The notes under the pieces: generated by a model
Database searches by the model: none
What the model was told of the DNA's origin: nothing
The model's input: the letters and a program-made list of their open reading frames with translations, nothing else
Part shown: positions 1 through 64,000 of the stretch, piece after piece
How the letters are laid out: each line of letters begins with the position of its first letter
How positions within the stretch are numbered: position 1 is the stretch's first letter
Program-made: the position numbers and the translations under genes
Assembly: GCA_021770755.1 (NCBI GenBank)
Contig: JAETQI010000001.1
Span: 1 to 64,000 of the forward strand
Source: Lachnospiraceae bacterium
GTDB lineage: Bacteria; Bacillota; Clostridia; Lachnospirales; Lachnospiraceae
Direction: 5' to 3'
Length of the DNA: 64,000 bases

Positions 1-187
1 TTAGCATTTACTGCTAAGTCCGTACGAAAACGTACATATAGCGAGTAAAAATCCATTTGCGAAGCAAATTTTGCATGGATTTTTACCTGTTACTGGGAAC
101 GGAGTGAACAGTAACGTTAAACAGATACACTATACCACACATTTTTACAAAATGGTAGATAAAGAAGGGAATATGTGGTATAGTTAA
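1..187. repeat. Array of five consecutive perfect hairpins, non-coding
   Basis: Five inverted repeats follow one another: TTAGCA/TGCTAA (1-6, 12-17), GTACG/CGTAC (22-26, 31-35), GTAAAAATCCAT/ATGGATTTTTAC (45-56, 75-86), GTTACTG/CAGTAAC (89-95, 109-115) and ACTATACCACA/TGTGGTATAGT (129-139, 174-184). No convincing ORF lies here. It may hold the terminator of a gene left of the window plus structured intergenic DNA. I could not assign it to a known RNA family. Bases 188-282 show nothing recognisable apart from the ribosome site of the next gene. Confidence 0.6.
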
Positions 188-282
188 ATCATTCATATTA
201 CTGTCCAGCGCCTTTTTCACAGCTTTGACAGAAGGGCGGATAGCAATTTATAGTACATTCGGGTAATGCAGAGGATAAAGGA

Positions 283-1206
283 ATGGAAAGTGGAAATAAT
301 CAAAATGTTAAGGTAGTCATTCCGCCGCGGCAGAACAGGAAAAAAACGCCGGAAGCACAGCCTGTACAGGAAAGCACGCAGCCGGTGCGCGTCACGATCC
401 CGCCGCGGCATGGCAGGACAACGGCTCCGCCGCCGCAGGCACGGACACCCCAGCGGCTGGAGCAGACACCTGCGGCGGCGTCAGAACCAGTGCAGGTCAC
501 GATCCCGCCGCGCGCCGCGCGTAGTCACGACGGCGTGCAGGGGCGAAACAGCATACAGAACCGAAACAGCATGCCGGATCCAAACGGCATACGGCGTCAA
601 AACAGTATACCGGATCGCGGCAGCGCAAGGACAGAGATGAGCTTCGAACAGCTTGCCCAGCTTGCGTCATCGGTTGTGATGATCATGGTTCACGACAAAA
701 AAGGGGAGCAGTTTGCTTCGGGTTCCGGCATTATGATCGGCAGAAAGGGTTATATCCTCACCAACAACCATGTGTTGAGCGAGGGCAGTTTCTTTACAGT
801 CAGGATGGAAAATGACGATCAATGCTACAGGGCAGACCAGATCATCAAATACAATCAACTGCTGGATCTTGCGGTCATCAGGATTGAGAGGGAACTTGTC
901 CCGCTTCCTATATACAAGGGACCGCAGAAGCTGGTGAGAGGCCAGAAGGTGGTAGCGATCGGAAGTCCGCTGGGACTTTTCAATTCGGTGTCGGACGGCA
1001 TTATCGCGGGGTTCCGTGTGCTTGATGATGTAGATATGATACAGTTCACCGCGCCGACATCGCCGGGCAGCTCGGGCGGCGCGGTACTCAATATGTACGG
1101 GGAGGTCATCGGCATCAGCACGGCGGGAGCGCCGGGTGCCCAGGGGATCAACTGGGCAGTGGGATATGAGTTTATCAATCTCTTCACGCAGGGCTTCCGG
1201 AGCTGA
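283..1206 (+). CDS. Trypsin-like (HtrA/S1C-type) serine protease with disordered VxIPPR-repeat N-terminus
   Basis: A 307-residue protein. Residues about 1-115 are low-complexity, rich in Pro, Arg and Gln. They carry three copies of a V-x-I-P-P-R-x-x-R motif, then an R-N-S-rich stretch. From about residue 120 to the end is a chymotrypsin-fold protease domain with a plausible triad: His163 in TNNHVL, Asp195 in LLDLAV, Ser264 in PGSSGG. There is no signal peptide and no PDZ domain, so a cytoplasmic location is likely, unlike classical DegP. The start ATG at 283 follows GAGGATAAAGGA. It lies just upstream of and co-directional with the Ter genes, so a role in that stress system is inferred, not shown. 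The protease family is confident; the substrate is unknown. Confidence 0.85.
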   Translation: MESGNNQNVKVVIPPRQNRKKTPEAQPVQESTQPVRVTIPPRHGRTTAPPPQARTPQRLEQTPAAASEPVQVTIPPRAARSHDGVQGRNSIQNRNSMPDPNGIRRQNSIPDRGSARTEMSFEQLAQLASSVVMIMVHDKKGEQFASGSGIMIGRKGYILTNNHVLSEGSFFTVRMENDDQCYRADQIIKYNQLLDLAVIRIERELVPLPIYKGPQKLVRGQKVVAIGSPLGLFNSVSDGIIAGFRVLDDVDMIQFTAPTSPGSSGGAVLNMYGEVIGISTAGAPGAQGINWAVGYEFINLFTQGFRS

Positions 1207-1262
1207 TATTATTAAAATTGGATTAAAAATGAATTAAGATTTGAAAGTATGTTCTGTTTATA

Positions 1263-1291
1263 TTGCTCAAGAGTTACTGCTATGTTATACT
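1263..1291 (+). promoter_or_regulatory. Sigma-A-type promoter of the yceG-telA-terD operon
   Basis: TTGCTC at 1263-1268 and TATACT at 1286-1291 are separated by 17 bp, and a TG one base before the -10 box makes it extended (TGTTATACT). It lies about 45 bp before the yceG start, so the Ter genes have their own promoter apart from the protease. Confidence 0.55.
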
Positions 1292-1337
1292 ATTCATGTG
1301 TAGTTTGGAATAAAGTGGATATTGATTGAGGGAAAAT

Positions 1338-3608
1338 ATGTTTTCGCATATTAAAGTGAAAAATCTGAATGATTTTTTTGTGGATCGTGACAGCAGGCCG
1401 GGCAGAGGTGTGTATTTTTACAGAATCAACGGATATACGGAGGAGATCGGTCAGTTTATACAGAAGTATTATGAGGCGGCGAGATTATCCGGCGTGATCA
1501 TAGAGGGCAGGATCCCCAATCCGGATGAGAAGAATCTGGCTTACTATGAGGAGATCATGGGGCGGGATTTTAGGATGAATCAGGAATTTATCTCGCTGAG
1601 CCTGAGAAAGTGGCTTCCGCGCATGAACGATTACCAGAGGGGCAATGTTGCAAGAGCCATCTATGAGACGCTCGGCACGCTTCGAAACTCCGGCAAAAAT
1701 GACAATATGCTGAAAAATGCATACATAAAGTTTATGTGCTGGTTATATTATAAATTTGAGCGCATTGTAAATATGCTGGGGGAAAATAAGATCCCCAAGA
1801 TCCTGTATGAGGGCGAGATCAGCAGTTATGAGCTGCAACTGGTCACGATCCTCTCAAATGCCGGATGCGATGTGGTGCTTCTGCAGTACGCGGGGGATAT
1901 CAGATACCAGAGCCTTGACCCGGACAGCCGGATATCGGACAAACTCGTGCTGCCGGACATGCGGGAGTTCCCGCCCAATTTTAATCTCAAGTGGATCCGG
2001 TCAGAGATACAGAATGCAGTGAGCAACGAGCGGCTTTACGGGACGAAGCCGCAGATCATAAACTGCACGAACGCATGGATCGAGGGGAAAGGGCTGGATG
2101 ATCTGAGAAAAAGCGCCGCGGCAAGAGGTGATGACCTGAAACTTTTTTATAACTGTTTTTACAGGATCAACGGGGTGGAGGATAAACTGACTTATGCAAA
2201 TGAACTGTATCAGTTTCAGTTGGAGCTTACCAATGATGACCGACGGGTCGTCATTGTCGACGAGAGCATACCAAAACCCGAAATGGATGAGATCGCGTCC
2301 GTAAAGCGCAAAAATTATGCAAGGCAGGATGAGATGCTGATGGATCTGACCTCAAATATCCAGTATACGGCGAACATCGAACTGCAGCGGACGATGGTGA
2401 AGGCATTTCTGGATGTGCTGCTCATCGAGGCAAAGACGGCTGACATGAACCTCAACAAGCTCACGAACAAGGCGGTCTACATGCTCTGCTGGCTCAGGCG
2501 CTATCAGAAGCAGCTCTTCTCAAACTGGAAGATGCCCGCGGTCAGTTGTTTTATACACATGGGACCCTGCCAGGACGAAAATGAGGCACTGTTTTTGCGG
2601 ATCCTGGCACGGCTTCCGGTGGATGTGCTGATCCTGAATCCCAACCGGAGTGCAAAGTGCTGTGTGGACGATACACTCCTGTACGAGATCGATCTTGCGG
2701 AATCGATGTCCATGACCCGTTATCCGCGGCAGAGCGCGGATGTGCAGGTGGGAACGGTTGCGTACCACGCGGAACGGGAGCTTGACGGGCTGATGTATCA
2801 GGATACAGGTATGTACCGCAATTACCAGTATGACAAGGCGGTCTCGATCACGCTGCAGACCATGTATGAGGAGATACGGATCCTGTGGAAAGAAGAGCTG
2901 AGGTTCCGGCCGAATTTCAGCACGGAAAACGGTGTGGTCACGATGCCTGTGATCTTTGCGAAGGTGTCGGGAGTGAAGGACGGTATCGTCCAGAAATACT
3001 GGAGCTCGATCAAGGAGCTGATGACAGAGGATACGCTTGTCGTGAAGAACGTTCCGTATATCGATTCCACGGCGCCCAACCCCATGAAGGTACACGCGGT
3101 GGAGTTCTTTAAGAACGGGCGGCTGCAGCGGAGGAAGATCAGGGAGAACCAGAATTATTCCTACGGTTTCCTGCGCGATGAGGTTCAGGAGCATATTTTT
3201 GATAAACTGCAGCTTCTGATCGAGAGCAGGGTGATCAAAGGAACCTTTGAGAATGGAACGGAATATACGATCATCGCGACGATCCTCAACATGCCCAAGG
3301 AGATCGTGCGGCTGATACAGAAGTTTGATTTCACAAAAAAGAATCCCAAGCTGATCTATGTCAATACCGGCGAAAAGATGATCTCCCTTGAGGATTCGAT
3401 ATTGACGGCATTTTTGAACCTGGCGGGATTTGATGTGGCATTTTTCGTGCCGACAGGATATCAGAATATAGAGAAACATTTTAACAAGAGATTGATGGAA
3501 GAGCACCAGATCGGTGAGTATGTGTATGACCTGCAGGTGCCCAATATGGCGCTGGTTTCATCAGGAACACGGCCCTCATGGCGTGACAGACTCTTTCGAA
3601 GAGTTTAG
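1338..3608 (+). CDS. yceG: YceG-like protein of the Ter stress-response cluster
   Basis: A protein of about 756 residues, recognised as the large YceG-type component found with TelA and TerD proteins (the Bacillus subtilis yceC-H arrangement). Comparative genomics links this family to a proposed metabolite-synthesis module in tellurite/toxic-anion stress. Its biochemical activity is not established. The sequence is soluble, with no signal peptide or membrane helix and no nucleotide-binding motif I can name. The ATG at 1338 is preferred over an upstream TTG at 1326 because GAGGG sits 5 bp before it. telA follows 13 bp downstream, so the two are surely co-transcribed. Family assignment rests on sequence character plus context. 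Confidence 0.75.
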   Translation: MFSHIKVKNLNDFFVDRDSRPGRGVYFYRINGYTEEIGQFIQKYYEAARLSGVIIEGRIPNPDEKNLAYYEEIMGRDFRMNQEFISLSLRKWLPRMNDYQRGNVARAIYETLGTLRNSGKNDNMLKNAYIKFMCWLYYKFERIVNMLGENKIPKILYEGEISSYELQLVTILSNAGCDVVLLQYAGDIRYQSLDPDSRISDKLVLPDMREFPPNFNLKWIRSEIQNAVSNERLYGTKPQIINCTNAWIEGKGLDDLRKSAAARGDDLKLFYNCFYRINGVEDKLTYANELYQFQLELTNDDRRVVIVDESIPKPEMDEIASVKRKNYARQDEMLMDLTSNIQYTANIELQRTMVKAFLDVLLIEAKTADMNLNKLTNKAVYMLCWLRRYQKQLFSNWKMPAVSCFIHMGPCQDENEALFLRILARLPVDVLILNPNRSAKCCVDDTLLYEIDLAESMSMTRYPRQSADVQVGTVAYHAERELDGLMYQDTGMYRNYQYDKAVSITLQTMYEEIRILWKEELRFRPNFSTENGVVTMPVIFAKVSGVKDGIVQKYWSSIKELMTEDTLVVKNVPYIDSTAPNPMKVHAVEFFKNGRLQRRKIRENQNYSYGFLRDEVQEHIFDKLQLLIESRVIKGTFENGTEYTIIATILNMPKEIVRLIQKFDFTKKNPKLIYVNTGEKMISLEDSILTAFLNLAGFDVAFFVPTGYQNIEKHFNKRLMEEHQIGEYVYDLQVPNMALVSSGTRPSWRDRLFRRV

Positions 3609-3621
3609 AATGGAGGATAAT

Positions 3622-4770
3622 ATGGGACTTGATTTCAGTAAAGTAAAGACGCAGCCGACTGTGATGGCGAACACCACCGACACCAGAAATGAGATCGAAG
3701 TGGTTGAGACATACGACATCGTCGAGGACAGGCAGCAGATGAACGAGGTGCTCGTCGGCTCGCAGGAGGTTGACGATATCGTGAGCACGATCGAGGTCAA
3801 CAATCTGGAAACGATCGTATCATTTGGCGCGGAGGTGGCGGAGGAGATCTCAAAGGCTTCGGACGTCGTGCTGAACAATGTGAACATGTCCCAGTTGGAC
3901 GACTCGAGCGAGATGCTCAACGCGCTTGCGAAGGTGATGGAGAAATTCGATATCGATGAGCTGCAGGAGAACCCGAGCCTTTTTGGAAAGCTCTTTGGAA
4001 ATATGAGAAAGCAGCTTGACAGGATCCTCGATAAATATCATACGATGGGCGATGAGGTTGACAAGATCTATGTGGAGCTTCGCAAGTATGAGTCGGAGAT
4101 CAAGCAGTCCAACCGCAATCTGGACAAAATGTTCGAGGCAAACGTCGATTATTATCATGAGCTGGTGAAGTACATCCTTGCCGGCGAGCAGGGATGCAGG
4201 GAGATCGAGGCGTATATCGCGCAGAGAGAGTCTGACATGCAGACGACCGGCGATACGTCGATCCAGTTCGAACTTACGAGCCTGAACCAGGCGCTGATGA
4301 TGCTCGAGCAGCGCACGCAGGATCTCAGGACAGCGGAGAGCGTGGCGATGCAGTCGATCCCGATGATCAAGGCGATGGAGTTTAGCAATATGAACCTTGT
4401 CAGAAAGATCAATTCGGCATTTATCATCACACTTCCTGTGTTCAAGCAGGCACTGGCACAGGCGATCATGTTAAAGCGCCAGAAGATACAGGCGGAGGCG
4501 ATGAGCGCGCTCGACGCCAAGACCAACGAGATGCTGATCAAGAATGCCCAGAATACGGTGGAGCAGACGAAGCTTACGACGGCGATGGCAGCAGGCAGTT
4601 CGATCAAGATTGAAACATTGGAGACAACCTGGAGGACAATCGTGGATGGTATCAACGAGACGAGGCAGATCCAGAACGATGCGCGGCAGAAGCGTGTCGA
4701 GGATCAGGCAAGACTCGAGAATATCAAGCGGGAGTTTAACGAGATGTACCATGTTCCCAATAAAAAGTAA
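3622..4770 (+). CDS. telA: TelA family toxic-anion resistance protein
   Basis: 382 residues, mostly alpha-helical and charged, with long coiled-coil-like stretches, typical in length and composition of the TelA/KlaA (YceH-type) family. Family members confer tellurite resistance in some plasmids, but the mechanism is unknown. The ATG at 3622 is chosen because a perfect GGAGG (3612-3616) precedes it with 5-bp spacing; the open frame extends upstream into yceG. It begins MGLDFSKV. It sits between yceG and three terD genes, matching the Bacillus yce operon content. No membrane segment is visible, so it is probably cytosolic or peripheral. Confidence 0.85.
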   Translation: MGLDFSKVKTQPTVMANTTDTRNEIEVVETYDIVEDRQQMNEVLVGSQEVDDIVSTIEVNNLETIVSFGAEVAEEISKASDVVLNNVNMSQLDDSSEMLNALAKVMEKFDIDELQENPSLFGKLFGNMRKQLDRILDKYHTMGDEVDKIYVELRKYESEIKQSNRNLDKMFEANVDYYHELVKYILAGEQGCREIEAYIAQRESDMQTTGDTSIQFELTSLNQALMMLEQRTQDLRTAESVAMQSIPMIKAMEFSNMNLVRKINSAFIITLPVFKQALAQAIMLKRQKIQAEAMSALDAKTNEMLIKNAQNTVEQTKLTTAMAAGSSIKIETLETTWRTIVDGINETRQIQNDARQKRVEDQARLENIKREFNEMYHVPNKK

Positions 4771-4798
4771 TTATTAATAATCAAGGAGGAAAAAAGAT

Positions 4799-5380
4799 AT
4801 GCCAATCAGTTTATCAAAGGGACAGAAAGTTGATCTGACGAAGGGAAACCCGGGACTTAAAAAGATCATGGTGGGACTTGGATGGGACGTTAACGCATTT
4901 GATTCCGGCGCGGATTTCGATCTGGATGCAGCAGCATTCATGGTGGGAGCAAACGGGAAATGTCCGACAGAGAAAGAATTTGTATTTTATGGAAATCTGA
5001 CGCATCCGAGCGAGGCTGTCAAGCACATGGGGGACAACCTGACAGGTGAGGGAGAGGGAGACGACGAGCAGATCGAGATCGAACTTTCGAAGGTTCCGGC
5101 AAATGTTGAGAAGATCGCGTTTACCGTGACCATTTACGACGCGGATGTCAGAAGGCAGAACTTCGGACAGGTTTCGAACGCGTTCATCCGCATCGTTGAC
5201 GAGACGACGAACACAGAGCTGATCCGCTACGACCTCGGTGAGGATTTCTCGATCGAGACAGCGGTTGTCGTGGGTGAGCTTTACAGGCATAACGGCGAGT
5301 GGAAGTTCAATGCCATCGGAAGCGGTTTCCAGGGCGGACTTGCGGCGCTCTGCGGACATTATGGGATCGAGGTAGCATAG
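4799..5380 (+). CDS. terD: TerD family calcium-binding stress protein, paralogue 1
   Basis: 193 residues, the usual TerD length. The conserved GLGWDVNAF motif is followed by an acidic DFDLDAAAF segment (residues 39-47) and GDDE (87-90), which in TerD-family structures help form calcium sites. The C-terminal half has the conserved [11 protein letters not shown] and [12 protein letters not shown] stretches. AGGAGG precedes the ATG. It is first of three tandem paralogues, 28 bp from the next. Family proteins are linked to tellurite, phage and oxidative stress tolerance. The two 193-residue copies are very similar, pointing to recent duplication. Confidence 0.93.
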
Positions 5381-5408
5381 TATTTGGTGAAAAAGGAGGG
5401 CATAGAAG

Positions 5409-5990
5409 ATGCCAGTCAGTTTACAAAAAGGTCAGAAGGTCAGTCTCACAAAGGATCATCCGGGATTGAAGAAGGTAGTCGTAGGACTTGGCTGGGATGT
5501 CAATGCGTTTGATACAGGCGGGGACTTTGACCTGGATGCGGCGGCATTTTTGCTGAATGATACCGGAAAGGTTGGCAGTGCCAGCGACTTTGTATTTTAC
5601 GGCAATCTCTCACATCCGTCGGGAAGCGTTATGCATCAGGGAGACAATCTCACAGGTGTCGGCGATGGAGACGATGAGCAGATCAAGATCGATCTGTCAA
5701 AGGTTCCCGCTAACATTACTAAGATCGCGTTTACAGTGACGATCTATGAGCCGGAGCAGAGAAAGCAGAATTTCGGGCAGGTCAACAATGCGTTTATCCG
5801 GATTTATAACGAGGAGAATGGCGAGGAGATGCTCCGCTATGATCTCGGCGAGGATTTCTCGATCGAGACGGCTGCGGTGTTCGGCGAACTTTACAAGAGC
5901 GGCAGCGAGTGGAAGTTCAATGCCATTGGAAGCGGTTTCCAGGGCGGACTTGCGGCGCTCTGTGCAAACTTTGGTGTGGATGTGGAATAA
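5409..5990 (+). CDS. terD: TerD family calcium-binding stress protein, paralogue 2
   Basis: 193 residues, closely similar to the preceding paralogue along its whole length. It keeps [18 protein letters not shown] and GDDEQI, so the proposed calcium ligands are intact. Its end ([10 protein letters not shown]) is almost the same as paralogue 1. AGGAGG lies before the ATG at normal spacing. It is the second gene of a terD triplet. Bacillus carries yceC, yceD and yceE in the same position, so the triplet itself is an established layout. Confidence 0.93.
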
Positions 5991-6008
5991 TAGGAGGGAA
6001 ATATAGAG

Positions 6009-6599
6009 ATGTCAGTTAGTTTACAAAAAGGTCAGAAGGTAAGTTTATCCAAGGACAATGCAGGGCTTTCCAAGGTAGTTGTGGGTCTTGGCTGGGATGA
6101 GGCGAAGCCGGCAAAGAGAGGATTCTTTGCACCCAAGCCTGCGCCGATCGACTGTGACGCATCCGCGATCCTGCTCATAGACGGCAAGCTCCGCGCAAAT
6201 GACGATGTGATCTATTTCAACAATCTCAGACACAAATCCGGCACGGTACAGCACATGGGGGATAACCTCACAGGCGCGGGCGACGGCGATGACGAGCAGA
6301 TCATTGTTGACCTTGCAGCGATCCCGCAGCAGTATGACAGGATCGTGGTCGTTGTCAATATTTATCAGGCGGTTCAGAGGAAGCAGCATTTTGGAATGAT
6401 CCAGAACGCGTTTATCCGCATTGTGGATGCCAGAAACAATACGGAGCTGTGCAAGTACAACTTATCTGACGACTATTCTAACATGACAGCTATGATCTTC
6501 GGCGAGATCTACAGACATAACGGCGAGTGGAAATTCAATGCCATCGGACAGGCGACAACCGACCCGGGGCTTGGAGAGCTTGTAAATAGATATATCTAA
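6009..6599 (+). CDS. terD: TerD family protein, divergent paralogue 3
   Basis: 196 residues. The N-terminus matches the other paralogues ([21 protein letters not shown]) but a basic/proline insertion (AKPAKRGFFAPKPAP) replaces the usual loop. The first acidic motif is reduced to IDCDASAIL, while GDDEQI is kept. Calcium binding at the first site may therefore be changed (inference). It ends 19 bp before the P-type ATPase gene. The clear AGGAGG and spacing place it in the same operon. Confidence 0.9.
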   Translation: MSVSLQKGQKVSLSKDNAGLSKVVVGLGWDEAKPAKRGFFAPKPAPIDCDASAILLIDGKLRANDDVIYFNNLRHKSGTVQHMGDNLTGAGDGDDEQIIVDLAAIPQQYDRIVVVVNIYQAVQRKQHFGMIQNAFIRIVDARNNTELCKYNLSDDYSNMTAMIFGEIYRHNGEWKFNAIGQATTDPGLGELVNRYI

Positions 6600-6618
6600 T
6601 ATGAGGAGAAAATGAAAA

Positions 6619-9321
6619 ATGAAATTTAATGGACTAAGTGACAAAGAGGTCGAGCAGTCGCGCGGGCAGTACGGCTCCAACACGATTCCTGATTCGGAGC
6701 CTACTACCTTCTGGGAGGAGTTTAAGGAGACCTTTGGGGATCCGATGATCAAGATCCTTCTGGCGATCGCGGCACTGATGATCGTCATGTTCTTCTTTGG
6801 CTACGCGGAGATCTACGAGCCTCTGGGAACGATCGTGGCAGTGCTGGTGGTGGCGTTCGTGTCAGCCAAGACAGGCGTGGCGAGCGATACCAAGTACCGC
6901 GAGCTCAAAGACAGCACCGAGAAGGACAAATGCAAAGTGTACAGAAACGGTGTCGTGACGGTGATCGAGGTCGACGATGTCGTGGTCGGCGACAAGATTC
7001 TGCTGCAGTCGGGCGACAAGGTTCCGGCGGATGGCATCCTGATCGACGGCGCGCTCAAGGTGGACAATTCCGCATTGAACGGAGAGGCGGAAGAGTGCAA
7101 GAAGACGGCGGCAGACCCGGGTGTACAGCTTGCGGACGACATTACAGGCGATACTTTTGTAGACAAGTACTCCCTGTTCCGCGGTGCGGTGATCTTTGAC
7201 GGAGAGGGTGTTCTCGATGTCAGGAAAGTCGGCCTAAAGACCATGATGGGTAAGATGGCGGAGGAGATGCAGGAGGACGAGCCGGATTCGCCGCTCAAAG
7301 TAAAGCTTGCGAAGCTCGCAAAACAGATCTCGACGTTTGGTTACATCGGTGCCATCGTGATCGCGCTGTTCTATCTGGCACATGCGATCCTGGTGTTTGA
7401 CGGTGGTGCTGCGGGATATTTTGCGCAGCCGATCCCGGATATCATCAAGAATGTGATCGACGCGGTATCGCTTGCAGTCGTGATCGTTGTCTGCGCGGTG
7501 CCAGAGGGGCTTCCGCTGATGATCTCCCTCGTGCTGATGCAGAATACGAGCAAGATGCTCGACCACAATGTGCTTGTCAGAAAGGCGGAAGGTATCGAGA
7601 CTGCAGGTTCATTAAATATTCTTTTCAGTGATAAGACAGGAACGATCACAAAAGGATCACTCGAGGTGGTGGATTTCTTCTGTGCGGACGGAAATTCGAT
7701 CGACATACCGCAGTTGAGCAAACACAGCAAAGTAAAAGGGCTGATCGACCTTGCGATCGGCAAGAACACGCAGTCCATGTTTGACGCTTCCCATAAAGTG
7801 ATCGGCGGCAACGCAACAGACCAGGCACTGATGAAGTTTATCGGTGAGGATACGTTCAGGGCACTCACGGCGAACACGGAGTATGTGGTCACTGCGCAGC
7901 AGGGCTTTAACTCGACGAACAAGTTCAGCCAGGCAAGGATCGACAATGTTGGAAAGACGTTTTATAAAGGTGCGCCGGAGCGGCTGCTTGCGGCAGCCAC
8001 GAAATATCTTGACGCCGACGGCAATGTCCGGGATATGGACAAGGCTGTGCTGGACAGAAAGATCGACGAGCTTGCCGCGAAGGCGATGCGTGTGCTTGCA
8101 TTTGGCTATTCCGAGAGCGGGCTCGTGGAGAACAGGATCAATGATGATATCGTCATTATCGGTCTGGTAGGCATCAGGGACGACGTAAGACCCGAGGCGC
8201 GGGATGCGATCAAGGAGGTTCAGGATGCTGGGATCCAGGTCGTTATGATCACTGGAGACAGGCTTGAAACTGCGGTGGCGATCGCAAAGGATGCGGGGCT
8301 GTTGAAGACCAATGACGAGATGGCGCTCTCCTCGGCACAGTTAAATGAGATGTCGGATGAGGATGTGAAGAAGATCATACCGAAGATCAGGGTGATCGCG
8401 AGAGCACTTCCGACGGATAAATCCCGTATGGTACGGCTCTGTCAGGAGATGAACCTGGTTGTCGGCATGACAGGCGACGGCGTGAACGATTCGCCGGCAT
8501 TAAAGCGCGCTGATGTCGGTTTTGCTATGGGCAGTGGTACGGAGGCGGCTAAGGAAGCAGGCAAGATCGTGATCCTCGACGATAACTTTAAGTCGATCAA
8601 GGATGCGATCCTTTATGGACGTACGATCTACCACAATATCCTAAAGTTCTGCAAGTTCCAGTTGGTGATCAACGTGACCGCGGTAGTGGTAAGCGCGATC
8701 GCACCGTTCTTTGGGGTGGACGAGCCGCTGAAAGTAACGCATTTGCTGTTTGTAAACCTTGTCATGGACAGTCTCGGTGCGATCATGCTCGGCAACGAGC
8801 CTGCACTTGAGAAATATATGCGCGAGAAGCCAAGACGCAGGGACGAGAGCATCGTGAGCAGGGCGATGATGGCACAGATCCTGACGATGGGCCTGTGGCT
8901 GACGGTGGTGAGCTTCGTATATCTGAAAACGCCGTTCATTGCCGAATTGTTCGGCGGCTGGGCGAAGGACAGTGCGGGAAATGTGCTGAATGGTGTTCCA
9001 AATGCACAGCATCTGACTGGTTACTTTGTACTGTTTATCGTGAGTGCACTCTGCAACGGCTTTAACGTAAGGGACGATGGATTTGGCATCTTTAAGGGAC
9101 TCGATCAGAACAAGGGATTTTTGAAGGTATTTTTCCTGATCATCCTTGTTCAGTTTGTGATCGTGAATGCGGCGCTGATTCCGCTGCCGATATTTACATG
9201 GATCGGAAACATGTTCAGTTGTCATCCGTTTGGCATTGCCGGGTGGGCAATGGTCATCATTCTTTCGATCACCATGATTCCGGTCGACCTGGTGCGGAAG
9301 ATGATTGTCAACAGGAAATAA
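6619..9321 (+). CDS. Calcium-transporting P-type ATPase (P2 type)
   Basis: 900 residues. It has the PEGLP motif in the fourth membrane helix, the phosphorylation motif DKTGTITKG with Asp338, a TGDR actuator-hinge segment and GDGVNDSPAL. About ten membrane helices fit the two N-terminal, two central and six C-terminal hydrophobic blocks. PEGLP with this architecture points to the PMCA/SERCA-like Ca2+ pump group, exporting Ca2+ at the cost of ATP; other cations cannot be excluded. The start is the ATG at 6619, since an earlier ATG at 6612 is out of frame. Sitting directly after calcium-binding TerD proteins, it suggests that calcium handling is part of this stress system. Confidence 0.92.
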   Translation: MKFNGLSDKEVEQSRGQYGSNTIPDSEPTTFWEEFKETFGDPMIKILLAIAALMIVMFFFGYAEIYEPLGTIVAVLVVAFVSAKTGVASDTKYRELKDSTEKDKCKVYRNGVVTVIEVDDVVVGDKILLQSGDKVPADGILIDGALKVDNSALNGEAEECKKTAADPGVQLADDITGDTFVDKYSLFRGAVIFDGEGVLDVRKVGLKTMMGKMAEEMQEDEPDSPLKVKLAKLAKQISTFGYIGAIVIALFYLAHAILVFDGGAAGYFAQPIPDIIKNVIDAVSLAVVIVVCAVPEGLPLMISLVLMQNTSKMLDHNVLVRKAEGIETAGSLNILFSDKTGTITKGSLEVVDFFCADGNSIDIPQLSKHSKVKGLIDLAIGKNTQSMFDASHKVIGGNATDQALMKFIGEDTFRALTANTEYVVTAQQGFNSTNKFSQARIDNVGKTFYKGAPERLLAAATKYLDADGNVRDMDKAVLDRKIDELAAKAMRVLAFGYSESGLVENRINDDIVIIGLVGIRDDVRPEARDAIKEVQDAGIQVVMITGDRLETAVAIAKDAGLLKTNDEMALSSAQLNEMSDEDVKKIIPKIRVIARALPTDKSRMVRLCQEMNLVVGMTGDGVNDSPALKRADVGFAMGSGTEAAKEAGKIVILDDNFKSIKDAILYGRTIYHNILKFCKFQLVINVTAVVVSAIAPFFGVDEPLKVTHLLFVNLVMDSLGAIMLGNEPALEKYMREKPRRRDESIVSRAMMAQILTMGLWLTVVSFVYLKTPFIAELFGGWAKDSAGNVLNGVPNAQHLTGYFVLFIVSALCNGFNVRDDGFGIFKGLDQNKGFLKVFFLIILVQFVIVNAALIPLPIFTWIGNMFSCHPFGIAGWAMVIILSITMIPVDLVRKMIVNRK

Positions 9322-9347
9322 ATGAATCTCGTATTGGAGGCAGGCTT

Positions 9348-9545
9348 ATGGAAGAATTAAGATCGATCATGGAGAAATTTGCCTCGTCAGGCTGGGATCT
9401 GATATCTGTTCCGGCACAACAATGGCTGGATGGAAAGTCGGACAAGGAGTCCTTGGTATCAGCGATCAGACAGGCGGACGAGGAATGCGGAAGCTGTGGA
9501 TGTGAATTTGATCCATTGTATAAGAGGGCGTTGGAACTGATCTGA
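9348..9545 (+). CDS. Small acidic cysteine-containing protein, unknown
   Basis: 65 residues, starting MEELRSIMEKF. The ATG at 9348 has a perfect GGAGG 7 bp upstream, and the gene lies 26 bp behind the Ca-ATPase and before a strong terminator, so it is the last gene of the Ter operon. Near the end is a C-G-S-C-G-C cluster that could bind metal or form a redox site. No membrane segment. I do not recognise the family. Confidence 0.7.
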   Translation: MEELRSIMEKFASSGWDLISVPAQQWLDGKSDKESLVSAIRQADEECGSCGCEFDPLYKRALELI

Positions 9546-9568
9546 CAGACCCTGGAAATGTGATTTGA

Positions 9569-9605
9569 TAAAGCAAAGTGAGATGGTTCACTTTGCTTTA
9601 TTTAT
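9569..9605 (+). terminator. Intrinsic terminator of the Ter operon
   Basis: A perfect 13-bp stem (TAAAGCAAAGTGA / TCACTTTGCTTTA, 9569-9581 and 9588-9600) with a 6-base loop, then TTTAT. The dispersed structured repeat begins at its T-tract. Confidence 0.85.
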
Positions 9606-9840
9606 GCACACGGGCGTCCAGAGGAAGATTGTCAGCATGCGCTGACGGACGCCCGGCGCGCGAGTAGGGAAAGTCTTCCCTACTCGATTGTACACGGGCA
9701 CCCAGAGGAAGATTGTCAGCATGCGCTGACGGACGCCCGGCGCGCGAGTAGGGAAAGTCTTCCCTACTCGATTGTACACGGGCACCCAGAGGAAGATTGT
9801 CAGCATGCGCTGACGAACGCCCGGCGCACGAGTAGATGGC
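9601..9840 (+). repeat. Three tandem 84-bp copies of a dispersed structured element
   Basis: The unit recurs with cacggg starting at 9609, 9693 and 9777, an exact 84-bp period. Copy 1 folds as stem P1 CGGGCGTCC/GGACGCCCG (611-619, 647-655), an unpaired AGAGGAAGATT, inner stem GTCAGC/GCTGAC with ATGC loop, linker GCGCG, and hairpin P3 CGAGTAGGGAA/TTCCCTACTCG (9661-9671, 9676-9686). In copies 2 and 3 the left arm reads CGGGCACCC. Copy 3 lacks P3. Related elements occur after other terminators at 20.1, 33.0, 33.16 and 52.4 kb. Confidence 0.85.
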
Positions 9841-9871
9841 AATACAGAAGTTTTGACGTGGAGGGATAGAT

Positions 9872-10693
9872 ATGATCGTATTTCACACAGACCTGGATAA
9901 TACACTGATCTATTCTTATAAACATGATATTGGGAGAGATAAGCGCTGTGTCGAAGTATATCATGGGCAGGAATTGTCGTTTATCACACAGGAGACGCAC
10001 CGTCTTCTGCATAAGCTTTCAAAATGGAAACAACAGGTGCTGATCGTGCCGACGACGACCCGGACGACAGAGCAGTATCTGCGGATCGATCTGGGGGTGG
10101 GCGGCTTTCCGTATGCACTTGTCTGCAACGGCGGGGTGCTTCTTGCGGCTGGTACGGATGATGATATTGCTGCTGGCAATGCGGTTGTCAGGGAAGATGA
10201 AAAGTGGTATAGAGACTCTCTGGAAATGATCCAGGACAGCATGGGTGAACTGCACAGGGCAATGAAGCTTCTGGACCAGGAGCCCCGCAGAACTTTCGAG
10301 CTGCGCTTTATCAGGGATCTGTTTGTATTTACAAAGTGTAAGGATTCCGGGACAGTTGTCAGTGATCTGAAAAAGGTTCTCGATGCAGAGGTGGTGGATG
10401 TATTTAGCAAAGGTGCGAAAGTGTATGTTGTGCCCCGGGTATTGAGCAAAGGAAATGCGGTTTCCAGGTTTCGGAAATATATCGGCGCCGGTTATGTGAT
10501 CGCGGCGGGTGATGGTGAATTTGATGTTTCCATGCTGGAGGCTGCCGATCTGGGGCTTGCGCCGGCGGAGCTTGTACAGCGCTGTCAATTCCCGGAAAAG
10601 GTAAGGGCGCTCCCGGCAGAAAGACATTATGCGGAGGCGGTGCTCAGTACAGTTCTCGAAGTGACCTCAAAAAACTGTAAGGAAATAAGGTGA
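9872..10693 (+). CDS. HAD superfamily phosphatase of the Ter region
   Basis: 273 residues. The first catalytic motif is HTDLDNTLIYS (DxDNT type, near the N-terminus), then a TTTR motif 2 and a late AAGDGEFDVSML motif 4, as in Cof-type and sucrose-phosphatase-like HAD enzymes. It probably hydrolyses a small phosphorylated metabolite in the cytosol; the substrate cannot be told. HAD phosphatases are part of the proposed Ter-associated biosynthetic module, so its place next to YceG/TelA/TerD is meaningful. GGAGG lies before the ATG. The Ter operon terminator and the repeat array separate it from the upstream genes. Confidence 0.8.
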   Translation: MIVFHTDLDNTLIYSYKHDIGRDKRCVEVYHGQELSFITQETHRLLHKLSKWKQQVLIVPTTTRTTEQYLRIDLGVGGFPYALVCNGGVLLAAGTDDDIAAGNAVVREDEKWYRDSLEMIQDSMGELHRAMKLLDQEPRRTFELRFIRDLFVFTKCKDSGTVVSDLKKVLDAEVVDVFSKGAKVYVVPRVLSKGNAVSRFRKYIGAGYVIAAGDGEFDVSMLEAADLGLAPAELVQRCQFPEKVRALPAERHYAEAVLSTVLEVTSKNCKEIR

Positions 10694-10704
10694 TACCCTG
10701 CGCG

Positions 10705-10772
10705 TCGGGTAGAGGAAGATGGCGCTTTTCTACCCGATCGCATAGGGACACCAAAGGAAAAATGTCTGGTTA
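10705..10772. terminator. Hairpin between convergent genes, with decayed repeat fragment
   Basis: TCGGGTAGA/TCTACCCGA (10705-10713, 10729-10737) forms a 9-bp stem between the HAD and GH32 genes. There is no long T-tract. It is followed by a fragment of the dispersed element (GGAAAAATGTC near 10756-10766). It could end transcription from both sides. Confidence 0.45.
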
Positions 10773-12329
10773 TTATACAATGAATTCGTACAGCTTTGAC
10801 GAATCGATCCGGGCTGTGGATTCCAGTGAGAATTTTTTCCCCAGTATGTTCTCTTCCGTCTCAACGGCTCCGTAAAGGACGCCGCCATTTCCGAAAAATT
10901 CGATCACTTCCTGGTCGATGACAAGATCTAGGGTAAGCGATTCGTCCGGGTCAAATGGAACGGTGATCGTCTCGGAATAAACCTGCGGGTTGACAAATGA
11001 AATATTTCTGCTGCCAAAGTCAACGGTGATCGCTGTGTCTCCGATCCGCATTGCAGTCAGTCCGGTTTCCTGCGCTTTCCAGCGAAGTGATATCTCTGCG
11101 GGTCTGCCGCACAGGCAGGTCTCATAGGGGCTTTCGTTTTCTGTCAGTGTGCGGCAAAGCTGCCTGCATGCCAGCAGTTCTTCTGGCAGGCGAAAACGCA
11201 TTTTGTAGCTGTCATGATGCCTTACCAGCGACAGCTCTGCCGGGATCGACATGGCACACCTGTAGTTGCCCCGGTCATTGCTGAGCCTGAGCCACGCGAC
11301 GCTGACTGTCCTGCCCTCAATGCCTGCATATGTCTGGGCGGCATAGGGCAGTTTGGTACAGTATGAGGATAATACCGCCGATTCCGGTGTAAAACGATAA
11401 CCGTCAAAACTGCCGACCTGATAATAGCCGTCGGCTGCCCAGAGCACCCACTTTCTTCCTGATGCCGACTGATCGACGGGCAATTCAAATAAGTCGGGGC
11501 ACTCCTGCATTTTTTCTGCGCAATACCGCTGTGTCTCTTCCCAGTGGAGCAGATCTGCGGAGCGGAATATCGCAAATTCGTATCCGTCAAGGTAAAGGAT
11601 CATGATATAGGCGCCGCTGTCCTTGTGGTAGAATACTTTTGGATCGCGGTTGGTTCCGGCAAGGTGCGGGATGATGGTCTGGTCTGTCCGCTGCAGGGTC
11701 TCACCGCCGTCAGTGGAGACTGCCAGCCGTTGCGTGTGCTGCCCGCCGGTTTCAGCGGACCACTGATTGCACCCGCCGGCGGCAGTATAGAAGAAAAGCA
11801 GTGCATCTTTGCCAAATCCGGCAGCGTTGTCCCTGTCCTGCCAGCCGCAGCCGGAATAGACCGTGCCGTACTGGTCGGGATCCATCACTGCAGGCTTGTG
11901 CTCCCAGTGGATCAGATCGCGGCTTGCGGCGTGTCCCCAGTGCATGTTCCCCCAGATCACACCGTATGGATTCCACTGGTAATAGAGATGGTAGACACCG
12001 TCTGCAAAGACAAGGCCGTTGGGGTCATTGTGCCAGCCAAATTCCGGTGCAAAATGGATCTGCGGGCGGAAAGGATAGACATTCTGTACTTTTTCTTTGT
12101 AACAGAAAATGTTGGAGAGCAGATCCTCGGGGATCTCGCTTCTGATCTCGATATCCCTGTCAAGATAGGTGCTCACGTCCATGGCGGTATAGAAATCGCC
12201 GTCTGTTCCGCCCAGTTGAATATCGATCTCCTGAAATTTTGTGTGACCGCAATAAAAATGAAGCTTTACTTCCGGATTCTTTTTGTTTACGGGCATCCAT
12301 AAATAAGGTTCTGTTATGTGTAAGATCAT
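10773..12329 (-). CDS. Glycoside hydrolase family 32 (levanase/sucrose-6-phosphate hydrolase type)
   Basis: 518 residues without a signal peptide, so cytosolic. About 90 N-terminal residues form an extra region before the five-bladed propeller. The three GH32 motifs are present: WHNDPNG with nucleophile Asp102, RDPKVF with the stabilising Asp near 229, and ECPDLFELP with acid/base Glu276. A beta-sandwich tail follows. It should hydrolyse beta-fructosides such as sucrose, sucrose-6-phosphate or fructo-oligosaccharides. GGAGG precedes the ATG. It lies 18 bp behind the AIM24 gene on the same strand, an unusual partner for TerD and AIM24. No transporter or kinase gene for sugar uptake is nearby. 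Confidence 0.92.
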   Translation of the reverse strand: MILHITEPYLWMPVNKKNPEVKLHFYCGHTKFQEIDIQLGGTDGDFYTAMDVSTYLDRDIEIRSEIPEDLLSNIFCYKEKVQNVYPFRPQIHFAPEFGWHNDPNGLVFADGVYHLYYQWNPYGVIWGNMHWGHAASRDLIHWEHKPAVMDPDQYGTVYSGCGWQDRDNAAGFGKDALLFFYTAAGGCNQWSAETGGQHTQRLAVSTDGGETLQRTDQTIIPHLAGTNRDPKVFYHKDSGAYIMILYLDGYEFAIFRSADLLHWEETQRYCAEKMQECPDLFELPVDQSASGRKWVLWAADGYYQVGSFDGYRFTPESAVLSSYCTKLPYAAQTYAGIEGRTVSVAWLRLSNDRGNYRCAMSIPAELSLVRHHDSYKMRFRLPEELLACRQLCRTLTENESPYETCLCGRPAEISLRWKAQETGLTAMRIGDTAITVDFGSRNISFVNPQVYSETITVPFDPDESLTLDLVIDQEVIEFFGNGGVLYGAVETEENILGKKFSLESTARIDSSKLYEFIV

Positions 12330-12347
12330 TTTCTTTCCTCCAACGTT

Positions 12348-13079
12348 TTAATTCGGTCTGTGTCCGAGACTGCCGCCGTCCATGCCCAGATTGATGCCGC
12401 TTGCACGCTCGTTTGGCTGGATAATGACTGTCACAGGCTGGTGGGGATTCCATTCAAAGCTATAGGATTCCCCAGATGCCTGACCGATAAAGGTCTTCCA
12501 GTTCACGTCCATCTTGACGTCCGGGTCGCAGTAGCCGTTTCCCATCCAGCACACGACAGCGTCGGGGTCGACGGCGAGCGTCGTACCCGTCTGGATATTG
12601 CTCAGCACGATCGGATTTCCGTCGATCAGGATCGCGACATAGGCATTGGGACCTTCGCCTGTCAGGGTCGAGGTGGCAAGACCTTTCTGGGAGATGACGC
12701 CGCAGCCGATAAAGCGCACATCGTACTTGCAGTCCGGGGTGAATGCCAGGATATTTTCGGACTCGATCGAGAGGACCTCTCCGGGCTGGAGCTGGTACAC
12801 GACCACGTGCTGCGCGTGGTTTGCATAGTATGTAACGCTGTCCCCGTTCATCATGACTTTCATGAGGGGAAGATTCTCGCCTGTCACACGGCGCATGAGG
12901 GAACCCAGCAGTGCCTGCCCCACACTTTGCTGGGGACCAAGCAGCAGCTTTTCAAATTTATAGTTTTTCTGCCCGCCGTTCTCGCCGCAGATAAAAGAGC
13001 CTGCTTTTGTGAACAGCACGTCGCTTCCGCGGCAGGTCACTTTCAGGGTTAATTCATTGATCACTTCAAATGTCAACAT
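12348..13079 (-). CDS. AIM24 family protein
   Basis: 243 residues, beginning MLTFEVINELTLKV after AAGGAG. The glycine-rich, beta-strand-rich sequence (VVYQLQPGEVLSIES, CDPDVKMDVNWKTF) matches the AIM24/TIGR00266 family, whose bacterial members have no firm biochemical role and whose yeast namesake is mitochondrial. AIM24 proteins often neighbour TerD-type genes, as here, where it sits 43 bp behind the TerD fusion gene. No membrane segment. The start at 13079 is chosen by its ribosome site; an upstream extension would run towards the TerD stop. Confidence 0.8.
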   Translation of the reverse strand: MLTFEVINELTLKVTCRGSDVLFTKAGSFICGENGGQKNYKFEKLLLGPQQSVGQALLGSLMRRVTGENLPLMKVMMNGDSVTYYANHAQHVVVYQLQPGEVLSIESENILAFTPDCKYDVRFIGCGVISQKGLATSTLTGEGPNAYVAILIDGNPIVLSNIQTGTTLAVDPDAVVCWMGNGYCDPDVKMDVNWKTFIGQASGESYSFEWNPHQPVTVIIQPNERASGINLGMDGGSLGHRPN

Positions 13080-13122
13080 CGGTAGATACTCCTTTTTGTT
13101 TCGGCTATTGATTAACAGTTCC

Positions 13123-14046
13123 TTAGACAACCTGCACGCCGTACAGTTCACACAGTCCTGCGAGGTCTCTGGCGACGCCGTTCCCGACGGCGCTGAATTT
13201 CCAGGCGCCGTTGTGCAGGTAGAGCTCGCCGATCATCATGGATATGATATTGTTGTAGTATTCGGTTATCAGAAAGCTCACAAGTTCTTTGCCGGAGCTG
13301 TCCATAATGCGGATGTAGGCGTCTTTCAGCATGCCGAAATGAAGCCTGTTTTCCAGCGCATCGTTGATGGTCAGGACGAAGACGATCTTTTTTACCTGCG
13401 GGTTCAGACGCGAGAGATCGATCTGGATCATTTCGCGGTCCGCACTGCCGCCCTCCATAAACCGGGTGCTTTTGTCCGGGCTGAAAGTCTGGCCATAGAA
13501 CACGAACCAGGAATCGCCGATGACCTTTCCGTCCGCACCGAGGAGAAATGCCGACACGTCGACATCGCACCGCGCATCGGTGACATTCCAGCCAAAACGG
13601 GCTTCCACTGCAGTCAGCGCGTCTGCTGACAGGTGTGTTTTCTGTCCTTTCTGCACTTTGTTCACAAGCGACGGGACAGGTCTGGCGGCAGGCATGCCGG
13701 GCGTGCTCGCAGTATTCTGCTGCCCCGCGGTCAGGGCGGGCTGAATGTTCTGCGGCTGACGGGGCGGTCTGCCTTGCGCCTGTCCGTAAGACGGCTGCGG
13801 CGCTCTGCCCTGCTGTCCGGAGGGCGTCTGTGCGAATGACGGCTGACTGCCGGGCATCTGTCGCGGCGGCGTCTGCTGAGTCCGGCTGTGCGGGGAGTGA
13901 GTCCCGATGGTTTGGGTGCCGCCGGTATTTTTGATCAATGTCATGATATTGCCCTGGTTTTTGACGCACTGTGTCTGCGTCCTGTTGATCGATAAGATCG
14001 AGTCGCGGTTCATGGCACCAGTTGATTTTGTTGCTGCGTTGATCAT
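13123..14046 (-). CDS. TerD domain protein with long Pro/Gln-rich N-terminal tail
   Basis: 307 residues. Residues about 1-130 are disordered, rich in Gln, Pro, Thr and Arg (for example TPPRQMPGSQPS). From about 130 to the end is a TerD domain with KGQKTHLS, RFGWNV, CDVDVSAFLL and a FGMLKDAYIRI segment. GDDE is replaced by SADREMI, so the second acidic site is weaker than in the plus-strand paralogues. GGAGG precedes the ATG at 14046. It leads a minus-strand operon with AIM24 and GH32. The tail resembles in composition, not sequence, the tail of the protease at 283. Confidence 0.85.
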   Translation of the reverse strand: MINAATKSTGAMNRDSILSINRTQTQCVKNQGNIMTLIKNTGGTQTIGTHSPHSRTQQTPPRQMPGSQPSFAQTPSGQQGRAPQPSYGQAQGRPPRQPQNIQPALTAGQQNTASTPGMPAARPVPSLVNKVQKGQKTHLSADALTAVEARFGWNVTDARCDVDVSAFLLGADGKVIGDSWFVFYGQTFSPDKSTRFMEGGSADREMIQIDLSRLNPQVKKIVFVLTINDALENRLHFGMLKDAYIRIMDSSGKELVSFLITEYYNNIISMMIGELYLHNGAWKFSAVGNGVARDLAGLCELYGVQVV

Positions 14047-14325
14047 GATGATCCTCCGTTTGGAAATAAATGAGAATGATTTGTATTTTCTATGCGATTA
14101 TTATAGCACAATCAAGTGGTGTGTACATTAAATTTGCATTAAAAAGATAAACTGAGGTTTTATGCACACGTTGTCCAGAGGAAAAATGTATTGTATTAAT
14201 TTATGAATTATGATATCCTACCAGTGTCAGGACACACGATCCAAAGGATATCGCGCCGGACTGGTATAGGACAGGCGCGGGTTATGGATAATAAGTAGCA
14301 GTAGAAAACAGTTTGGGAGGAATTT
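14047..14325. other. Divergent intergenic region with a repeat fragment
   Basis: About 280 bp between the divergent TerD-fusion and Na/Pi genes, expected to hold both promoters. Bases 14158-14189 match the left end of the dispersed element (TTTTATGCACAC then CCAGAGGAAAAATG), without its stems. Bases 14216-14270 hold an imperfect inverted repeat around CCTACCAGT and ACTGGTATAGG. No ORF with support. Confidence 0.5.
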
Positions 14326-16104
14326 ATGGATTTTTTTGATTTGCTGACAATGGTAGGCGGTCTTGCATTATTTTTATATGGAATGCACCTGCTCAGCGAG
14401 GGACTTGAGAAGCTGTCGGGCGGACGGCTCGAGCGGGTGCTTGAGAACCTGACGAACAACAGGATCAAGGCGGTGCTTTTGGGCGCAGGGGTGACGGCGG
14501 TGATCCAGTCCTCGTCTGCGACCACGGTCATGGTCGTCGGTTTTGTCAACTCGGGGATCATGAAGCTCTCGCAGGCGATCGGTATCATCATGGGCGCCAA
14601 TGTCGGAACGACGATCACGTCCTGGCTGCTGAGTCTGACCGGGATCGAGAGCGACAACTTTTTGCTGCAGCTTGTCAAGCCGACATCGTTCTCGCCGGTG
14701 CTTGCCGTGATCGGCGTGATCTTTATATTGAAAAACGGCAGGAAGCGTGATCTTGGTTCGATCCTGGTCGGATTTGCCATCCTGATGACAGGGATGGATA
14801 CGATGTCTTCTGCGATGAAGCCGCTGAGTCAGGTTCCGTGGTTCACGGGGCTTTTCACGATGTTTACCAACCCGCTGCTGGGACTGCTCGTGGGAGCGCT
14901 GCTCACGGCTGTGATCCAGTCCTCGTCTGCGTCGGTCGGTATCCTGCAGGCGCTGTGTGCGACGGGAAGCATCAGCTATGCGGCGGCGGTGCCGATCATT
15001 CTCGGTCAGAATATCGGTACCTGTGTCACAGCGATGATGTCCGGTGTCGGTGCGAGCAAAAATGCAAGGCGCGCCTCCATTGTCCATCTGCTGTTCAATG
15101 TGATAGGCACAGCGATCTTTTTGACTGTATTTTATGTGCTGCACGCGTTTATCGATTTTGAATTTATGCAGAATGCGGCGGACAGCGCCGGGATCGCCCT
15201 GGTGCATACCGGATTTAATGTGGCAGCGACCCTGATCCTGTTTCCGTTTGCGGATTATCTGGAAAAACTGTCCTTTATCCTCATCAGGCCCGACGAGGAG
15301 GAAGAGCGGCAGGCGCGGGAAAACGAACTGTTTGCCAAGATGGACGAGCGCTTTCTGGGCACGCCGTCCTTTGCCTTGGAGCAGGCGTTCTCCTACACGC
15401 TCAAGATGGCGGAGATCACCGAAGAGTCCCTGAATAAGGCGACCTACAACCTGTTTGCGTACGACAAGAAGACTGCGGCGGAGGTTGAGCAGATGGAGAG
15501 CCTCGTGGATCGCTATGACGATGAGATCAGCGGGTATCTGGTGAAGCTCTCCAGCAGAAATCTGAGCGAGCAGGATTCGCGCAGGCTCAATATGCTCCAG
15601 CACAGTGTGGGGGATCTGGAGCGGATCGGGGATCATGCGATGAACCTGGTGGACTGTGCAAAGTCGATGAACAAGAAGGAACAGTCTTTCTCGGACAAGG
15701 CGACAGAGGAGCTGCAGGTGTTCTCGCAGGCAGTCAGGGATATCGTCAGCGCGTCGGTGTCCGTCTTTGCGTCGGAGGACGAGCAGGCGGCAAGGCTGAT
15801 CGAACCCTTTGAGGAGGCGATCGATATCCTGCAGAAAGAGATGAAGAAGCGGCACATGAAACGCCTGAGAAAAGGAAAGTGTACGGCGGAGATGGGCTTT
15901 GTCCTCTCGGATATCACCAACAATTTTGAGCGGATCGCGGATCACTGCTCGAATCTTGCGATCAATATCATGCAGCTACGCGAGGACGACACGCATGCGC
16001 ACGAGTATGTTGACAGTATCGAAAAGGGTGAGGGAACAGAGTTTGACAGGACTTTGCAGGAACATTTGCGGCGCTATGAGCTCCCGGGAAAGGCGGCGAA
16101 GTAG
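14326..16104 (+). CDS. Na+/phosphate cotransporter family protein with PhoU-like tail
   Basis: 592 residues. Residues about 1-320 form two Na/Pi cotransporter repeats, each with the hallmark QSSSA motif (VIQSSSATTVMVVGF and VIQSSSASVGILQAL) and several hydrophobic helices. The C-terminal 220 residues are helical and PhoU-like. It should move phosphate with sodium across the membrane, with the PhoU-like domain regulating flux. Start ATG follows GGGAGGAATTT. It appears monocistronic: a divergent gene lies upstream and a perfect terminator follows. Confidence 0.92.
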   Translation: MDFFDLLTMVGGLALFLYGMHLLSEGLEKLSGGRLERVLENLTNNRIKAVLLGAGVTAVIQSSSATTVMVVGFVNSGIMKLSQAIGIIMGANVGTTITSWLLSLTGIESDNFLLQLVKPTSFSPVLAVIGVIFILKNGRKRDLGSILVGFAILMTGMDTMSSAMKPLSQVPWFTGLFTMFTNPLLGLLVGALLTAVIQSSSASVGILQALCATGSISYAAAVPIILGQNIGTCVTAMMSGVGASKNARRASIVHLLFNVIGTAIFLTVFYVLHAFIDFEFMQNAADSAGIALVHTGFNVAATLILFPFADYLEKLSFILIRPDEEEERQARENELFAKMDERFLGTPSFALEQAFSYTLKMAEITEESLNKATYNLFAYDKKTAAEVEQMESLVDRYDDEISGYLVKLSSRNLSEQDSRRLNMLQHSVGDLERIGDHAMNLVDCAKSMNKKEQSFSDKATEELQVFSQAVRDIVSASVSVFASEDEQAARLIEPFEEAIDILQKEMKKRHMKRLRKGKCTAEMGFVLSDITNNFERIADHCSNLAINIMQLREDDTHAHEYVDSIEKGEGTEFDRTLQEHLRRYELPGKAAK

Positions 16105-16131
16105 GTCAAATAAGACTGAAAATCGTGAAAT

Positions 16132-16180
16132 ATAACAACGAATTTTAGTAAATTGCACAAAATTCGTTGTTATAGCATAT
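16132..16180 (+). terminator. Intrinsic terminator after the Na/Pi gene
   Basis: Perfect 15-bp arms ATAACAACGAATTTT (16132-16146) and AAAATTCGTTGTTAT (16159-16173), loop of 12. The T-run is displaced a few bases downstream (16180-16184), so efficiency may be modest. Confidence 0.65.
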
Positions 16181-16185
16181 TTTTG

Positions 16186-16214
16186 TTGTGCTGGAAAAAA
16201 AATTAAATTATAAT
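16186..16214 (+). promoter_or_regulatory. Promoter of gdhA
   Basis: TTGTGC at 16186-16191, 17-bp spacer, TATAAT at 16209-16214. The ATG of gdhA is 83 bp downstream, leaving a leader of roughly 75 bases with no recognisable riboswitch. Confidence 0.6.
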
Positions 16215-16293
16215 ATATTCGTTGAGTTTAGCGCATTACAGTGTTGAAACAATGATCATAAAAACAGATTTTTTCAAATCTAAGGAGGAATAA

Positions 16294-17652
<1,359 letters not shown>

Positions 17653-17902
17653 TTGAGAAAAAGAGTCCCTTTCATGTCGGTCGGGTAGATATATCCCGTG
17701 AGGAATATGCCTACTCGGTCTTTATAGCTTACTCTCATAGCAAAAAATCCTGTGAAAAATAAGCATTATTCGGTGGCATTTATAGATTTAATCCAAAACA
17801 GCAGAAAGAGTTCGCAATTGATGAAAATTGGTTGCGAGCTCTTTTATTTTTAGAATATGAAGTTATAAACAGTGATACAGAAACTCTATTTTTTGTATAC
17901 AG
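17653..17902. terminator. Convergent region with shared terminator (stem 17805-17844)
   Basis: The arms AAAGAGTTCGCAA (17805-17817) and TTGCGAGCTCTTT (17832-17844) pair over 13 bp with one G-U, followed by TATTTTTAG on the plus strand and preceded by TTTCTGC on the minus, so it may serve both gdhA and the BFD gene. A separate weak hairpin lies at about 17686-17723 (CGGGTAG/CTACTCG, enclosing GAGGAATATG) and resembles a decayed copy of the dispersed element. Nothing else seen. Confidence 0.7.
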
Positions 17903-18094
17903 TCACCTGGATGCACGCTCCGCAGCAAACTGTTCGACCAGGCGGCGTACATTGTCGATACAGGAGCCGCACACTGTTCCGGCACCGGTCTTTTCCTGAA
18001 CTTCCTCCAGAGTCGCAGCTCCGCTGTCGACGGCATCTTTGATCATACCGCTGGTAACATTCTGACAAAAACAGATCACTTCGTCAAGGTTCAT
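17903..18094 (-). CDS. BFD-like [2Fe-2S]-binding protein
   Basis: 63 residues beginning MNLDEVICFC. The four cysteines of a bacterioferritin-associated-ferredoxin domain are visible as C-x-C (ICFCQ) and C-x-x-C (GTVCGSC), with the helix spacing expected for the BFD fold. Such small proteins carry electrons or deliver Fe-S clusters; stand-alone copies are common in clostridia. The start at 18094 has AAGGATGG upstream. The longer frame to 18217 is rejected because the extra residues look like leader DNA. Partner unknown. Confidence 0.85.
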   Translation of the reverse strand: MNLDEVICFCQNVTSGMIKDAVDSGAATLEEVQEKTGAGTVCGSCIDNVRRLVEQFAAERASR

Positions 18095-18302
18095 ATATTT
18101 GCACCATCCTTTCGAACGTAGTATGTGCAGGGCGGGGAAAAGTATGCAGATCGCCCTGAAAGTATCAGAATCTGTATAAAGATATATTCCTTTTTGTACG
18201 ATATAGTTTATATACATAATAATGTGCCCGTTTTGCGATGCACGGAAGCGGTATCATATTCGCAGGCGGGGGATCGTTGTCTGAATCAGGGAGGATGATG
18301 GC

Positions 18303-19193
18303 ATGGGTATGATGTTAGGGATCAGTATCTCCAATAAAAAACGCATGGAGATCAAAGATATGAGCGGAAAGGTGGTCGGTTCTGTCACGGTCACGAAGGG
18401 GAAGGCGTCCCAGGTGGTTGTGAAGAAGCGCCTGCCATACAGTTTTAAAGAGATATCGACAAGACTGTTAAAGACGAAAAAATCCGGCAATGCGCATCAG
18501 GTGTTGATCAGTGCGCGGCAGAAGGTGGTGTCGCTGCGCCTGATGTACAAGGGCGGCGTGTACGATGACGATGAGGTTTTTGCCGCGCTGATGCACGCAC
18601 AGGCGATCGTGCGGGTGGCAAAAAAGCGCGAGAAGCATCTGCAGGAGGAAGAGCGGGCGGAGAAGAAGATCGGAAAAGACGGCGTATTCTGCGAGGCGGA
18701 TCTGGAGGAGAAGACCGAGGAAGCTTCCTCCCAACAGATCCATAAGGAAGAGCGGGAGCGGACGAAGGCAAAGATGGATATGCAGCGGATGCAGAAGCTG
18801 ATGGAGCAGTACGAGCGCATGATGCAGGAGGCGATGAAGGAACTCGAGCAGATGGAGAGTATGGATGCGCTCTCCGAAGAGATGGGGATCGACGGGGAGA
18901 TCACAATGGATCCGGAGGATCTGGAACTCATGAAGAAAAAGCACCGCGCCGACGAGATGCGGGCGATCGTGGAAGCGGATATGAAGTACCTGAAATTCAT
19001 GTTTGACAAGCTCGAGAAAGAGAAACAGAGCAATAATAACAGCATCACAGGTTTCAGCAGCGTCAGCTATGACAACAGCAACAGTGGAAATAACAGCGTT
19101 TCGCTGGAGCTGGACGGCGTTGATATTCCGGTGGAGGCGGCGCCCGATGCGATGACGATCGTTGAGGGCGGTGCGGTCGATGTGGAAGTATGA
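18303..19193 (+). CDS. Unknown protein with long charged helical region
   Basis: 296 residues. Residues 1-70 look beta-rich and basic (SGKVVGSVTVTKGK, VVVKKRLPYSFKEIS). Residues about 95-240 are highly charged and Met-, Glu- and Lys-rich, a likely coiled coil with MQRMQKLMEQYERMM. The tail is Ser/Asn-rich and ends in an acidic, valine-rich segment. No signal peptide or membrane helix. GGAGGATGATGGC precedes the ATG. It stands alone between a divergent gene and a hairpin. I do not recognise the family. The composition suggests a structural or scaffold protein, but this is speculation. Confidence 0.75.
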   Translation: MGMMLGISISNKKRMEIKDMSGKVVGSVTVTKGKASQVVVKKRLPYSFKEISTRLLKTKKSGNAHQVLISARQKVVSLRLMYKGGVYDDDEVFAALMHAQAIVRVAKKREKHLQEEERAEKKIGKDGVFCEADLEEKTEEASSQQIHKEERERTKAKMDMQRMQKLMEQYERMMQEAMKELEQMESMDALSEEMGIDGEITMDPEDLELMKKKHRADEMRAIVEADMKYLKFMFDKLEKEKQSNNNSITGFSSVSYDNSNSGNNSVSLELDGVDIPVEAAPDAMTIVEGGAVDVEV

Positions 19194-19196
19194 TCT

Positions 19197-19259
19197 GTTA
19201 CGATTCACACCCCGTCATAATCTGACAACGATTTAGACGTTTTAGGTGTGAATCATAAC
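19197..19259. repeat. Long inverted repeat after the unknown gene
   Basis: GTTACGATTCACACC (19197-19211) and GGTGTGAATCATAAC (19245-19259) pair over 15 bp with one G-U and enclose 33 bases. No T-run follows, so it is not a standard terminator. It could be an operator or RNA processing site. Confidence 0.55.
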
Positions 19260-19432
19260 AAATATTGCACACAAATTGATAAAGGGAAAAAGCTAAAGCT
19301 TTTCATTACAATGATGGACAAGTGAACGGTAACTATGATCTGCCAAAAAAAGTTCGATAATCATAAAATTTCTAGTAAATTTTCAGATATTATGTTAGAA
19401 TGAAGATAACAAAGTGAAAAGGAGCTGGTAAT

Positions 19433-20035
19433 ATGTATAAGATTATCACAATGGAGCGTGAATTTGCAAGCGGCGGCAATGAGATCGGCAGACGGGTGGC
19501 AAAGAAGCTCGGCATAGAGCTGTATGACAGGAATATTCTCGTGGAGGCGGCAAAGAGGCTGGATATCCCGCCGATCTATATCGGAGACCTGGAGGAGACG
19601 GCGCCTGGAAGCATCATCTTCAACCTTTCCAAGACGGCGATCGGCGGCAGCAGGAAAGAGAATCCGAATCTGCCCATGTCGGAGAAGCTGTTTTTGGAGG
19701 AGAAGAGGATTATCGAGGAGATCGTCGAGAAACATGACTGCGTGATCGTCGGCAGATGTGCTTCCTTCATATTATATGACAGGGAGGACTGCCTCAAAGT
19801 GTTTGTCCACGCGGACAAGGATTACCGGATCAACCGCACGATCCAGACAGAGAAGATCGCACCGTCGGAGGCGGATGATTTCCTGCGCAAGTCCGACAAG
19901 AGAAGGAGTAACTTCTACAATACGCACACTGGCTGGAAATGGGGCGATATGTCCAAATTTGACCTGTGCTTAAACAGCAAGAGCCTTGGCCTGGACACAT
20001 GTGTGGATATTCTTGCAGGTATGATGCAGAAGTGA
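19433..20035 (+). CDS. Cytidylate kinase-like family protein
   Basis: 200 residues. The N-terminus ITMEREFASGGNEIGRRVAKKLG has the nucleotide-binding-loop pattern (S-G-G-x-x-I-G) of the AAA cytidylate-kinase-like family, followed by YDRNIL and later VIVGRCASFIL. A kinase fold is likely, but this family is distinct from the housekeeping Cmk and its substrate is not established. AAGGAG precedes the ATG. It ends in a strong terminator and appears monocistronic. Confidence 0.85.
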   Translation: MYKIITMEREFASGGNEIGRRVAKKLGIELYDRNILVEAAKRLDIPPIYIGDLEETAPGSIIFNLSKTAIGGSRKENPNLPMSEKLFLEEKRIIEEIVEKHDCVIVGRCASFILYDREDCLKVFVHADKDYRINRTIQTEKIAPSEADDFLRKSDKRRSNFYNTHTGWKWGDMSKFDLCLNSKSLGLDTCVDILAGMMQK

Positions 20036-20064
20036 TGCGGGGGAAGACGGACATACAGAATATG

Positions 20065-20105
20065 AAAGGGAGTGTATCGCATAACCGCGTATACGCTTCC
20101 TTTTT
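20065..20105 (+). terminator. Intrinsic terminator after the kinase-like gene
   Basis: AAAGGGAGTGTAT (20065-20077) pairs with ATACGCTTCCTTT (20091-20103), 13 pairs with two wobbles, followed by TT. The dispersed structured element starts in its T-tract. Confidence 0.75.
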
Positions 20106-20197
20106 ATGCGCAGACCCGTGCAGAGGAAATATGCCGCCAGTGCGGCGCGCGGTTATTCCCGCAAGTGAGAATTCCGGCGGGATCATGGTGTAGCGCA
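20101..20197 (+). repeat. Divergent copy of the terminator-linked structured element
   Basis: After TTTTTATGCGCA comes a left P1 arm (ACCCGTGC), AGAGGAAATAT, inner hairpin GCCGC/GCGGC with CAGT loop, right P1 arm GCGCGGTT (7 of 8 pairs) and a further imperfect hairpin built from ATTCCCGC and GCGGGAT. The layout matches the 9.6 kb copies although stem sequences differ. The rest of this 362-bp gap (20198-20397) holds no ORF that I can support; a stretch near 20196-20250 faintly resembles a tRNA 3' half but does not fold as one. Confidence 0.6.
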
Positions 20198-20397
20198 AGG
20201 GCGCTTCGGTATAGGAAAACCCTTCCACCTTCGAGTCCCCCTGTATCGTGATTTTCTTTTGAGCCATCCGGCACAGCAGCTTTCTGGCGGAGATGATGAT
20301 GTAATGGTCTCATCCTCCCAGCCGCCGGCAGTCACATGGCGGCGGTGTCTGACATAGGATAAAGGGTAGATATGACAAAGCTGGAGGTTTTTATATT

Positions 20398-20880
20398 ATG
20401 GCAGATATCACCCCGGGAATGATCTTTACGGACACACTTAGGAACGGGAAGCCGGAGGCGCTGGCGTGGATCCGGGGAAATGCGCAGAATCCGCAGTTGA
20501 GCGGTATCGTCAAATTTTATACGACACCGTATTCCGGCGTGCTGGTCGAGGCGGAGATCTTTGGACTGCCCAACATCGCGACACAGTTCTCGTCGGACTT
20601 CTATGCGATGCACATCCATGAGAAAGGGGACTGTACGATGCCCTTTGACAAGACGGGGGATCACTACAATCCCACCGATGAGCCGCATCCCGACCATGCG
20701 GGCGACATGATACCGCTCATGGGCAATCAGGGATATGCGTGGCTTGCGTTTTATGATAAACGTTTCACGATACCGGAGATCATGGGGAGAAGCGTCATCA
20801 TTCACAGGATGCCGGATGATTTCAGGTCTCAGCCCTCGGGAGATGCGGGGGAGAAGATCGGCTGCGGCGTGATCCGGTAA
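20398..20880 (+). CDS. Cu/Zn superoxide dismutase family protein
   Basis: 160 residues with no signal peptide, so predicted cytosolic, which is unusual for bacterial Cu/Zn SOD. Metal ligands are visible: HIH in AMHIHEKGDC, the histidines of GDHYNP and PHPDHAGD, and the later His of SVIIHRM. Two cysteines (KGDC and IGCGVI) fit the conserved disulfide. The active-site Arg that usually stands in the final GNAGxR segment is Lys here (GDAGEKIGCG), so catalysis may be slow or its role different. GGAGG lies before the ATG. It may protect an anaerobe during oxygen exposure. Confidence 0.85.
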   Translation: MADITPGMIFTDTLRNGKPEALAWIRGNAQNPQLSGIVKFYTTPYSGVLVEAEIFGLPNIATQFSSDFYAMHIHEKGDCTMPFDKTGDHYNPTDEPHPDHAGDMIPLMGNQGYAWLAFYDKRFTIPEIMGRSVIIHRMPDDFRSQPSGDAGEKIGCGVIR

Positions 20881-20969
20881 AAGGGAAAAAATTTCTTGAT
20901 GGTTTTTGGCAGAGAGAGTAGAATGGCACGTAGAGAGGTACGTAAGGAGCCATCAGAGAGGAGAATGGG

Positions 20970-21617
20970 ATGACAGCAGAACGATATACAAAGGAAGTGG
21001 GCAGACTGCTCAGATGCCGCACGTCGAAGAAAAAGGAGATCAGAAACCAGCTCTTGTCGGAGATCAACAGCGCCGTTGCTGGGGGAGAAGCGCTGGATGA
21101 CGTGTTAAAGCGCATGGGGATCCCGTGGGACTGTGCCAGCCGGTACAATGACCAGTTTGACAAGGTGGAGCGGAAGGCGGCAAAGCGCGAACGGGTACTG
21201 AAGATCTGGGGCATTGTACTGCTCGTCATCGCGGTGCTGTTCGCGGCTGTATACTGGAATCTGCCCAAGTGGGGCGAGATCAGCGAGAGCACGGTGTTCA
21301 GCGAGGAGCGCGTGTGCGCGGAGGCACAGGAGATCATAAGACTGTACAGCGACAATGATTTTGAGGCAGTCACTGCGCGTATGAACGACGACATGAAGCA
21401 GGTGCTGAACGCCGCGACGCTGCAGTACATGAAATCCCAGATGAAGGAGGAGTTCGGGGAGCTGCTCGCGTTTGGGAACCTGTACGCGTCGGAGGCGAAG
21501 CAGAACGGCAGGTACTATGCGATGGTGCAGGTCAGCGTGTCATATGCCAACATGAGCGTGGTGTATACTATCACTTTTGATGCGGATATGAAGCTTGCGG
21601 GATTTTATATTAAGTAG
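20970..21617 (+). CDS. Single-pass membrane protein with DUF3887-like C-terminal domain
   Basis: 215 residues. Residues 1-70 are helical and resemble the HAAS/DUF1700 cytosolic segment (LLSEINSAVAGGEALDDVL). A single membrane helix follows at about 77-95 (IWGIVLLVIAVLFAAVYW). The extracytoplasmic part (LYSDNDFEAVTARMND and onward) resembles DUF3887, a small NTF2-like domain of unknown role. GAGAGGAG precedes the ATG. It overlaps no neighbour but ends 64 bp before the heparinase-like gene, so co-transcription is possible. Confidence 0.75.
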   Translation: MTAERYTKEVGRLLRCRTSKKKEIRNQLLSEINSAVAGGEALDDVLKRMGIPWDCASRYNDQFDKVERKAAKRERVLKIWGIVLLVIAVLFAAVYWNLPKWGEISESTVFSEERVCAEAQEIIRLYSDNDFEAVTARMNDDMKQVLNAATLQYMKSQMKEEFGELLAFGNLYASEAKQNGRYYAMVQVSVSYANMSVVYTITFDADMKLAGFYIK

Positions 21618-21681
21618 CGCATGCATCGGAACAATGCGGAATACAGAAACGGAGAATGGCAAAAGCCGGAGGGAAACGATC

Positions 21682-23643
21682 TTGAATGGAGAAGAGAAAA
21701 CTTATATCAGAAAATTGTATCAGGAGATAAAAAACGCGGAGGAGCAGATGCGGGACAAGCCGATGCCTGCGCTCACGAAGGAGGATTTTTTCCTGTTTCA
21801 TGAGACGGGAAACAGGCTTGTGTATGAGAACGCCTATTTCGGACGCAGGAAGTACCTGACAGTCTATGCCATACTGGCGCTGTGGAGCGGAGAGCTTTCG
21901 CGGCTGGGGATCATCGATGAACAGATAGCGGATCCGGCGGCGGATGCGTATGTGAAACGACTCGAAGAGATCCTGGTCAGCATCTGTCAGGATGAACAGT
22001 TCTGGGCGCTGCCTGCACACGTGGATTTCTCCAGGATCGACCTGCAGGAGACGGCATATACAGTCGATCTGTTTGCGGCGGAGACTGCGCAGGCGCTGTC
22101 GGAGATCGTCCTGCGGCTGTATGACAGGCTGTCGTGCGAGACGGTGGTATGTGTGGCGCGCGAGGTGATCAGGCGGGTGCTGCAGCCTTTTGCGGCGTCA
22201 GCGTTTCCGTATAGCTGGTGGGAGACTGACCGCTGTAACTGGTCCGCGGTATGCGCAGGTTCGGTCGGCATGGCGGCAGTCTCGATCGAAGCGCTGAACC
22301 GTAAGATCATGAGTACATACACGCCGCTGGTTCCGCCCGAGGTGTTGCCATACAGCGAACAGTACGCGCAACTGCCAGAGGGCTGGAAGGCGGATTGCCT
22401 GAGGCGCGCCTGCGATGCCCTGCAGTGCTATCTGGATGGGATGGAAGCGGACGGCGCGTGCACGGAGGGGCTGGGATATTACAATTACGGCATGTCCTTT
22501 TACGCGGCGTTTGCGGAAATGTACGGTGCAGACATCGCCGCGGGGCAGGAGCCGGAACGGCTGATGTACCGCGGCAAGTGCGCGCAGATCGCACTCTTTC
22601 AACAGAAGTGCTATTTCAAGAGCCGCTTTGGCGGTGTGAGCGTCAGCTTTTCCGACGGCAGTAAGCACGAGTCCTTTCTGCCGGGACTGACTGCGTATCT
22701 GAAACACTGCTACCCGCAGGTGGAGACGCCGGACTACACGCTCGCGCGTCCGTTCGACGAGGACGCCTGCTATCGCTACCTCACGAACGAGCGGAATATT
22801 AGCTGGCTCATCCGATATGGCGGCAGCGGACCGGACACGAGCGCGGATACAGATCACGCCACGGATCGAACGAGTGATTTGAGGGGCGGCGGGGGAAGGA
22901 ACACGGCGTATCTGCTTCCTGCGGCGCAGTGGCTTGTCTGTCAGGACAGCGACGGAAACGGATTTGCCGCGAAGGGCGGCAATAACGACGAGAACCACAA
23001 CCACAACGACATCGGACATTTTCTGTGCGTCTTTCACGGGGAGATGCTGCTGACGGATCTGGGGGCAGGCGAGTACACGAAGGATTATTTTGGCGATAAG
23101 CGGTATGATATCCTGTGCAACCGCTCCGCGGGGCATTCTGTTCCGATCATCAACGGCGAAGAGCAGCGCGCGGGTGCTGCGCACTGTGCGGACAGTTTTG
23201 TGTGGGACGAAGAGACGGGGACGCTTGCGATATCCTTTGCAGGCGCTTACCCTGCAGGCTGCGTCAGGAAGCTGGTGCGCCGCATCCGGATGTGCGAACC
23301 GGCACAGGCGGACGTAGCGCCGATCCAGAGAATGCAGATCGAAGTGCACGATGTCATCATAGCCAATGAGGGCACAAAGTCCATCGAAGAAAATCTGGTC
23401 ACGGAGTACGAACCGGCGGTGCAGGACGGCGTGATCCGGATCGCGGGGCAGCATGGGCAGTGCAGCATCCGGGTCAGAAACTGCGCGGAAAATGCGATCC
23501 GGATCATACCCTGCGCGCACCGCGACCATGCCGGAAAGTGTCAGACGGTATACCGGATCGTCTGGAATGTGAATGTCAGTGAGGATGCCAGTGCGGACTG
23601 TAAGATGTGGATAACTTTTTATGACAACGAAAAAAATGAGTAA
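21682..23643 (+). CDS. Heparinase II/III-like protein
   Basis: About 653 residues. The N-terminal half is an alpha-helical toroid-like region. The C-terminal half holds the heparinase II/III beta-sandwich motif NNDENHNHNDIGHF with its His/Asn cluster, followed by GDKRYDILCNRSAGHS. It probably cleaves acidic polysaccharide by beta-elimination. No signal peptide, so it would act on imported oligosaccharides. I prefer the TTG start at 21682 with GGAGGG 8 bp upstream; ATG at 21634 or a TTG at 21595 are alternatives with poorer ribosome sites. No sugar transporter lies beside it. Confidence 0.85.
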   Translation: MNGEEKTYIRKLYQEIKNAEEQMRDKPMPALTKEDFFLFHETGNRLVYENAYFGRRKYLTVYAILALWSGELSRLGIIDEQIADPAADAYVKRLEEILVSICQDEQFWALPAHVDFSRIDLQETAYTVDLFAAETAQALSEIVLRLYDRLSCETVVCVAREVIRRVLQPFAASAFPYSWWETDRCNWSAVCAGSVGMAAVSIEALNRKIMSTYTPLVPPEVLPYSEQYAQLPEGWKADCLRRACDALQCYLDGMEADGACTEGLGYYNYGMSFYAAFAEMYGADIAAGQEPERLMYRGKCAQIALFQQKCYFKSRFGGVSVSFSDGSKHESFLPGLTAYLKHCYPQVETPDYTLARPFDEDACYRYLTNERNISWLIRYGGSGPDTSADTDHATDRTSDLRGGGGRNTAYLLPAAQWLVCQDSDGNGFAAKGGNNDENHNHNDIGHFLCVFHGEMLLTDLGAGEYTKDYFGDKRYDILCNRSAGHSVPIINGEEQRAGAAHCADSFVWDEETGTLAISFAGAYPAGCVRKLVRRIRMCEPAQADVAPIQRMQIEVHDVIIANEGTKSIEENLVTEYEPAVQDGVIRIAGQHGQCSIRVRNCAENAIRIIPCAHRDHAGKCQTVYRIVWNVNVSEDASADCKMWITFYDNEKNE

Positions 23644-23672
23644 TATCCACATGTTTATGCACAATATCCACA
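23606..23672. promoter_or_regulatory. Cluster of DnaA-box-like 9-mers
   Basis: TGTGGATAA at 23606-23614 (reverse of TTATCCACA), ATATCCACA at 23643-23651, a perfect TTATGCACA at 23655-23663 and ATATCCACA at 23664-23672. Two are perfect TTATNCACA matches and two have one mismatch. The cluster lies at the end of the heparinase-like gene and before galE. Confidence 0.5.
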
Positions 23673-23843
23673 AAAATGCAGTGATAGAACCCTTTGTAAA
23701 TATCTAAAAATGTATAAAAAATAAAAAATTTGTAAACAAGGTGGTCAAATTTACATCAAAAAATAGTAAATATGCTATTGTTTTCTGTTTGCAAAAGGGA
23801 TATCATTAAAGTGATCATAAAAGGGAAAACGGAGGTAAGCAGT

Positions 23844-24860
23844 ATGGCAATTTTAGTTACAGGCGGAGCCGGGTTTATCGGCAGCCACACGGTAGTGGAA
23901 CTTCAGAATGCGGGTTATGACGTAGTCGTAGTGGACAATCTGTCCAACGCAAGCGTCAAATCCCTGCAGCGCGTGGAGAAGATCACAGGGAAACCGGTAA
24001 CATTCTACAAGGCGGACATTCTCGACAGGGACGCGCTGGAAAAGATCTTTGAGGACGAGGAGATCGATTCGTGCATTCATTTCGCGGGATTAAAGGCGGT
24101 GGGCGAGTCCGTCCAGAAGCCGTGGGAATACTACAACAACAATATCGCGGGCACACTGACGCTGGTGGATGTGATGAGGAAGCACGGCTGCAAGAACATT
24201 ATCTTCTCATCCTCAGCCACGGTATACGGGGATCCCGCGTTTATTCCGATCACGGAGGAATGCCCGAAGGGACAGTGCACCAATCCTTACGGCTGGACAA
24301 AATCCATGCTGGAGCAGATCCTGTCGGATATGCAGAAGGCTGATCCGGAGTGGAACGTGATCCTTCTGCGCTACTTTAACCCGATCGGTGCACATCAGAG
24401 CGGCACGATGGGAGAGAATCCAAACGGAATCCCCAACAATCTGATGCCGTATATCACGCAGGTTGCCGTGGGCAAGCTCGAGAAGCTCGGGGTGTTTGGC
24501 AACGACTATGACACACACGACGGTACAGGGGTCAGGGACTATATCCATGTTGTCGACCTGGCGGTCGGACATGTGAAGGCATTGAAGAAGATCGAGGAGA
24601 AGGCGGGACTGTGTATCTACAATCTCGGCACGGGAACAGGCTACAGCGTCCTTGACATCGTAAAGAATTTTGAGGAAGCGACAGGCGTGAAGATCCCGTA
24701 TGAGATCAAGGCAAGGCGTGCCGGCGACATCGCAACCTGCTATGCGGATGCCACAAAGGCGAAGGAGGAGCTTGGCTGGACAGCGCAGTACGGCATTAAG
24801 GAGATGTGTGCAGATAGCTGGAGATGGCAGTCAAACAATCCGAACGGATACGATGAATAG
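23844..24860 (+). CDS. galE: UDP-glucose 4-epimerase
   Basis: 338 residues, the standard GalE length. The NAD-binding [10 protein letters not shown] is at the N-terminus, SSSATVYG holds the catalytic Ser, and [12 protein letters not shown] holds the Tyr-x-x-x-Lys pair. It interconverts UDP-glucose and UDP-galactose, feeding galactose use and cell-surface sugar synthesis. The ATG at 23844 has GGAGG at normal spacing; the longer frame upstream is rejected. A terminator follows directly and no Leloir partner gene is adjacent. Confidence 0.97.
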
Positions 24861-24862
24861 AC

Positions 24863-24894
24863 AAAAATACCGCAGATGCGTCTGCGGTATTTTT
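24863..24894. terminator. Bidirectional terminator between galE and prs
   Basis: AAAAATACCGCAGA and TCTGCGGTATTTTT form a perfect 14-bp stem with a TGCG loop; the arms end in A-run and T-run, suiting both convergent genes. Confidence 0.9.
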
Positions 24895-24913
24895 ATTCCT
24901 TCTTATTTATAAG

Positions 24914-26107
24914 TTATATAGTGGGGATCTCCCCGTTCTTGTACCGGTTGATATAGCTGTGGATCCTGTCGTTGGGATTCAGCAGGTCGCTGATGGATGA
25001 ATCATGATTCAGGGTATCGATAATGTACGCGATGTACTTGCTCATGTCACAGCTAATGTACCATTCTTTTTCCAGCAGCTCCGGTTTCTGGTAGATCAGG
25101 TTCGTGGTGAGCACCCTGTAGATCAGCCCCTGGTTGTACGCCTCCTCAAACTTGTCAAGGCCGGCGGTGAACAGGCCAAACGTGGACGCCGCAAAGATCC
25201 TGTTAGCCTTGCGCCTCTTTAAGTTTGTTGCAACCTCGATCATGCTCTCGCCGGATGAGATCATGTCGTCGAGGATGATGACATCCTTTCCCTCCACGCT
25301 GCTTCCGAGGAATTCGTGTGCCACGATCGGATTGCGTCCGTTGACGACCTTCGTGTAGTCCCGGCGCTTGTAAAACATACCCATGTCAAGCCCCATCACA
25401 TTAGCCATGTAGATCGCGCGCCCCATTCCGCCCTCGTCGGGGCTGATGATCATCATGTGGTCTGCGTCGATGGTCAGATCGGGCACATGGTTTAAGAGTC
25501 CCTTGATAAACTGGTAGGTGGGCGATACGGTCTCAAATCCGTTTAGGGGGATCGCATTCTGCACGCGCGGATCGTGCGCGTCGAAAGTGATGATGTTGTC
25601 GACACCCATCTTGACCATCTCCTGGAGTGCCAGTGCGCAGTCGAGGGATTCCCTGGAATTTCTCTTGTGCTGGCGGCTCTCATAGAGATAGGGCATGATC
25701 ACGGTGATGCGTCTCGACTTGCCGCCGATCGCCGCGATGATGCGTTTGAGATCCTGATAGTGGTCGTCGGGTGACATATGGTTTTCCTGCCCGCAGAGAG
25801 AGTATGTCAGGCTGTAGTTTGTGACATCCACCAGCAGATAGATGTCGTCGCCGCGCACCGACTGTAAGATCTCACCCTTCGCCTCCCCGGTTCCAAAGCG
25901 CGGAACGCGGGTGTTGATGATATAGGAATCGCGCTGATAACCGGCAAATGCGAGAGAGTCCTTGTGCTCGCTCTCGCGCTCCGCCCGCCATTTGACAAGA
26001 TATTTGTCGACCTTGTCGCCGAGCTCCTTGCAGCCACTTAAAGGAATGATGCCTAATGAACCTACAGGTATTGAATTGAGATTTCTTTTTTCCTCACGAA
26101 CCGGCAT
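24914..26107 (-). CDS. prs: Ribose-phosphate pyrophosphokinase, long form
   Basis: 397 residues, about 80 longer than Bacillus Prs. The PRPP-binding region is VEGKDVIILDDMISSGESM, and the catalytic-flap counterpart is SPDEGGMGRAIYMANVMG with YKRRDY. It makes PRPP from ribose-5-phosphate and ATP for nucleotide, His and Trp synthesis. This longer subclass is found in clostridia next to or instead of the classical enzyme; regulation by ADP may differ (inference). It is the last of three minus-strand genes, 49 bp behind the DnaI/DnaC-like gene, linking nucleotide supply with replication initiation genes. Confidence 0.9.
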   Translation of the reverse strand: MPVREEKRNLNSIPVGSLGIIPLSGCKELGDKVDKYLVKWRAERESEHKDSLAFAGYQRDSYIINTRVPRFGTGEAKGEILQSVRGDDIYLLVDVTNYSLTYSLCGQENHMSPDDHYQDLKRIIAAIGGKSRRITVIMPYLYESRQHKRNSRESLDCALALQEMVKMGVDNIITFDAHDPRVQNAIPLNGFETVSPTYQFIKGLLNHVPDLTIDADHMMIISPDEGGMGRAIYMANVMGLDMGMFYKRRDYTKVVNGRNPIVAHEFLGSSVEGKDVIILDDMISSGESMIEVATNLKRRKANRIFAASTFGLFTAGLDKFEEAYNQGLIYRVLTTNLIYQKPELLEKEWYISCDMSKYIAYIIDTLNHDSSISDLLNPNDRIHSYINRYKNGEIPTI

Positions 26108-26156
26108 TGAAAAACCCTCACTTTCTATATAGTTCAGTATATTGTTCTGTATCTGG

Positions 26157-27125
26157 TTATTTGTTTGTAGCTGTTTTTTTCTGCATCCTGATGTCTCTGC
26201 CTGTCAGCTTGCAGATATCGTAATTGCTCGTGATGCGGGAAAAGATCCTGTCAGAATAGCGGTCCCGCAGTTCCCCAAGCGAAAGATTTGTCGTGATAAT
26301 GGTAGCCTTTTTGCGCAGATGTCTGTTGTTCAGACAGGAAAAAAGCTGGGATGAGACAAAGGAGTTTGTGAGTTCTGTTCCCAGGTCATCGATGATCAGC
26401 AGATCACAGTCGCAGATATCATCAGAGATGCCGGATGCCGCCTCCGCGCTGTCCCGGTCAAAGGTGCTTTTGGACAGGATATCAAAGAGCTGGGAGGCGC
26501 TGAAATAGATCACCAGGTTTCCCATGTCGATCAGTTCTTTTGCGATGCAGCAGGATAGAAAAGATTTACCCGTTCCTACTGTACCATAAAAAAACAGGTT
26601 TCGGTAGTCCTTATTAAAGCTTTTTACAAAATTTTGGCATATTTGTACAGCTTTTGTAAATTTTTCAAGATCCTCTCCCGCATAATAATCATACGAAAGT
26701 GAACCAAAGTTTTCTGTTGCGAGCAGACTTTTGATATGGGACTGCTCGTAGATCAGGTTGATCTCTTCTGTGCGGAAACAGCTACACTTCTGGTTAGCTA
26801 TGTAGCCGGTATCGCGGCATTTTTCGCACGCGTAGACCGGGGACAGGAAGTCAGCGGGAAAACCGTAAGTGCGCAGCAGGGTGCGTTTTTTTTCGGAGAG
26901 TTCTTTCAGGTGCTGTTTTAGCTGCGGCAGCGCATCCTCATTGCCGCCAAGAAGCTTTCTGCCCTGCTCGATGGAGACGGAGGCGACCTGCCGGTCCAGC
27001 TCCTCATATCCGGGGATCTGCCCGTATACGGTTTCTGTATTTTGTTCCAGCCGGCGTCTGGCAGCGCGCTGTTTTTCCTCGTAGGAGCGCATGATCGCGT
27101 CGTACTGGCTGTTTGTCAGTGGCAT
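26157..27125 (-). CDS. DnaI/DnaC-like helicase-loader ATPase
   Basis: 322 residues. An N-terminal region of about 140 residues includes a cysteine set (CEKCRDTGYIANQKCSC) that likely binds zinc, as in Bacillus DnaI. The AAA+ domain then shows Walker A FYGTVGTGKS, Walker B DLLIIDDLG and the Arg-finger-side sensor region ITTNLSLGELRDRY. It should load the replicative helicase at origins. GAGGT precedes its ATG. Its position directly behind a DnaD-like gene (23 bp) matches the primosome gene pairs of Firmicutes. Confidence 0.9.
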   Translation of the reverse strand: MPLTNSQYDAIMRSYEEKQRAARRRLEQNTETVYGQIPGYEELDRQVASVSIEQGRKLLGGNEDALPQLKQHLKELSEKKRTLLRTYGFPADFLSPVYACEKCRDTGYIANQKCSCFRTEEINLIYEQSHIKSLLATENFGSLSYDYYAGEDLEKFTKAVQICQNFVKSFNKDYRNLFFYGTVGTGKSFLSCCIAKELIDMGNLVIYFSASQLFDILSKSTFDRDSAEAASGISDDICDCDLLIIDDLGTELTNSFVSSQLFSCLNNRHLRKKATIITTNLSLGELRDRYSDRIFSRITSNYDICKLTGRDIRMQKKTATNK

Positions 27126-27148
27126 CTGTGTTTTACCTCATTCGTTTT

Positions 27149-28300
27149 CTAGTTGCTCAATATATTTTGTTCCAACTCATCAAAGTCGTAGGTATTTTGT
27201 GCGAAATTGTTAAATTTATTCCTGGTTACGATATTGTCGTTCTTATTGTTTGCACGGTATGGCTTGTCTGCATTCTGGACAGTGCGCTTGTAGGCTGCGT
27301 CAGCCGACGGGATATCGGCCTTGTGGTGGACGCCCGCCTGATACCACTTGGTGAGGATCCCGTCCGCGTACGCGAAGCGGTGGCTGTCTGTCGTCATGAC
27401 GGTCTTGTCGCACGCCTCCTGGATCACGTCCAGCAGAAAGCCGTATTCCTTCGTCCATTTATTTATGTACTCAAGCTCTTTTGGAGCCGGATTTGCATTT
27501 TTGCCAAGGGACTTCATGATCGTGTACACGACCTTGTCGTACCTGCGCGAAGCACTCTGTGCGTCTGTCGGCGATGAGATGCCCTGTTCGTGCCACGAGA
27601 GTGCCACTTTCTCCATGTAACGGAAATCCTTCTTGCCGCGCTCCACACAGTGCTGCACCAGATAGTCGATCAGGTCCGTCGAGAAGCCGAGCCTGTCGTA
27701 CAGGAAGAGAATGGTCTCCATGTCGCTGCGCGTCAGGGGTCTTGCGACATACTGCTCTGTGACCATCAGTAGCTGTTCGATATCCTCATTGTTTCGAAAT
27801 GCCTTGAGCTCGTCTGTCGAATAGTCCGGTCTGATATTTTGAAGATTTCCATTTGCGGGCTGACTGCCTGCGGAGGCGGCAGTACGATCCGCTTCCGGCA
27901 GAGCCGTCCTGGCTCTGGCAGTCATGCCCGTCTGCATGGAGGCCGGTCTGATAAAGGATAAGACCGGGGTGATACGGGGAGCCGTTCTGGGCGCCTCGTA
28001 CGTGTTTTCGAGGGAAAGAACCCTGATTCCGGACAGATTGTGAGCCGCGTCGAAGTCGAGTGCAAGAAGCTGTCTGGACTCCCAATATGTCAGCGATCTG
28101 AGCACATCCTTTTCTGTGTAGTTAAACTTGTCCGCAATGTCGGTCACGCTCGTTGGGAGATTGGCGTTCATCATACGGATCAGAAAAAGGTAGATCTTGA
28201 GCTGTGCATCGTTTGCATCTGCCATATATTCGTCGATGAATAGATTGGAGACGCTCGTCTGATCATTGGTGGCAGCCCGGTAAATATTGACACGATTCAT
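27149..28300 (-). CDS. DnaD domain replication-initiation protein
   Basis: 383 residues. The N-terminal 100 residues look like a winged-helix DDBH1-type domain (VTDIADKFNYTEKDVLRSLTYWE). A Pro/Ala-rich linker follows (about 120-165). The remainder carries DnaD/DnaB C-terminal-type helices ending with a YxxxIxxW-like segment (YADGILTKWYQAGV). Such proteins remodel DNA and help recruit the helicase loader. GGAGG precedes the ATG. It heads the dnaD-dnaI-prs operon, and the DnaA-box cluster lies directly upstream. Confidence 0.88.
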   Translation of the reverse strand: MNRVNIYRAATNDQTSVSNLFIDEYMADANDAQLKIYLFLIRMMNANLPTSVTDIADKFNYTEKDVLRSLTYWESRQLLALDFDAAHNLSGIRVLSLENTYEAPRTAPRITPVLSFIRPASMQTGMTARARTALPEADRTAASAGSQPANGNLQNIRPDYSTDELKAFRNNEDIEQLLMVTEQYVARPLTRSDMETILFLYDRLGFSTDLIDYLVQHCVERGKKDFRYMEKVALSWHEQGISSPTDAQSASRRYDKVVYTIMKSLGKNANPAPKELEYINKWTKEYGFLLDVIQEACDKTVMTTDSHRFAYADGILTKWYQAGVHHKADIPSADAAYKRTVQNADKPYRANNKNDNIVTRNKFNNFAQNTYDFDELEQNILSN

Positions 28301-28622
28301 AATAGACCTCCGTCCGTTTACAAATTCCTTAGTATCTATCCGGCGTGGGAGGCACCGGCATCTGTAAGGTAAGTGTATTGTAGCACACCTGCGGAAAAAA
28401 GCAAGCCCGCCACCCCCTCAGACCCCTTGTGAATACTGCGTTTCAGGACTGTGTGGATAATGTGGATAATGTGGATATCAAAGGGCGGTATTGTGCCAAT
28501 CCCTTGTCGTGCCACAATGGTAACAGGTGGATTTTTATAGGGCAGGATGTGGATGAACACAAAAAATATCCACACCCTTTTCTGACAGTCTGGTCACAAA
28601 AAAATGTGGATAATGTGGATAA
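28301..28622. promoter_or_regulatory. DnaA-box-like cluster between murC and the DnaD-like gene
   Basis: A 322-bp gap with seven TTATCCACA-like 9-mers: three in direct tandem at 28452-28478 (TGTGGATAA twice, then TGTGGATAT), single sites at 28548-28556 (TGTGGATGA) and 28566-28574 (ATATCCACA, opposite strand), and two in tandem at 28605-28622 (TGTGGATAA twice), ending at the murC stop. Four are perfect. The gap should also hold the promoter of the dnaD-dnaI-prs operon, so DnaA-dependent control is plausible. No ORF. Confidence 0.65.
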
Positions 28623-30002
28623 TCAGCGTCCAAGCAGGTTTTCACCGATTTTTACGACATCTCCGGCGCCCATAGTTATCAACAAATCGCCGTCGATACA
28701 ATTTTTTAATAAAAAATTTTCAATCTCGTCAAAACTCTGGATATAATAGCATTCCGTCCCGGTTTTTTCCAGCTCCCGCAGAAGATCCCTGGAGCTGATC
28801 CCGATCGTGTTTTTCTCCCGTGCGGCGTAAATGTCCGTCAGCACGACCTTGTCTGCGATGGAGAGCGCCTTTGCAAAATCTTTCAGAAATGCCTTTGTGC
28901 GCGTATAAGTGTGCGGCTGGAACACACACCACAGGGTCTTATGCGGATAATTCACCGCGGCCTTTAGGGTGGCGGTGATCTCTGTGGGGTGGTGCGCGTA
29001 GTCGTCCAGGATCCGGACGCCGGCGACCTCGCCCTTTAGTTCAAAGCGCCTGTCCGTGCCTGAGAAGGCGGACAGCGCGCCGCGCACGACATCGGAGTCG
29101 AAGCCGAGGATATCCATCAGGGCGAGCACGGACAGGGAGTTCAGGATATTGTGCTCGCCGACAACACCGAGTCTGACGGTGCCGCACTTCTCGCCTTTTC
29201 TGACCAGTGTGTAGGAGGCGCGTCCAAGTTCGTCGTAGACGGCGTCGGTAAAGCTGTAGTCCGCCTGGGCGTCCGCGCCGAAGGTGACGATATTGCAGCG
29301 AAGTCCCTCGACGAGCTGTCCGACGTTATCGATCCCGCTGTTGATGATCAGGAAACCGTCATCGGGAAGGAGCCCGGCAAATCTTCGGAATGAATGGCGG
29401 ATATCGTCGATGTCCTTAAAGAAGTCCATGTGGTCTTCCTCGATGTTTAAGATGATGCTGATGCGGGGAAAAAAGCTCAAAAAGGAGTTCGTGTACTCGC
29501 ACGCCTCCGTCACGAAATAGCCGGATCTGCCGACGCGGATATTGCCCCCGACCGATTTGAGGATCCCGCCGATGGACAGCGTGGGATCTGCGCCCGCAGC
29601 GAGAAGTACTTCGGATATCATGGAGGTGGTGGTGGTCTTTCCGTGCGTGCCGCTGACGGCGATGGGCATCGGATAGTTTTTCATGATCTGTCCGAGCAGG
29701 TCGGCGCGTGTCATGAGGGGGATCGCGTGCTCCACTGCAGCGCTAAACTCGGGATTGTCGGGTGCGATCGCGGCGGTGTACACGACAAGGTCGATCGAAT
29801 CGTCAATGTTGCTTGCCATCTGCGGGTAACGGATCTTTGCCCCCATGGAGACAAGATGCTGCGTGAGCGGGGATTTTTTCGCGTCCGAACCGCTGACGGT
29901 AAAGCCTGCATCGATCAGGATCTGGGCAAGGCCGGACATGCTGATCCCTCCGATCCCGATAAAGTGTACATGGATGGGGCTGTCAAAATTTATCTGATAC
30001 AT
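28623..30002 (-). CDS. murC: UDP-N-acetylmuramate--L-alanine ligase
   Basis: 459 residues, full length. The N-terminal HFIGIGGISMSGLAQ nucleotide-sugar site is followed by the Mur-ligase ATP loop SGTHGKTTTTSMI and the conserved DDYAHHPTEI and GDRRFE-like (SGTDRRFELKG) motifs. It adds the first amino acid of the peptidoglycan stem peptide in the cytosol. The ATG at 30002 follows AAGGAAC. A preceding GTG (30005) is possible but less likely. It is separated from other wall genes. Confidence 0.97.
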   Translation of the reverse strand: MYQINFDSPIHVHFIGIGGISMSGLAQILIDAGFTVSGSDAKKSPLTQHLVSMGAKIRYPQMASNIDDSIDLVVYTAAIAPDNPEFSAAVEHAIPLMTRADLLGQIMKNYPMPIAVSGTHGKTTTTSMISEVLLAAGADPTLSIGGILKSVGGNIRVGRSGYFVTEACEYTNSFLSFFPRISIILNIEEDHMDFFKDIDDIRHSFRRFAGLLPDDGFLIINSGIDNVGQLVEGLRCNIVTFGADAQADYSFTDAVYDELGRASYTLVRKGEKCGTVRLGVVGEHNILNSLSVLALMDILGFDSDVVRGALSAFSGTDRRFELKGEVAGVRILDDYAHHPTEITATLKAAVNYPHKTLWCVFQPHTYTRTKAFLKDFAKALSIADKVVLTDIYAAREKNTIGISSRDLLRELEKTGTECYYIQSFDEIENFLLKNCIDGDLLITMGAGDVVKIGENLLGR

Positions 30003-30206
30003 CACATTATGTTCCTTCCTGATATTATTTATGGATCACCTGCATCTGTTTCATTTTATTGTGATACCATTATTAATATACACCTCAGGGCATAACTTTT
30101 CCATAGTTATGGCAAATAAAATGGAGAATATTGACATTTGGAAAAAATGTATGAAAATATTCCCGCGAATGATATTAAAGTTGTTCCCTTTAACGAAAAT
30201 GTATGC

Positions 30207-30212
30207 TATAAT
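30207..30212 (+). promoter_or_regulatory. Extended -10 promoter element of glgC
   Basis: TGCTATAAT (30204-30212) is a consensus extended -10 box 46 bp before the glgC ATG; the -35 region is weak. The rest of the 256-bp gap between murC and glgC shows a GGGT/ACCC mini-hairpin near 30219-30232 and no ORF that I support. Confidence 0.5.
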
Positions 30213-30258
30213 AAATTAGGGTGTGCAAACCCATTATTATGTAAGTAGGGGTGACAAC

Positions 30259-31527
30259 ATGATTAAAAAAGAAATGATTGCCATGCTTTTAGCGGGTGGA
30301 CAGGGTTCGCGACTGGGTGTCCTGACATCAAAAATGGCAAAACCGGCTGTTGCTTTTGGCGGGAAATACCGAATCATTGACTTTCCGCTGAGCAACTGTA
30401 TCAATTCCGGTATCGACACAGTCGGAGTGCTTACACAGTATCAGCCGCTGAAGCTGAATACACATATCGGCATCGGTATTCCGTGGGATCTGGACCGCAA
30501 CGTCGGCGGTGTGACAGTGCTGCCGCCTTACGAGAAGAGCAGCGAGAGTGAGTGGTACACCGGGACTGCCAACGCCATTTTCCAGAATCTTGAGTATATG
30601 GAGAACTACAACCCGGACTATGTGCTGATCCTCTCGGGAGACCATATCTACAAGATGGATTACGAGGTGATGCTCGACTTCCACAAGGAGAGCGGGTCGG
30701 AAGTGACAATCGCGTCAATGCCGGTCCCGATCGAGGAGGCAAAGCGTTTCGGGATCGTTATCACAGATGAGAATAAGAAGATCATAGATTTTGAAGAGAA
30801 ACCAGAGAACCCGAGAAGCAACCTGGCTTCCATGGGAATTTACATATTTAATTGGAAAACACTCAAGGAGGCGCTGATCGCCAAGGCAGACCAGCCCGCA
30901 CTTGATTTTGGTAAACATGTCATTCCATACTGTCACGAGAAGGGCTGCCCGATGTACTCCTACGAGTTCAACGGATACTGGAAGGACGTCGGTACACTGA
31001 GCTCCTACTGGGAGGCGAACATGGAGCTGATCGATATCGTGCCGGAGTTCAACCTCTATGAGGAATACTGGAAGATCTACACAAAGAGCGAGGTTCTGCC
31101 ACCCCAGTACATCGCAGCAGACAGTGTTGTCGAGCGCAGCATCATCGGTGAAGGCTCGGAAATTTATGGACAGGTCTATAACTCGGTCATCGGCTGCGGT
31201 GTTGTCATCGGAGAGGGGACTGTTGTCCGAAATTCTATCATCATGAACCAGACGCAGATCGGCGACCGGTGCACGATCGAGAAAGCGATCATAGACGAGT
31301 ATTCACAGGTGGGCAGCGAGACACAGCTTGGCACGCTTTCTGAGAAGGAAAATGATACAAGACCTGACATTTATAACAGCGGGCTTGTCACAATCGGTGA
31401 GAAATCGATCGTTCCCGCCAATGTTAAGATCGGCAAGAATACAGTCGTATTCGGTGAGACTGTGGCTGCCGATTATCCAAATGGTGTGCTGGACAGCGGC
31501 AAGACATTGATAAAGGTGGGGGATTGA
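30259..31527 (+). CDS. glgC: Glucose-1-phosphate adenylyltransferase, catalytic subunit
   Basis: 422 residues. The nucleotidyltransferase signature [14 protein letters not shown] is near the N-terminus, and [12 protein letters not shown] and the sugar-binding FEEKP are present. The C-terminus is a left-handed beta-helix of hexapeptides. It makes ADP-glucose for glycogen synthesis. AGGGGTGA precedes ATG 30259. It is translationally close to glgD, whose ATG lies 2 bp after its stop, as in other Firmicutes where GlgC and GlgD form a heteromer. Confidence 0.96.
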
Positions 31528-31529
31528 GA

Positions 31530-32648
31530 ATGAGAGCATTAGGAATTGTATTAGCTGGCGGGAACAGCAGGAAGATGGGAGCACTTTCCCACAAGAGAGC
31601 GATCTCTGCGATGCCGATCGCAGGCAGTTATAGAAGTATCGATTTTGTGCTGAGTAACATGTCCAACTCGCACATTCAGAAGGTTGCGGTGATCACGCAG
31701 TATAATTCGAGAAGTCTTCATGAACACTTAAGTTCATCGAAGTGGTGGGATTTCGGGCGCAAGCAGGGCGGTCTGTACACGTTCACGCCGACCGTCACGC
31801 CGGACAACAGCAACTGGTACCAGGGAACCGCGGACAGTATTTACCAGAATCTCCTGTTTTTAAAAAGAAGTCACGAACCATATGTAGTCATCGCCACGGG
31901 CGACTGTGTCTACAAGATGGATTACAATAAAGTGTTGGAATATCACATCGCAAAGAAGGCGGATATCACGGTGGTGGTGAAGGAGATGCCCGAGGATGCG
32001 GATGTGGACCGGTACGGCGTTGTCAGGATGAATGATGACGGGCGTATCGAGGAGTTCGAGGAGAAGCCCATGGTGGCGCGGTCCAAGACTGTGTCATGCG
32101 GGATCTATGTGATCCGGCGCAGACAGCTCATCGAACTGATCGAGAAGAGCGCTGAGGAGGGACGGCACGATCTTGTGCAGGACATCCTGATACGCTATAA
32201 AGATGTGAAGCGGATATACGGCTACAGGATCGAATCCTACTGGAGAAACATCGCGACGGTCGAGGATTATTATGGTACGAACATGGATTTCCTCAGGAAA
32301 GAGATCCGCGATTATTTCTTCAAACAGTATCCGGACGTATACTCCAAGGTTGACGACTTGCCGCCTGCAAAATACAATCCGGGAGCACAGGTTCGCAACA
32401 GCCTGATCTCGAGCGGATGTATCGTCAACGGAACGGTGGAAAATTCAGTTCTGTTCAAGGAGGTCTTTGTCGGCAACAACTGTACTATCAAAAACTCCAT
32501 CATTTTAAACGATGTGTATCTGGGCGATAACACCCACATTGAAAATTGTATTGTAGAAAGCCGCGATACTGTTCGAGCGAACTCGCACCACGTCGGGGAG
32601 ACCGGCATCAAGGTTGTGGTAGAGAAAAATGAGAGGTATGTTTTATAA
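31530..32648 (+). CDS. glgD: Glucose-1-phosphate adenylyltransferase regulatory subunit
   Basis: 372 residues, homologous to GlgC but with the altered N-terminal loop [12 protein letters not shown] typical of GlgD, which lacks full catalytic residues and boosts GlgC activity. [11 protein letters not shown] and FEEKP are kept. The beta-helix is shorter. The ATG at 31530 has GGTGGGGG upstream; the TTG at 31524 overlaps the glgC stop. spoVG follows 49 bp later on the same strand. No synthase or branching gene is seen, though a pullulanase lies at 49 kb. Confidence 0.95.
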
Positions 32649-32697
32649 CAAAAAATCAACAAGACGAATCAACGACTTGCAAAAGGGGGACAAAAGA

Positions 32698-32979
32698 ATG
32701 AGAATAACAGATGTTCGCGTTCGAAAAATCACAAAAGAGGGAAAAATGAAAGCAGTAGTTTCGATCACACTTGACGATGAGTTTGTGGTTCATGACATCA
32801 AGGTGATCGAGGGTGAGAAGGGTCTGTTCATCGCGATGCCGAGCAAGAAATCGGCGGACGGCGAGTACAGGGATATCGCTCATCCGATCAATTCTGGCAC
32901 GAGGGACACGATCCAGAAAACAATTCTTGAAAGTTACGAGAAGGCTCTCTTAGAGCCGGACGAGGAAGTAGTTTCTTAG
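32698..32979 (+). CDS. spoVG: SpoVG family regulator
   Basis: 93 residues, starting [11 protein letters not shown], with the invariant core [10 protein letters not shown] and [21 protein letters not shown]. SpoVG binds nucleic acid and affects septation and sporulation, and in several Firmicutes also virulence and metabolism. GGGGGACAAAAGA precedes the ATG. Its place after glgC-glgD suggests co-expression of glycogen storage and sporulation functions (inference). Hairpins follow directly. Confidence 0.97.
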
Positions 32980-32982
32980 CGT

Positions 32983-33022
32983 ATTATACTGGCGGTCGAA
33001 AAGACTGACCGCTCAGTATAAT
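32983..33022 (+). terminator. Hairpin after spoVG
   Basis: ATACTGGCGGTC pairs with GACCGCTCAGTAT (one bulge) around the loop GAAAAGACT. No T-tract follows; the structured element starts within 10 bases. Confidence 0.5.
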
Positions 33023-33027
33023 GTGAT

Positions 33028-33116
33028 GCGCACAGCCGCATAAGGAAATATGCCACTTCGTGGCTGCGGCTGGCGCGATACTCACGGCAGATTTCATCTG
33101 TCGTGAGTATATTTTA
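33028..33116 (+). repeat. Structured element, copy with wholly different stem sequences
   Basis: GCGCAC, P1 AGCCGCA/TGCGGCT (33034-33040, 33065-33071), unpaired TAAGGAAATAT (33041-33051), P2 GCCAC/GTGGC with TTC loop (33052-33064), linker GGCGCG (33072-33077), P3 ATACTCACGGCAGAT/ATCTGTCGTGAGTAT (33078-33092, 33096-33110), then ATTTTAT. The order of parts, the GGAAATAT loop and the GGCGCG linker equal the 9.6 kb copies, while all three stems differ in sequence yet pair. Confidence 0.75.
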
Positions 33117-33128
33117 TAAAATGTGGGT

Positions 33129-33160
33129 AAAAGCCATCCGTTCATAGCGGATGGCTTTTT
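33129..33160. terminator. Bidirectional terminator
   Basis: AAAAGCCATCCG/CGGATGGCTTTT is a perfect 12-bp stem with loop TTCATAG and T-run at the plus-strand end and A-run at the other, suited to spoVG and the convergent XRE gene. Confidence 0.85.
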
Positions 33161-33206
33161 ATGCACACGGGCACCCAGAAGAAAATTGGCGCTTCCCTAC
33201 TCGGTT
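33157..33206 (+). repeat. Truncated copy of the terminator-linked element
   Basis: TTTTATGCACACGGGCACCC then AGAAGAAAATTGGCGC and TTCCCTACTCGG: the left end and the P3 right arm are kept and the middle is deleted. It begins in the T-tract of the terminator and runs into the end of the XRE gene. Confidence 0.6.
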
Positions 33207-33964
33207 TTCTCATCGTCGGAGCTGAATGCGAGATTGCGAATGTCCTGTCCGCTCAGAAACGGAAGAAAGGCGTTGATGGATCCGCCCTTTTCGAGCGTTC
33301 TGCAGGCATATATACGCACATCTTTCTTATCCAGAAACGGAAGAAAGGCGTTGATGGATCCGCCCTTTTCGAGCATTTTGTCTGCAAACATGCGGATATT
33401 TTTCTTGCCTAGAAACGGAAAGAAAGCGTTGATGGATCCGCCTTTTTCAAAGATCCTGTCAGCAAGCTCCGTGACGTCCGCCTTATGCATAAAAGGAAGA
33501 TATCTGTTGACAGACTGTCCGTCTTCAAAGGCTTTGAAGGCAAGCTCTTTCACGTCACTTTCATCCAGGTAGGGCAGGAGTACAGATATATTGATGTTGT
33601 GCTTCGCGGATCTGAGCAGGTCGGAGTCCTTCACGATCGTCTCCACCTGGGAAGGCTTGAGCAGGGGAAGGGTGCTGTCAAGCTCCTCCTCAGAGATGTT
33701 GTTCTGCGCGATGCACTCGACAAGTTCGTCGTTGACAGCCGCCTCGATGAGTACGGCGTTCTCCCCGATCAGTTCGTCGATGGAAATGTCGAAGATCGCG
33801 GCAAGCTCGGGGAGCTTGCTGATGTCGGGCATGCTGTTGCCCCTCTCCCAGTTGGAGACAGCCTGATAGCTGATGGCAAGCCGGTCGGCAAGTTCGACCT
33901 GGGTCATGTTGTGCTCCTTTCTCAGCGCACATATTTTCTTTCCAATTTTTGTCATGTTAAACAT
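33197..33964 (-). CDS. XRE-family regulator with five tandem 26-residue repeats
   Basis: 255 residues. Residues about 5-65 are a Cro/C1 helix-turn-helix (MTQVELADRLAISYQAVSNWE). After a linker come five repeats of about 26 residues with the pattern LPFLxKKDVRxxADRxLEKGGSINAF. At DNA level the repeats recur every 78 bp (33254, 33332, 33410, 33488), and the first three are near-identical, so expansion is recent. The repeats resemble short alpha-hairpin units that may bind protein or ligand. ATG 33964 has AAAGGA at 8-bp spacing. The C-terminus overlaps the dispersed element. Target genes are unknown; the divergent pth operon is one candidate. Confidence 0.85.
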   Translation of the reverse strand: MFNMTKIGKKICALRKEHNMTQVELADRLAISYQAVSNWERGNSMPDISKLPELAAIFDISIDELIGENAVLIEAAVNDELVECIAQNNISEEELDSTLPLLKPSQVETIVKDSDLLRSAKHNINISVLLPYLDESDVKELAFKAFEDGQSVNRYLPFMHKADVTELADRIFEKGGSINAFFPFLGKKNIRMFADKMLEKGGSINAFLPFLDKKDVRIYACRTLEKGGSINAFLPFLSGQDIRNLAFSSDDEKTE

Positions 33965-34140
33965 AGTCTTCATCCTTTCTGTGTGGTTAATGCTCCTTAA
34001 GATATTTTTATTGTAACAGAATTGTCCCAAAAGTCTATCAAGTTGTGATTGAGCGGATTTTAAAATGCTTAAATAGTTGTCAGAATATGATGGGGTGTGA
34101 ATTGTGACACTCAAGGAGCGGTTGAGGAGGAAAAAAGTTG

Positions 34141-34168
34141 TTGTTAATTTGCGCATATTTGTTATAAT
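34141..34168 (+). promoter_or_regulatory. Promoter upstream of the DUF6472/pth genes
   Basis: TTGTTA (34141-34146), 16-bp spacer, TATAAT (34163-34168). A strong intrinsic terminator lies only about 45 bp after the expected start site, before the first gene. Confidence 0.6.
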
Positions 34169-34221
34169 GATATTATGGATTGTATTATATCCCTGAAAAG
34201 TCACAAACGATTATAGAAAAG

Positions 34222-34264
34222 CCTTACCGATCTGCATACCTGGCAGATCGGTAAGGGTTTTCTT
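34222..34264 (+). terminator. Terminator/attenuator in the leader before the DUF6472 gene
   Basis: CCTTACCGATCTGC/GCAGATCGGTAAGG (34222-34235, 34243-34256) is a perfect 14-bp stem with ATACCTG loop, then GTTTTCTT. It would release a transcript of about 90 nucleotides from the 34163 promoter. Confidence 0.8.
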
Positions 34265-34335
34265 GTGTTAAACAGGCACATATGGCGCTCTGATGCGGCG
34301 CCTGCAGACCAACTGGCAGGAAGGAATTGGATCAA

Positions 34336-34512
34336 ATGGGAAGTTCAGAATGCGACACCTGTGCATATAATGTATATGACGAGGAGGACGCGTGTTATTA
34401 CTGCGAAGTCCATATGGACGAGGACGACATGATACGGGTGATGGAAGGACATTATAAGAATTGTCCTTATTACAGGAACGGGGACGAATATGCGGTGGTT
34501 AGGAGACAGTAA
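34336..34512 (+). CDS. Small cysteine-rich acidic protein, DUF6472-like
   Basis: 58 residues beginning MGSSECDTCAYN. Conserved-looking features are CDTC, a YYCEV cysteine, a DEDDM acidic stretch and CPYYRNGDEY near the end; together they suggest a small zinc-binding protein like the clostridial DUF6472 family. Function unknown. The ATG at 34336 follows GGAAGG at about 11 bp; a TTG at 34327 lies too close to that site. Its stop precedes the pth ATG by one base, so translation is coupled. Confidence 0.75.
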   Translation: MGSSECDTCAYNVYDEEDACYYCEVHMDEDDMIRVMEGHYKNCPYYRNGDEYAVVRRQ

Positions 34513-34513
34513 G

Positions 34514-35113
34514 ATGGTTATCATAGCAGGGCTTGGAAATCCTACAAGGGAATACGAGAATACGAGACACAATATCGGATTTATGGCGGTCGATGCGCTC
34601 GCGGACAAGTACAACATCAGCGTGATGGACTGTAAGCACAAAGCATTGATCGGAAAGGGCGTGATCGGCGGCACGAAGGTCGTGCTGGTCAAGCCGCTCA
34701 CGTACATGAACCTGAGCGGTGAGGCGATCCGCGCAGTGGTGGATTATTATAAGGTGGATGCGGCGAGTGAGCTGATCGTGATCTACGACGATATCAGCCT
34801 CGATGTCGGGCAGCTTCGCATCCGCAAGAAAGGCAGCGCCGGCGGACACAATGGCATCAAGAACATCATCGCGAACCTGGGCAGCGACACATTTCTGCGC
34901 ATCAAGGTTGGCGTCGGCGAGAAGCCAAAGGGATACGACCTTGTGGACTACGTGCTTGGCCATTTCGGCAAAGAAGAGCTGGAAGTGATGGCGGAGACCT
35001 TGGAGAAAGTGGACGGGGCAGTGAATCTGATGCTGGAGGACGAGGTCGACATGGCGATGAACAGGTATAATGTGAAGAACAGTCCAAAAGATGCCGGGGC
35101 TGTGGGAAAATAA
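34514..35113 (+). CDS. pth: Peptidyl-tRNA hydrolase
   Basis: 199 residues, usual length. GLGNPTREYENTRHNIGF holds the catalytic His (TRHN) and the substrate Asn residues. KPLTYMNLSGEA and GSAGGHNGIK are also typical. It recycles peptidyl-tRNAs released early from ribosomes. AGGAGA precedes ATG 34514. mfd follows after 39 bp, the same pth-mfd order as in Bacillus. Confidence 0.97.
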   Translation: MVIIAGLGNPTREYENTRHNIGFMAVDALADKYNISVMDCKHKALIGKGVIGGTKVVLVKPLTYMNLSGEAIRAVVDYYKVDAASELIVIYDDISLDVGQLRIRKKGSAGGHNGIKNIIANLGSDTFLRIKVGVGEKPKGYDLVDYVLGHFGKEELEVMAETLEKVDGAVNLMLEDEVDMAMNRYNVKNSPKDAGAVGK

Positions 35114-35152
35114 AATGATCAGGATGATTTAGGATATGGAGGACAACCAATC

Positions 35153-38100
35153 GTGAACACATTATTGGCACCGCTTAGGGAGCTTGGCGAGTATGAGGGT
35201 ATCACAAAAGCGCTGGACAAAAAGGGCGGTATGGTGAGCGTGAGCGGCTGTGTGGATTCCCAGAAGCTTCATATGGTATTTGGCACGGACAGGGATTACG
35301 ATGTGAAGCTGATCGTGACCTACAGCGATATCAAGGCGAAGGAGCTTTTGGAGGACTGCCGCCTGTACTGCCGCGAGTCGTATTTTTATCCGGCGAAGGA
35401 TCTGATCTTCTATCAGGCGGATGTCCATGGCAACCAGCTTGTCAAGGAAAGGATCGCGGTGCAGCGAAGACTCCTCGAGGGCAATCCGGTCACGATCGTC
35501 ACAACCTTTGCCGCCCTGATGGCGCATCAGATCCCGCTGTCCGTGCTCGAGGACAATATCGTCTGCATCGGCAGGGACAGCGTGATCGAGGAGCGGGCGC
35601 TGGCGCGCAGGCTCGTGGCGATGGGATATGAGAAAAATTATCAGGTGGAGGCGCCGGGGCAGTTTTCGATCCGCGGCGGGATCGTCGACATCTTTGACCT
35701 GACTTCGGAGAATCCGGTCCGCATCGAGCTGTGGGGGGACGAGGTCGAATCGATCCGCACGTTTGACGTGCTCAGCCAGCGCTCCATCGAGGAAAATATG
35801 ACGCAGGTGTCGATCTATCCAGCGGCGGAGCTGATCCTGTCGCAGTCCGTGCTCGACAAGGGATTTCACAGGATCGAGAAGGATTGTAAGGCGCAGGCGA
35901 AGCTTTTCAGGGATCAGACAAAGCCGGAGGAGGCGCACCGCCTGGAGACGGCAGTGGCGGATCTGCGGGAGCAGGTGACGCAGTTTCAGAACCTTGTGAA
36001 CCTCGACAGCTTTATCCACTATTTCTATGAGGACACCATGTCATTCACCGATTTATTACGGAACAGGCGGTGCTGTGTCTATCTCGACGAGCCGCTGCGC
36101 ATCGAGGAACATGCGCGCGCTGTGGAGCTCGAGTTTCGGGAGAGCATGACAAACAGGGCGGAAAAGGGATATATCCTGCCCGGACAGATGGATGTGCTCT
36201 ACTCCGTGCAGGAGACGATGGCAAAGCTTGAGGATGAGCGTCTCCTCGCGCTCTCGACCATGGAATTCAAGGGATTTGGTATCCGGTTTGCCGACCGGTT
36301 CTCTGTCAATGCCAGAAATATCTCTTCCTATAATAATAGCTTTGCAGAGCTGGTGAAGGATTTGAACCACTACAAGAAGCAGGGGTACAGGGTGCTCGTG
36401 CTGTCCGCCTCGGCGACGCGCGCCAAGCGTCTTGCAACAGATCTCATGGACGAGGGGCTGACCGCGTTTTATTCGGAGGATCCGGACAGGGTACTGCAGC
36501 CGGGGGAGATCATGACGTACCACGGCGCAGTCCTGAAGGGATTTGAGTACCCGCTGTTAAAATTCGTCGTGATCTCCGAGACGGATATCTTTGGAAAGCA
36601 GCAGCGTAAGAAGCGGAAAAAGACGTACGAGGGGCAGAAGATCCAGAATTTTTCGGACTTGAAGGTGGGGGACTATGTCGTCCATGAGAATCACGGACTC
36701 GGTGTCTATAAAGGTATCGAGAAGGTCGAGGTAGACAAGGTCGTCAAGGATTACATCAAGATCGAGTACCGGGACGGCGGCAATCTCTATGTGCTGGCGA
36801 CGGGGCTTGACGTGATCCAGAAATACGCCTCCGCCGATGCGGCGAAAAAGCCGAAGTTAAACAAGCTGGGCACACAGGAGTGGGTGAAGACCAAGTCGAA
36901 GGTAAAGACTGCCGTCAACGAGATCGCAAAGGATCTTGTGGAGCTGTATGCAGTCCGGCAGCAGAAGCAGGGATTTGTGTTCAGCAAGGACACTGTGTGG
37001 CAGCAGGAGTTTGAGGAGATGTTCCCGTTTGAGGAGACGGGCGACCAGCTACTTGCGATCGAGGCGACCAAGAGCGATATGGAGAGTCCGCGCATCATGG
37101 ACCGGCTGATCTGCGGCGATGTGGGATATGGAAAGACGGAGATCGCGATCCGCGCGGCGTTCAAAGCCATACAGGACGGGAAACAGGTCGCGTATCTCGT
37201 GCCGACGACGATCCTGGCGCAGCAGCATTACAACACGTTCATCCAGCGCATGAAGGATTTTCCGGTGCGCGTGGAGATGCTGTCGCGCTTTCGGACGGCG
37301 GGCGAGATGAAGAAGACCGTCGAGGGGCTCAAAAAAGGGCTGGTGGATATCGTGATCGGCACGCACAGACTCCTGTCCGCGGACGTGCAGTACAAGGATC
37401 TGGGGCTTCTGATCGTCGACGAGGAACAGCGTTTCGGCGTGCGTCACAAGGAGAAGATCAAGCAGGTCAGGGAGGATGTGGATGTGCTGACGCTGACAGC
37501 GACGCCGATCCCGCGGACGCTGCACATGAGCCTTGTGGGGATCCGCGACATGAGCGTTCTCGAGGAGGCGCCGGGGGAGCGCCAGCCGATCCAGACCTAT
37601 GTCATGGAGTACAACGAGGAGATGGTCCGGGAGGCGATCGTCCGCGAGCTTTCCAGGCAGGGGCAGGTGTACTATGTATATAACCGCATCAACAATATCG
37701 AGGAGATCACCAACCAGGTCGCCCGCCTTGTCCCGGAGGCGGTCGTGGCGTATGCCCACGGCCAGATGAAGGAGCATGAGCTGGAGAAGATCATGTTCCA
37801 GTTTATCGGCGGCGAGATCGATGTGCTGGTGTCGACGACGATCATAGAGACCGGGCTGGACATCTCGAACGTCAACACCATGATCATTCACGACTCCGAC
37901 GCGATGGGACTGTCGCAGCTCTATCAGCTACGCGGGCGCGTGGGGCGCTCCAACCGCACCTCGTACGCGTTTCTGATGTACAAGAGAGACAAGATGCTCA
38001 AGGAGGTGGCGGAGAAGCGCCTGCAGGCGATCCGCGAGTTTACGGATCTGGGGAGCGGCTTCAAGATCGCGATGCGGGATCTCGAGATCAGGGGCGCCGG

Positions 38101-38686
38101 AAATCTCTTAGGGGAGCGCCAGCACGGGCATATGGAGGCGGTCGGCTACGACCTGTACTGCAAGATGCTCAACGAGGCGGTCAAGACACTCAAAGGGACG
38201 AAAAAAGTCGACGCGGATTTTGGCACTTATGTGGATATGGACGTCGACGCCTTTATTCCGCCGGAGTACATCGTCAATGAAGTCCAGAAGCTGGACATAT
38301 ACAAGCGCATCGCAAGCCTTGAGAATGAGGCGGAGTGCGACGACATGAGAAAGGAACTAAAGGACCGGTTCGGCAATGTGCCAAAGTCTGTCGAGAATCT
38401 GATCCAGATCTCGCTGATCCGCGTCACGGCGCACAAGCGGTATGTGACAGAGATCAAGGGAAAGGTGGGGCAGGTCACGTTCTTCATGGAGCCCTATGCG
38501 CCCGTCCGCGTCGAGCGGCTGCCTGAGCTGATGGCAAAGTATAAGGGCGTACTGGAATTTTCTGCAAAAGGGACGCCAAATTTCGTGTTAAAATATAAAA
38601 AGTATGGTTTAATAGAGAAAGAGGCAGAGCTCATGATGACATACACGGGAAAAGTGCTGGCGGACATGGCTGTGCTGTATGAATAA
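35153..38686 (+). CDS. mfd: Transcription-repair coupling factor
   Basis: 1177 residues, normal for Mfd. Order: UvrB-like N-terminal modules, a CarD-type RNA-polymerase-interacting domain around residues 495-555 ([16 protein letters not shown]), an SF2 translocase with Walker [12 protein letters not shown] and [12 protein letters not shown], the RecG-like TRG region (QLRGRVGRS), and a C-terminal TRCF domain. It removes RNA polymerase stalled at DNA lesions and recruits UvrA. The start is GTG, with GGAGG at 35139-35143. No stop or gap is visible. Confidence 0.97.
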
Positions 38687-38707
38687 AAGGATAAAGGAGG
38701 AACTGTT

Positions 38708-39841
38708 ATGGAGTACAGGAAAATGGAAAATCTGGGGATCAGCACATCGCTTCTGGGATTTGGCTGTATGCGCTTCCCGACCAACGCGGACGGCAGCATC
38801 AATGAGGAGGAGACACTCGCCATGATCGATAGGGCGTATCAGGCGGGGGTTACATATTTTGATACGGCATATCCCTATCATGACGGCAAGAGCGAGGTGG
38901 TCACAGGAAAGGCGCTCGCGCGCTATCCGAGGGATTCGTATTATCTGGCGACGAAGCTGCCGCTGTGGTCGGTGAAGGCGATCGATGATGTGGGGCGCAT
39001 TTTTTCCGAGCAGCTTGAGCGTCTGCAGAAAGATCATGTGGACTTTTATCTGCTGCATGCGCTGACGAAGGACCGCTGGCATTTTGCAAAGGAGCTTGAT
39101 GTTCCCGGATACTGTGAGAAGCTGCGCGCGGACGGAAAGATCAAATATCTCGGATTCTCGTTTCATGATGATTATGAGGCGTTTGAGGAGATCATCACGT
39201 CATACAAGTGGGATTTCTGCCAGATCCAGCTAAATTATATGGACAAAGACACGCAGGCGACCTTAAAAGGCGTGGCGCTTGCCGAGAAGCTTGGCATTCC
39301 CATAGTGGTGATGGAGCCTGTCAAGGGCGGGTCGCTTGCAAACCTTCCGTCGGAGGGCGTAAACGAACTATTTCAGAAAGTGCGGCCGGGTGCGTCCGCG
39401 TCCTCGTGGGCACTGCGCTACGTCGGGAGCTTTGACAATGTGAAAGTGGTGTTGAGCGGCATGTCGTCGATGGAGCAGGTGGAGGATAACCTTTCGACGT
39501 TTGCGCATTTCGAGCCGCTTGCGGACGAGGAGCAGGCGATCGTGGGCAAAGTGTCAGAGGCGCTGCGAAACAGGGTCCAGAACGGATGCACAGGCTGCCG
39601 CTACTGCATGCCGTGTCCTGCGGGCGTGGACATTCCGCGGTGCTTTGGCATCTGGAATCAGTATCATATATATGAAAATGTCAATGAGGCAAGATGGAAC
39701 TGGACAAACGGGATCGATGCGGCGCACAAGGCGTCCAACTGTGTGAAGTGCGGCAAGTGTGAGCAGGCGTGCCCGCAGCACATCGCGATCCGGGAGGATC
39801 TTGCGCGGCTGCAGGCGGAGCTGGATGAGATAACAAAATAG
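38708..39841 (+). CDS. Aldo/keto reductase with C-terminal 4Fe-4S-type cysteine motifs
   Basis: 377 residues. The TIM-barrel part shows FGCMRFP, FDTAYPYHDGKSE with the catalytic Asp/Tyr, and YLLHAL with the active-site His. The last 100 residues add two cysteine clusters, CTGCRYCMPCPAGVDIP and CVKCGKCEQACPQHI, as in the clostridial aldo/keto reductase plus ferredoxin-like fusion family. The substrate is not known; electrons could pass from or to ferredoxin. AAGGAGG precedes the ATG. It stands 21 bp after mfd, so could be read from the same transcript. Confidence 0.92.
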   Translation: MEYRKMENLGISTSLLGFGCMRFPTNADGSINEEETLAMIDRAYQAGVTYFDTAYPYHDGKSEVVTGKALARYPRDSYYLATKLPLWSVKAIDDVGRIFSEQLERLQKDHVDFYLLHALTKDRWHFAKELDVPGYCEKLRADGKIKYLGFSFHDDYEAFEEIITSYKWDFCQIQLNYMDKDTQATLKGVALAEKLGIPIVVMEPVKGGSLANLPSEGVNELFQKVRPGASASSWALRYVGSFDNVKVVLSGMSSMEQVEDNLSTFAHFEPLADEEQAIVGKVSEALRNRVQNGCTGCRYCMPCPAGVDIPRCFGIWNQYHIYENVNEARWNWTNGIDAAHKASNCVKCGKCEQACPQHIAIREDLARLQAELDEITK

Positions 39842-40055
39842 GATTTATGCCAGCGCGAAGGGAATCTGTGGAATGTGACAGATTTCCTTCTTGTTTTGAG
39901 GCATTTATATGAAACTTAATTGACATATTTCACAAAATTTTAGGAAAATAAAACAAATTGTAGAAATTATTCAAATAGTATATTATAATAGTCTAGAAAC
40001 GATTAACATAAAATATTAACGTATGAATATGCAATGGTAAAGGTGGAGGATTCGT

Positions 40056-40682
40056 ATGAGCGAGGGAAGATATAATATTCCAAAGCAGTACAAAGTTGAT
40101 AAAGGGATGCCGCTTGAAGCGCTGTTCCAGAAAATTGACAATCTGAAATGCCGCCGCATCTTTGAGGCCGAGATCGAGAGCGTTGAGTGGAGCTATCATC
40201 TGGTGGACAAAGAAGGAGTCAAGGACATGAAGGAGCTCGTCAGGGAGCAGGGATTGTCAGTGTTTGAAGTGAATCTCAAGAGGAAGATCGATCCGGATCT
40301 GCTCACGGATGTGTTTGCCGGATTACTGCAGCGGCCGATACTGATGGTCTATCTGTGTGACGGTGAGCTGTCTATGGGGACCAGCATAACAGTGGGCAGG
40401 TCGAGCAGGACATGTTCGACGGATTTTTATCCGTATGACGCGGACCGTCTGATCGAGGTGATGGACTATGACGCAGATACCGGCAAGACAACGCAGCAGA
40501 TCCACAAGCGGATCTACGCGACTTTGTTCCATCAGAAACGGATGATTATGATCGAGAAAGCGTTTGAGCGTCTGAACAAGGACAGCGAGCGGGAGTCCTT
40601 TGCATATGAGTTCAGTCTGGAGAATCTCGACAGGATCAGGGCGGATGCCGATTTCGTGCAGTCACAGCTCAAAGTAGTATAA
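40056..40682 (+). CDS. DUF4391-like protein, partner of the BrxD-like ATPase
   Basis: 208 residues, starting MSEGRYNIPKQYKVDKGMP. The pattern of an N-terminal NIPKQ-x-VDKG segment, a central IESVEWSYHL stretch and a ILMVYL strand resembles DUF4391, a family that neighbours helicases, methylases and BREX-like ATPases in defence islands. No catalytic motif is visible. GGAGG precedes the ATG. The next gene starts 36 bp later. The family call is tentative; the association with the ATPase is clear from the spacing. Confidence 0.6.
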   Translation: MSEGRYNIPKQYKVDKGMPLEALFQKIDNLKCRRIFEAEIESVEWSYHLVDKEGVKDMKELVREQGLSVFEVNLKRKIDPDLLTDVFAGLLQRPILMVYLCDGELSMGTSITVGRSSRTCSTDFYPYDADRLIEVMDYDADTGKTTQQIHKRIYATLFHQKRMIMIEKAFERLNKDSERESFAYEFSLENLDRIRADADFVQSQLKVV

Positions 40683-40718
40683 TACCGGCACACAGCAGTA
40701 AGGGGAGGAATGGGTTGT

Positions 40719-41990
40719 ATGGATAGCGGGATATCGAGGACAACAGCAGCCACCATATTAAATTCCTTAAAAAGCGGAGTCGTTCCAAGGATAGGGCTTG
40801 AGTACATCACAGTGGGGAGAAGGAGTGAGATCCAGGCGCTACTGCAGGACGTATCCATCATAGAGCAGGGAGGGGCAGCGTTTCGTTTTATCGAAGGGAA
40901 ATACGGAAGCGGCAAGACCTTTCTCATGCACGCACTCAGAAATCATGTGATGGAGAAAAACTTTGTCGTGACAGATGTCGAGCTCTCTGTGGACAAGCGA
41001 TTTGTCGGAAATAAGGGGCAGGGGCTTGCGACATACCGGGAATTGATCAGGAATATGGCTACGCATGCAAGTCCTGATAACGGGGCATTACAGCTCATTC
41101 TTGACAAGTGGATCGGTACACTCGAGAACGAAGTCGTACAGTTTGAGGGGCTGGTACCAGGGCATGAGGTTTTCGATGTCAGGGTCAGTCAGAAGATCTA
41201 TAAGATCACCTCCTCGATGGAGGAGCGGGTAAACGGTTTTGACTTTGGCAAAGTGCTCGCATCCTATTACAAGGGATACCGCAAAGGGGATGTGGAGCTG
41301 CAGAAAAGGGCGCTGCGATGGCTCTGTGGGGAGTACAGGACCAGAACAGAAGCCAAGACGGATCTGGGGGTGAACCTGATCATCACCGATGACAATTGGT
41401 ACGATTTCATTAAGCTGTTTGCGGATTTTGTGGTGAAGGCGGGATACGCAGGGCTTTATGTCTGCATGGATGAACTCTCGACATTGTACGAGATTCCGAG
41501 CCGTGTGGGCAGGGAGTACAATTACAACAAGCTCCTGTCGATCTACAATGACGCGCTGCAGGGAAAAGCTTCCTACCTGGGCATCATCGTCAGTGTCACG
41601 AAGGAGGCCATGGAGGATCCGGTGAGAGGGGTGTTCAGCTTTGAGCCGCTGCGTTCCAGGCTTGCGGCGTCGAGCTTTGAGCAGTCAGGTGCCGTCAGGA
41701 TGAGGGATATGGCGTCTCCGGTGATCCGGCTGTCCGTGCTGAATCCCGGGGAGATGTATGTGCTGCTCGAGAAGCTTGCCGGTATACACGGGATCCTGTA
41801 TGCGTACACGCCAAGGCTTGAGCATGACGATTACATCTACTTCCTAAAGCAGCAGTATGGGAAGAATATGGACGGCGGGGAAAATACTGCGCGCGATATG
41901 ATCAAGAATTATATCACGCTGCTGAACCTGATGCAGCAGAACCAGGAAGTGCCAAAGGAGAAGATACTCTATACGCAAAATGAAACATAA
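40719..41990 (+). CDS. BrxD-like (DUF2791) P-loop ATPase
   Basis: About 423 residues. Walker A is GKYGSGKTF near residue 60. Walker B is likely GLYVCMDELSTLYE. Other typical features are VELSVDKRF, GIIVSVTKEAMEDP and FSFEPLRSRL. This resembles the DUF2791/BrxD ATPases of BREX type 2/3 and TerB-linked DNA-processing systems. The usual partners (SF2 helicase, TerB-N/C protein, PglX/PglZ) are absent here. The ATG at 40719 has GGGGAGG 10 bp upstream; the ATG at 40710 is too close to it. Its role could be DNA-related stress or phage defence, by association only. Confidence 0.75.
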   Translation: MDSGISRTTAATILNSLKSGVVPRIGLEYITVGRRSEIQALLQDVSIIEQGGAAFRFIEGKYGSGKTFLMHALRNHVMEKNFVVTDVELSVDKRFVGNKGQGLATYRELIRNMATHASPDNGALQLILDKWIGTLENEVVQFEGLVPGHEVFDVRVSQKIYKITSSMEERVNGFDFGKVLASYYKGYRKGDVELQKRALRWLCGEYRTRTEAKTDLGVNLIITDDNWYDFIKLFADFVVKAGYAGLYVCMDELSTLYEIPSRVGREYNYNKLLSIYNDALQGKASYLGIIVSVTKEAMEDPVRGVFSFEPLRSRLAASSFEQSGAVRMRDMASPVIRLSVLNPGEMYVLLEKLAGIHGILYAYTPRLEHDDYIYFLKQQYGKNMDGGENTARDMIKNYITLLNLMQQNQEVPKEKILYTQNET

Positions 41991-42028
41991 AGTGCCGGAT
42001 TGGGAAATATAAGGGTTAGAGGAGCGAT

Positions 42029-42697
42029 ATGATCAAAGCAGTGATATTTGACATGGATGGAGTACTCATTGATACGGAAAAACATTACAATGCAGCGTGG
42101 TGCGAGGCGGCGCACAGGGCGGGGTTTGAGCGTTTCGCAAGAGAGCATGCGCTGATGCTCCGTAGCTGCGACCCAACACTCGCCTCAGAGATGATGAAGG
42201 ACATCTTTGGAGCGGGGTTTGATTATTATGCAATACGCGAAGTGAGGCGCGGCCTTGTGGCAGAGCGTCTTGAGAAATATGGATTGGAGAAAAAGCCCGG
42301 TATTGATGAGATACTGGCTTTTTTGCATGAGAGGAAGATCAAGGCGGCGGTGGCGACAGCCACGCCGATCGAACTTACGCTGCAGCATCTTGAACAGATC
42401 GGCGTGAAGGACCAGTTTGACAGGATCGTGAGCGCAAAGCAGGTGGCACATGGCAAGCCTGCGCCGGATGTCTATCTCTACGCCTGCGGACAGATCGGGG
42501 AAGATCCGTCGGACTGCATCGCGGTGGAAGACTCACCAAACGGCATCCGGTCGGCATATGCGGCGGGGTGCAGACCAGTGATGGTTCCGGATCTGACACA
42601 GCCAGACGAGGAGATCAGACCGCTGCTGTATGCGGTGGCGGACACGCTTGCAGATATAAAGGAGCTGTTAATATCTAAATCGGATATAGAACATTGA
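42029..42697 (+). CDS. HAD-IA hydrolase, beta-phosphoglucomutase-like
   Basis: 222 residues. Motif 1 is [11 protein letters not shown], with a helical cap after it, motif 2 AVATATP, motif 3 [10 protein letters not shown] and motif 4 [11 protein letters not shown]. This set fits the sugar-phosphatase/beta-phosphoglucomutase group. The exact substrate is unknown. GAGGAG precedes the ATG. The stop lies about 75 bp before the chosen chemoreceptor start, and the upstream ATPase is 38 bp away, so an operon is possible. Confidence 0.88.
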
Positions 42698-42771
42698 CAG
42701 GAAACGGAGGGATGAAAAAAAGGAGTGGTACTACAGGAACAGGAGACGATACAGGAAGGAGAAAAAAAGTT

Positions 42772-44502
42772 ATGAGAGGGAAAATGGGACCAAAGATAAT
42801 CGCGCTGCTGGTATTGCTGGCTGTGATCTATGCAGTTACGTCCGTGCTGAGCATCCGCGCGCTGCAGAATGCGGGAAATGCAGTGAAGCGAACCGCGAAT
42901 ATCTATGTGACACTGCAGGAGAAAGGCAAGGAACTGGTGAGCGTTGTGGATGACGACAAATCGTCAGCCTATCTGATCTCAATGACACAGAACGGGAATA
43001 CGGCGGAGACCATCTCCCAGGATGTGCAGGGGCGCAAAGGACAGATCGAAGCGATCATTCATGAAATGCGGTCGTTGTGTCAGCAGGAGGGAGACGCAGC
43101 ACTGGCGTCACTGATCGACGAATATGGAAGAGAAGCGCAAAAGATCGAGGATATGACGATCCAGATCGGCCAGCTATGTCTTGCAGGGGAACTGGATACG
43201 GAAGATGCGGTCTCTGACGGGATCCGGTCGCAGTCCCTTGCGCTGGAGGAAGTGGAGGTACGGTTCGACACGCTGCTGGAGGAGCGCTCACAGGATGCGG
43301 TTGCTGTCACGATCGCCTCCATGCGCAATCATACGATGGTCGTGTTCCTGCTTCTGATCATATTCCTGATCCTGATGGCGATCGCGAGCCTGTTCAGTAT
43401 CACGCATATCGCAAGACCGGCAAGCAGCGCGAGCGGCCAGCTTGACGAGATCATTACCCGGATCCGGAATAACGAGGGGGATCTGACAAGCCGTATCCAT
43501 GTAAAGACGAAGAACGAAGTGGGACAACTGGTCGACGGTATCAATAACTTTATAGAACAGCTACAGGGTATCATGAACATTATCAAGGTACAGTCGGGGA
43601 ATATGGACGAACTGACCTCCCATATCGGCAGCAATGTCCAGGATTCCAATGAGAACGCGGGGAACATCTCGGCGACGATGGAGCAGATGTCAGCGAGCAT
43701 GGAGGAGATCGCCGCTACGATCGGCCAGATCGCGGAGGGAAGCGACACGGTACTGCATGAAGTGCAGAACATGAACAGCAGCGTGGACAATGGTGTCGAG
43801 CTTGTGCAGAAGATCAAGCAGCGCGCCGGCAGGATGCACCAGAATACGATCGCTGGGAAGGACCTCACGAGCAGTAAGATCATCGAGATCCGCGAGATGC
43901 TTGGAGAGGCGCTCGAGGAGAGCAGGAGTGTAGAGAAGATCAAGCAGTTGACAGGAGAGATCCTTGATATCACAAGCCAGACAAACCTGCTCTCGTTGAA
44001 CGCTTCCATCGAAGCGGCAAGAGCCGGCGATGCAGGAAAGGGCTTTGCAGTCGTTGCCGACGAGATCCGGGCGCTTGCCGACAGCAGCGCGAACACGGCA
44101 AACAACATCCAGAATATCAGCAATCTGGTGATCAGCGCAGTGGAGAAGCTCGCAGGCAATGCGGAGATGATGCTCCAGTTTGTGGATGAGAAAGTCATGC
44201 AGGACTACGATGAGTTTGTCGTAGTCGTCGAAAAATATGAGCGCGATGCCGACAGCATGAACAGCCTGATCGAAGACTTTTCTAAGAATACGGGAGAGAT
44301 CCGGGATACGATCAGCGCGATGACGACGGGACTGAATGATATTTCGACCGCAGTTGACGAGAGTGCGAAGGGCGTTACAAATGTTGCGGAAAGCGCTGTG
44401 AGCCTGGTGGCGTCAATGGCGCAGATCCAGCAGCAGACCATCAGCAACCAGGAGATCTCGGAGCAACTGAGCAATGAGGTTGGACGGTTCAAAATTGTGT
44501 AA
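42772..44502 (+). CDS. Methyl-accepting chemotaxis protein
   Basis: About 576 residues. The first membrane helix is near the N-terminus ([18 protein letters not shown]), then about 150 residues of extracytoplasmic helical sensor, a second helix ([20 protein letters not shown]), a HAMP domain, and the signalling hairpin with [16 protein letters not shown] and [13 protein letters not shown]. It would pass ligand signals to CheA/CheW. ATG 42772 has AAGGAG 10 bp upstream; ATG 42712 (GGAGGG directly before it) is an alternative adding 20 residues. No che genes are in the window. Confidence 0.93.
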
Positions 44503-44510
44503 ATAGTACA

Positions 44511-44544
44511 AAAGAAAAAGGACATCACATTGTCCTTTTTCTTT
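44511..44544. terminator. Bidirectional terminator between chemoreceptor and spoVT
   Basis: AAAGAAAAAGGACA/TGTCCTTTTTCTTT, a perfect 14-bp stem with 6-base loop; T-rich and A-rich arms suit both convergent genes. Confidence 0.9.
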
Positions 44545-44550
44545 TATCGG

Positions 44551-45099
44551 TTACTGTTCCATCTGTTTGCCGAGAAATCCGGCGGCTGACTGGGCGAGCT
44601 TCATCTCCACCTCGTTCATCTCGTCGCCCGCCTTGGCGGACAGGAGTACGACAGCGCCGATCACATCGCCCTGTGTGATGATCGGTATGATCACCTCATG
44701 CTGATATTCCTCAGATTCATCTTCAGTCACGGATACATAATCTTTATCACTGCGCGATGAGCACACCGTCTCACGCGAATTCATTTTTTCTTCCAGCGCC
44801 TTGCTGACAGATTTTCCAAGCACCTGCTTGCTGTTGCTGCCTGCCGCGGCGATGATCTGATCCCTGTCCGCGATCAGTGCCAGATGACCTGACACCTGCG
44901 AGAGACTTTCCGCATACTGCTTTGCAAAGCTTCCAAGCTCACCGATGGGTGAGTATTTTTTTAGAATGATGGCGCCCTCGTGATCCGTAAAGATCTCAAG
45001 CGGATCCGATTCCCTTATCCTCAAAGTCCTTCTGATTTCTTTTGGTATGACAACGCGTCCTAAATCGTCTATCCTACGCACTATTCCCGTAGCTTTCAC
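44551..45099 (-). CDS. spoVT: Stage V sporulation protein T
   Basis: 182 residues. The N-terminus MKATGIVRRIDDLGRVVIPKE is an AbrB-type DNA-binding swapped hairpin, and the C-terminal part is a GAF-like domain. SpoVT regulates forespore genes. The start is GTG at 45099, because GGAGG lies at normal spacing and the protein then begins as in Bacillus. The upstream ATG (45114) would include that ribosome site inside the gene. It is a single-gene unit. Confidence 0.95.
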   Translation of the reverse strand: MKATGIVRRIDDLGRVVIPKEIRRTLRIRESDPLEIFTDHEGAIILKKYSPIGELGSFAKQYAESLSQVSGHLALIADRDQIIAAAGSNSKQVLGKSVSKALEEKMNSRETVCSSRSDKDYVSVTEDESEEYQHEVIIPIITQGDVIGAVVLLSAKAGDEMNEVEMKLAQSAAGFLGKQMEQ

Positions 45100-45197
45100 C
45101 GATATTTCCTCCATTCTGGGTACTTATTAGCAAGTTCATAAAAAAGCTTAACTGTATTGCTAGTATTTGTATATAATGGATTTTTATGCATAGTTCG

Positions 45198-46592
45198 TCA
45201 ACCCATATGAAGGAAGTTGATGAGCAGAAGCCACGCCACGCCGTAGTATGTGACCACGCCGATCAGGTCGTTTACGGTGGTGATCAGCGGACCCGACGCG
45301 ACTGCCGGATCCACATTGATCTTTTTAAAAAACATCGGAACGCAGGTGCCCACGATACTGGAGATCGTCATTGCCATCAGAAGGGCGATCCCGGCGCAGA
45401 GCGATATCGCAAAGGCATACTGCGGCGACTTGTCTTTGAGCAGGCACAGATAACCGCCGATAAAAGCAAAGGACAGGATCCCGAGGATCAGCCCATTGGA
45501 AAACCCGATCCGCATTTCGCGGAAGATCATGCCGATCTTTTGCTTTGTCTCAAGATTTTCATCCATCAGCAGCCTGATCGTGACGGCAAGGGACTGTGTT
45601 CCCACATTGCCGGACATGCCAAGGATCACGGACTGAAAGCTTACGATAATGGCAAGCTGTGCGATCACGCCTTCGAACAGGCTCGTCACGGTTGAGACAC
45701 ACATGCTGAGTCCGAGGAGTACGATCAGCCATGGCAGGCGTTTCTTGATACTCTCTCCCAGGGATTCCTCAAGCTCCGCCTCCTCGCTCATGCCGGCAAG
45801 CTTTGCATAGTCGTCGCCAAGTTCGTCGTCGACGACCTCGACGATGTCCTGCGCGGTGATGACGCCGATCAGCTCATTTTTGTCGTTCAGTACGGGGATG
45901 GAATCCTCCGCATAATCCTTTAGGCGCTCGATACAGTCCGATATCGTCTCATGGTCCCGCACGTACGGGAAAGAGTGCGTGATCAGATTTTCCAGGCTCA
46001 TGTAATTTCTTGCCACGATCAGGTCTTTGAGATCGATCGCGCCGTAGAAGGTGCCATTGTCGTCCTGCACAAACAGCGTCGAGATATTGTCATTTTCCTC
46101 CGCCTGGGCGATCAGCGAACGCATTGCCTGCTTGATGGTGAGGCTTTTGCCGATCTCGATAAAGTTTGTGGTCATCTTGCTGCCGATCTCGTCCTCCTCG
46201 TAGGAACAGATCAGTTTGATGTCCTCCTTGGATTCCTCGTCGATCAGCTCGATCAACTGTTTCCGGGTCTCCTCGTCGATCTCCTCGAGCACATCCACGG
46301 CGTCGTCCGCATCCATGTTCTCGATGATGTCCGCGGCGCGCTCCAGCTCCAGCTCCCCGAGATATTTTCCGGGATCATCCAGATAGGCAAAGATCTCGGA
46401 GACACGCTCGTCGCCGAGTGTGTGGTAGAGTATTTTGCGCTCGTTCGCATTCAGCTCGTCGAGCGCGTTGGAGATATCATTGTCATGGTAATTGGTTAGT
46501 TCTGATGCGAGCGTATCCCTGTCTGTGCCGCTTCTGATCAGTCTGATCAGCTCTTTGACGTAGTCTGGTTCGTTAAAAACTTCATTTTCCAA
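45198..46592 (-). CDS. mgtE: Magnesium transporter MgtE
   Basis: 464 residues. Order: an MgtE N-domain (to about 130) with acidic repeats, two CBS domains (about 130-255) which sense Mg2+, and five membrane helices at the C-terminus including GNVGTQSLAV and ISSIVGTCVPM. It imports Mg2+ and closes when cytosolic Mg2+ is high. The start appears to be TTG at 46592 with AGAAGGG upstream. An in-frame TGA lies just before, so the protein cannot start much earlier. I saw no M-box in its leader. Confidence 0.95.
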   Translation of the reverse strand: MENEVFNEPDYVKELIRLIRSGTDRDTLASELTNYHDNDISNALDELNANERKILYHTLGDERVSEIFAYLDDPGKYLGELELERAADIIENMDADDAVDVLEEIDEETRKQLIELIDEESKEDIKLICSYEEDEIGSKMTTNFIEIGKSLTIKQAMRSLIAQAEENDNISTLFVQDDNGTFYGAIDLKDLIVARNYMSLENLITHSFPYVRDHETISDCIERLKDYAEDSIPVLNDKNELIGVITAQDIVEVVDDELGDDYAKLAGMSEEAELEESLGESIKKRLPWLIVLLGLSMCVSTVTSLFEGVIAQLAIIVSFQSVILGMSGNVGTQSLAVTIRLLMDENLETKQKIGMIFREMRIGFSNGLILGILSFAFIGGYLCLLKDKSPQYAFAISLCAGIALLMAMTISSIVGTCVPMFFKKINVDPAVASGPLITTVNDLIGVVTYYGVAWLLLINFLHMG

Positions 46593-46792
46593 AATATCAT
46601 CGCCCTTCTGTCACCGTCTCAACAGTCCCTCTAACAACACACTTCCTTTCAGTGTCATTGACATTGTTTCATGATTCTTTCCTTATTCTATGCCGATTCG
46701 CCAGGATTGTCAAGGCTTTGACAATCTGTATCCTTTGCACTTCTTTGGAGGAAAATGCATATGATAATCATAAAAAGTGAGGAACTCGAAAT

Positions 46793-47248
46793 ATGGATTA
46801 TTATAGCGCTTTTCCTTTTTATATGGGGTATCAGGGTTACGGACAGTGGGCGCAGCCAGGGATCGTGCCGGAGGACAGGATACTCGAGGACCTTGAGTAC
46901 CTGCAGCAGATGTATCCTACATATGCCAGAAAATATCAGAACACGATCGGCAGCGTTGTCGACAAGATGGATTACGACGGAAGCTTTATCTATGACCAGT
47001 ATCCGGATAAGCTGACGCTCCAGCGGATGGTGGAGAGTGTCATGGCGGTCATCAAAACGAATGAGGAGGCTGCGGCGCAGCCGGATGTGGCGGGCAGCGA
47101 TGCAGTGGACAATGCGCTCACGGAACGCGCTCCGTGGCACGAGAAGGAGCCATGGATCAGGGAGCTTGTCACGGTACTGATGTACTATGAGATACTGGCA
47201 CGCAGAAGAAAGAGAAGTAAAGGATTAAAAAAGTATGAATTTTATTGA
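46793..47248 (+). CDS. Unknown 151-residue protein
   Basis: It starts MDYYSAFPFYMGYQGYGQW, Tyr/Phe/Gly-rich, and continues as mostly helical (EDLEYLQQMYPTYARKYQ), ending with a basic tail RRRKRSKGLKK. No signal peptide or membrane helix. GAGGAACTC precedes the ATG. The aromatic N-terminus recalls spore-coat or surface-associated proteins, but this is a weak hint. The SRP RNA promoter starts inside its last codons. Family not recognised. Confidence 0.7.
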   Translation: MDYYSAFPFYMGYQGYGQWAQPGIVPEDRILEDLEYLQQMYPTYARKYQNTIGSVVDKMDYDGSFIYDQYPDKLTLQRMVESVMAVIKTNEEAAAQPDVAGSDAVDNALTERAPWHEKEPWIRELVTVLMYYEILARRRKRSKGLKKYEFY

Positions 47249-47274
47249 CTTATCGATCGATATGCGGTTATAAT
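47245..47274 (+). promoter_or_regulatory. Promoter of the SRP RNA gene
   Basis: TTGACT (47245-47250), 18-bp spacer, TATAAT (47269-47274); the RNA is expected to start 7 bases downstream at 47281. Confidence 0.75.
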
Positions 47275-47280
47275 AATAAC

Positions 47281-47545
47281 ATCGTGCAGCCGGGGCGTTA
47301 GCGGTGTCCTGTACCCACAATCCGCTATAGTGGGGGTGATAAGCGACCGAGGGTCTGCGTTTGTATAGCTGCCCTCTATAAGTGGCGTTGAAGTTTGGGT
47401 CTCGCGCAATATGTGCCGTTGAACCGTGTCAGGGCAGGAATGCAGCAGCACTAAGGCGGATTTCGTATGTGCCGCGAGGGTGCCTGGCGGAGTTAACTGT
47501 AGAGGTAACGTGTATGGGCATAGGATTCGAAGCCGCTTGCACGAT
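47281..47545 (+). ncRNA. ffs: Signal recognition particle RNA, long Bacillus type
   Basis: About 265 bases, with ends that pair (ATCGTGCA at 47281-47288 and TGCACGAT at 47538-47545). The SRP domain loop is seen as GTCAGGGCAGGAATGCAGCAG near 47428-47448, variant of the GGAAG tetraloop helix that binds Ffh. The large size means that an Alu-like 5' domain is present, as in Bacillus scRNA. Promoter directly upstream. Confidence 0.9.
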
Positions 47546-47638
47546 AAAATGTTGTATAATCAGAACAAAAAATGGAAAACTAATGACGAAGAATAGTGGC
47601 ACAGCATGTCAGAACGATCTGTGCTAAAGGGAGACATT

Positions 47639-48802
47639 ATGAAAAGAAAGAGTATCAAAAATAAGGGACTTGCTTTACTGCTTGTAGTCACGATGGCGGC
47701 CGCTTCCATGACAGCGTGCGGCAATAAGGAGGATTCGGCAAAAGAACCTGCGACTGAGATCGATTTTGCAGACCTCACAGGCGGCGGTTCGGACAACAGC
47801 GCCAACGACGCGCCGGAGACGCCCGATGTGGAGGAATCTTCCACAGAGCCGGTGACGGAGGAGGAGTCGCGCGAGGGCATGTACCGCAGCGAGATCACAA
47901 ATGAGTGGATCGATGAGAGCTTAAAGAACCAGCGTCCCATCGCGGTCATGGTCGACAACGAGAAGACAGCGCTTCCGCACTATGGTCTCACGGAGGCGGA
48001 TGTGGTGTATGAGATCATGAACAGTACGGCAAACGGCAGGATCACGCGATTCATGGCGATCGTCAAGGACTGGGGGAAGATCGCACAGTTTGGCAGCATC
48101 CGAAGCACGAGGCCGACCAATATCATGCTGGCTGCAGAGTGGAATGCAGTGCTCTGCCACGACGGTGGTCCTTTCTATATCAATGACTGGATCGCAAAGA
48201 AGTATTCGGCAAATTTCAGCGGTGGATTTTCCCGTGTGAACAACGGCAAGTCGAGAGAGTTTACAGAATATATCTGCACAGGGGATCTGGACAGCAAGTT
48301 CAGCAATTCGAAGTATTCCACCGAGTACAACGAGTACTATCAGGGACAGCACTACAATTTCTCCAACTCGGAGATCGACCTGTCCACAGTGGGCACCACG
48401 ATCGACTGCACAGAGATCGAGCTCCCGTTCCCGCACAACAGTTCAAGGCTGCAGTACAACGAGTCGACAGGCACGTACGATTACTATGAGTACGGTCAGG
48501 CGCACACAGATCCGCAGCACGGCAATGCGCAGCTTACGTTCAAGAATCTGCTGATCCAGGACACGACATTTTCACAGCTTGACGAGAATGGATACATGAT
48601 CTACAATGCGATCGACTCCGGGCGTGACGCGTATTACATTACGAACGGCAAGGCGATGGAGGTAACATGGATCAAGCCGGCGGAGAACGAGATCACGATT
48701 TATCTGAACAAGCAGACCGGAGAACAGATCGAGCTGAACACAGGTAAGACGTATGTGGCGCTTGTTCCGTCAGATTCATGGGGCAAAGTGGTCATCAAAT
48801 AA
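47639..48802 (+). CDS. DUF3048 domain lipoprotein
   Basis: 387 residues. A lipoprotein signal peptide (MKRKSIKNKGLALLLVV) ends at the lipobox MTAC, with the lipid Cys near residue 26. An acidic Glu/Thr linker follows, then the DUF3048 domain (RPIAVMVDNE, YEIMNSTANGRITRF, FGSIRSTRP). This family resembles YerB of Bacillus and its role is not established. It should be anchored outside the membrane. AAAGGGAG precedes the ATG at 47639. Monocistronic, with a terminator following. Confidence 0.9.
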   Translation: MKRKSIKNKGLALLLVVTMAAASMTACGNKEDSAKEPATEIDFADLTGGGSDNSANDAPETPDVEESSTEPVTEEESREGMYRSEITNEWIDESLKNQRPIAVMVDNEKTALPHYGLTEADVVYEIMNSTANGRITRFMAIVKDWGKIAQFGSIRSTRPTNIMLAAEWNAVLCHDGGPFYINDWIAKKYSANFSGGFSRVNNGKSREFTEYICTGDLDSKFSNSKYSTEYNEYYQGQHYNFSNSEIDLSTVGTTIDCTEIELPFPHNSSRLQYNESTGTYDYYEYGQAHTDPQHGNAQLTFKNLLIQDTTFSQLDENGYMIYNAIDSGRDAYYITNGKAMEVTWIKPAENEITIYLNKQTGEQIELNTGKTYVALVPSDSWGKVVIK

Positions 48803-48811
48803 ATGTGAGGA

Positions 48812-48839
48812 AAAGAGGTGTGTACGCATCTCTTTTTTT
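48812..48839 (+). terminator. Terminator after the DUF3048 gene
   Basis: AAAGAGGTG/CGCATCTCTTT stem with TGTA loop (one G-U, slight offset), followed by TTTTTTC. Confidence 0.7.
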
Positions 48840-48980
48840 CGTAAGATTTCGTTATTATAACTAAAAAGCGATTGCGAAAATTTACGAAATTTCCAATAGC
48901 TTTTTGTACCATGAGAGGGTATAATAAAACCATCAAGAGAGATTCTGAAATGAAAGAAAATCGAATGGAGGATGACAGTT

Positions 48981-50987
48981 ATGGGAAAGAAGCAGCAGGC
49001 ATACGACAAATCAATGGAACGGTACGAGGGGACAGGCGCATTTGATGAGGCTTTTGCATATGACGGAAAAGATCTGGGTGCGGTTTACACAAAGGAAAAG
49101 ACGGGGTTTAAGGTGTGGGCGCCCACGGCGTCTGAGGTTTCACTAAATCTGTACGAGCAGGGAGACGGGGACAATCTCACGGAGACGATCCCGATGACAA
49201 TGGGCGAGAGGGGCGTGTGGTCCTGCGAGAAACAGGGTGATCTGAACGGCGTGTATTATACGTATCTGGTCAGGATCGGGTCAAAGACCAGCGAGGCGGT
49301 GGATCTCTATGCGAGGACGACCGGCGTGAACGGCAACAGGGGCATGGTCGTGGATCTGCGCGCGACGGATCCGGAAGGATTTGACAAGGACACAAGGCCG
49401 GCGCTTGTCAATCCCACTGATGCGGTGATCTATGAACTCCACGTGAGGGATCTGTCGTCAGATGCGTCGTCGGGGATCGTCAACACAGGCAAATTCCTCG
49501 GACTTACCGAGACGGGAACGACCAATGCGGACGGACTTGCGACAGGCATTGACCATATCAGGGATCTGGGTGTGACACATGTGCAGATCCTTCCGAGTTA
49601 TGACTACGCCACGGTAGATGAGGCAAAGCTCGATACACCGCAGTTTAACTGGGGATACGATCCGAAAAATTACAACGTGCCGGAGGGCTCTTACAGCACG
49701 GATCCTTATCATGGGGAGGTGCGCATCAACGAGATGAAGCGGATGGTGCAGGCGCTTCACCGGAACGGGCTCCGTGTGAACATGGATGTGGTGTATAACC
49801 ATACATTCAATATCGAAGATTCCTACTTTCAGAAGACAGTACCCGATTATTATTACAGAAAAGTGGGCGGGCGTTATTCCGACGCGTCTGCCTGCGGAAA
49901 TGAGACGGCTTCCGACCATGCGATGATGCGCAAATATATCGTGGATTCCGTTGTATACTGGGCTACGGAGTACCATATTGACGGATTCCGCTTTGACCTG
50001 ATGGCAGTGCATGATATCGAGACGATGAAAGCAGTCCGCGCGGCGCTCGACGAGGTTGACCCTTCGATCATGGTGTACGGCGAGGGCTGGACTGGCGGGG
50101 ACTGCGCGATCCCTTCCTCAGAGCAGGCGCTGAAAGAAAACATGGCAAGGATCGACGGGGTTGGCGCTTTCAGCGATGATATCAGGGATGGGATCAAGGG
50201 CAGCGTGTTTGAAGCGCAGGATCAGGGATTTATCAGCGGCAAGGACGGAATGGAGGAGAGCATCAGGTTTGGCATAGTCGGCGCGACACCGCATCCGCAG
50301 GTGCCGGCCTGCAGGAACGATAAAGTTACCAGGAGCTGGGCGGCGCAGCCGGGGCAGAGCATCAACTATATCTCGTGCCATGACAACCTGACATTCTGGG
50401 ATAAGCTTGCCATATCCAATGCGGATGACAGCGAGGAGACAAGGATCAGGATGAACAAGCTCGGCAGTGCGATCATCCTGACCTCGCAGGGAGTTCCGTT
50501 CTTCCAGGCGGGTGAGGAGATGCTCAGGAGCAAGCCTTCGGCGACAGTGGAGGGCGGATTTGATGAGAACAGCTACGCGTCGCCGGATTCGACGAACAGC
50601 ATCAAGTGGTTGGAAAAAGCAAAGGTGCTGGACACATATGAATATTACAAGGGACTGATCGCATTCCGCAAGGCGCACAGTGCACTGCGCATGGCGGAGA
50701 CGGCGGACATACAGCGCAATCTGACTTTCATGGGCGGGCTGGATGCCAATGTGGTCGGATATACGATCGAAAACCACGCAAACGGCGACACGGCGGAGAA
50801 GATCACGGTGATCTTCAATGGAAATGCGGATGCGGCCATTGTACCGCTGCCGGCGGGCACATGGGAGATCTGTGTCAACGACAAGACGGCAGGGACAGCG
50901 TCTGTCGGCACGGCGGAGGGAACGGTGTCTGTGGCAGGCATCTCTGCGTTGGTGCTCGTGCAGGGGACGGATGCTGTTGAAAAATAA
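48981..50987 (+). CDS. pulA: Type I pullulanase (GH13)
   Basis: 668 residues without a signal peptide, so cytosolic. A CBM48-type domain (GFKVWAPTASEVSL) precedes the GH13 barrel. The type I marker is FNWGYDPKNY. Catalytic motifs: VVYNHTF, DGFRFDLM (nucleophile Asp), YGEGW (acid Glu), SCHDNLTFWD. It debranches alpha-1,6 links in glycogen or imported maltodextrins, fitting the glgCD genes at 30 kb. GGAGG precedes ATG 48981, and TATAAT at 48920 is a probable -10. The Nudix gene follows after 15 bp. Confidence 0.95.
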   Translation: MGKKQQAYDKSMERYEGTGAFDEAFAYDGKDLGAVYTKEKTGFKVWAPTASEVSLNLYEQGDGDNLTETIPMTMGERGVWSCEKQGDLNGVYYTYLVRIGSKTSEAVDLYARTTGVNGNRGMVVDLRATDPEGFDKDTRPALVNPTDAVIYELHVRDLSSDASSGIVNTGKFLGLTETGTTNADGLATGIDHIRDLGVTHVQILPSYDYATVDEAKLDTPQFNWGYDPKNYNVPEGSYSTDPYHGEVRINEMKRMVQALHRNGLRVNMDVVYNHTFNIEDSYFQKTVPDYYYRKVGGRYSDASACGNETASDHAMMRKYIVDSVVYWATEYHIDGFRFDLMAVHDIETMKAVRAALDEVDPSIMVYGEGWTGGDCAIPSSEQALKENMARIDGVGAFSDDIRDGIKGSVFEAQDQGFISGKDGMEESIRFGIVGATPHPQVPACRNDKVTRSWAAQPGQSINYISCHDNLTFWDKLAISNADDSEETRIRMNKLGSAIILTSQGVPFFQAGEEMLRSKPSATVEGGFDENSYASPDSTNSIKWLEKAKVLDTYEYYKGLIAFRKAHSALRMAETADIQRNLTFMGGLDANVVGYTIENHANGDTAEKITVIFNGNADAAIVPLPAGTWEICVNDKTAGTASVGTAEGTVSVAGISALVLVQGTDAVEK

Positions 50988-51002
50988 GGAGGAAGCTGTA
51001 AG

Positions 51003-51428
51003 ATGGCAGTGAATTTTTATGAGGAAGTGGACGATGCCCTGCTGAGATTTGCAGTGATCGTTGCAAAGACAGAGGGGAAATACGTATTTTGCAAGCACAG
51101 ACTGAGAGATACGCTGGAGGTTCCGGGGGGACACCGGGAGCCGGGGGAGGCGATCCTGGACACGGCGAGAAGAGAACTGTATGAGGAGACCGGGGCGGTT
51201 GACTTTGATATCTGGCCGGTCTGCGTCTATTCTGTGATCGCTGAGGACAATTTTGACGGGCAGGAATCTTTTGGTATGCTGTACTTCGCGCAGATCAGGG
51301 CGTTTGAACCGGAGCTTCACAGTGAGATCGAGAGGATCATCGTGACGGACGAGATGCCATCAGACTGGACATATCCCGATATCCAGCCGAAGCTGCTGGA
51401 GGAGCTTCAAAGGAGAAACATTATGTAA
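51003..51428 (+). CDS. Nudix hydrolase
   Basis: 141 residues. A full Nudix box spans residues 42-64 (GGHREPGE, then RRELYEETG), with the metal-binding Glu residues present. Such enzymes hydrolyse nucleoside diphosphates linked to another group; which one cannot be told. AAGGAGG precedes the ATG. It follows pulA closely and is probably co-transcribed with it. A substrate such as ADP-glucose would fit the neighbour, but that is speculation. Confidence 0.92.
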   Translation: MAVNFYEEVDDALLRFAVIVAKTEGKYVFCKHRLRDTLEVPGGHREPGEAILDTARRELYEETGAVDFDIWPVCVYSVIAEDNFDGQESFGMLYFAQIRAFEPELHSEIERIIVTDEMPSDWTYPDIQPKLLEELQRRNIM

Positions 51429-51549
51429 CAATTCGGCCTTCGGCTTCCTGTTACAGGCATCAAGCCATGCCAAACCGCTTCGCGATGGGCTTGACGCTTC
51501 TCAACCACTGCGTGTTCTTACGGACATTGAAGTGCTGTGCAGACATGCT

Positions 51550-51715
51550 CTAGAGCGCGTTTGAAAAATCATTCCCGCCATCTGTACGCCCCACTTTGCG
51601 TGATATTTGCACCGAATTCAGTCAACATAGCCCGCTATGCCTCCTTCATTCAGCACAAATCTCCTACAAACTGTGACGCACATCTGACAGAAAGCATTTT
51701 TCAAACGCGCTCTAG
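51550..51715 (-). mobile_element. 166-bp MITE-like element with 20-bp terminal inverted repeats
   Basis: CTAGAGCGCGTTTGAAAAAT (51550-51569) is exactly inverted at 51696-51715, and both ends are flanked by GCT (51547-51549, 51716-51718), a possible 3-bp target duplication. The two halves can be aligned along their whole length to a CATAGC/GCTATG centre near 51630, so the element is one long imperfect hairpin. It encodes no protein. Class of the mobilising transposase unknown. Confidence 0.7.
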
Positions 51716-51757
51716 GCTGAACTGTAAGTGCATTATAAATTAAATATGCGGATGATG

Positions 51758-51786
51758 TTGACATAGCGCGAAAAATGTTATATGAT
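51758..51786 (+). promoter_or_regulatory. Strong sigma-A-type promoter
   Basis: Consensus TTGACA (51758-51763), 17-bp spacer, TATGAT (51781-51786), about 105 bp before the membrane-protein ATG. Confidence 0.75.
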
Positions 51787-51890
51787 AGCACATGTGCATG
51801 AGTGTATGAAGCAGATATAAACTGTTTTTGGGTCACAAAGCACAATGGTTGTTTATTGAATGTTTGTTCATGATATGAGGAGGGATTAAA

Positions 51891-52361
51891 ATGGACGACA
51901 TAACAGTGTTATTTGCGGTACTCGGAGCATACATTGCAGTGATCCTGGTCATCGCTATCGTAGTTTATGTATTGTCATCACTGGCGCATATGAAAGCGCT
52001 CAAGGCTTTAGGGTACGATAAGGCGTGGATGGCATGGATTCCGTTCGCACAGCAGTATGCACTTGCAGATGCGGCAGCGGACAATCAGGAGAGCGTGCAT
52101 TTGTTTGGTTCTGTCTCAGTGCCAGCGGTTCTGTACAAGTTCTGGTGGGTGTTGTGGATCGTTCTTCCGTTTGTTCCGGTCATCGGTTCTCTTGCATCGA
52201 CAGTTGTGCTGGTGGTCTTCCTTGGAAACTGCTATGTGAAGATCTATGCGAGACTGGATGGAACGACGGAGCAGGAACAGCAGGTGATCGGATACCTTTC
52301 CGGTTTTCTGTCGATCATCGCGATCGTGAAGTTCCTGGCTGGAAAGTACAATACAAAATAA
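51891..52361 (+). CDS. Small multi-pass membrane protein, unknown
   Basis: 156 residues. Hydrophobic helices at about 7-29, 75-92 and 95-115, with possibly a fourth at 136-150. The segment ALGYDKAWMAWIPFAQQY resembles the loop of small DUF5684/signal-peptidase-like membrane proteins of clostridia. No enzyme motif. GAGGAGG precedes the ATG. It has its own consensus promoter and a terminator behind, so it is monocistronic and probably well expressed. Confidence 0.75.
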   Translation: MDDITVLFAVLGAYIAVILVIAIVVYVLSSLAHMKALKALGYDKAWMAWIPFAQQYALADAAADNQESVHLFGSVSVPAVLYKFWWVLWIVLPFVPVIGSLASTVVLVVFLGNCYVKIYARLDGTTEQEQQVIGYLSGFLSIIAIVKFLAGKYNTK

Positions 52362-52383
52362 TAAAGGCTGGAATGCAAAAATG

Positions 52384-52416
52384 GCGGAATGGTCTTGCGG
52401 GACTGTTCCGCTTTTT
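52384..52416 (+). terminator. Terminator after the membrane-protein gene
   Basis: GCGGAA(52384-52389)/TTCCGC(52406-52411) with a further GGTC/GGACT inner pairing, followed by TTTTTAT; the dispersed element starts in the T-tract. Confidence 0.8.
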
Positions 52417-52500
52417 ATGCACACGGGCGTCCAGAGGAAAAATGTCAGCATGCGCTGACGGACGCCCGGCGCGCGAGTAGGGGAAGACCCGTCCAGAGGG
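52412..52500 (+). repeat. Single copy of the terminator-linked structured element
   Basis: TTTTTATGCACA, P1 CGGGCGTCC/GGACGCCCG, loop AGAGGAAAAAT, P2 GTCAGC/GCTGAC, GCGCGCGAGTAGGGG. It is nearly identical to the 9.6 kb copies up to the P3 hairpin, which is shortened here to GGG/CCC. Confidence 0.85.
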
Positions 52501-52584
52501 ATCAGGAAAAGTTTGCCAGTCATCAAAGGAAATGCTATACTACAGATGTGGAAGCGCGTATGCTTATACAGGAAGAGGTGTAGG

Positions 52585-53775
52585 ATGGAAAAGAAAGAGA
52601 TCATAGAGAGATGTCCTTATGTAAAAAAATGCGGTGCCTGCCATATCGGCGAGATGAGCTATGAGGATGAGCTTGCACAGAAGAAAAAGTGGGTGGCAGA
52701 CTGCATCGGGAAATATTGTCAAAAGATAAATGATGTGTCGGGAATGTATTATCCGTATCATTACAGAAATAAAGTACATGCAGTGTTTGGCAGGAGATCA
52801 GACAAAGAGAAGGGAAAAGACGAGGTGATAGCGGGAACCTACGCGGCTGGGACACACACGATCATACCGGTCAGGGATTGTCTGATCGAGGACGCGCAGT
52901 CATCCGCGATCATCCAGACTGTGACAGAGCTGGTCCAGTCTTTCCGGCTGTGGGTGTACAATGAGGACACAGGGCGCGGGCTGATGCGCCATGTACTTGT
53001 CAGGAAAGGCACATCCACGAAACAGATCATGGTTGTGCTTGTGATTGCATCGCCGGAATTTCCGCATAAGAATCACTTTGTGGAAAGTTTGCGGCAGTGC
53101 CATCCAGAGATCACGACGATCGTGCAGAATATCAATGAGAAACAGACGACAATGGTGCTTGGAGAGCGCAATAAGATACTGTACGGACAGGGCTATATCG
53201 AAGACGTGCTGCTTGGATTGCGTTTCCGCATATCGCCGGGTTCGTTCTATCAGGTGAATTCCGGGCAGACGCAGGTACTGTACAAGAAAGTGATACAGGC
53301 TGCGAACCTGACGGGAACAGAGACAGTGATCGATGCCTACTGCGGTATCGGTACGATCGGGATGTGCCTGCACGCGAAAGCGGGGCGGGTCATAGGGATC
53401 GAGCTGAACGAACAGGCGGTGAAGGACGCCAGGGCAAACGCGCGGAGAAATGGTCTTGATCGCATGCACTTTGCGGCAGCGGATGCGACAGAATATATGA
53501 CACGCATGTCACAAAACGGGGAGCGCGCCGATGTGGTCGTCATGGATCCGCCAAGAAGCGGGAGTACGGAGGCATTCGTGAAGGCCGTTTCTTCGCTGCA
53601 CCCGCGGAGTGTCATCTATGTGTCGTGCAATCCTGAGACGCTTGGCAGGGATCTGGGCTGGTTTGCGCGGGAGGGCTACAGAGCGGAGGAGGCGTGGCCG
53701 GTTGATATGTTTGGTTTTACGGACAATGTGGAGGCGATCGTAAAGATGCAGTATTGTGGAAAAGAGAAGAATTAG
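52585..53775 (+). CDS. rlmD: 23S rRNA (uracil-C5)-methyltransferase, RlmD family
   Basis: 396 residues. The N-terminus has cysteines CPYVKKCGAC that with a later Cys (VRDCLIED) fit the 4Fe-4S site of RlmD/RumA. The Rossmann domain shows VIDAYCGIGTIGMCL (SAM) and VVMDPPRSG, and VIYVSCNPETLGRDL holds the catalytic Cys. No TRAM domain is evident. It methylates a uridine of 23S rRNA; Bacillus-type relatives can modify two sites. ATG 52585 follows GGAAGAGGTGTAGG. A terminator follows. Confidence 0.92.
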   Translation: MEKKEIIERCPYVKKCGACHIGEMSYEDELAQKKKWVADCIGKYCQKINDVSGMYYPYHYRNKVHAVFGRRSDKEKGKDEVIAGTYAAGTHTIIPVRDCLIEDAQSSAIIQTVTELVQSFRLWVYNEDTGRGLMRHVLVRKGTSTKQIMVVLVIASPEFPHKNHFVESLRQCHPEITTIVQNINEKQTTMVLGERNKILYGQGYIEDVLLGLRFRISPGSFYQVNSGQTQVLYKKVIQAANLTGTETVIDAYCGIGTIGMCLHAKAGRVIGIELNEQAVKDARANARRNGLDRMHFAAADATEYMTRMSQNGERADVVVMDPPRSGSTEAFVKAVSSLHPRSVIYVSCNPETLGRDLGWFAREGYRAEEAWPVDMFGFTDNVEAIVKMQYCGKEKN

Positions 53776-53807
53776 GCGGTCGAAACCACAAGATGTTGGT
53801 GGTTTGA

Positions 53808-53851
53808 GGGCAAAAATTGGAGTGAAAATCGACCAGTTTTTGCCCGTTTTT
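53808..53851 (+). terminator. Terminator after rlmD
   Basis: GGGCAAAAATTGG/CCAGTTTTTGCCC, 13 pairs with one G-U, then GTTTTTAT. Confidence 0.8.
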
Positions 53852-53929
53852 ATAGATGCATAGGAGTCAAAATCGGTTTTGAGGATGATTTGGAGATATT
53901 TTCAGAATGAGAAGGAGGTGGAAACTAGA

Positions 53930-54115
53930 TTGAAAGAAGAGATGAGTCCGTTCTTTATGGCGGTAGCGGAACTGGCAGAGAACAGGGGGTTTGAAGTCGA
54001 CGGCGTAAAAGGAGGAGCCTTGAACCTAAACTTAAATGGAGAGTTTGCGGCAACATGTGCAGAATCCAGACATGGCGGAGGCAGGAAAAAAGAAAAAACT
54101 GGCGGAAAACTATGA
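53930..54115 (+). pseudogene. Short ORF fragment in accessory scar
   Basis: A TTG start at 53930 with AAGGAGGTGG upstream gives about 61 residues (MKEEMSPFFMAVAELAENRGF), with a longer frame reaching back to 53879. Its last third overlaps the recombinase remnant in another frame and looks like accidental translation. Probably a truncated gene joined to mobile-element debris. No family recognised. Confidence 0.35.
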
Positions 54116-54290
54116 ACAGCGGGCGAAGGACATAGACGCTTTCCTGAGCGGTAACAGCGGGCAGATACCAGAGTTTGATAATGACCTTGTCAGACGGCTG
54201 GTCGCAAGCATCAGGGTAATATCGGCGGACAGGATACAGATACAGTTCCAGTCCGGTATCGTCATGGAACAGGAGATTGGGAGTGAATAA
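54036..54290 (+). pseudogene. C-terminal remnant of a large serine recombinase
   Basis: 84 codons. The segment DNDLVRRLVASIRVISADRI followed by FQSGIVMEQE matches the extreme C-terminus of large serine recombinases of integrative elements. The catalytic N-terminal domain is missing. This is a scar of a past insertion or excision at this place. The base composition shifts to AT-rich downstream, supporting foreign origin. Confidence 0.6.
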
Positions 54291-54349
54291 ATCGGGGCAG
54301 GAATGACAACAGCATAAAGAGCGTTGTTCCTGCCGGTCTGCGGTAAGAA

Positions 54350-54383
54350 TAAAATGCCTGTCGGGGGACGGGTGTTTTATTGT
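54350..54383 (+). terminator. Hairpin with T-tract in the accessory scar
   Basis: AATAAAATGCCTGTC/GACGGGTGTTTTATT, an imperfect stem around a GGG loop. It lies between the recombinase tail and the 40-residue peptide gene. Confidence 0.6.
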
Positions 54384-54421
54384 TGGCGCAGTAAGGAGAA
54401 AAGGAATGGAGAGGTGAAAAG

Positions 54422-54544
54422 ATGGGTTTTGTAATGGGGTTATTGGGGAGGTATGTGATGTTTACGGTGTCGTTTTTTGTGGTTGGCGGGGTTATGGGGT
54501 GGTTTTTTGATGAAAAGAGAGACGCAGAGGTACGGGATGGTTAG
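54422..54544 (+). CDS. 40-residue membrane peptide
   Basis: Starting MGFVMGLLGRYVMFTV, with one hydrophobic helix (residues about 3-29, Gly/Val/Phe-rich) and a charged tail DEKRDAEVRDG. GGAGAGG precedes the ATG at 7-bp spacing. The size and shape fit small toxin-like or regulator peptides of mobile elements, but no family is recognised. It lies between recombinase debris and a toxin-antitoxin remnant. Confidence 0.5.
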   Translation: MGFVMGLLGRYVMFTVSFFVVGGVMGWFFDEKRDAEVRDG

Positions 54545-54660
54545 ATAGAAAAGCATTAAAATATACTTTGTAAAAATTTCCTTTTTGTAAGATTAATTGG
54601 ATGAGTGTTATCGCATTTTATAGCATATAATATAGATGGCAAAATATATTCAGAATTTGT

Positions 54661-54689
54661 TGTTGAGAATAAAGATATATGTTATACTG
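54661..54689 (+). promoter_or_regulatory. Promoter of the toxin-antitoxin remnant
   Basis: TTGTTG (54661-54666), 17-bp spacer, TATACT (54684-54689). GAAAGGG follows as ribosome site before GTG 54718. Confidence 0.6.
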
Positions 54690-54717
54690 TAACTGATCAG
54701 AAAGGGTGTGATAAATG

Positions 54718-54881
54718 TGTTAGCAACCAAACCGCAAATAACTGCAGAAACGTCAGATACTGCAAAATTGGAATTATATAGATTAATTGGTGAAGGCTAT
54801 AAAGCAATGCAGGAGGGCAGAACCAGTACAATTGAAGAAGTAAGGGAAAAGCTGGAAAAGAGGAGAAAAGAACGTGGCTAG
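54718..54881 (+). pseudogene. Antitoxin gene with a single-base frameshift
   Basis: From GTG 54718 the frame reads MLATKPQITAETSDTAKLELY to GRTSTIEE and then stops at 54841-54843. If one base is restored near 54840, it continues as VREKLEKRRKERG and stops at 54879-54881, overlapping the toxin start, as is normal in such pairs. The sequence resembles small Phd/RelB-type antitoxins. Either a true inactivating deletion or a base-calling error. Confidence 0.6.
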
Positions 54882-55187
54882 GGTGGTATTTACTGAGCCA
54901 GCAGAGTATGACCTGCTGGACATAAATACTATATCTTTGTTGATCTTTGTAACCCACAGGCGGCGCAGAGGATATCCGATGGTATTTTAGGTGCAGCAGG
55001 TAAGCTGGCAGAATATCCAGAAGGACACCCGTTAGTAGGAGATGAATTACTGGGGCGTATGGGGATACGAATAACATACTTTGATAACTACAACATTTTC
55101 TATTATTATGATATGCAAAATGACGTAGTATACATAATCAGGGTTTTGTATAATAAAGCTGATTGGCAGAATATTCTCAAAAGATAA
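54874..55187 (+). pseudogene. RelE/ParE-type toxin gene with a single-base frameshift
   Basis: GTG 54874 gives MARVVFTEPAEYDLLDI, then the frame shifts near 54924. In the shifted frame it continues YIFVDLCNPQAAQRISDGIL and runs to 55187, with RITYFDNYNIFYYYD and VLYNKADW typical of RelE/ParE proteins. One missing base explains it. The toxin is predicted inactive. It is paired with the frameshifted antitoxin. Confidence 0.65.
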
Positions 55188-55569
55188 ATTTACAGTAGTT
55201 TGAATGATACCCCCAAATTTAAAAGAATTGGGGGTTTTTACAATGTATCATAATTGCTTGGCATTAATTGTGTATTTGAATGGCTGATAAAAGGATAAGT
55301 TATATACGAAATAGTAAGCTTGAATTATTTAAGAAACAATTTATTGAAAAGCGTTATAACTTAAAGTATGATAAAAGAAAAGAGGAGGAGGGATTGAACG
55401 ACACGAATCAAAGAAAAGGCGGTTGAAATGATTCAGCGCATGCTTTAAAGCAGACACAGGCGTATTTGGAGCAGAGGGAAGTGTTTCCGTTAAAGATGGA
55501 GATACTTCCCTTTTTGCGTGGAAAATTTCACATGAAAAGATAGGGGAAGACGTCTCTTCCCTACGCGAT
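55188..55569. other. AT-rich gap with two terminators
   Basis: CCCCCAA/TTGGGGG then TTTTTAC at about 55211-55240 is the terminator of the toxin gene. AGGGAAGT/ACTTCCCT then TTTTTG at about 55477-55517 is a second one; its position suits transcription from the left. A 48-codon Lys-rich frame at 55280-55426 has no clear ribosome site and is left uncalled. Nothing else seen. Confidence 0.55.
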
Positions 55570-57405
55570 TTACAGATTCTCATACAACTGCCGGTATGCC
55601 TCACGGCGCGCGGCATCAAACGCCTGTCTGAGCGTCTCGGAGACGGTCTGATCGCGGAGTCTGGCTGTCAGGAGCGGCGAGAATCGTTTTCCTTCCAGCC
55701 CGATTGCCTCCTGGACAACCTCATCGAAACTTTTTTTCGCGCGACCGTACAGCCACGCATAGGTCATCGAGTTGTCCATCCAGTCGACCAGACCGATCAC
55801 GTCGACCATCTGGCGATAGGGACATTCCAGACGTTTGTAGGTTTCCGGGTATCCGTGCGAGCCGTCGTACCAACTGTGGTGGCCAAGAGCCGCCGCCGCG
55901 CAGCAGCGCGTGGATGCGCAGGCGTTTAAGCGCGCGCTGCCTACGACCGTGTGCAGCTTCGTGATCTCGTATTCATCTTCGAACCATTGCCTGGCGGTCC
56001 GCGAAAAGAGTCTGATGAAATTGATCTTGCCCACATCGTGAAAGACGCCGCAGTTCATCGAAAGATCCAATACTGCCTGGCGTTTGTCATCCGGTTGGGA
56101 TATCTTTTGGATATGATCGATATCGTCAAAGAATCCAGGCTCCTCGTCCATGATGATCCTGCACAGTGCGGTGGCTGTCTTGCCGACGATCTGCGAGTGT
56201 ACATAGATATCAGGCGCAAAATGGATCAGCATGACCTGCTGAAATTCCCCGTAAGAGATGCTGTGAGCCGTCTCGATAAAGGTTGTCGAGAGCTGCCGGA
56301 GCGAGTAGAAGACCTGCTTGTTCGCCTCGTTTGCAGGAAAGGCTTCGGTGTATGTGACCACTTTCTGATACAGTTTCTCCAGATATTTTTCGCGTCCCGG
56401 TAGCTGCTCGGGATATTCCCGCAGATACTGGCAGTAGATGGCAGGAAGGGAGATCACGGAATAGATACGGTCCGATGAAAAATCCGATGGATCGGCAAGA
56501 TCCATCAACTCCTCCATGCGCCCGAGCAGCTCCTCGAGCGTGAGCAGCCCGCAGTAGTACTCAATCGCATAGCAGTAAAATGCCGACCGCATGGGCGGCG
56601 GTTCCTGCTTGCCGATCGCTTCCTGAATGCGTATTTTGTGGATGATATGCGCGGATTCCATGATGGCGGACACATCCTGCGGCGTCATATCGTTCTCACG
56701 GCTGTAGGAGATACTGGATGCCATCTGCTGGTGCGTCATATAGATGTATCGGTCCCATGGAAGCTCCGGTGTTTTCTGCTGCAAATCCTCGTCCTGCAGG
56801 ATCTCCAATGTCTGTCTTACGGAGCGGATCTTCGCGCTGGCAGATCGGAACTGCCCCAGGGCAGTATTGGCGCGGGAGCGCAGGATATAGCCCCTGGTCG
56901 CGGCATCATCTATGTCGTCATAATATTTCAGGTATGCCGCCGCCTCCGCGAAGCACAGGCGCATCTGGGACATATAGTATTCGATATCGGACCAGTCCAG
57001 CCCGACCATTTTGTCACACATGCTATGGCGTCCGATTCCGAGCCAGTACAGACAGCGTATGATCGCGTTGCGGTCTCTGTTCTGCCGCGCGCGGTTCAGC
57101 AGCGCCTGATAGATCTGGCAGAACAGTCCGCCGTCCAATTCGTTTTTCCGGTCCAGCAGTATCTGGGCAAATTCTTCCAGTTCTTCCAGCTCAGCAGGCT
57201 TCGCCTCAAAGATTCTGTCAAACAGCGAAAATACGCCGTCGCGCAGCAGTTCGATATTCCGGTTGATCTTGGCTTCTATGAGACGTCTGTTGTTCAGGAG
57301 TGTCTCGCAGTATGCTTCGAAAGAATGACAGACGGGATCTCTGCGCGCTGCAAGGACAGCAATATCTCTTAAATTGGCAATATATTCTTCCTGATATGGC
57401 TGCAT
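55570..57405 (-). CDS. HD-GYP-like phosphodiesterase with helical-repeat N-terminus
   Basis: 611 residues. The first 380 are helical and look like a TPR-like array (RSRANTALGQFRSASAKIR). The rest is an HD-GYP-type domain: FHDVGKINF (the HD pair), TKLHTVVGSARL, LGHHSWYDGSHGYPE (the GYP-like stretch) and a later VDWMDNSMT. It probably degrades cyclic di-GMP in the cytosol; the GYP motif is slightly altered, so activity needs proof. GGAGG precedes the ATG. The kinase gene ends 12 bp upstream, so it is the output of that operon. Confidence 0.88.
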   Translation of the reverse strand: MQPYQEEYIANLRDIAVLAARRDPVCHSFEAYCETLLNNRRLIEAKINRNIELLRDGVFSLFDRIFEAKPAELEELEEFAQILLDRKNELDGGLFCQIYQALLNRARQNRDRNAIIRCLYWLGIGRHSMCDKMVGLDWSDIEYYMSQMRLCFAEAAAYLKYYDDIDDAATRGYILRSRANTALGQFRSASAKIRSVRQTLEILQDEDLQQKTPELPWDRYIYMTHQQMASSISYSRENDMTPQDVSAIMESAHIIHKIRIQEAIGKQEPPPMRSAFYCYAIEYYCGLLTLEELLGRMEELMDLADPSDFSSDRIYSVISLPAIYCQYLREYPEQLPGREKYLEKLYQKVVTYTEAFPANEANKQVFYSLRQLSTTFIETAHSISYGEFQQVMLIHFAPDIYVHSQIVGKTATALCRIIMDEEPGFFDDIDHIQKISQPDDKRQAVLDLSMNCGVFHDVGKINFIRLFSRTARQWFEDEYEITKLHTVVGSARLNACASTRCCAAAALGHHSWYDGSHGYPETYKRLECPYRQMVDVIGLVDWMDNSMTYAWLYGRAKKSFDEVVQEAIGLEGKRFSPLLTARLRDQTVSETLRQAFDAARREAYRQLYENL

Positions 57406-57417
57406 AGATCGTCCTCC

Positions 57418-59076
57418 TCAACTTTGTACTTCGCTCGTTAAGCGTTTGCGCAGGATCTCGTGCAGGCGGTCCGGGTCGACTGGCTTGGAGCAGTGTTCGT
57501 TCATGCCCGCCTCTTTTGACAGCCGGATGTCCTCCACAAACGCGTTGGCTGTCATGGCGACGATCCAGACACGCTCCGCGTCCTTTCTCGGAAGCTGGCG
57601 GATCTTTCGGGATGCGTCGTAGCCGTCCATCACCGGCATCTGGATGTCCATAAAGATCAGGTCGTAATAGCCTTCGGGAGAATTTTCGAAAGCTTCTACC
57701 GCGAGAAGCCCGTTCTCCGCCGTCTCAATCTGTACGCCTGTCTGGGACAGCAGTTCAACGGCAATCTCGCGATTGAACGCATTGTCCTCCACGAGAAGGA
57801 GGTGGTACTGACTGTAATCGATCTGTCTTCCCAGGCGGTCGGAGCGGCGCTGCTGTGCTTTGCATGTCAGCTCGGACAGCACGGCATAGAGCCGGCTTCT
57901 GAACAGCGGACAGGGGACAAAGGCGCTGATGCCGGCTCTTGTCGCACGGTATTCGATCTGGACCCAGTCTGCTTCCGCGACCATGATGATCGGAAATTCC
58001 GCTCCGGCAAGCCCGCGGACATGGACTGCCACGTCAAGGGCGGACATATCGTTGAGCTCCTGCCCCAGAAGCAGGGCGCAGGGCATACGGTTCTCGTATT
58101 GTGCCTCGGTCAGCCATGTCACCGCGTCCATACCGTTGTGCAGGTGCACTGCGTTCATGCCGCCGTCTCTTATGTAGTCGGCGATCTGCTGTGCCCGGTC
58201 GTCCATGCTTTCGGCGATCAGTACAGTCTGTCCCGCCGGGAGCGTCAGTTCGTCCTCGGGCGCAGGAGCGGCGGTGAGGGGAACGGATACCTGGAAGCGG
58301 CTGCCCTTTCCCTCCGCGCTCTCGACAGAGATCTCGCCGCCCATGCGGTCGAGCAGGCTTTTGACGATCGACATGCCAAGACCGGTGCCCTCGATCCTGT
58401 TGATCGTGGTCGTGTTCACGCGCTCAAACGGCTCAAAGATCTTATCGAGAAATTCGCGGCTCATGCCGATCCCGTTATCCTCGCACAGAAAATCGAGCCA
58501 TATTTTGTCCTGGCCGGAATGCTGGGAGATGGACACATGGACGGTGCCGTCTTCCGGTGTGTATTTCACGGCGTTGCCGATGATATTGACAAGGATCTGC
58601 CGTAGATGGAGCGGATCACCGATCAGATTTTCCTCATGGATCTGTCCGATCTCCAGGTGGAACGCCTGATGCTTCTGCGCTGCCTGCGGACGCATGATGA
58701 CCACGATGTCGTGCACCATGTCGGCGAGGGAAAACACTTCCTCGCTCAGTGTCATCCTGCCGCTTGCGATGCGCGACATATCGAGCACATCGTTGACCAG
58801 CTCCATCAGATGCGTCGAGGCGGTCTGGATCTTCTGGAGGCAGTCGAGCACGCGCGGTTTTTCGTCAATGTGCGTGAGTGCGATGGAAGTCATGCCCATG
58901 ATCGCGTTCATCGGCGTGCGGATATCGTGGGACATACTGGACAGGAAGCTGCTCTTTGCCCGGTTTTCCGCCTCGGCTGCGCGCAGCGCGTCGGACAGCA
59001 TGGAGTTTGCCTCCCTAAGCTGGTCAAGCGTTTCCCTGTACTGTGTATCCTCGTTTTTCATTTCTTCCATAGTCAT
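57418..59076 (-). CDS. Hybrid sensor histidine kinase/response regulator, soluble
   Basis: 552 residues without a membrane helix or sensor domain. A short coiled coil (1-40) leads to HisKA (SHDIRTPMNAI), an HATPase with N-, G1- and G2-type boxes (CEDNGIGMS, GTGLGMSIV), a degenerate receiver (about 290-400) lacking the usual phospho-Asp context, and a complete receiver with FMDIQMPVMDGYD. The start overlaps the stop of the upstream PARG-like gene by 4 bp, so translation is coupled. It may take its signal from a protein partner, with the PARG-like protein as a candidate. Confidence 0.92.
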   Translation of the reverse strand: MTMEEMKNEDTQYRETLDQLREANSMLSDALRAAEAENRAKSSFLSSMSHDIRTPMNAIMGMTSIALTHIDEKPRVLDCLQKIQTASTHLMELVNDVLDMSRIASGRMTLSEEVFSLADMVHDIVVIMRPQAAQKHQAFHLEIGQIHEENLIGDPLHLRQILVNIIGNAVKYTPEDGTVHVSISQHSGQDKIWLDFLCEDNGIGMSREFLDKIFEPFERVNTTTINRIEGTGLGMSIVKSLLDRMGGEISVESAEGKGSRFQVSVPLTAAPAPEDELTLPAGQTVLIAESMDDRAQQIADYIRDGGMNAVHLHNGMDAVTWLTEAQYENRMPCALLLGQELNDMSALDVAVHVRGLAGAEFPIIMVAEADWVQIEYRATRAGISAFVPCPLFRSRLYAVLSELTCKAQQRRSDRLGRQIDYSQYHLLLVEDNAFNREIAVELLSQTGVQIETAENGLLAVEAFENSPEGYYDLIFMDIQMPVMDGYDASRKIRQLPRKDAERVWIVAMTANAFVEDIRLSKEAGMNEHCSKPVDPDRLHEILRKRLTSEVQS

Positions 59077-59915
59077 ATCGTATCCTTCCTGGTCGCGGAC
59101 TTTGAAATGTTTTCGAAAGCTTTGATGCAGTCGCCGTTTCTGGAATGGTCGAGCACGGCGTGAAAGACGGAATCAAAATAACCGCCCATGCCCTCCGACA
59201 GCAGCTCCTGCCACCATGCGGCGATCTGGTGCGGATCGTTGCGGAACACGCCGCAGCCGTAGGCGCCAAGTACCAGATTTTTTGCACCCTTTTCTGCGAA
59301 TACAGCCAGTGCGAGCGCCATGCGCCGCCGCATGACGCGCGCTGCCTCGGCGGTATCTTCGCCTTTTAAGAGAACCTGCCCCATATTGACTGCGGGCAGT
59401 GTTAGCACAGATGCCTTGACGGGCGTTTCCACCAGTTGAAAATTGCCGGATCGGAAGAAGGTCACGTCAGGGGAGTAGATCGCGTGGTCTGTGTACATCA
59501 TGGAGGTCTGTGCGCGGTTGCTCCGATAGTACTCCTCGTGCGCTGTCAGCGTCCTGTACAGGGTGCCTGATGCCGCGAGGCTCTCCTCCTGCGCCATCGC
59601 GCCGTTGATGAAACCGCCGCCGGGATTCTTGGCGCTTGCAAAGTTCAGGACACCGATGCTGTTTTTGCCCTCCCTTGCGAGCTTACGGATCGCATCGACA
59701 GTGGAGAGATTCTCCACGCGTTCGTCCGGTATGCCGGAGCTGCTTTTTTGGCTGCATTTTTCCAAAAGTTCTGCACCCTGAGCGGGGGTGATCAGGACGC
59801 TGCCGCGTATGGACGCGTCCATGTCCGATCGAATGTCGATCCTTTTTCCTTCGTATTCGTAATATCCCTGTTCCATGATCTTCAAGGTTTCCCTTGCAAT
59901 TGCTTTTCTGTCCAT
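59073..59915 (-). CDS. PARG-like macrodomain protein (TIGR02452 type)
   Basis: 280 residues. The signature NFASAKNPGGGFINGAMAQEE contains the GGG and QEE motifs of bacterial-type poly(ADP-ribose) glycohydrolase catalytic domains, and LGAYGCGVFRNDP follows near the C-terminus. It may remove ADP-ribose from proteins or metabolites. The ATG at 59915 has AAGGAG; the frame upstream is not supported. It is first in a three-gene operon with the hybrid kinase and the HD-GYP-like protein. Confidence 0.88.
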   Translation of the reverse strand: MDRKAIARETLKIMEQGYYEYEGKRIDIRSDMDASIRGSVLITPAQGAELLEKCSQKSSSGIPDERVENLSTVDAIRKLAREGKNSIGVLNFASAKNPGGGFINGAMAQEESLAASGTLYRTLTAHEEYYRSNRAQTSMMYTDHAIYSPDVTFFRSGNFQLVETPVKASVLTLPAVNMGQVLLKGEDTAEAARVMRRRMALALAVFAEKGAKNLVLGAYGCGVFRNDPHQIAAWWQELLSEGMGGYFDSVFHAVLDHSRNGDCIKAFENISKSATRKDTI

Positions 59916-60170
59916 ATCGCTCTCCTTTGGCTGGTAGATTCTTACGTGTTTTCTTTGTATCACATCATAACATATTTCAGGGGAAAGCTCAAATAAATTT
60001 GTGCATGTTCTTTTCATGATATTTCCATACAAAATTTATTTTCACAGCGACCGATCAGTGTCATAATACATCTAATAAGTGTAAGGGTAAGAATCAGTGT
60101 ACATTGAATGATGAAACGAATCGTTTTGTGTTGTGAATGATATGATAATTAAGCCGGCGGAAAGGATATT

Positions 60171-60641
60171 ATGACAAAAGAACAATTGGGAAATCTGATC
60201 ATCGCATCGGAGGATGCGATGTACCATGTGGCAAAGACGCTGCTGCGAAGCGACGCGGACTGCGCGGATGCCATACAGGAGGCGATCGTGAAGGCGTTCG
60301 CGTCATTCCAGACGCTGCGCAGGGACGCATACGCCAAGACATGGCTGATCCGCATCGTGATCAATGAGTGCTATGCCATCATGCGGCGGGAGAAGAAACT
60401 GGTGCCGCTGGAGGATTATAACGCGGAGGAGGAAGCCGCAGAGCGGGCGGACTACTCGGACTTGTATGAGGCGCTCAGCCATCTTGCGGAAGAGATACGG
60501 CTCACAGTCACCCTTTATTATATGGAAGGGTACAGTGTCAGGGAGATCGCGGCACTCATGGACACGACGGAGAGCGCAGTCAAAAACCGTCTTGCGCGGG
60601 CGCGGGATAAGATGAGAAAGGAGCTGGCGGATGCGCAGTGA
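60171..60641 (+). CDS. ECF-type RNA polymerase sigma factor
   Basis: 156 residues. Region 2 is visible in RSDADCADAIQEAIVKAF and the following TWLIRIVINECY, and region 4 in GYSVREIAALMDTTESAVKN with RLARARDKM. No extra C-terminal domain. It should direct transcription of a stress or envelope regulon, probably including its own operon. AAAGGA precedes the ATG. The gene 133 bp downstream encodes a membrane protein fit to be its anti-sigma partner. The region 59916-60170 before it has no recognisable promoter pair beyond a TGAAAC near 60112. Confidence 0.92.
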   Translation: MTKEQLGNLIIASEDAMYHVAKTLLRSDADCADAIQEAIVKAFASFQTLRRDAYAKTWLIRIVINECYAIMRREKKLVPLEDYNAEEEAAERADYSDLYEALSHLAEEIRLTVTLYYMEGYSVREIAALMDTTESAVKNRLARARDKMRKELADAQ

Positions 60642-60774
60642 GACAGTTGGCGCCGCAGCGGACGGCAGGCTGTTAACCGATGGAATGGGTATGTATTGTG
60701 CCCGGATCTGAGCGGAGCATAGCGTTCCTTGCTTTGTTTCACGGTGTAAACCGGGCGGAAATGGAGATTGAGAG

Positions 60775-62256
60775 ATGAAAATAGAGGATTTGAGGCAGAA
60801 TTTTCCTGAGATGCCGGCGGATTTAAGACAGATGGTGGAGGATGAAGTGCACAGACAGATCAGGACAGTGTCACAGGGAAGGAGAAGAAAACATATGGCG
60901 AAAAAGACGATCATAGCGGCACTTGCGGCAGCGATGCTGCTTGGAACGACCGTGTTTGCAGGGATCCTGTATAAAATGCGTACCGAACCGGTGGGGAAGT
61001 ACGCGGTAAATACCAGTATCAGCACGGACGGCAGTGACACGATCAGGGACGATGCGACGGCAGGAGGACAGCCGCAGGAGGGACTCGATATACCAGATGT
61101 CAGGATGGCGGTCTCGTATCTGCCGGAGGGCATGGTGGACACAGGGAGCGGTAAGTACAGCTATGCAGACAATCTGTACAAGGGCGGTGTGTCGATCGCT
61201 TTTTACAGGATGGACACAGGCGATACGCAGTTTGAGATGCTCACGACGGATGTCAGGGAGTCGGAGAATATCCGTGTCGACGGTCATGAGGGCGTCTACT
61301 TCCTGCTGCACGGCGGAGAGGGCGAGGAGGTCTCATTTAACCAGCGCGTGTACGTGGCGTATACGGATATGCATTATGTGATGGAGATGTATGCGGCGTC
61401 GGATGTGACGAAGGAGGAGGTCTTGAAGATCGCGGAGGGTGTCCGTCTGGAGCCCGTTTCGGGTGAAAATGCGCAGGATGCCGTGCACGCGTATAACTGG
61501 AGCGAACATCTGGCATCGCGTGGGGAGGTGGCTGACGATCAGAATCCCAGCGTGTCGATCCCGAGGTCTGCGATGGAAAATACGCATACGATTGGCGAGT
61601 CCTTTGCCGCGGCGTATGCAGAATCGCCGGAGGACGACTGGATGGGACTTGGCAATGTGGAGATCAAAGTGACCGATGTGCAGGTCAGCGACAATATCAG
61701 CCTGCTCGACCAGTCTGTGCTGGACAGCGATGGGAAGGCGCAGTTACAGAAGGAGACGGACGCGTCGGGAAAACTGCTTCCGGTCAGGATCGATTACGTC
61801 AGGTATGGGGACGGCATCAATTCCCTGAACGAAGTGGTGGGAAGCCGCGAGGTGCCGCAGAAGCTCGTCTATGTCACGGTGGAGTACACCAACACCGGAA
61901 GCGGGGCGCTGGACGAGGTCCTGTTCTTCGGAAATCTCATGAAGATCGAGGAGCGGGACGGACAGATGGCATTGTATAAAGGAAGGGCGCCGGAAGGGAG
62001 CGCGGCGTGGGATGAGGCAGTGCCCGCGGGTGCGGCGCACTTTGCGGAAATGTGGTATTATGATGTGCACGGCGGGGAGCGGCACAACAATTATATCACG
62101 AATCTGGAGGCAGGCAGGACGGCGACCGTGCACATGGCATGGCTCGTGCCCGAGGAGGAGCTGGGGTATCTGTATCTGGACCTGTGCACTTACGGCAGCG
62201 CGTATGAGTTTGCCGAGGGCTCACTCGCGGTCGGGTATGTGGATATCCGGCAGTGA
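60775..62256 (+). CDS. Membrane anti-sigma-like protein with large outer domain
   Basis: 493 residues. Residues 1-40 are cytosolic (EDLRQNFPEMPADLRQMV), one membrane helix spans about 42-62 (KKTIIAALAAAMLLGTTVFAGI). The outer part holds a DUF4367-like domain (VSYLPEGMVDTGSGKYSYAD; about 110-225) and then a DUF5643-like beta-sandwich (VYVTVEYTNTGSGAL). The layout equals ECF partner proteins of Firmicutes. It would hold the sigma factor inactive until an outside signal. No zinc-binding HxxxCxxC motif is present. Confidence 0.75.
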   Translation: MKIEDLRQNFPEMPADLRQMVEDEVHRQIRTVSQGRRRKHMAKKTIIAALAAAMLLGTTVFAGILYKMRTEPVGKYAVNTSISTDGSDTIRDDATAGGQPQEGLDIPDVRMAVSYLPEGMVDTGSGKYSYADNLYKGGVSIAFYRMDTGDTQFEMLTTDVRESENIRVDGHEGVYFLLHGGEGEEVSFNQRVYVAYTDMHYVMEMYAASDVTKEEVLKIAEGVRLEPVSGENAQDAVHAYNWSEHLASRGEVADDQNPSVSIPRSAMENTHTIGESFAAAYAESPEDDWMGLGNVEIKVTDVQVSDNISLLDQSVLDSDGKAQLQKETDASGKLLPVRIDYVRYGDGINSLNEVVGSREVPQKLVYVTVEYTNTGSGALDEVLFFGNLMKIEERDGQMALYKGRAPEGSAAWDEAVPAGAAHFAEMWYYDVHGGERHNNYITNLEAGRTATVHMAWLVPEEELGYLYLDLCTYGSAYEFAEGSLAVGYVDIRQ

Positions 62257-62282
62257 TAGATCGATCGGATCATCAGGACAGG

Positions 62283-62316
62283 CACAAAAACCACCGCATT
62301 GGCGGTGGTTTTTGTG
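62283..62316 (+). terminator. Terminator of the sigma/anti-sigma operon
   Basis: CACAAAAACCACCGC/GCGGTGGTTTTTGTG, a perfect 15-bp stem with ATTG loop; the T-rich arm is part of the stem. Confidence 0.85.
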
Positions 62317-62328
62317 TGCAATATCCAG

Positions 62329-62357
62329 TGGACTTTCCGCGCCGCTCATGGTACAAT
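62329..62357 (+). promoter_or_regulatory. Promoter of the CooC-like ATPase gene
   Basis: TGGACT (62329-62334), 17-bp spacer, TACAAT (62352-62357); start codon about 93 bp downstream. Confidence 0.5.
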
Positions 62358-62449
62358 AGATAATTATCATTACACATAATATGACGGCAAAGGTAAGGAG
62401 TTATAAAGCGGGTGCAGCAGAGATCGCAAAGGACAAAAAGGAGAAAGAA

Positions 62450-63211
62450 ATGCAGGGCAATACGAAAATGATCGCAGTGGCAGGCAAAGGCGGTGTGGGC
62501 AAGACCTCGCTGGCAGCAGCGATGGTGAAGGTGCTTGTGGAGCGGTATCCCGGCAGCCGGATCCTCGCCATTGACGCGGATCCGGCGGTCGGTCTGTCGA
62601 CCGCGCTCGGTGTCGATGTACGGGAGACGATCGATGATATCAGGAAGGCAGTCGTGGCGACGGTGGAGGAGGGCGATACCAGGACGGCGCTGGAGCTGCT
62701 GGCGGAATCAGAGTACCGCATTTACGATGCCATGACAGAGTGCGGCGGCTTTTCGTTCATCGCGGTGGGACGCCCGGAGAGCGCAGGCTGCTACTGCAGG
62801 GTTAACAATTATTTGAAGGCGGTGATACAGCTTCTGGCAGACAATTTTGACTATGTGGTGATCGACGGCGAGGCGGGCATCGAGCAGATCAACCGCCGCG
62901 TGATGGAGAAGGTAACGCACCTGCTGCTGGTGACGGACTCGAGCCGCAAGGGGACGCAGGTGATCCAGACGATCAGGAAGGTGGCGGACGAGCTTGTGAT
63001 GTATGAGCGGGCGGGCGCTGTGGTAAACCGTGTCCTGTCGGCAGAGTCCGTGAAGCTGATCGACACGGGGGATATCCCTGTCCTGAGCTATATCTATTCC
63101 GATGAGAGGCTTGCCGAGGCGGACTTAAAGGGGGAGAGCATATTGGCGCTGCCCGCGGACACGGAGCTTGTGCGGGGAGCAGGGGAAGTTCTCGACAGGA
63201 TGGGACTGTAA
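62450..63211 (+). CDS. CooC-type P-loop ATPase
   Basis: 253 residues. The deviant Walker A is GKGGVGKTS, and the MinD/CooC-family features DADPAVGLSTALGV and YVVIDGEAGIEQINR follow. A Cys-x-Cys motif (SAGCYCRVN) is typical of CooC proteins, which dimerise around a metal and aid nickel insertion into CO dehydrogenase. No CO dehydrogenase gene is in the window. The neighbour 53 bp downstream is a dehydratase-family protein, so it may serve as its ATP-driven activator or maturation factor. AAAGGAG precedes ATG 62450. Confidence 0.88.
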   Translation: MQGNTKMIAVAGKGGVGKTSLAAAMVKVLVERYPGSRILAIDADPAVGLSTALGVDVRETIDDIRKAVVATVEEGDTRTALELLAESEYRIYDAMTECGGFSFIAVGRPESAGCYCRVNNYLKAVIQLLADNFDYVVIDGEAGIEQINRRVMEKVTHLLLVTDSSRKGTQVIQTIRKVADELVMYERAGAVVNRVLSAESVKLIDTGDIPVLSYIYSDERLAEADLKGESILALPADTELVRGAGEVLDRMGL

Positions 63212-63263
63212 TGTGCGCTGACAGGTTTCTGGATGCAGGCTGTCGGCAGAATGGGGAGACAGG

Positions 63264-64000
63264 ATGAGAGATTTATCGCAGTTATATTATTTTGAAAAGC
63301 TTCTGGAGGAGGCGGATAACGACCTGGTGCGCGAGGGTGCGGCGCAGGGGCTGCACGCGGTCGGGAGCGTGTGCTCGCTGATACCGGAGCCGCTTCTGAA
63401 CCTGCCGGGGTGTTTTTCCGTGCGGCTTCGGGCGCCGCGGACCGGTTCGATCGATATCGGTACATATTATATGTCGAGTCTGCTGTGCGAGTGCTGCCGT
63501 GCGGTACTGGAGCGCGCGGTGGAGGGCGGCTATCAGTTCCTCGACTGCATCATCGCGCCGGACGCCTGCTCGCAGATGAACCGGTGCGTGGAGAATATCG
63601 AGCATTTGAACTGCATTGAAAAAGAAGGATTTTTTGTCTCCTACTGCGACGCGCCCATGAAATCGGACGATGCCGCACTGCGGCATTATGTGAGGCAGAT
63701 GCGGACGCATGTGCTCGCGCCGCTGCAGGAAAAATTCGGCGTCGATATTTCCGATGAGAGCCTGCGCAGGGCGGTGGAGCAGCACAACCAGATCTGCAGT
63801 CTGCTGCAGGAGATGTCGGCGTACCGCAGGGAGGAGAATCCGCGCATCACAGGCTATGAGTTTGCAGTCCTGTGCACCGCCTCCTACTGCTGTCCCAAAG
63901 CGCTTCTGATCGACAGGCTCGCATCGACGGCGGAGGAGCTGCGGACGAGGGAGCCTGATGCGGGACCGGCATTTCGGGTGAAAGTCGTTGTCGCGGGTTC
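63264..64000 (+). CDS. 2-hydroxyacyl-CoA dehydratase-family protein, cut by window end
   Basis: 246 codons are present and the frame is open at the edge. It begins MRDLSQLYYFEKLLEEAD. Features are SLLCECCRAVLE, the IAPDACSQMNRCVENI segment with conserved cysteines and SYCDAPMKSDD, as in HgdB/FldB/BcrC-type or double-cubane-cluster proteins holding an Fe-S cluster. These catalyse difficult reductions or radical dehydrations. GGGGAGACAGG precedes the ATG. A CooC-type ATPase lies upstream rather than the usual ASKHA-type activator. Confidence 0.82.
   Translation, partial: MRDLSQLYYFEKLLEEADNDLVREGAAQGLHAVGSVCSLIPEPLLNLPGCFSVRLRAPRTGSIDIGTYYMSSLLCECCRAVLERAVEGGYQFLDCIIAPDACSQMNRCVENIEHLNCIEKEGFFVSYCDAPMKSDDAALRHYVRQMRTHVLAPLQEKFGVDISDESLRRAVEQHNQICSLLQEMSAYRREENPRITGYEFAVLCTASYCCPKALLIDRLASTAEELRTREPDAGPAFRVKVVVAG

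Follow-up and report, generated by a model that had tools for sequence, protein, structure and literature searches.

A short repeat recurs behind intrinsic terminators in the 64,000-nt stretch of Lachnospiraceae DNA analysed here (referred to as the window), which raises the question of whether it belongs to the upstream genes or moves among terminators on its own account. An earlier note on this DNA had left both options standing. When the window was searched with Rfam 15 at the gathering score, no family matched the repeat, the sole match being SRP RNA at 47282-47544, and full-text literature searches, which covered few subscription journals, yielded no description of it. Beyond what the earlier note contained, the analysis brought up a match to group IIC introns, an A^T target rule, serial insertion and two subtypes of the unit.

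A repeat unit with a strongly conserved RNA-type fold

The unit comprises about 88 nt and consists of TGCRCA, the stem P1, P2, GCGC and the hairpin P3, which ends in CCTACTCGAT. Among 67 rows with a GAT-type end, model matches are 70-105 nt long (median 89). P1 carries a conserved one-sided bulge; this 11-nt 5' bulge of P1/P2 reads AGAGGAAAWAU and, as judged by eye, AAAGGUUAU in one genome. The 5' end reads AUGCRCA or UGCRCA, and UAUCGCA in genomes G065 and G029. The copies in the window all lie on the + strand:

9570-9604, +: hairpin of an intrinsic terminator with its A-ending T-tract, where the first array inserted (read directly; terminator scan)
9605-9688, +: array unit 1, TGCACA...CTCGAT (read directly; model R1)
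9689-9772, +: array unit 2 (read directly; model match)
9773-9837, +: array unit 3 with truncated P3 (read directly; model R1)
10700-10766, +: decayed array with a P3 remnant (10700-10738) and the 5' part of the next unit (10739-10766) (read directly; weak model match)
14163-14189, +: 5' part of a unit, preceded by a short T-run but by no visible terminator hairpin (E 0.061)
20107-20153, +: GACCCGTGC-type unit with degenerate right half, directly after a terminator (read directly; model R1)
32982-33025, +: hairpin upstream of the subtype-B copy (the copy at C95:93665 has a near-identical hairpin in front of it)
33026-33116, +: subtype-B unit with the core kept, a different P3 and no CTACTCGAT end (read directly; model R1)
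33162-33206, +: unit with internal deletion, 5' and 3' ends kept, after a second terminator (read directly; sequence profile)
52418-52487, +: unit after a terminator, P3 cut (read directly; model R1)

The array at 9605-9837 contains three units arranged head-to-tail with a spacing of 84 nt. Over 432 kb, model R1 recovered the copies at 9604, 52417, 33026, 9772 and 20106 with E values of 6e-21 to 1e-6 as well as a weak match at 10629-10738 (E 0.014); the remnants at 33162 and 14163 were not among these matches and scored weakly with a sequence profile (15 and 10 bits). Direct reading and the R1 matches thus establish that the structured repeat proposed earlier is real. Its single plan for all copies holds for the core; the copy at 33026-33116, however, belongs to another subtype. 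This subtype B shares the P1/bulge/P2 core with the other units, differs in P3, lacks the CTACTCGAT end and has its own upstream hairpin in place of the T-tract target. The copy in the window follows spoVG (PF04026), a second one is found at C95:93665, and the hairpin at 32982-33025 travels with the subtype-B copy.

The earlier note had further stated that the stems differ between copies and yet stay paired, and had suggested selection on an RNA fold; both statements are borne out. In 39 copies, 92.6% of the cells pair, compared to 39-41% when the alignment is slid, and pairing reaches 95.7% in 66 distinct relatives. In these relatives, both partners of each of the 26 modelled pairs have changed in at least one instance, and covariation scores 0.555 compared with 0.189 in shuffles. 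Covariation is strong across genera and spans the whole unit between its two fixed ends.

Insertion into terminators, serial colonisation and mobility

Target preferences were derived from 103 units without another unit directly preceding them and from 2380 control positions. At least five T residues are present in the preceding 8 nt of 83/103 units and of 113/2380 controls, and a T-tract with an upstream hairpin precedes 58/103 units compared to 15/2380 controls. The base at position -1 is A in 92/103 units, while A is found there in 20 of 69 unoccupied terminators, and position +1 is T in 66/69. All 24 unit sites lie on the G-rich strand, compared to a ratio of 44:34 for unoccupied terminators (P 1.3e-5), and the GC skew is positive in the direction of the unit at 35/37 loci. 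The unit thus inserts between A and T (A^T) within the T-tracts of intrinsic terminators, on the G-rich strand. The claim that all copies point in the direction of the upstream gene applies to 18 of 24 sites and fails for the remainder, and 21 of the 24 are placed outside any called ORF (both based on rough ORF calls for four contigs).

Arrays were assessed using 31 arrays with adjacent core matches, which were entered by hand and do not represent every array. Of 47 adjacent pairs, 28 are less than 80% alike. Since the arrays mostly mix unit families, units pile up at one terminator by successive insertions, and tandem duplication was rejected as the source of most arrays. Local duplication also occurs, as 8/47 neighbours are at least 95% alike.

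Letter-identical units are present at four loci (L164-L167). The frr-uppS region, in which the identity of both genes was confirmed by Pfam, was inspected by eye in 30 species: nine have recognisable units, nine have remnants, eleven are empty and one is unclear, and the terminator carries units of different families in different occupied species. The unit is mobile and not the 3' feature of any gene, as implied by its identical copies at separate loci and by the empty frr-uppS sites. The suggestion of a mobile element targeting terminators is thereby supported, as it is by the preference for a T-tract and hairpin. By contrast, the suggestion that the unit serves the upstream gene as a small RNA or 3'-end element is not supported, given terminators that are empty in sister species and identical copies that follow different genes. 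Neither terminal inverted repeats nor target duplications were visible by eye in the flanks of identical copies and at the frr-uppS site. The repeat also bears no sign of being debris of a known insertion sequence, which would have spoken against the earlier note; the mobile-element enzymes covered were Y1_Tnp and RVT_1. Taken together, these observations show the unit to be a mobile repeat whose RNA-type fold is strongly conserved.

At E <= 0.01, no fewer than 116 sites of this genome carry the unit, and at least 139 element matches compare with three RVT_1 matches and one RF00029 match. The unit was found in 32 of 36 genomes of the same genus and in 29 of 299 genomes of the family. No unit match was obtained in viral contigs using one exact pattern as query, or in plasmids and phages using one unit as query each. 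At many sites, the unit has decayed into fragments.

Likeness to group IIC introns and candidate helpers

Passages of two publications describe group IIC introns as inserting just after intrinsic terminators (PMC4424553, PMC8919778). Model R2, which was built from 31 element P3s only, was run on 59 loci, of which 30 had Rfam intron matches and 29 had IIC reverse transcriptases. It produced 16 matches, located at domain VI and falling on intron 3' termini; 11 were sense, six of them with E values under 0.02 and five with E values of 0.85-0.9, and five were antisense. The last hairpin and the 3' end of the unit resemble IIC domain VI and its AY-ending 3' terminus (GNGNGAG..CCTACTCGAT^T). A sense match was found in only 11/59 loci, and R2 detected nothing in most IIC introns whose reverse transcriptases are more distant. 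At L098, a IIC intron with a likely EBS1 loop UAAAAAAA (by eye) sits exactly at the insertion point of a unit, between TTTTTTTA and the TGCGCAG of a unit; at L225, an intron end is followed by a unit.

The remainder of the unit is not intron-like. The window yielded no match to RF00029 or another intron family at the gathering score, and L002, L012 and L014 yielded none up to E 5. Group II introns have the 5' consensus GUGYG or similar, and introns of the L098 type begin with GTATG; a GUGYG start was not found at the 5' end of the unit. The unit lacks domain V, from which P1/P2 differs in having an 11-nt 5' bulge, and its length of about 88 nt leaves no room for a reverse transcriptase ORF or a complete ribozyme. 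A bulged branch adenosine is absent: in the 67 rows with a GAT-type end, which exclude subtype B, the corresponding letter is always paired (A-U 53, G-U 8, G-C 6) and is G in 14. A search for the P1/P2 core at 67 loci did not detect it inside introns; it matched two units beside the L098 intron and, weakly (E 1.6), a sequence that begins where the L122 intron ends. No constant UAAAA-type loop was seen by eye in the units. A role of the A-rich bulge as an EBS1 pairing with the T-tract was dropped, as one burst genome has GGUUAU in the bulge, and a 5'-end homology between unit and intron (ACGGGC) was dropped since it is absent from other unit families.

As the unit has neither an ORF nor domain V, and no bulged branch adenosine either, it cannot mobilise alone. 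We consider the chances to be even that it is a miniature non-autonomous retroelement mobilised in trans by a putative helper, group IIC-type machinery. A group IIC-type ribonucleoprotein would bind the unit RNA via the conserved P1-bulge-P2 core, and the helper ribozyme would take the domain-VI-like 3' end of the unit for its own and join it to a terminator T-tract that lies exposed on the template of the lagging strand. The joined RNA would then be copied into DNA by the reverse transcriptase, and the unit would relate to IIC introns as a SINE does to a LINE. More tentatively, it may be regarded as a bacterial SINE, an RNA of about 88 nt that lacks domain V and an ORF, parasitises the IIC machinery, has retained no more than a core for binding and a tail like domain VI, and has serially colonised terminators across many Lachnospiraceae.

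It is possible, though less probable, that a non-autonomous element is moved by other machinery, be it a Y1/HUH transposase acting on single strands or another reverse transcriptase, and that its IIC-like 3' end and target were inherited from an old intron or converged. In support of this, IIC reverse transcriptases do not co-occur with the element among the 299 genomes: they are found at 1e-60 in 5 of the 29 element genomes versus 67/299 overall. Genome G032 contains at least 72 copies and has no RVT_1 match. Of 14 element genomes tested, four have no RVT_1 match, six stay below the group II maturase cut-off and four exceed it, so that a maturase above the cut-off is missing in ten; in G065, which carries letter-identical copies, the reverse transcriptase scores 117.9 against the 300-bit cut-off. 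A resident IIC intron as obligatory helper is therefore unsupported by co-occurrence, and counts within the genus likewise fail to track. Strand bias, the preferred 5' target letter and the lack of visible target duplications would fit single-strand transposition, and subtype B with its own hairpins resembles a two-hairpin element. However, PF01797 (Y1_Tnp) has no match in G005, G006, G012 and G014 despite at least 31, 50, 49 and 40 element matches, and a Y1 transposase was rejected as the mover because copy numbers are not tracked by Y1_Tnp. Moreover, the unit shares with IIC introns its almost exclusive placement at terminators and its CTACTCGAT^T end, and a limited search revealed no autonomous relative.

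An ordinary insertion-sequence derivative (MITE) or REP-type palindromes would account for small, mostly intergenic, multicopy units with palindromic parts; this is improbable given that terminal inverted repeats and target duplications were not seen by eye in the flanks read and that copy number is not tracked by REP-type Y1 genes. Still less probable is a host functional RNA (an mRNA 3' end, small RNA or processing signal) kept behind terminators by selection. Strong compensatory change and the post-terminator position agree with it, but the frr-uppS terminator is empty in 11/30 species and carries different families in others, letter-identical copies occur at different loci, and many sites have decayed to fragments. 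That the units are inactive remnants of ordinary group IIC introns, of which deletion spared the 3' ends, is very improbable despite the match of the 3' hairpin to domain VI, since the 5' two thirds match no part of the tested introns, the unit has two fixed ends and whole-unit covariation, and identical copies indicate spread as units.

Significance and comparison with known systems

Mobilisation in trans by a IIC intron, if correct, would make it possible to test in a bacterium how a reduced intron relies on a helper, which has been proposed as a step toward the spliceosome. Surveys that start from domain V or a reverse transcriptase are blind to this element. Its recognition explains a class of repeats that clutters terminators and could mislead the annotation of 3' ends and small RNAs.

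Like group IIC introns, the unit sits on the T-tract strand immediately behind intrinsic terminators and has a domain-VI-like hairpin with the 3' end CCTACTCGAT before T, subtype B being the exception in both respects; the lagging-strand template bias is also shared, and one intron occupies the position of a unit (L098). In contrast to these introns of about 1.9 kb, the unit of about 88 nt has no match to domains I-V, no reverse transcriptase, the 5' end AUGCRCA, a paired branch A and, as judged by eye, no constant loop that would pair with the T-tract. REP/BIME elements with RAYT and palindrome-associated IS200/IS605 derivatives are short, palindromic, intergenic, multicopy and strand-biased, as is the unit; however, the unit lacks a matching Y1 gene distribution, and its ends and target are intron-like. 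In SINE/LINE pairs of eukaryotes, a short structured RNA has the 3' end and target habit of a longer reverse-transcriptase element. The unit differs in being bacterial and in targeting terminators, and its relation to a helper is putative. Euglena chloroplast group III introns are described in parts of PMC4424553 as being about 90-120 nt long, as having domain VI without domain V and as thought to depend on trans-acting factors. The unit is similar in length (median 89), with P3 as domain VI and no domain V. Group III introns, however, interrupt organellar genes and are spliced, whereas the units are mostly intergenic and lie behind bacterial terminators. If the unit is indeed a bacterial SINE, it would provide a parallel to these introns in free-living bacteria and mirror the transition by which self-splicing introns came to depend on factors in trans.

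Copies in the window and architecture of the unit

The sites at which the earlier note had placed a dispersed structured element were read directly, and each of them is a copy or fragment of one plan; every copy and fragment lies on the plus strand:

9605-9837 (+), three units arranged head-to-tail
10700-10766 and 14163 (+), unit fragments
starting at 20107 (+), unit
starting at 33026 (+), unit of subtype B
starting at 33162 (+), unit
starting at 52418 (+), unit

The unit comprises about 88 nt and consists, from 5' to 3', of TGCRCA, the 9-bp stem P1, a bulge, the stem P2, which is stacked on P1, the motif GCGC and the hairpin P3, which terminates in CCTACTCGAT. The bulge of 11 nt (consensus AGAGGAAAWAT) is confined to the 5' side of the stem. 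P1 is extended by a short basal helix, GC.C with G.GC, which contains an A-C mismatch in most units; the A at column 7 is present in 81 of 81 rows. The compensatory stem changes that had been proposed from the window were also found among relatives: across 81 matches (66 distinct), 95.7% of cells are paired, every one of the 26 modelled pairs has changed on both sides in one or more rows, and the covariation score reaches 0.555, compared to 0.189 for shuffled and below 0.1 for slid alignments, although these 81 rows were fitted to the model and hence lean towards the structure. A separate alignment of 40 cores scored 0.597 versus 0.183. No Rfam family matched the window units at gathering score, the sole match in the window being the bacterial large SRP RNA at 47282-47544 (+), and none of the articles listed by literature searches described this repeat.

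Other repeated sequences occur in the window. Three consecutive ORFs of 193-196 aa at 4799-6599, which consist of mutually repeated DNA and are followed by a gene for an E1-E2 cation ATPase, may be of the same kind as the TerD-domain gene at 13123-14046 (-), and three 78-nt direct repeats (33254-33487) lie within a gene for a helix-turn-helix protein (33197-34204, -).

Copy number, distribution and mobility

In the genome to which the window belongs, blastn found at least 50 unit matches (40 of 128 candidates scored), and R1, a covariance model built from 39 units (alignment A1), at least 139 at E <= 0.01 (150 of 2033 candidates scored), which merge into at least 116 sites, namely 97 single, 15 double and 4 triple ones. 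A search of the family, as the earlier note had proposed, revealed R1 matches in 29 of 299 Lachnospiraceae genomes (E <= 1e-6, strict filters). Within the genus, 32 of 36 genomes, our own included, contain matches (E <= 0.001), and among other families of the order 1 of 24. Named loci matched by R1, located by a tandem-junction pattern, include ones from Hungatella, Faecalicatena, Dorea, Lachnotalea and further Lachnospiraceae; the pattern itself also matched unrelated phyla, partly via IIC introns and partly by chance. No match was obtained for one exact pattern in viral contigs or for a single query unit in plasmids and phages.

Four units fetched from genome G065 are letter-identical over 91 nt, each behind a different terminator, and two of three from G358 are identical, the third differing by one letter. 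The region between frr (ribosome recycling factor) and uppS (undecaprenyl diphosphate synthase; both by Pfam) was compared by eye in 30 genus genomes, our own included, out of a set with seven further matching genomes: nine carry recognisable units, nine carry truncated or degenerate units with the same starting point after the T-tract, 11 are empty and one is unclear. Three of the empty sites have another hairpin as their terminator, and the unit families at occupied sites differ among genomes. One degenerate unit of this region (L368, genome G003) contains another palindromic sequence, more than 100 nt long, which has inserted into its P3 loop. We are confident that this is a mobile element which targets terminators and has an IIC-like 3' end.

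Subtype B has the same P1/P2 core, but its own conserved upstream hairpin, another P3 and no dependence on T-tracts or terminators (window 32982-33116; own contig C95 at 93665; loci L168-L174). In two other genera its core and P3 are letter-identical within a genome (four fetched from G352, three from G341). Elements of more than one kind may thus use this core as a module, and subtype B is possibly a separate mobile family sharing it. Other Lachnospiraceae repeats (L273, L279, L231 and L280) have different 5' parts and the same CCTACTCGAT end before TGCRCA; perhaps they belong to a wider assortment of miniature elements that share an IIC-like tail.

Insertion sites, arrays and strand

Of 103 units, subtype B among them, that have no unit directly upstream, 83 carry five or more T within the 8 nt preceding the junction, compared to 113 of 2380 control positions, and a simple fold test found a T-tract plus hairpin at 58 units versus 15 controls; a clear T-tract is missing at 20. 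TGCRCA is preceded by A in 92 of the 103, compared to an A after the T-tract in 20 of 69 unoccupied terminators, and T follows the unit at 66 of 69 complete 3' ends, which gives the insertion rule T-tract-A^T. New units would insert between these two letters, and the junction CTCGAT|TGCRCA of internal array units is the one expected in this case. Most empty frr-uppS sites lack the -1 A, which favours the view that it is a letter of the unit rather than of the target. Of 47 pairs of adjacent cores examined in 31 arrays, 28 are less than 80% alike and 8 at least 95%, which indicates serial insertion at one terminator plus some local duplication.

On four of our contigs (432 kb; our own ORF and terminator calls), all 24 sites, two of them subtype B, lie on the gene-rich, G-rich strand, compared to 44:34 for unoccupied intergenic terminators (Fisher P 1.3e-5) and 266:74 for genes (P 0.007), so that the bias mostly, but not wholly, follows gene direction. 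The earlier claim that all units point in the direction of the upstream gene applies to 18 of these sites, not to all. GC skew in the unit's direction is positive at 35 of 37 own loci; IIC introns have been reported to favour the lagging-strand template (excerpt of PMC8919778).

Relationship to group IIC introns

Our genome encodes two full-size IIC-type reverse transcriptases, one close to a contig end. One link is locus L098 of this genome, whose reverse transcriptase scores 431.6 bits as a group II maturase and whose intron has Rfam matches to D1-D4. This intron starts with GTATG directly after the exon TTTTTTTA, with which its loop UAAAAAAA could pair (by eye), and ends in CCCCTACTTGAT. 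A unit starts immediately thereafter with TGCGCAGACCCG, so that before the intron inserted, the sequence was precisely that of an occupied unit site, TTTTTTTA^TGCGCAG. At a second locus, L225, the intron end directly precedes a weaker unit. R2, a model built from 31 element P3s only, was run on 59 loci, of which 30 match Rfam introns and 29 encode IIC reverse transcriptases, and gave 16 matches, located on intron domain VI: 11 sense (six with E <0.02, five with E 0.85-0.9) and five antisense, one of which (L132, E 9.6) lies in an intron of another type. The reverse transcriptases of the sense-matched introns are 76-91% identical to that of L098 (10 of 11 measured). R2 found no match on introns whose reverse transcriptases are 54-58% identical, although those of them with a located end likewise terminate in CCTACTCGAT or CTCTACTCGAT. 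R3, a model of the P1/P2 core, had no match inside introns at 67 loci; it matched the two units adjoining the L098 intron and, weakly (E 1.6), a sequence beginning at the intron end of L122, perhaps a decayed unit.

Whether group IIC-type machinery mobilises the unit in trans, as a non-autonomous mini-element, is evenly balanced in our view, and movement by some other machinery is a possible, more tentative reading; both gradings reflect the evidence against a helper. At 1e-60, IIC reverse transcriptases occur in 67 of 299 genomes overall versus 5 of 29 element genomes (6.5 expected by chance), and RVT_1 finds nothing in G032, which carries at least 72 copies. When RVT_1 was applied to 14 element genomes, four had no match, four (G077, G172, G341 and G358) encode at least one reverse transcriptase above the group II maturase cut-off, and in six, including G065, all fall below it, being retron-, Drt2- or CRISPR-like or without class (19 proteins classified in all). 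Binned assemblies easily lose multi-copy introns and helpers can vanish after a burst; neither was counted as evidence for the helper. Two further reverse transcriptase loci were seen: an RT-4 RNA match below gathering score (L100, 1591-1687, own genome), which lies upstream of a fragment of a reverse transcriptase at the end of a contig, and a protein (L321, G332) in which a group II-like reverse transcriptase is joined to a CRISPR-associated primase-polymerase part.

The unit itself does not qualify as a group II intron, since it lacks domain V, an ORF, a GUGYG start and a bulged branch A. In 67 rows of unit alignment A2 with a GAT-type end, the branch place is occupied by A opposite U in 53 and by G opposite U in eight or opposite C in six. 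According to an excerpt of PMC7161350, splicing of IIC introns proceeds mainly by hydrolysis when their protein is absent, and lariats are formed when it is present.
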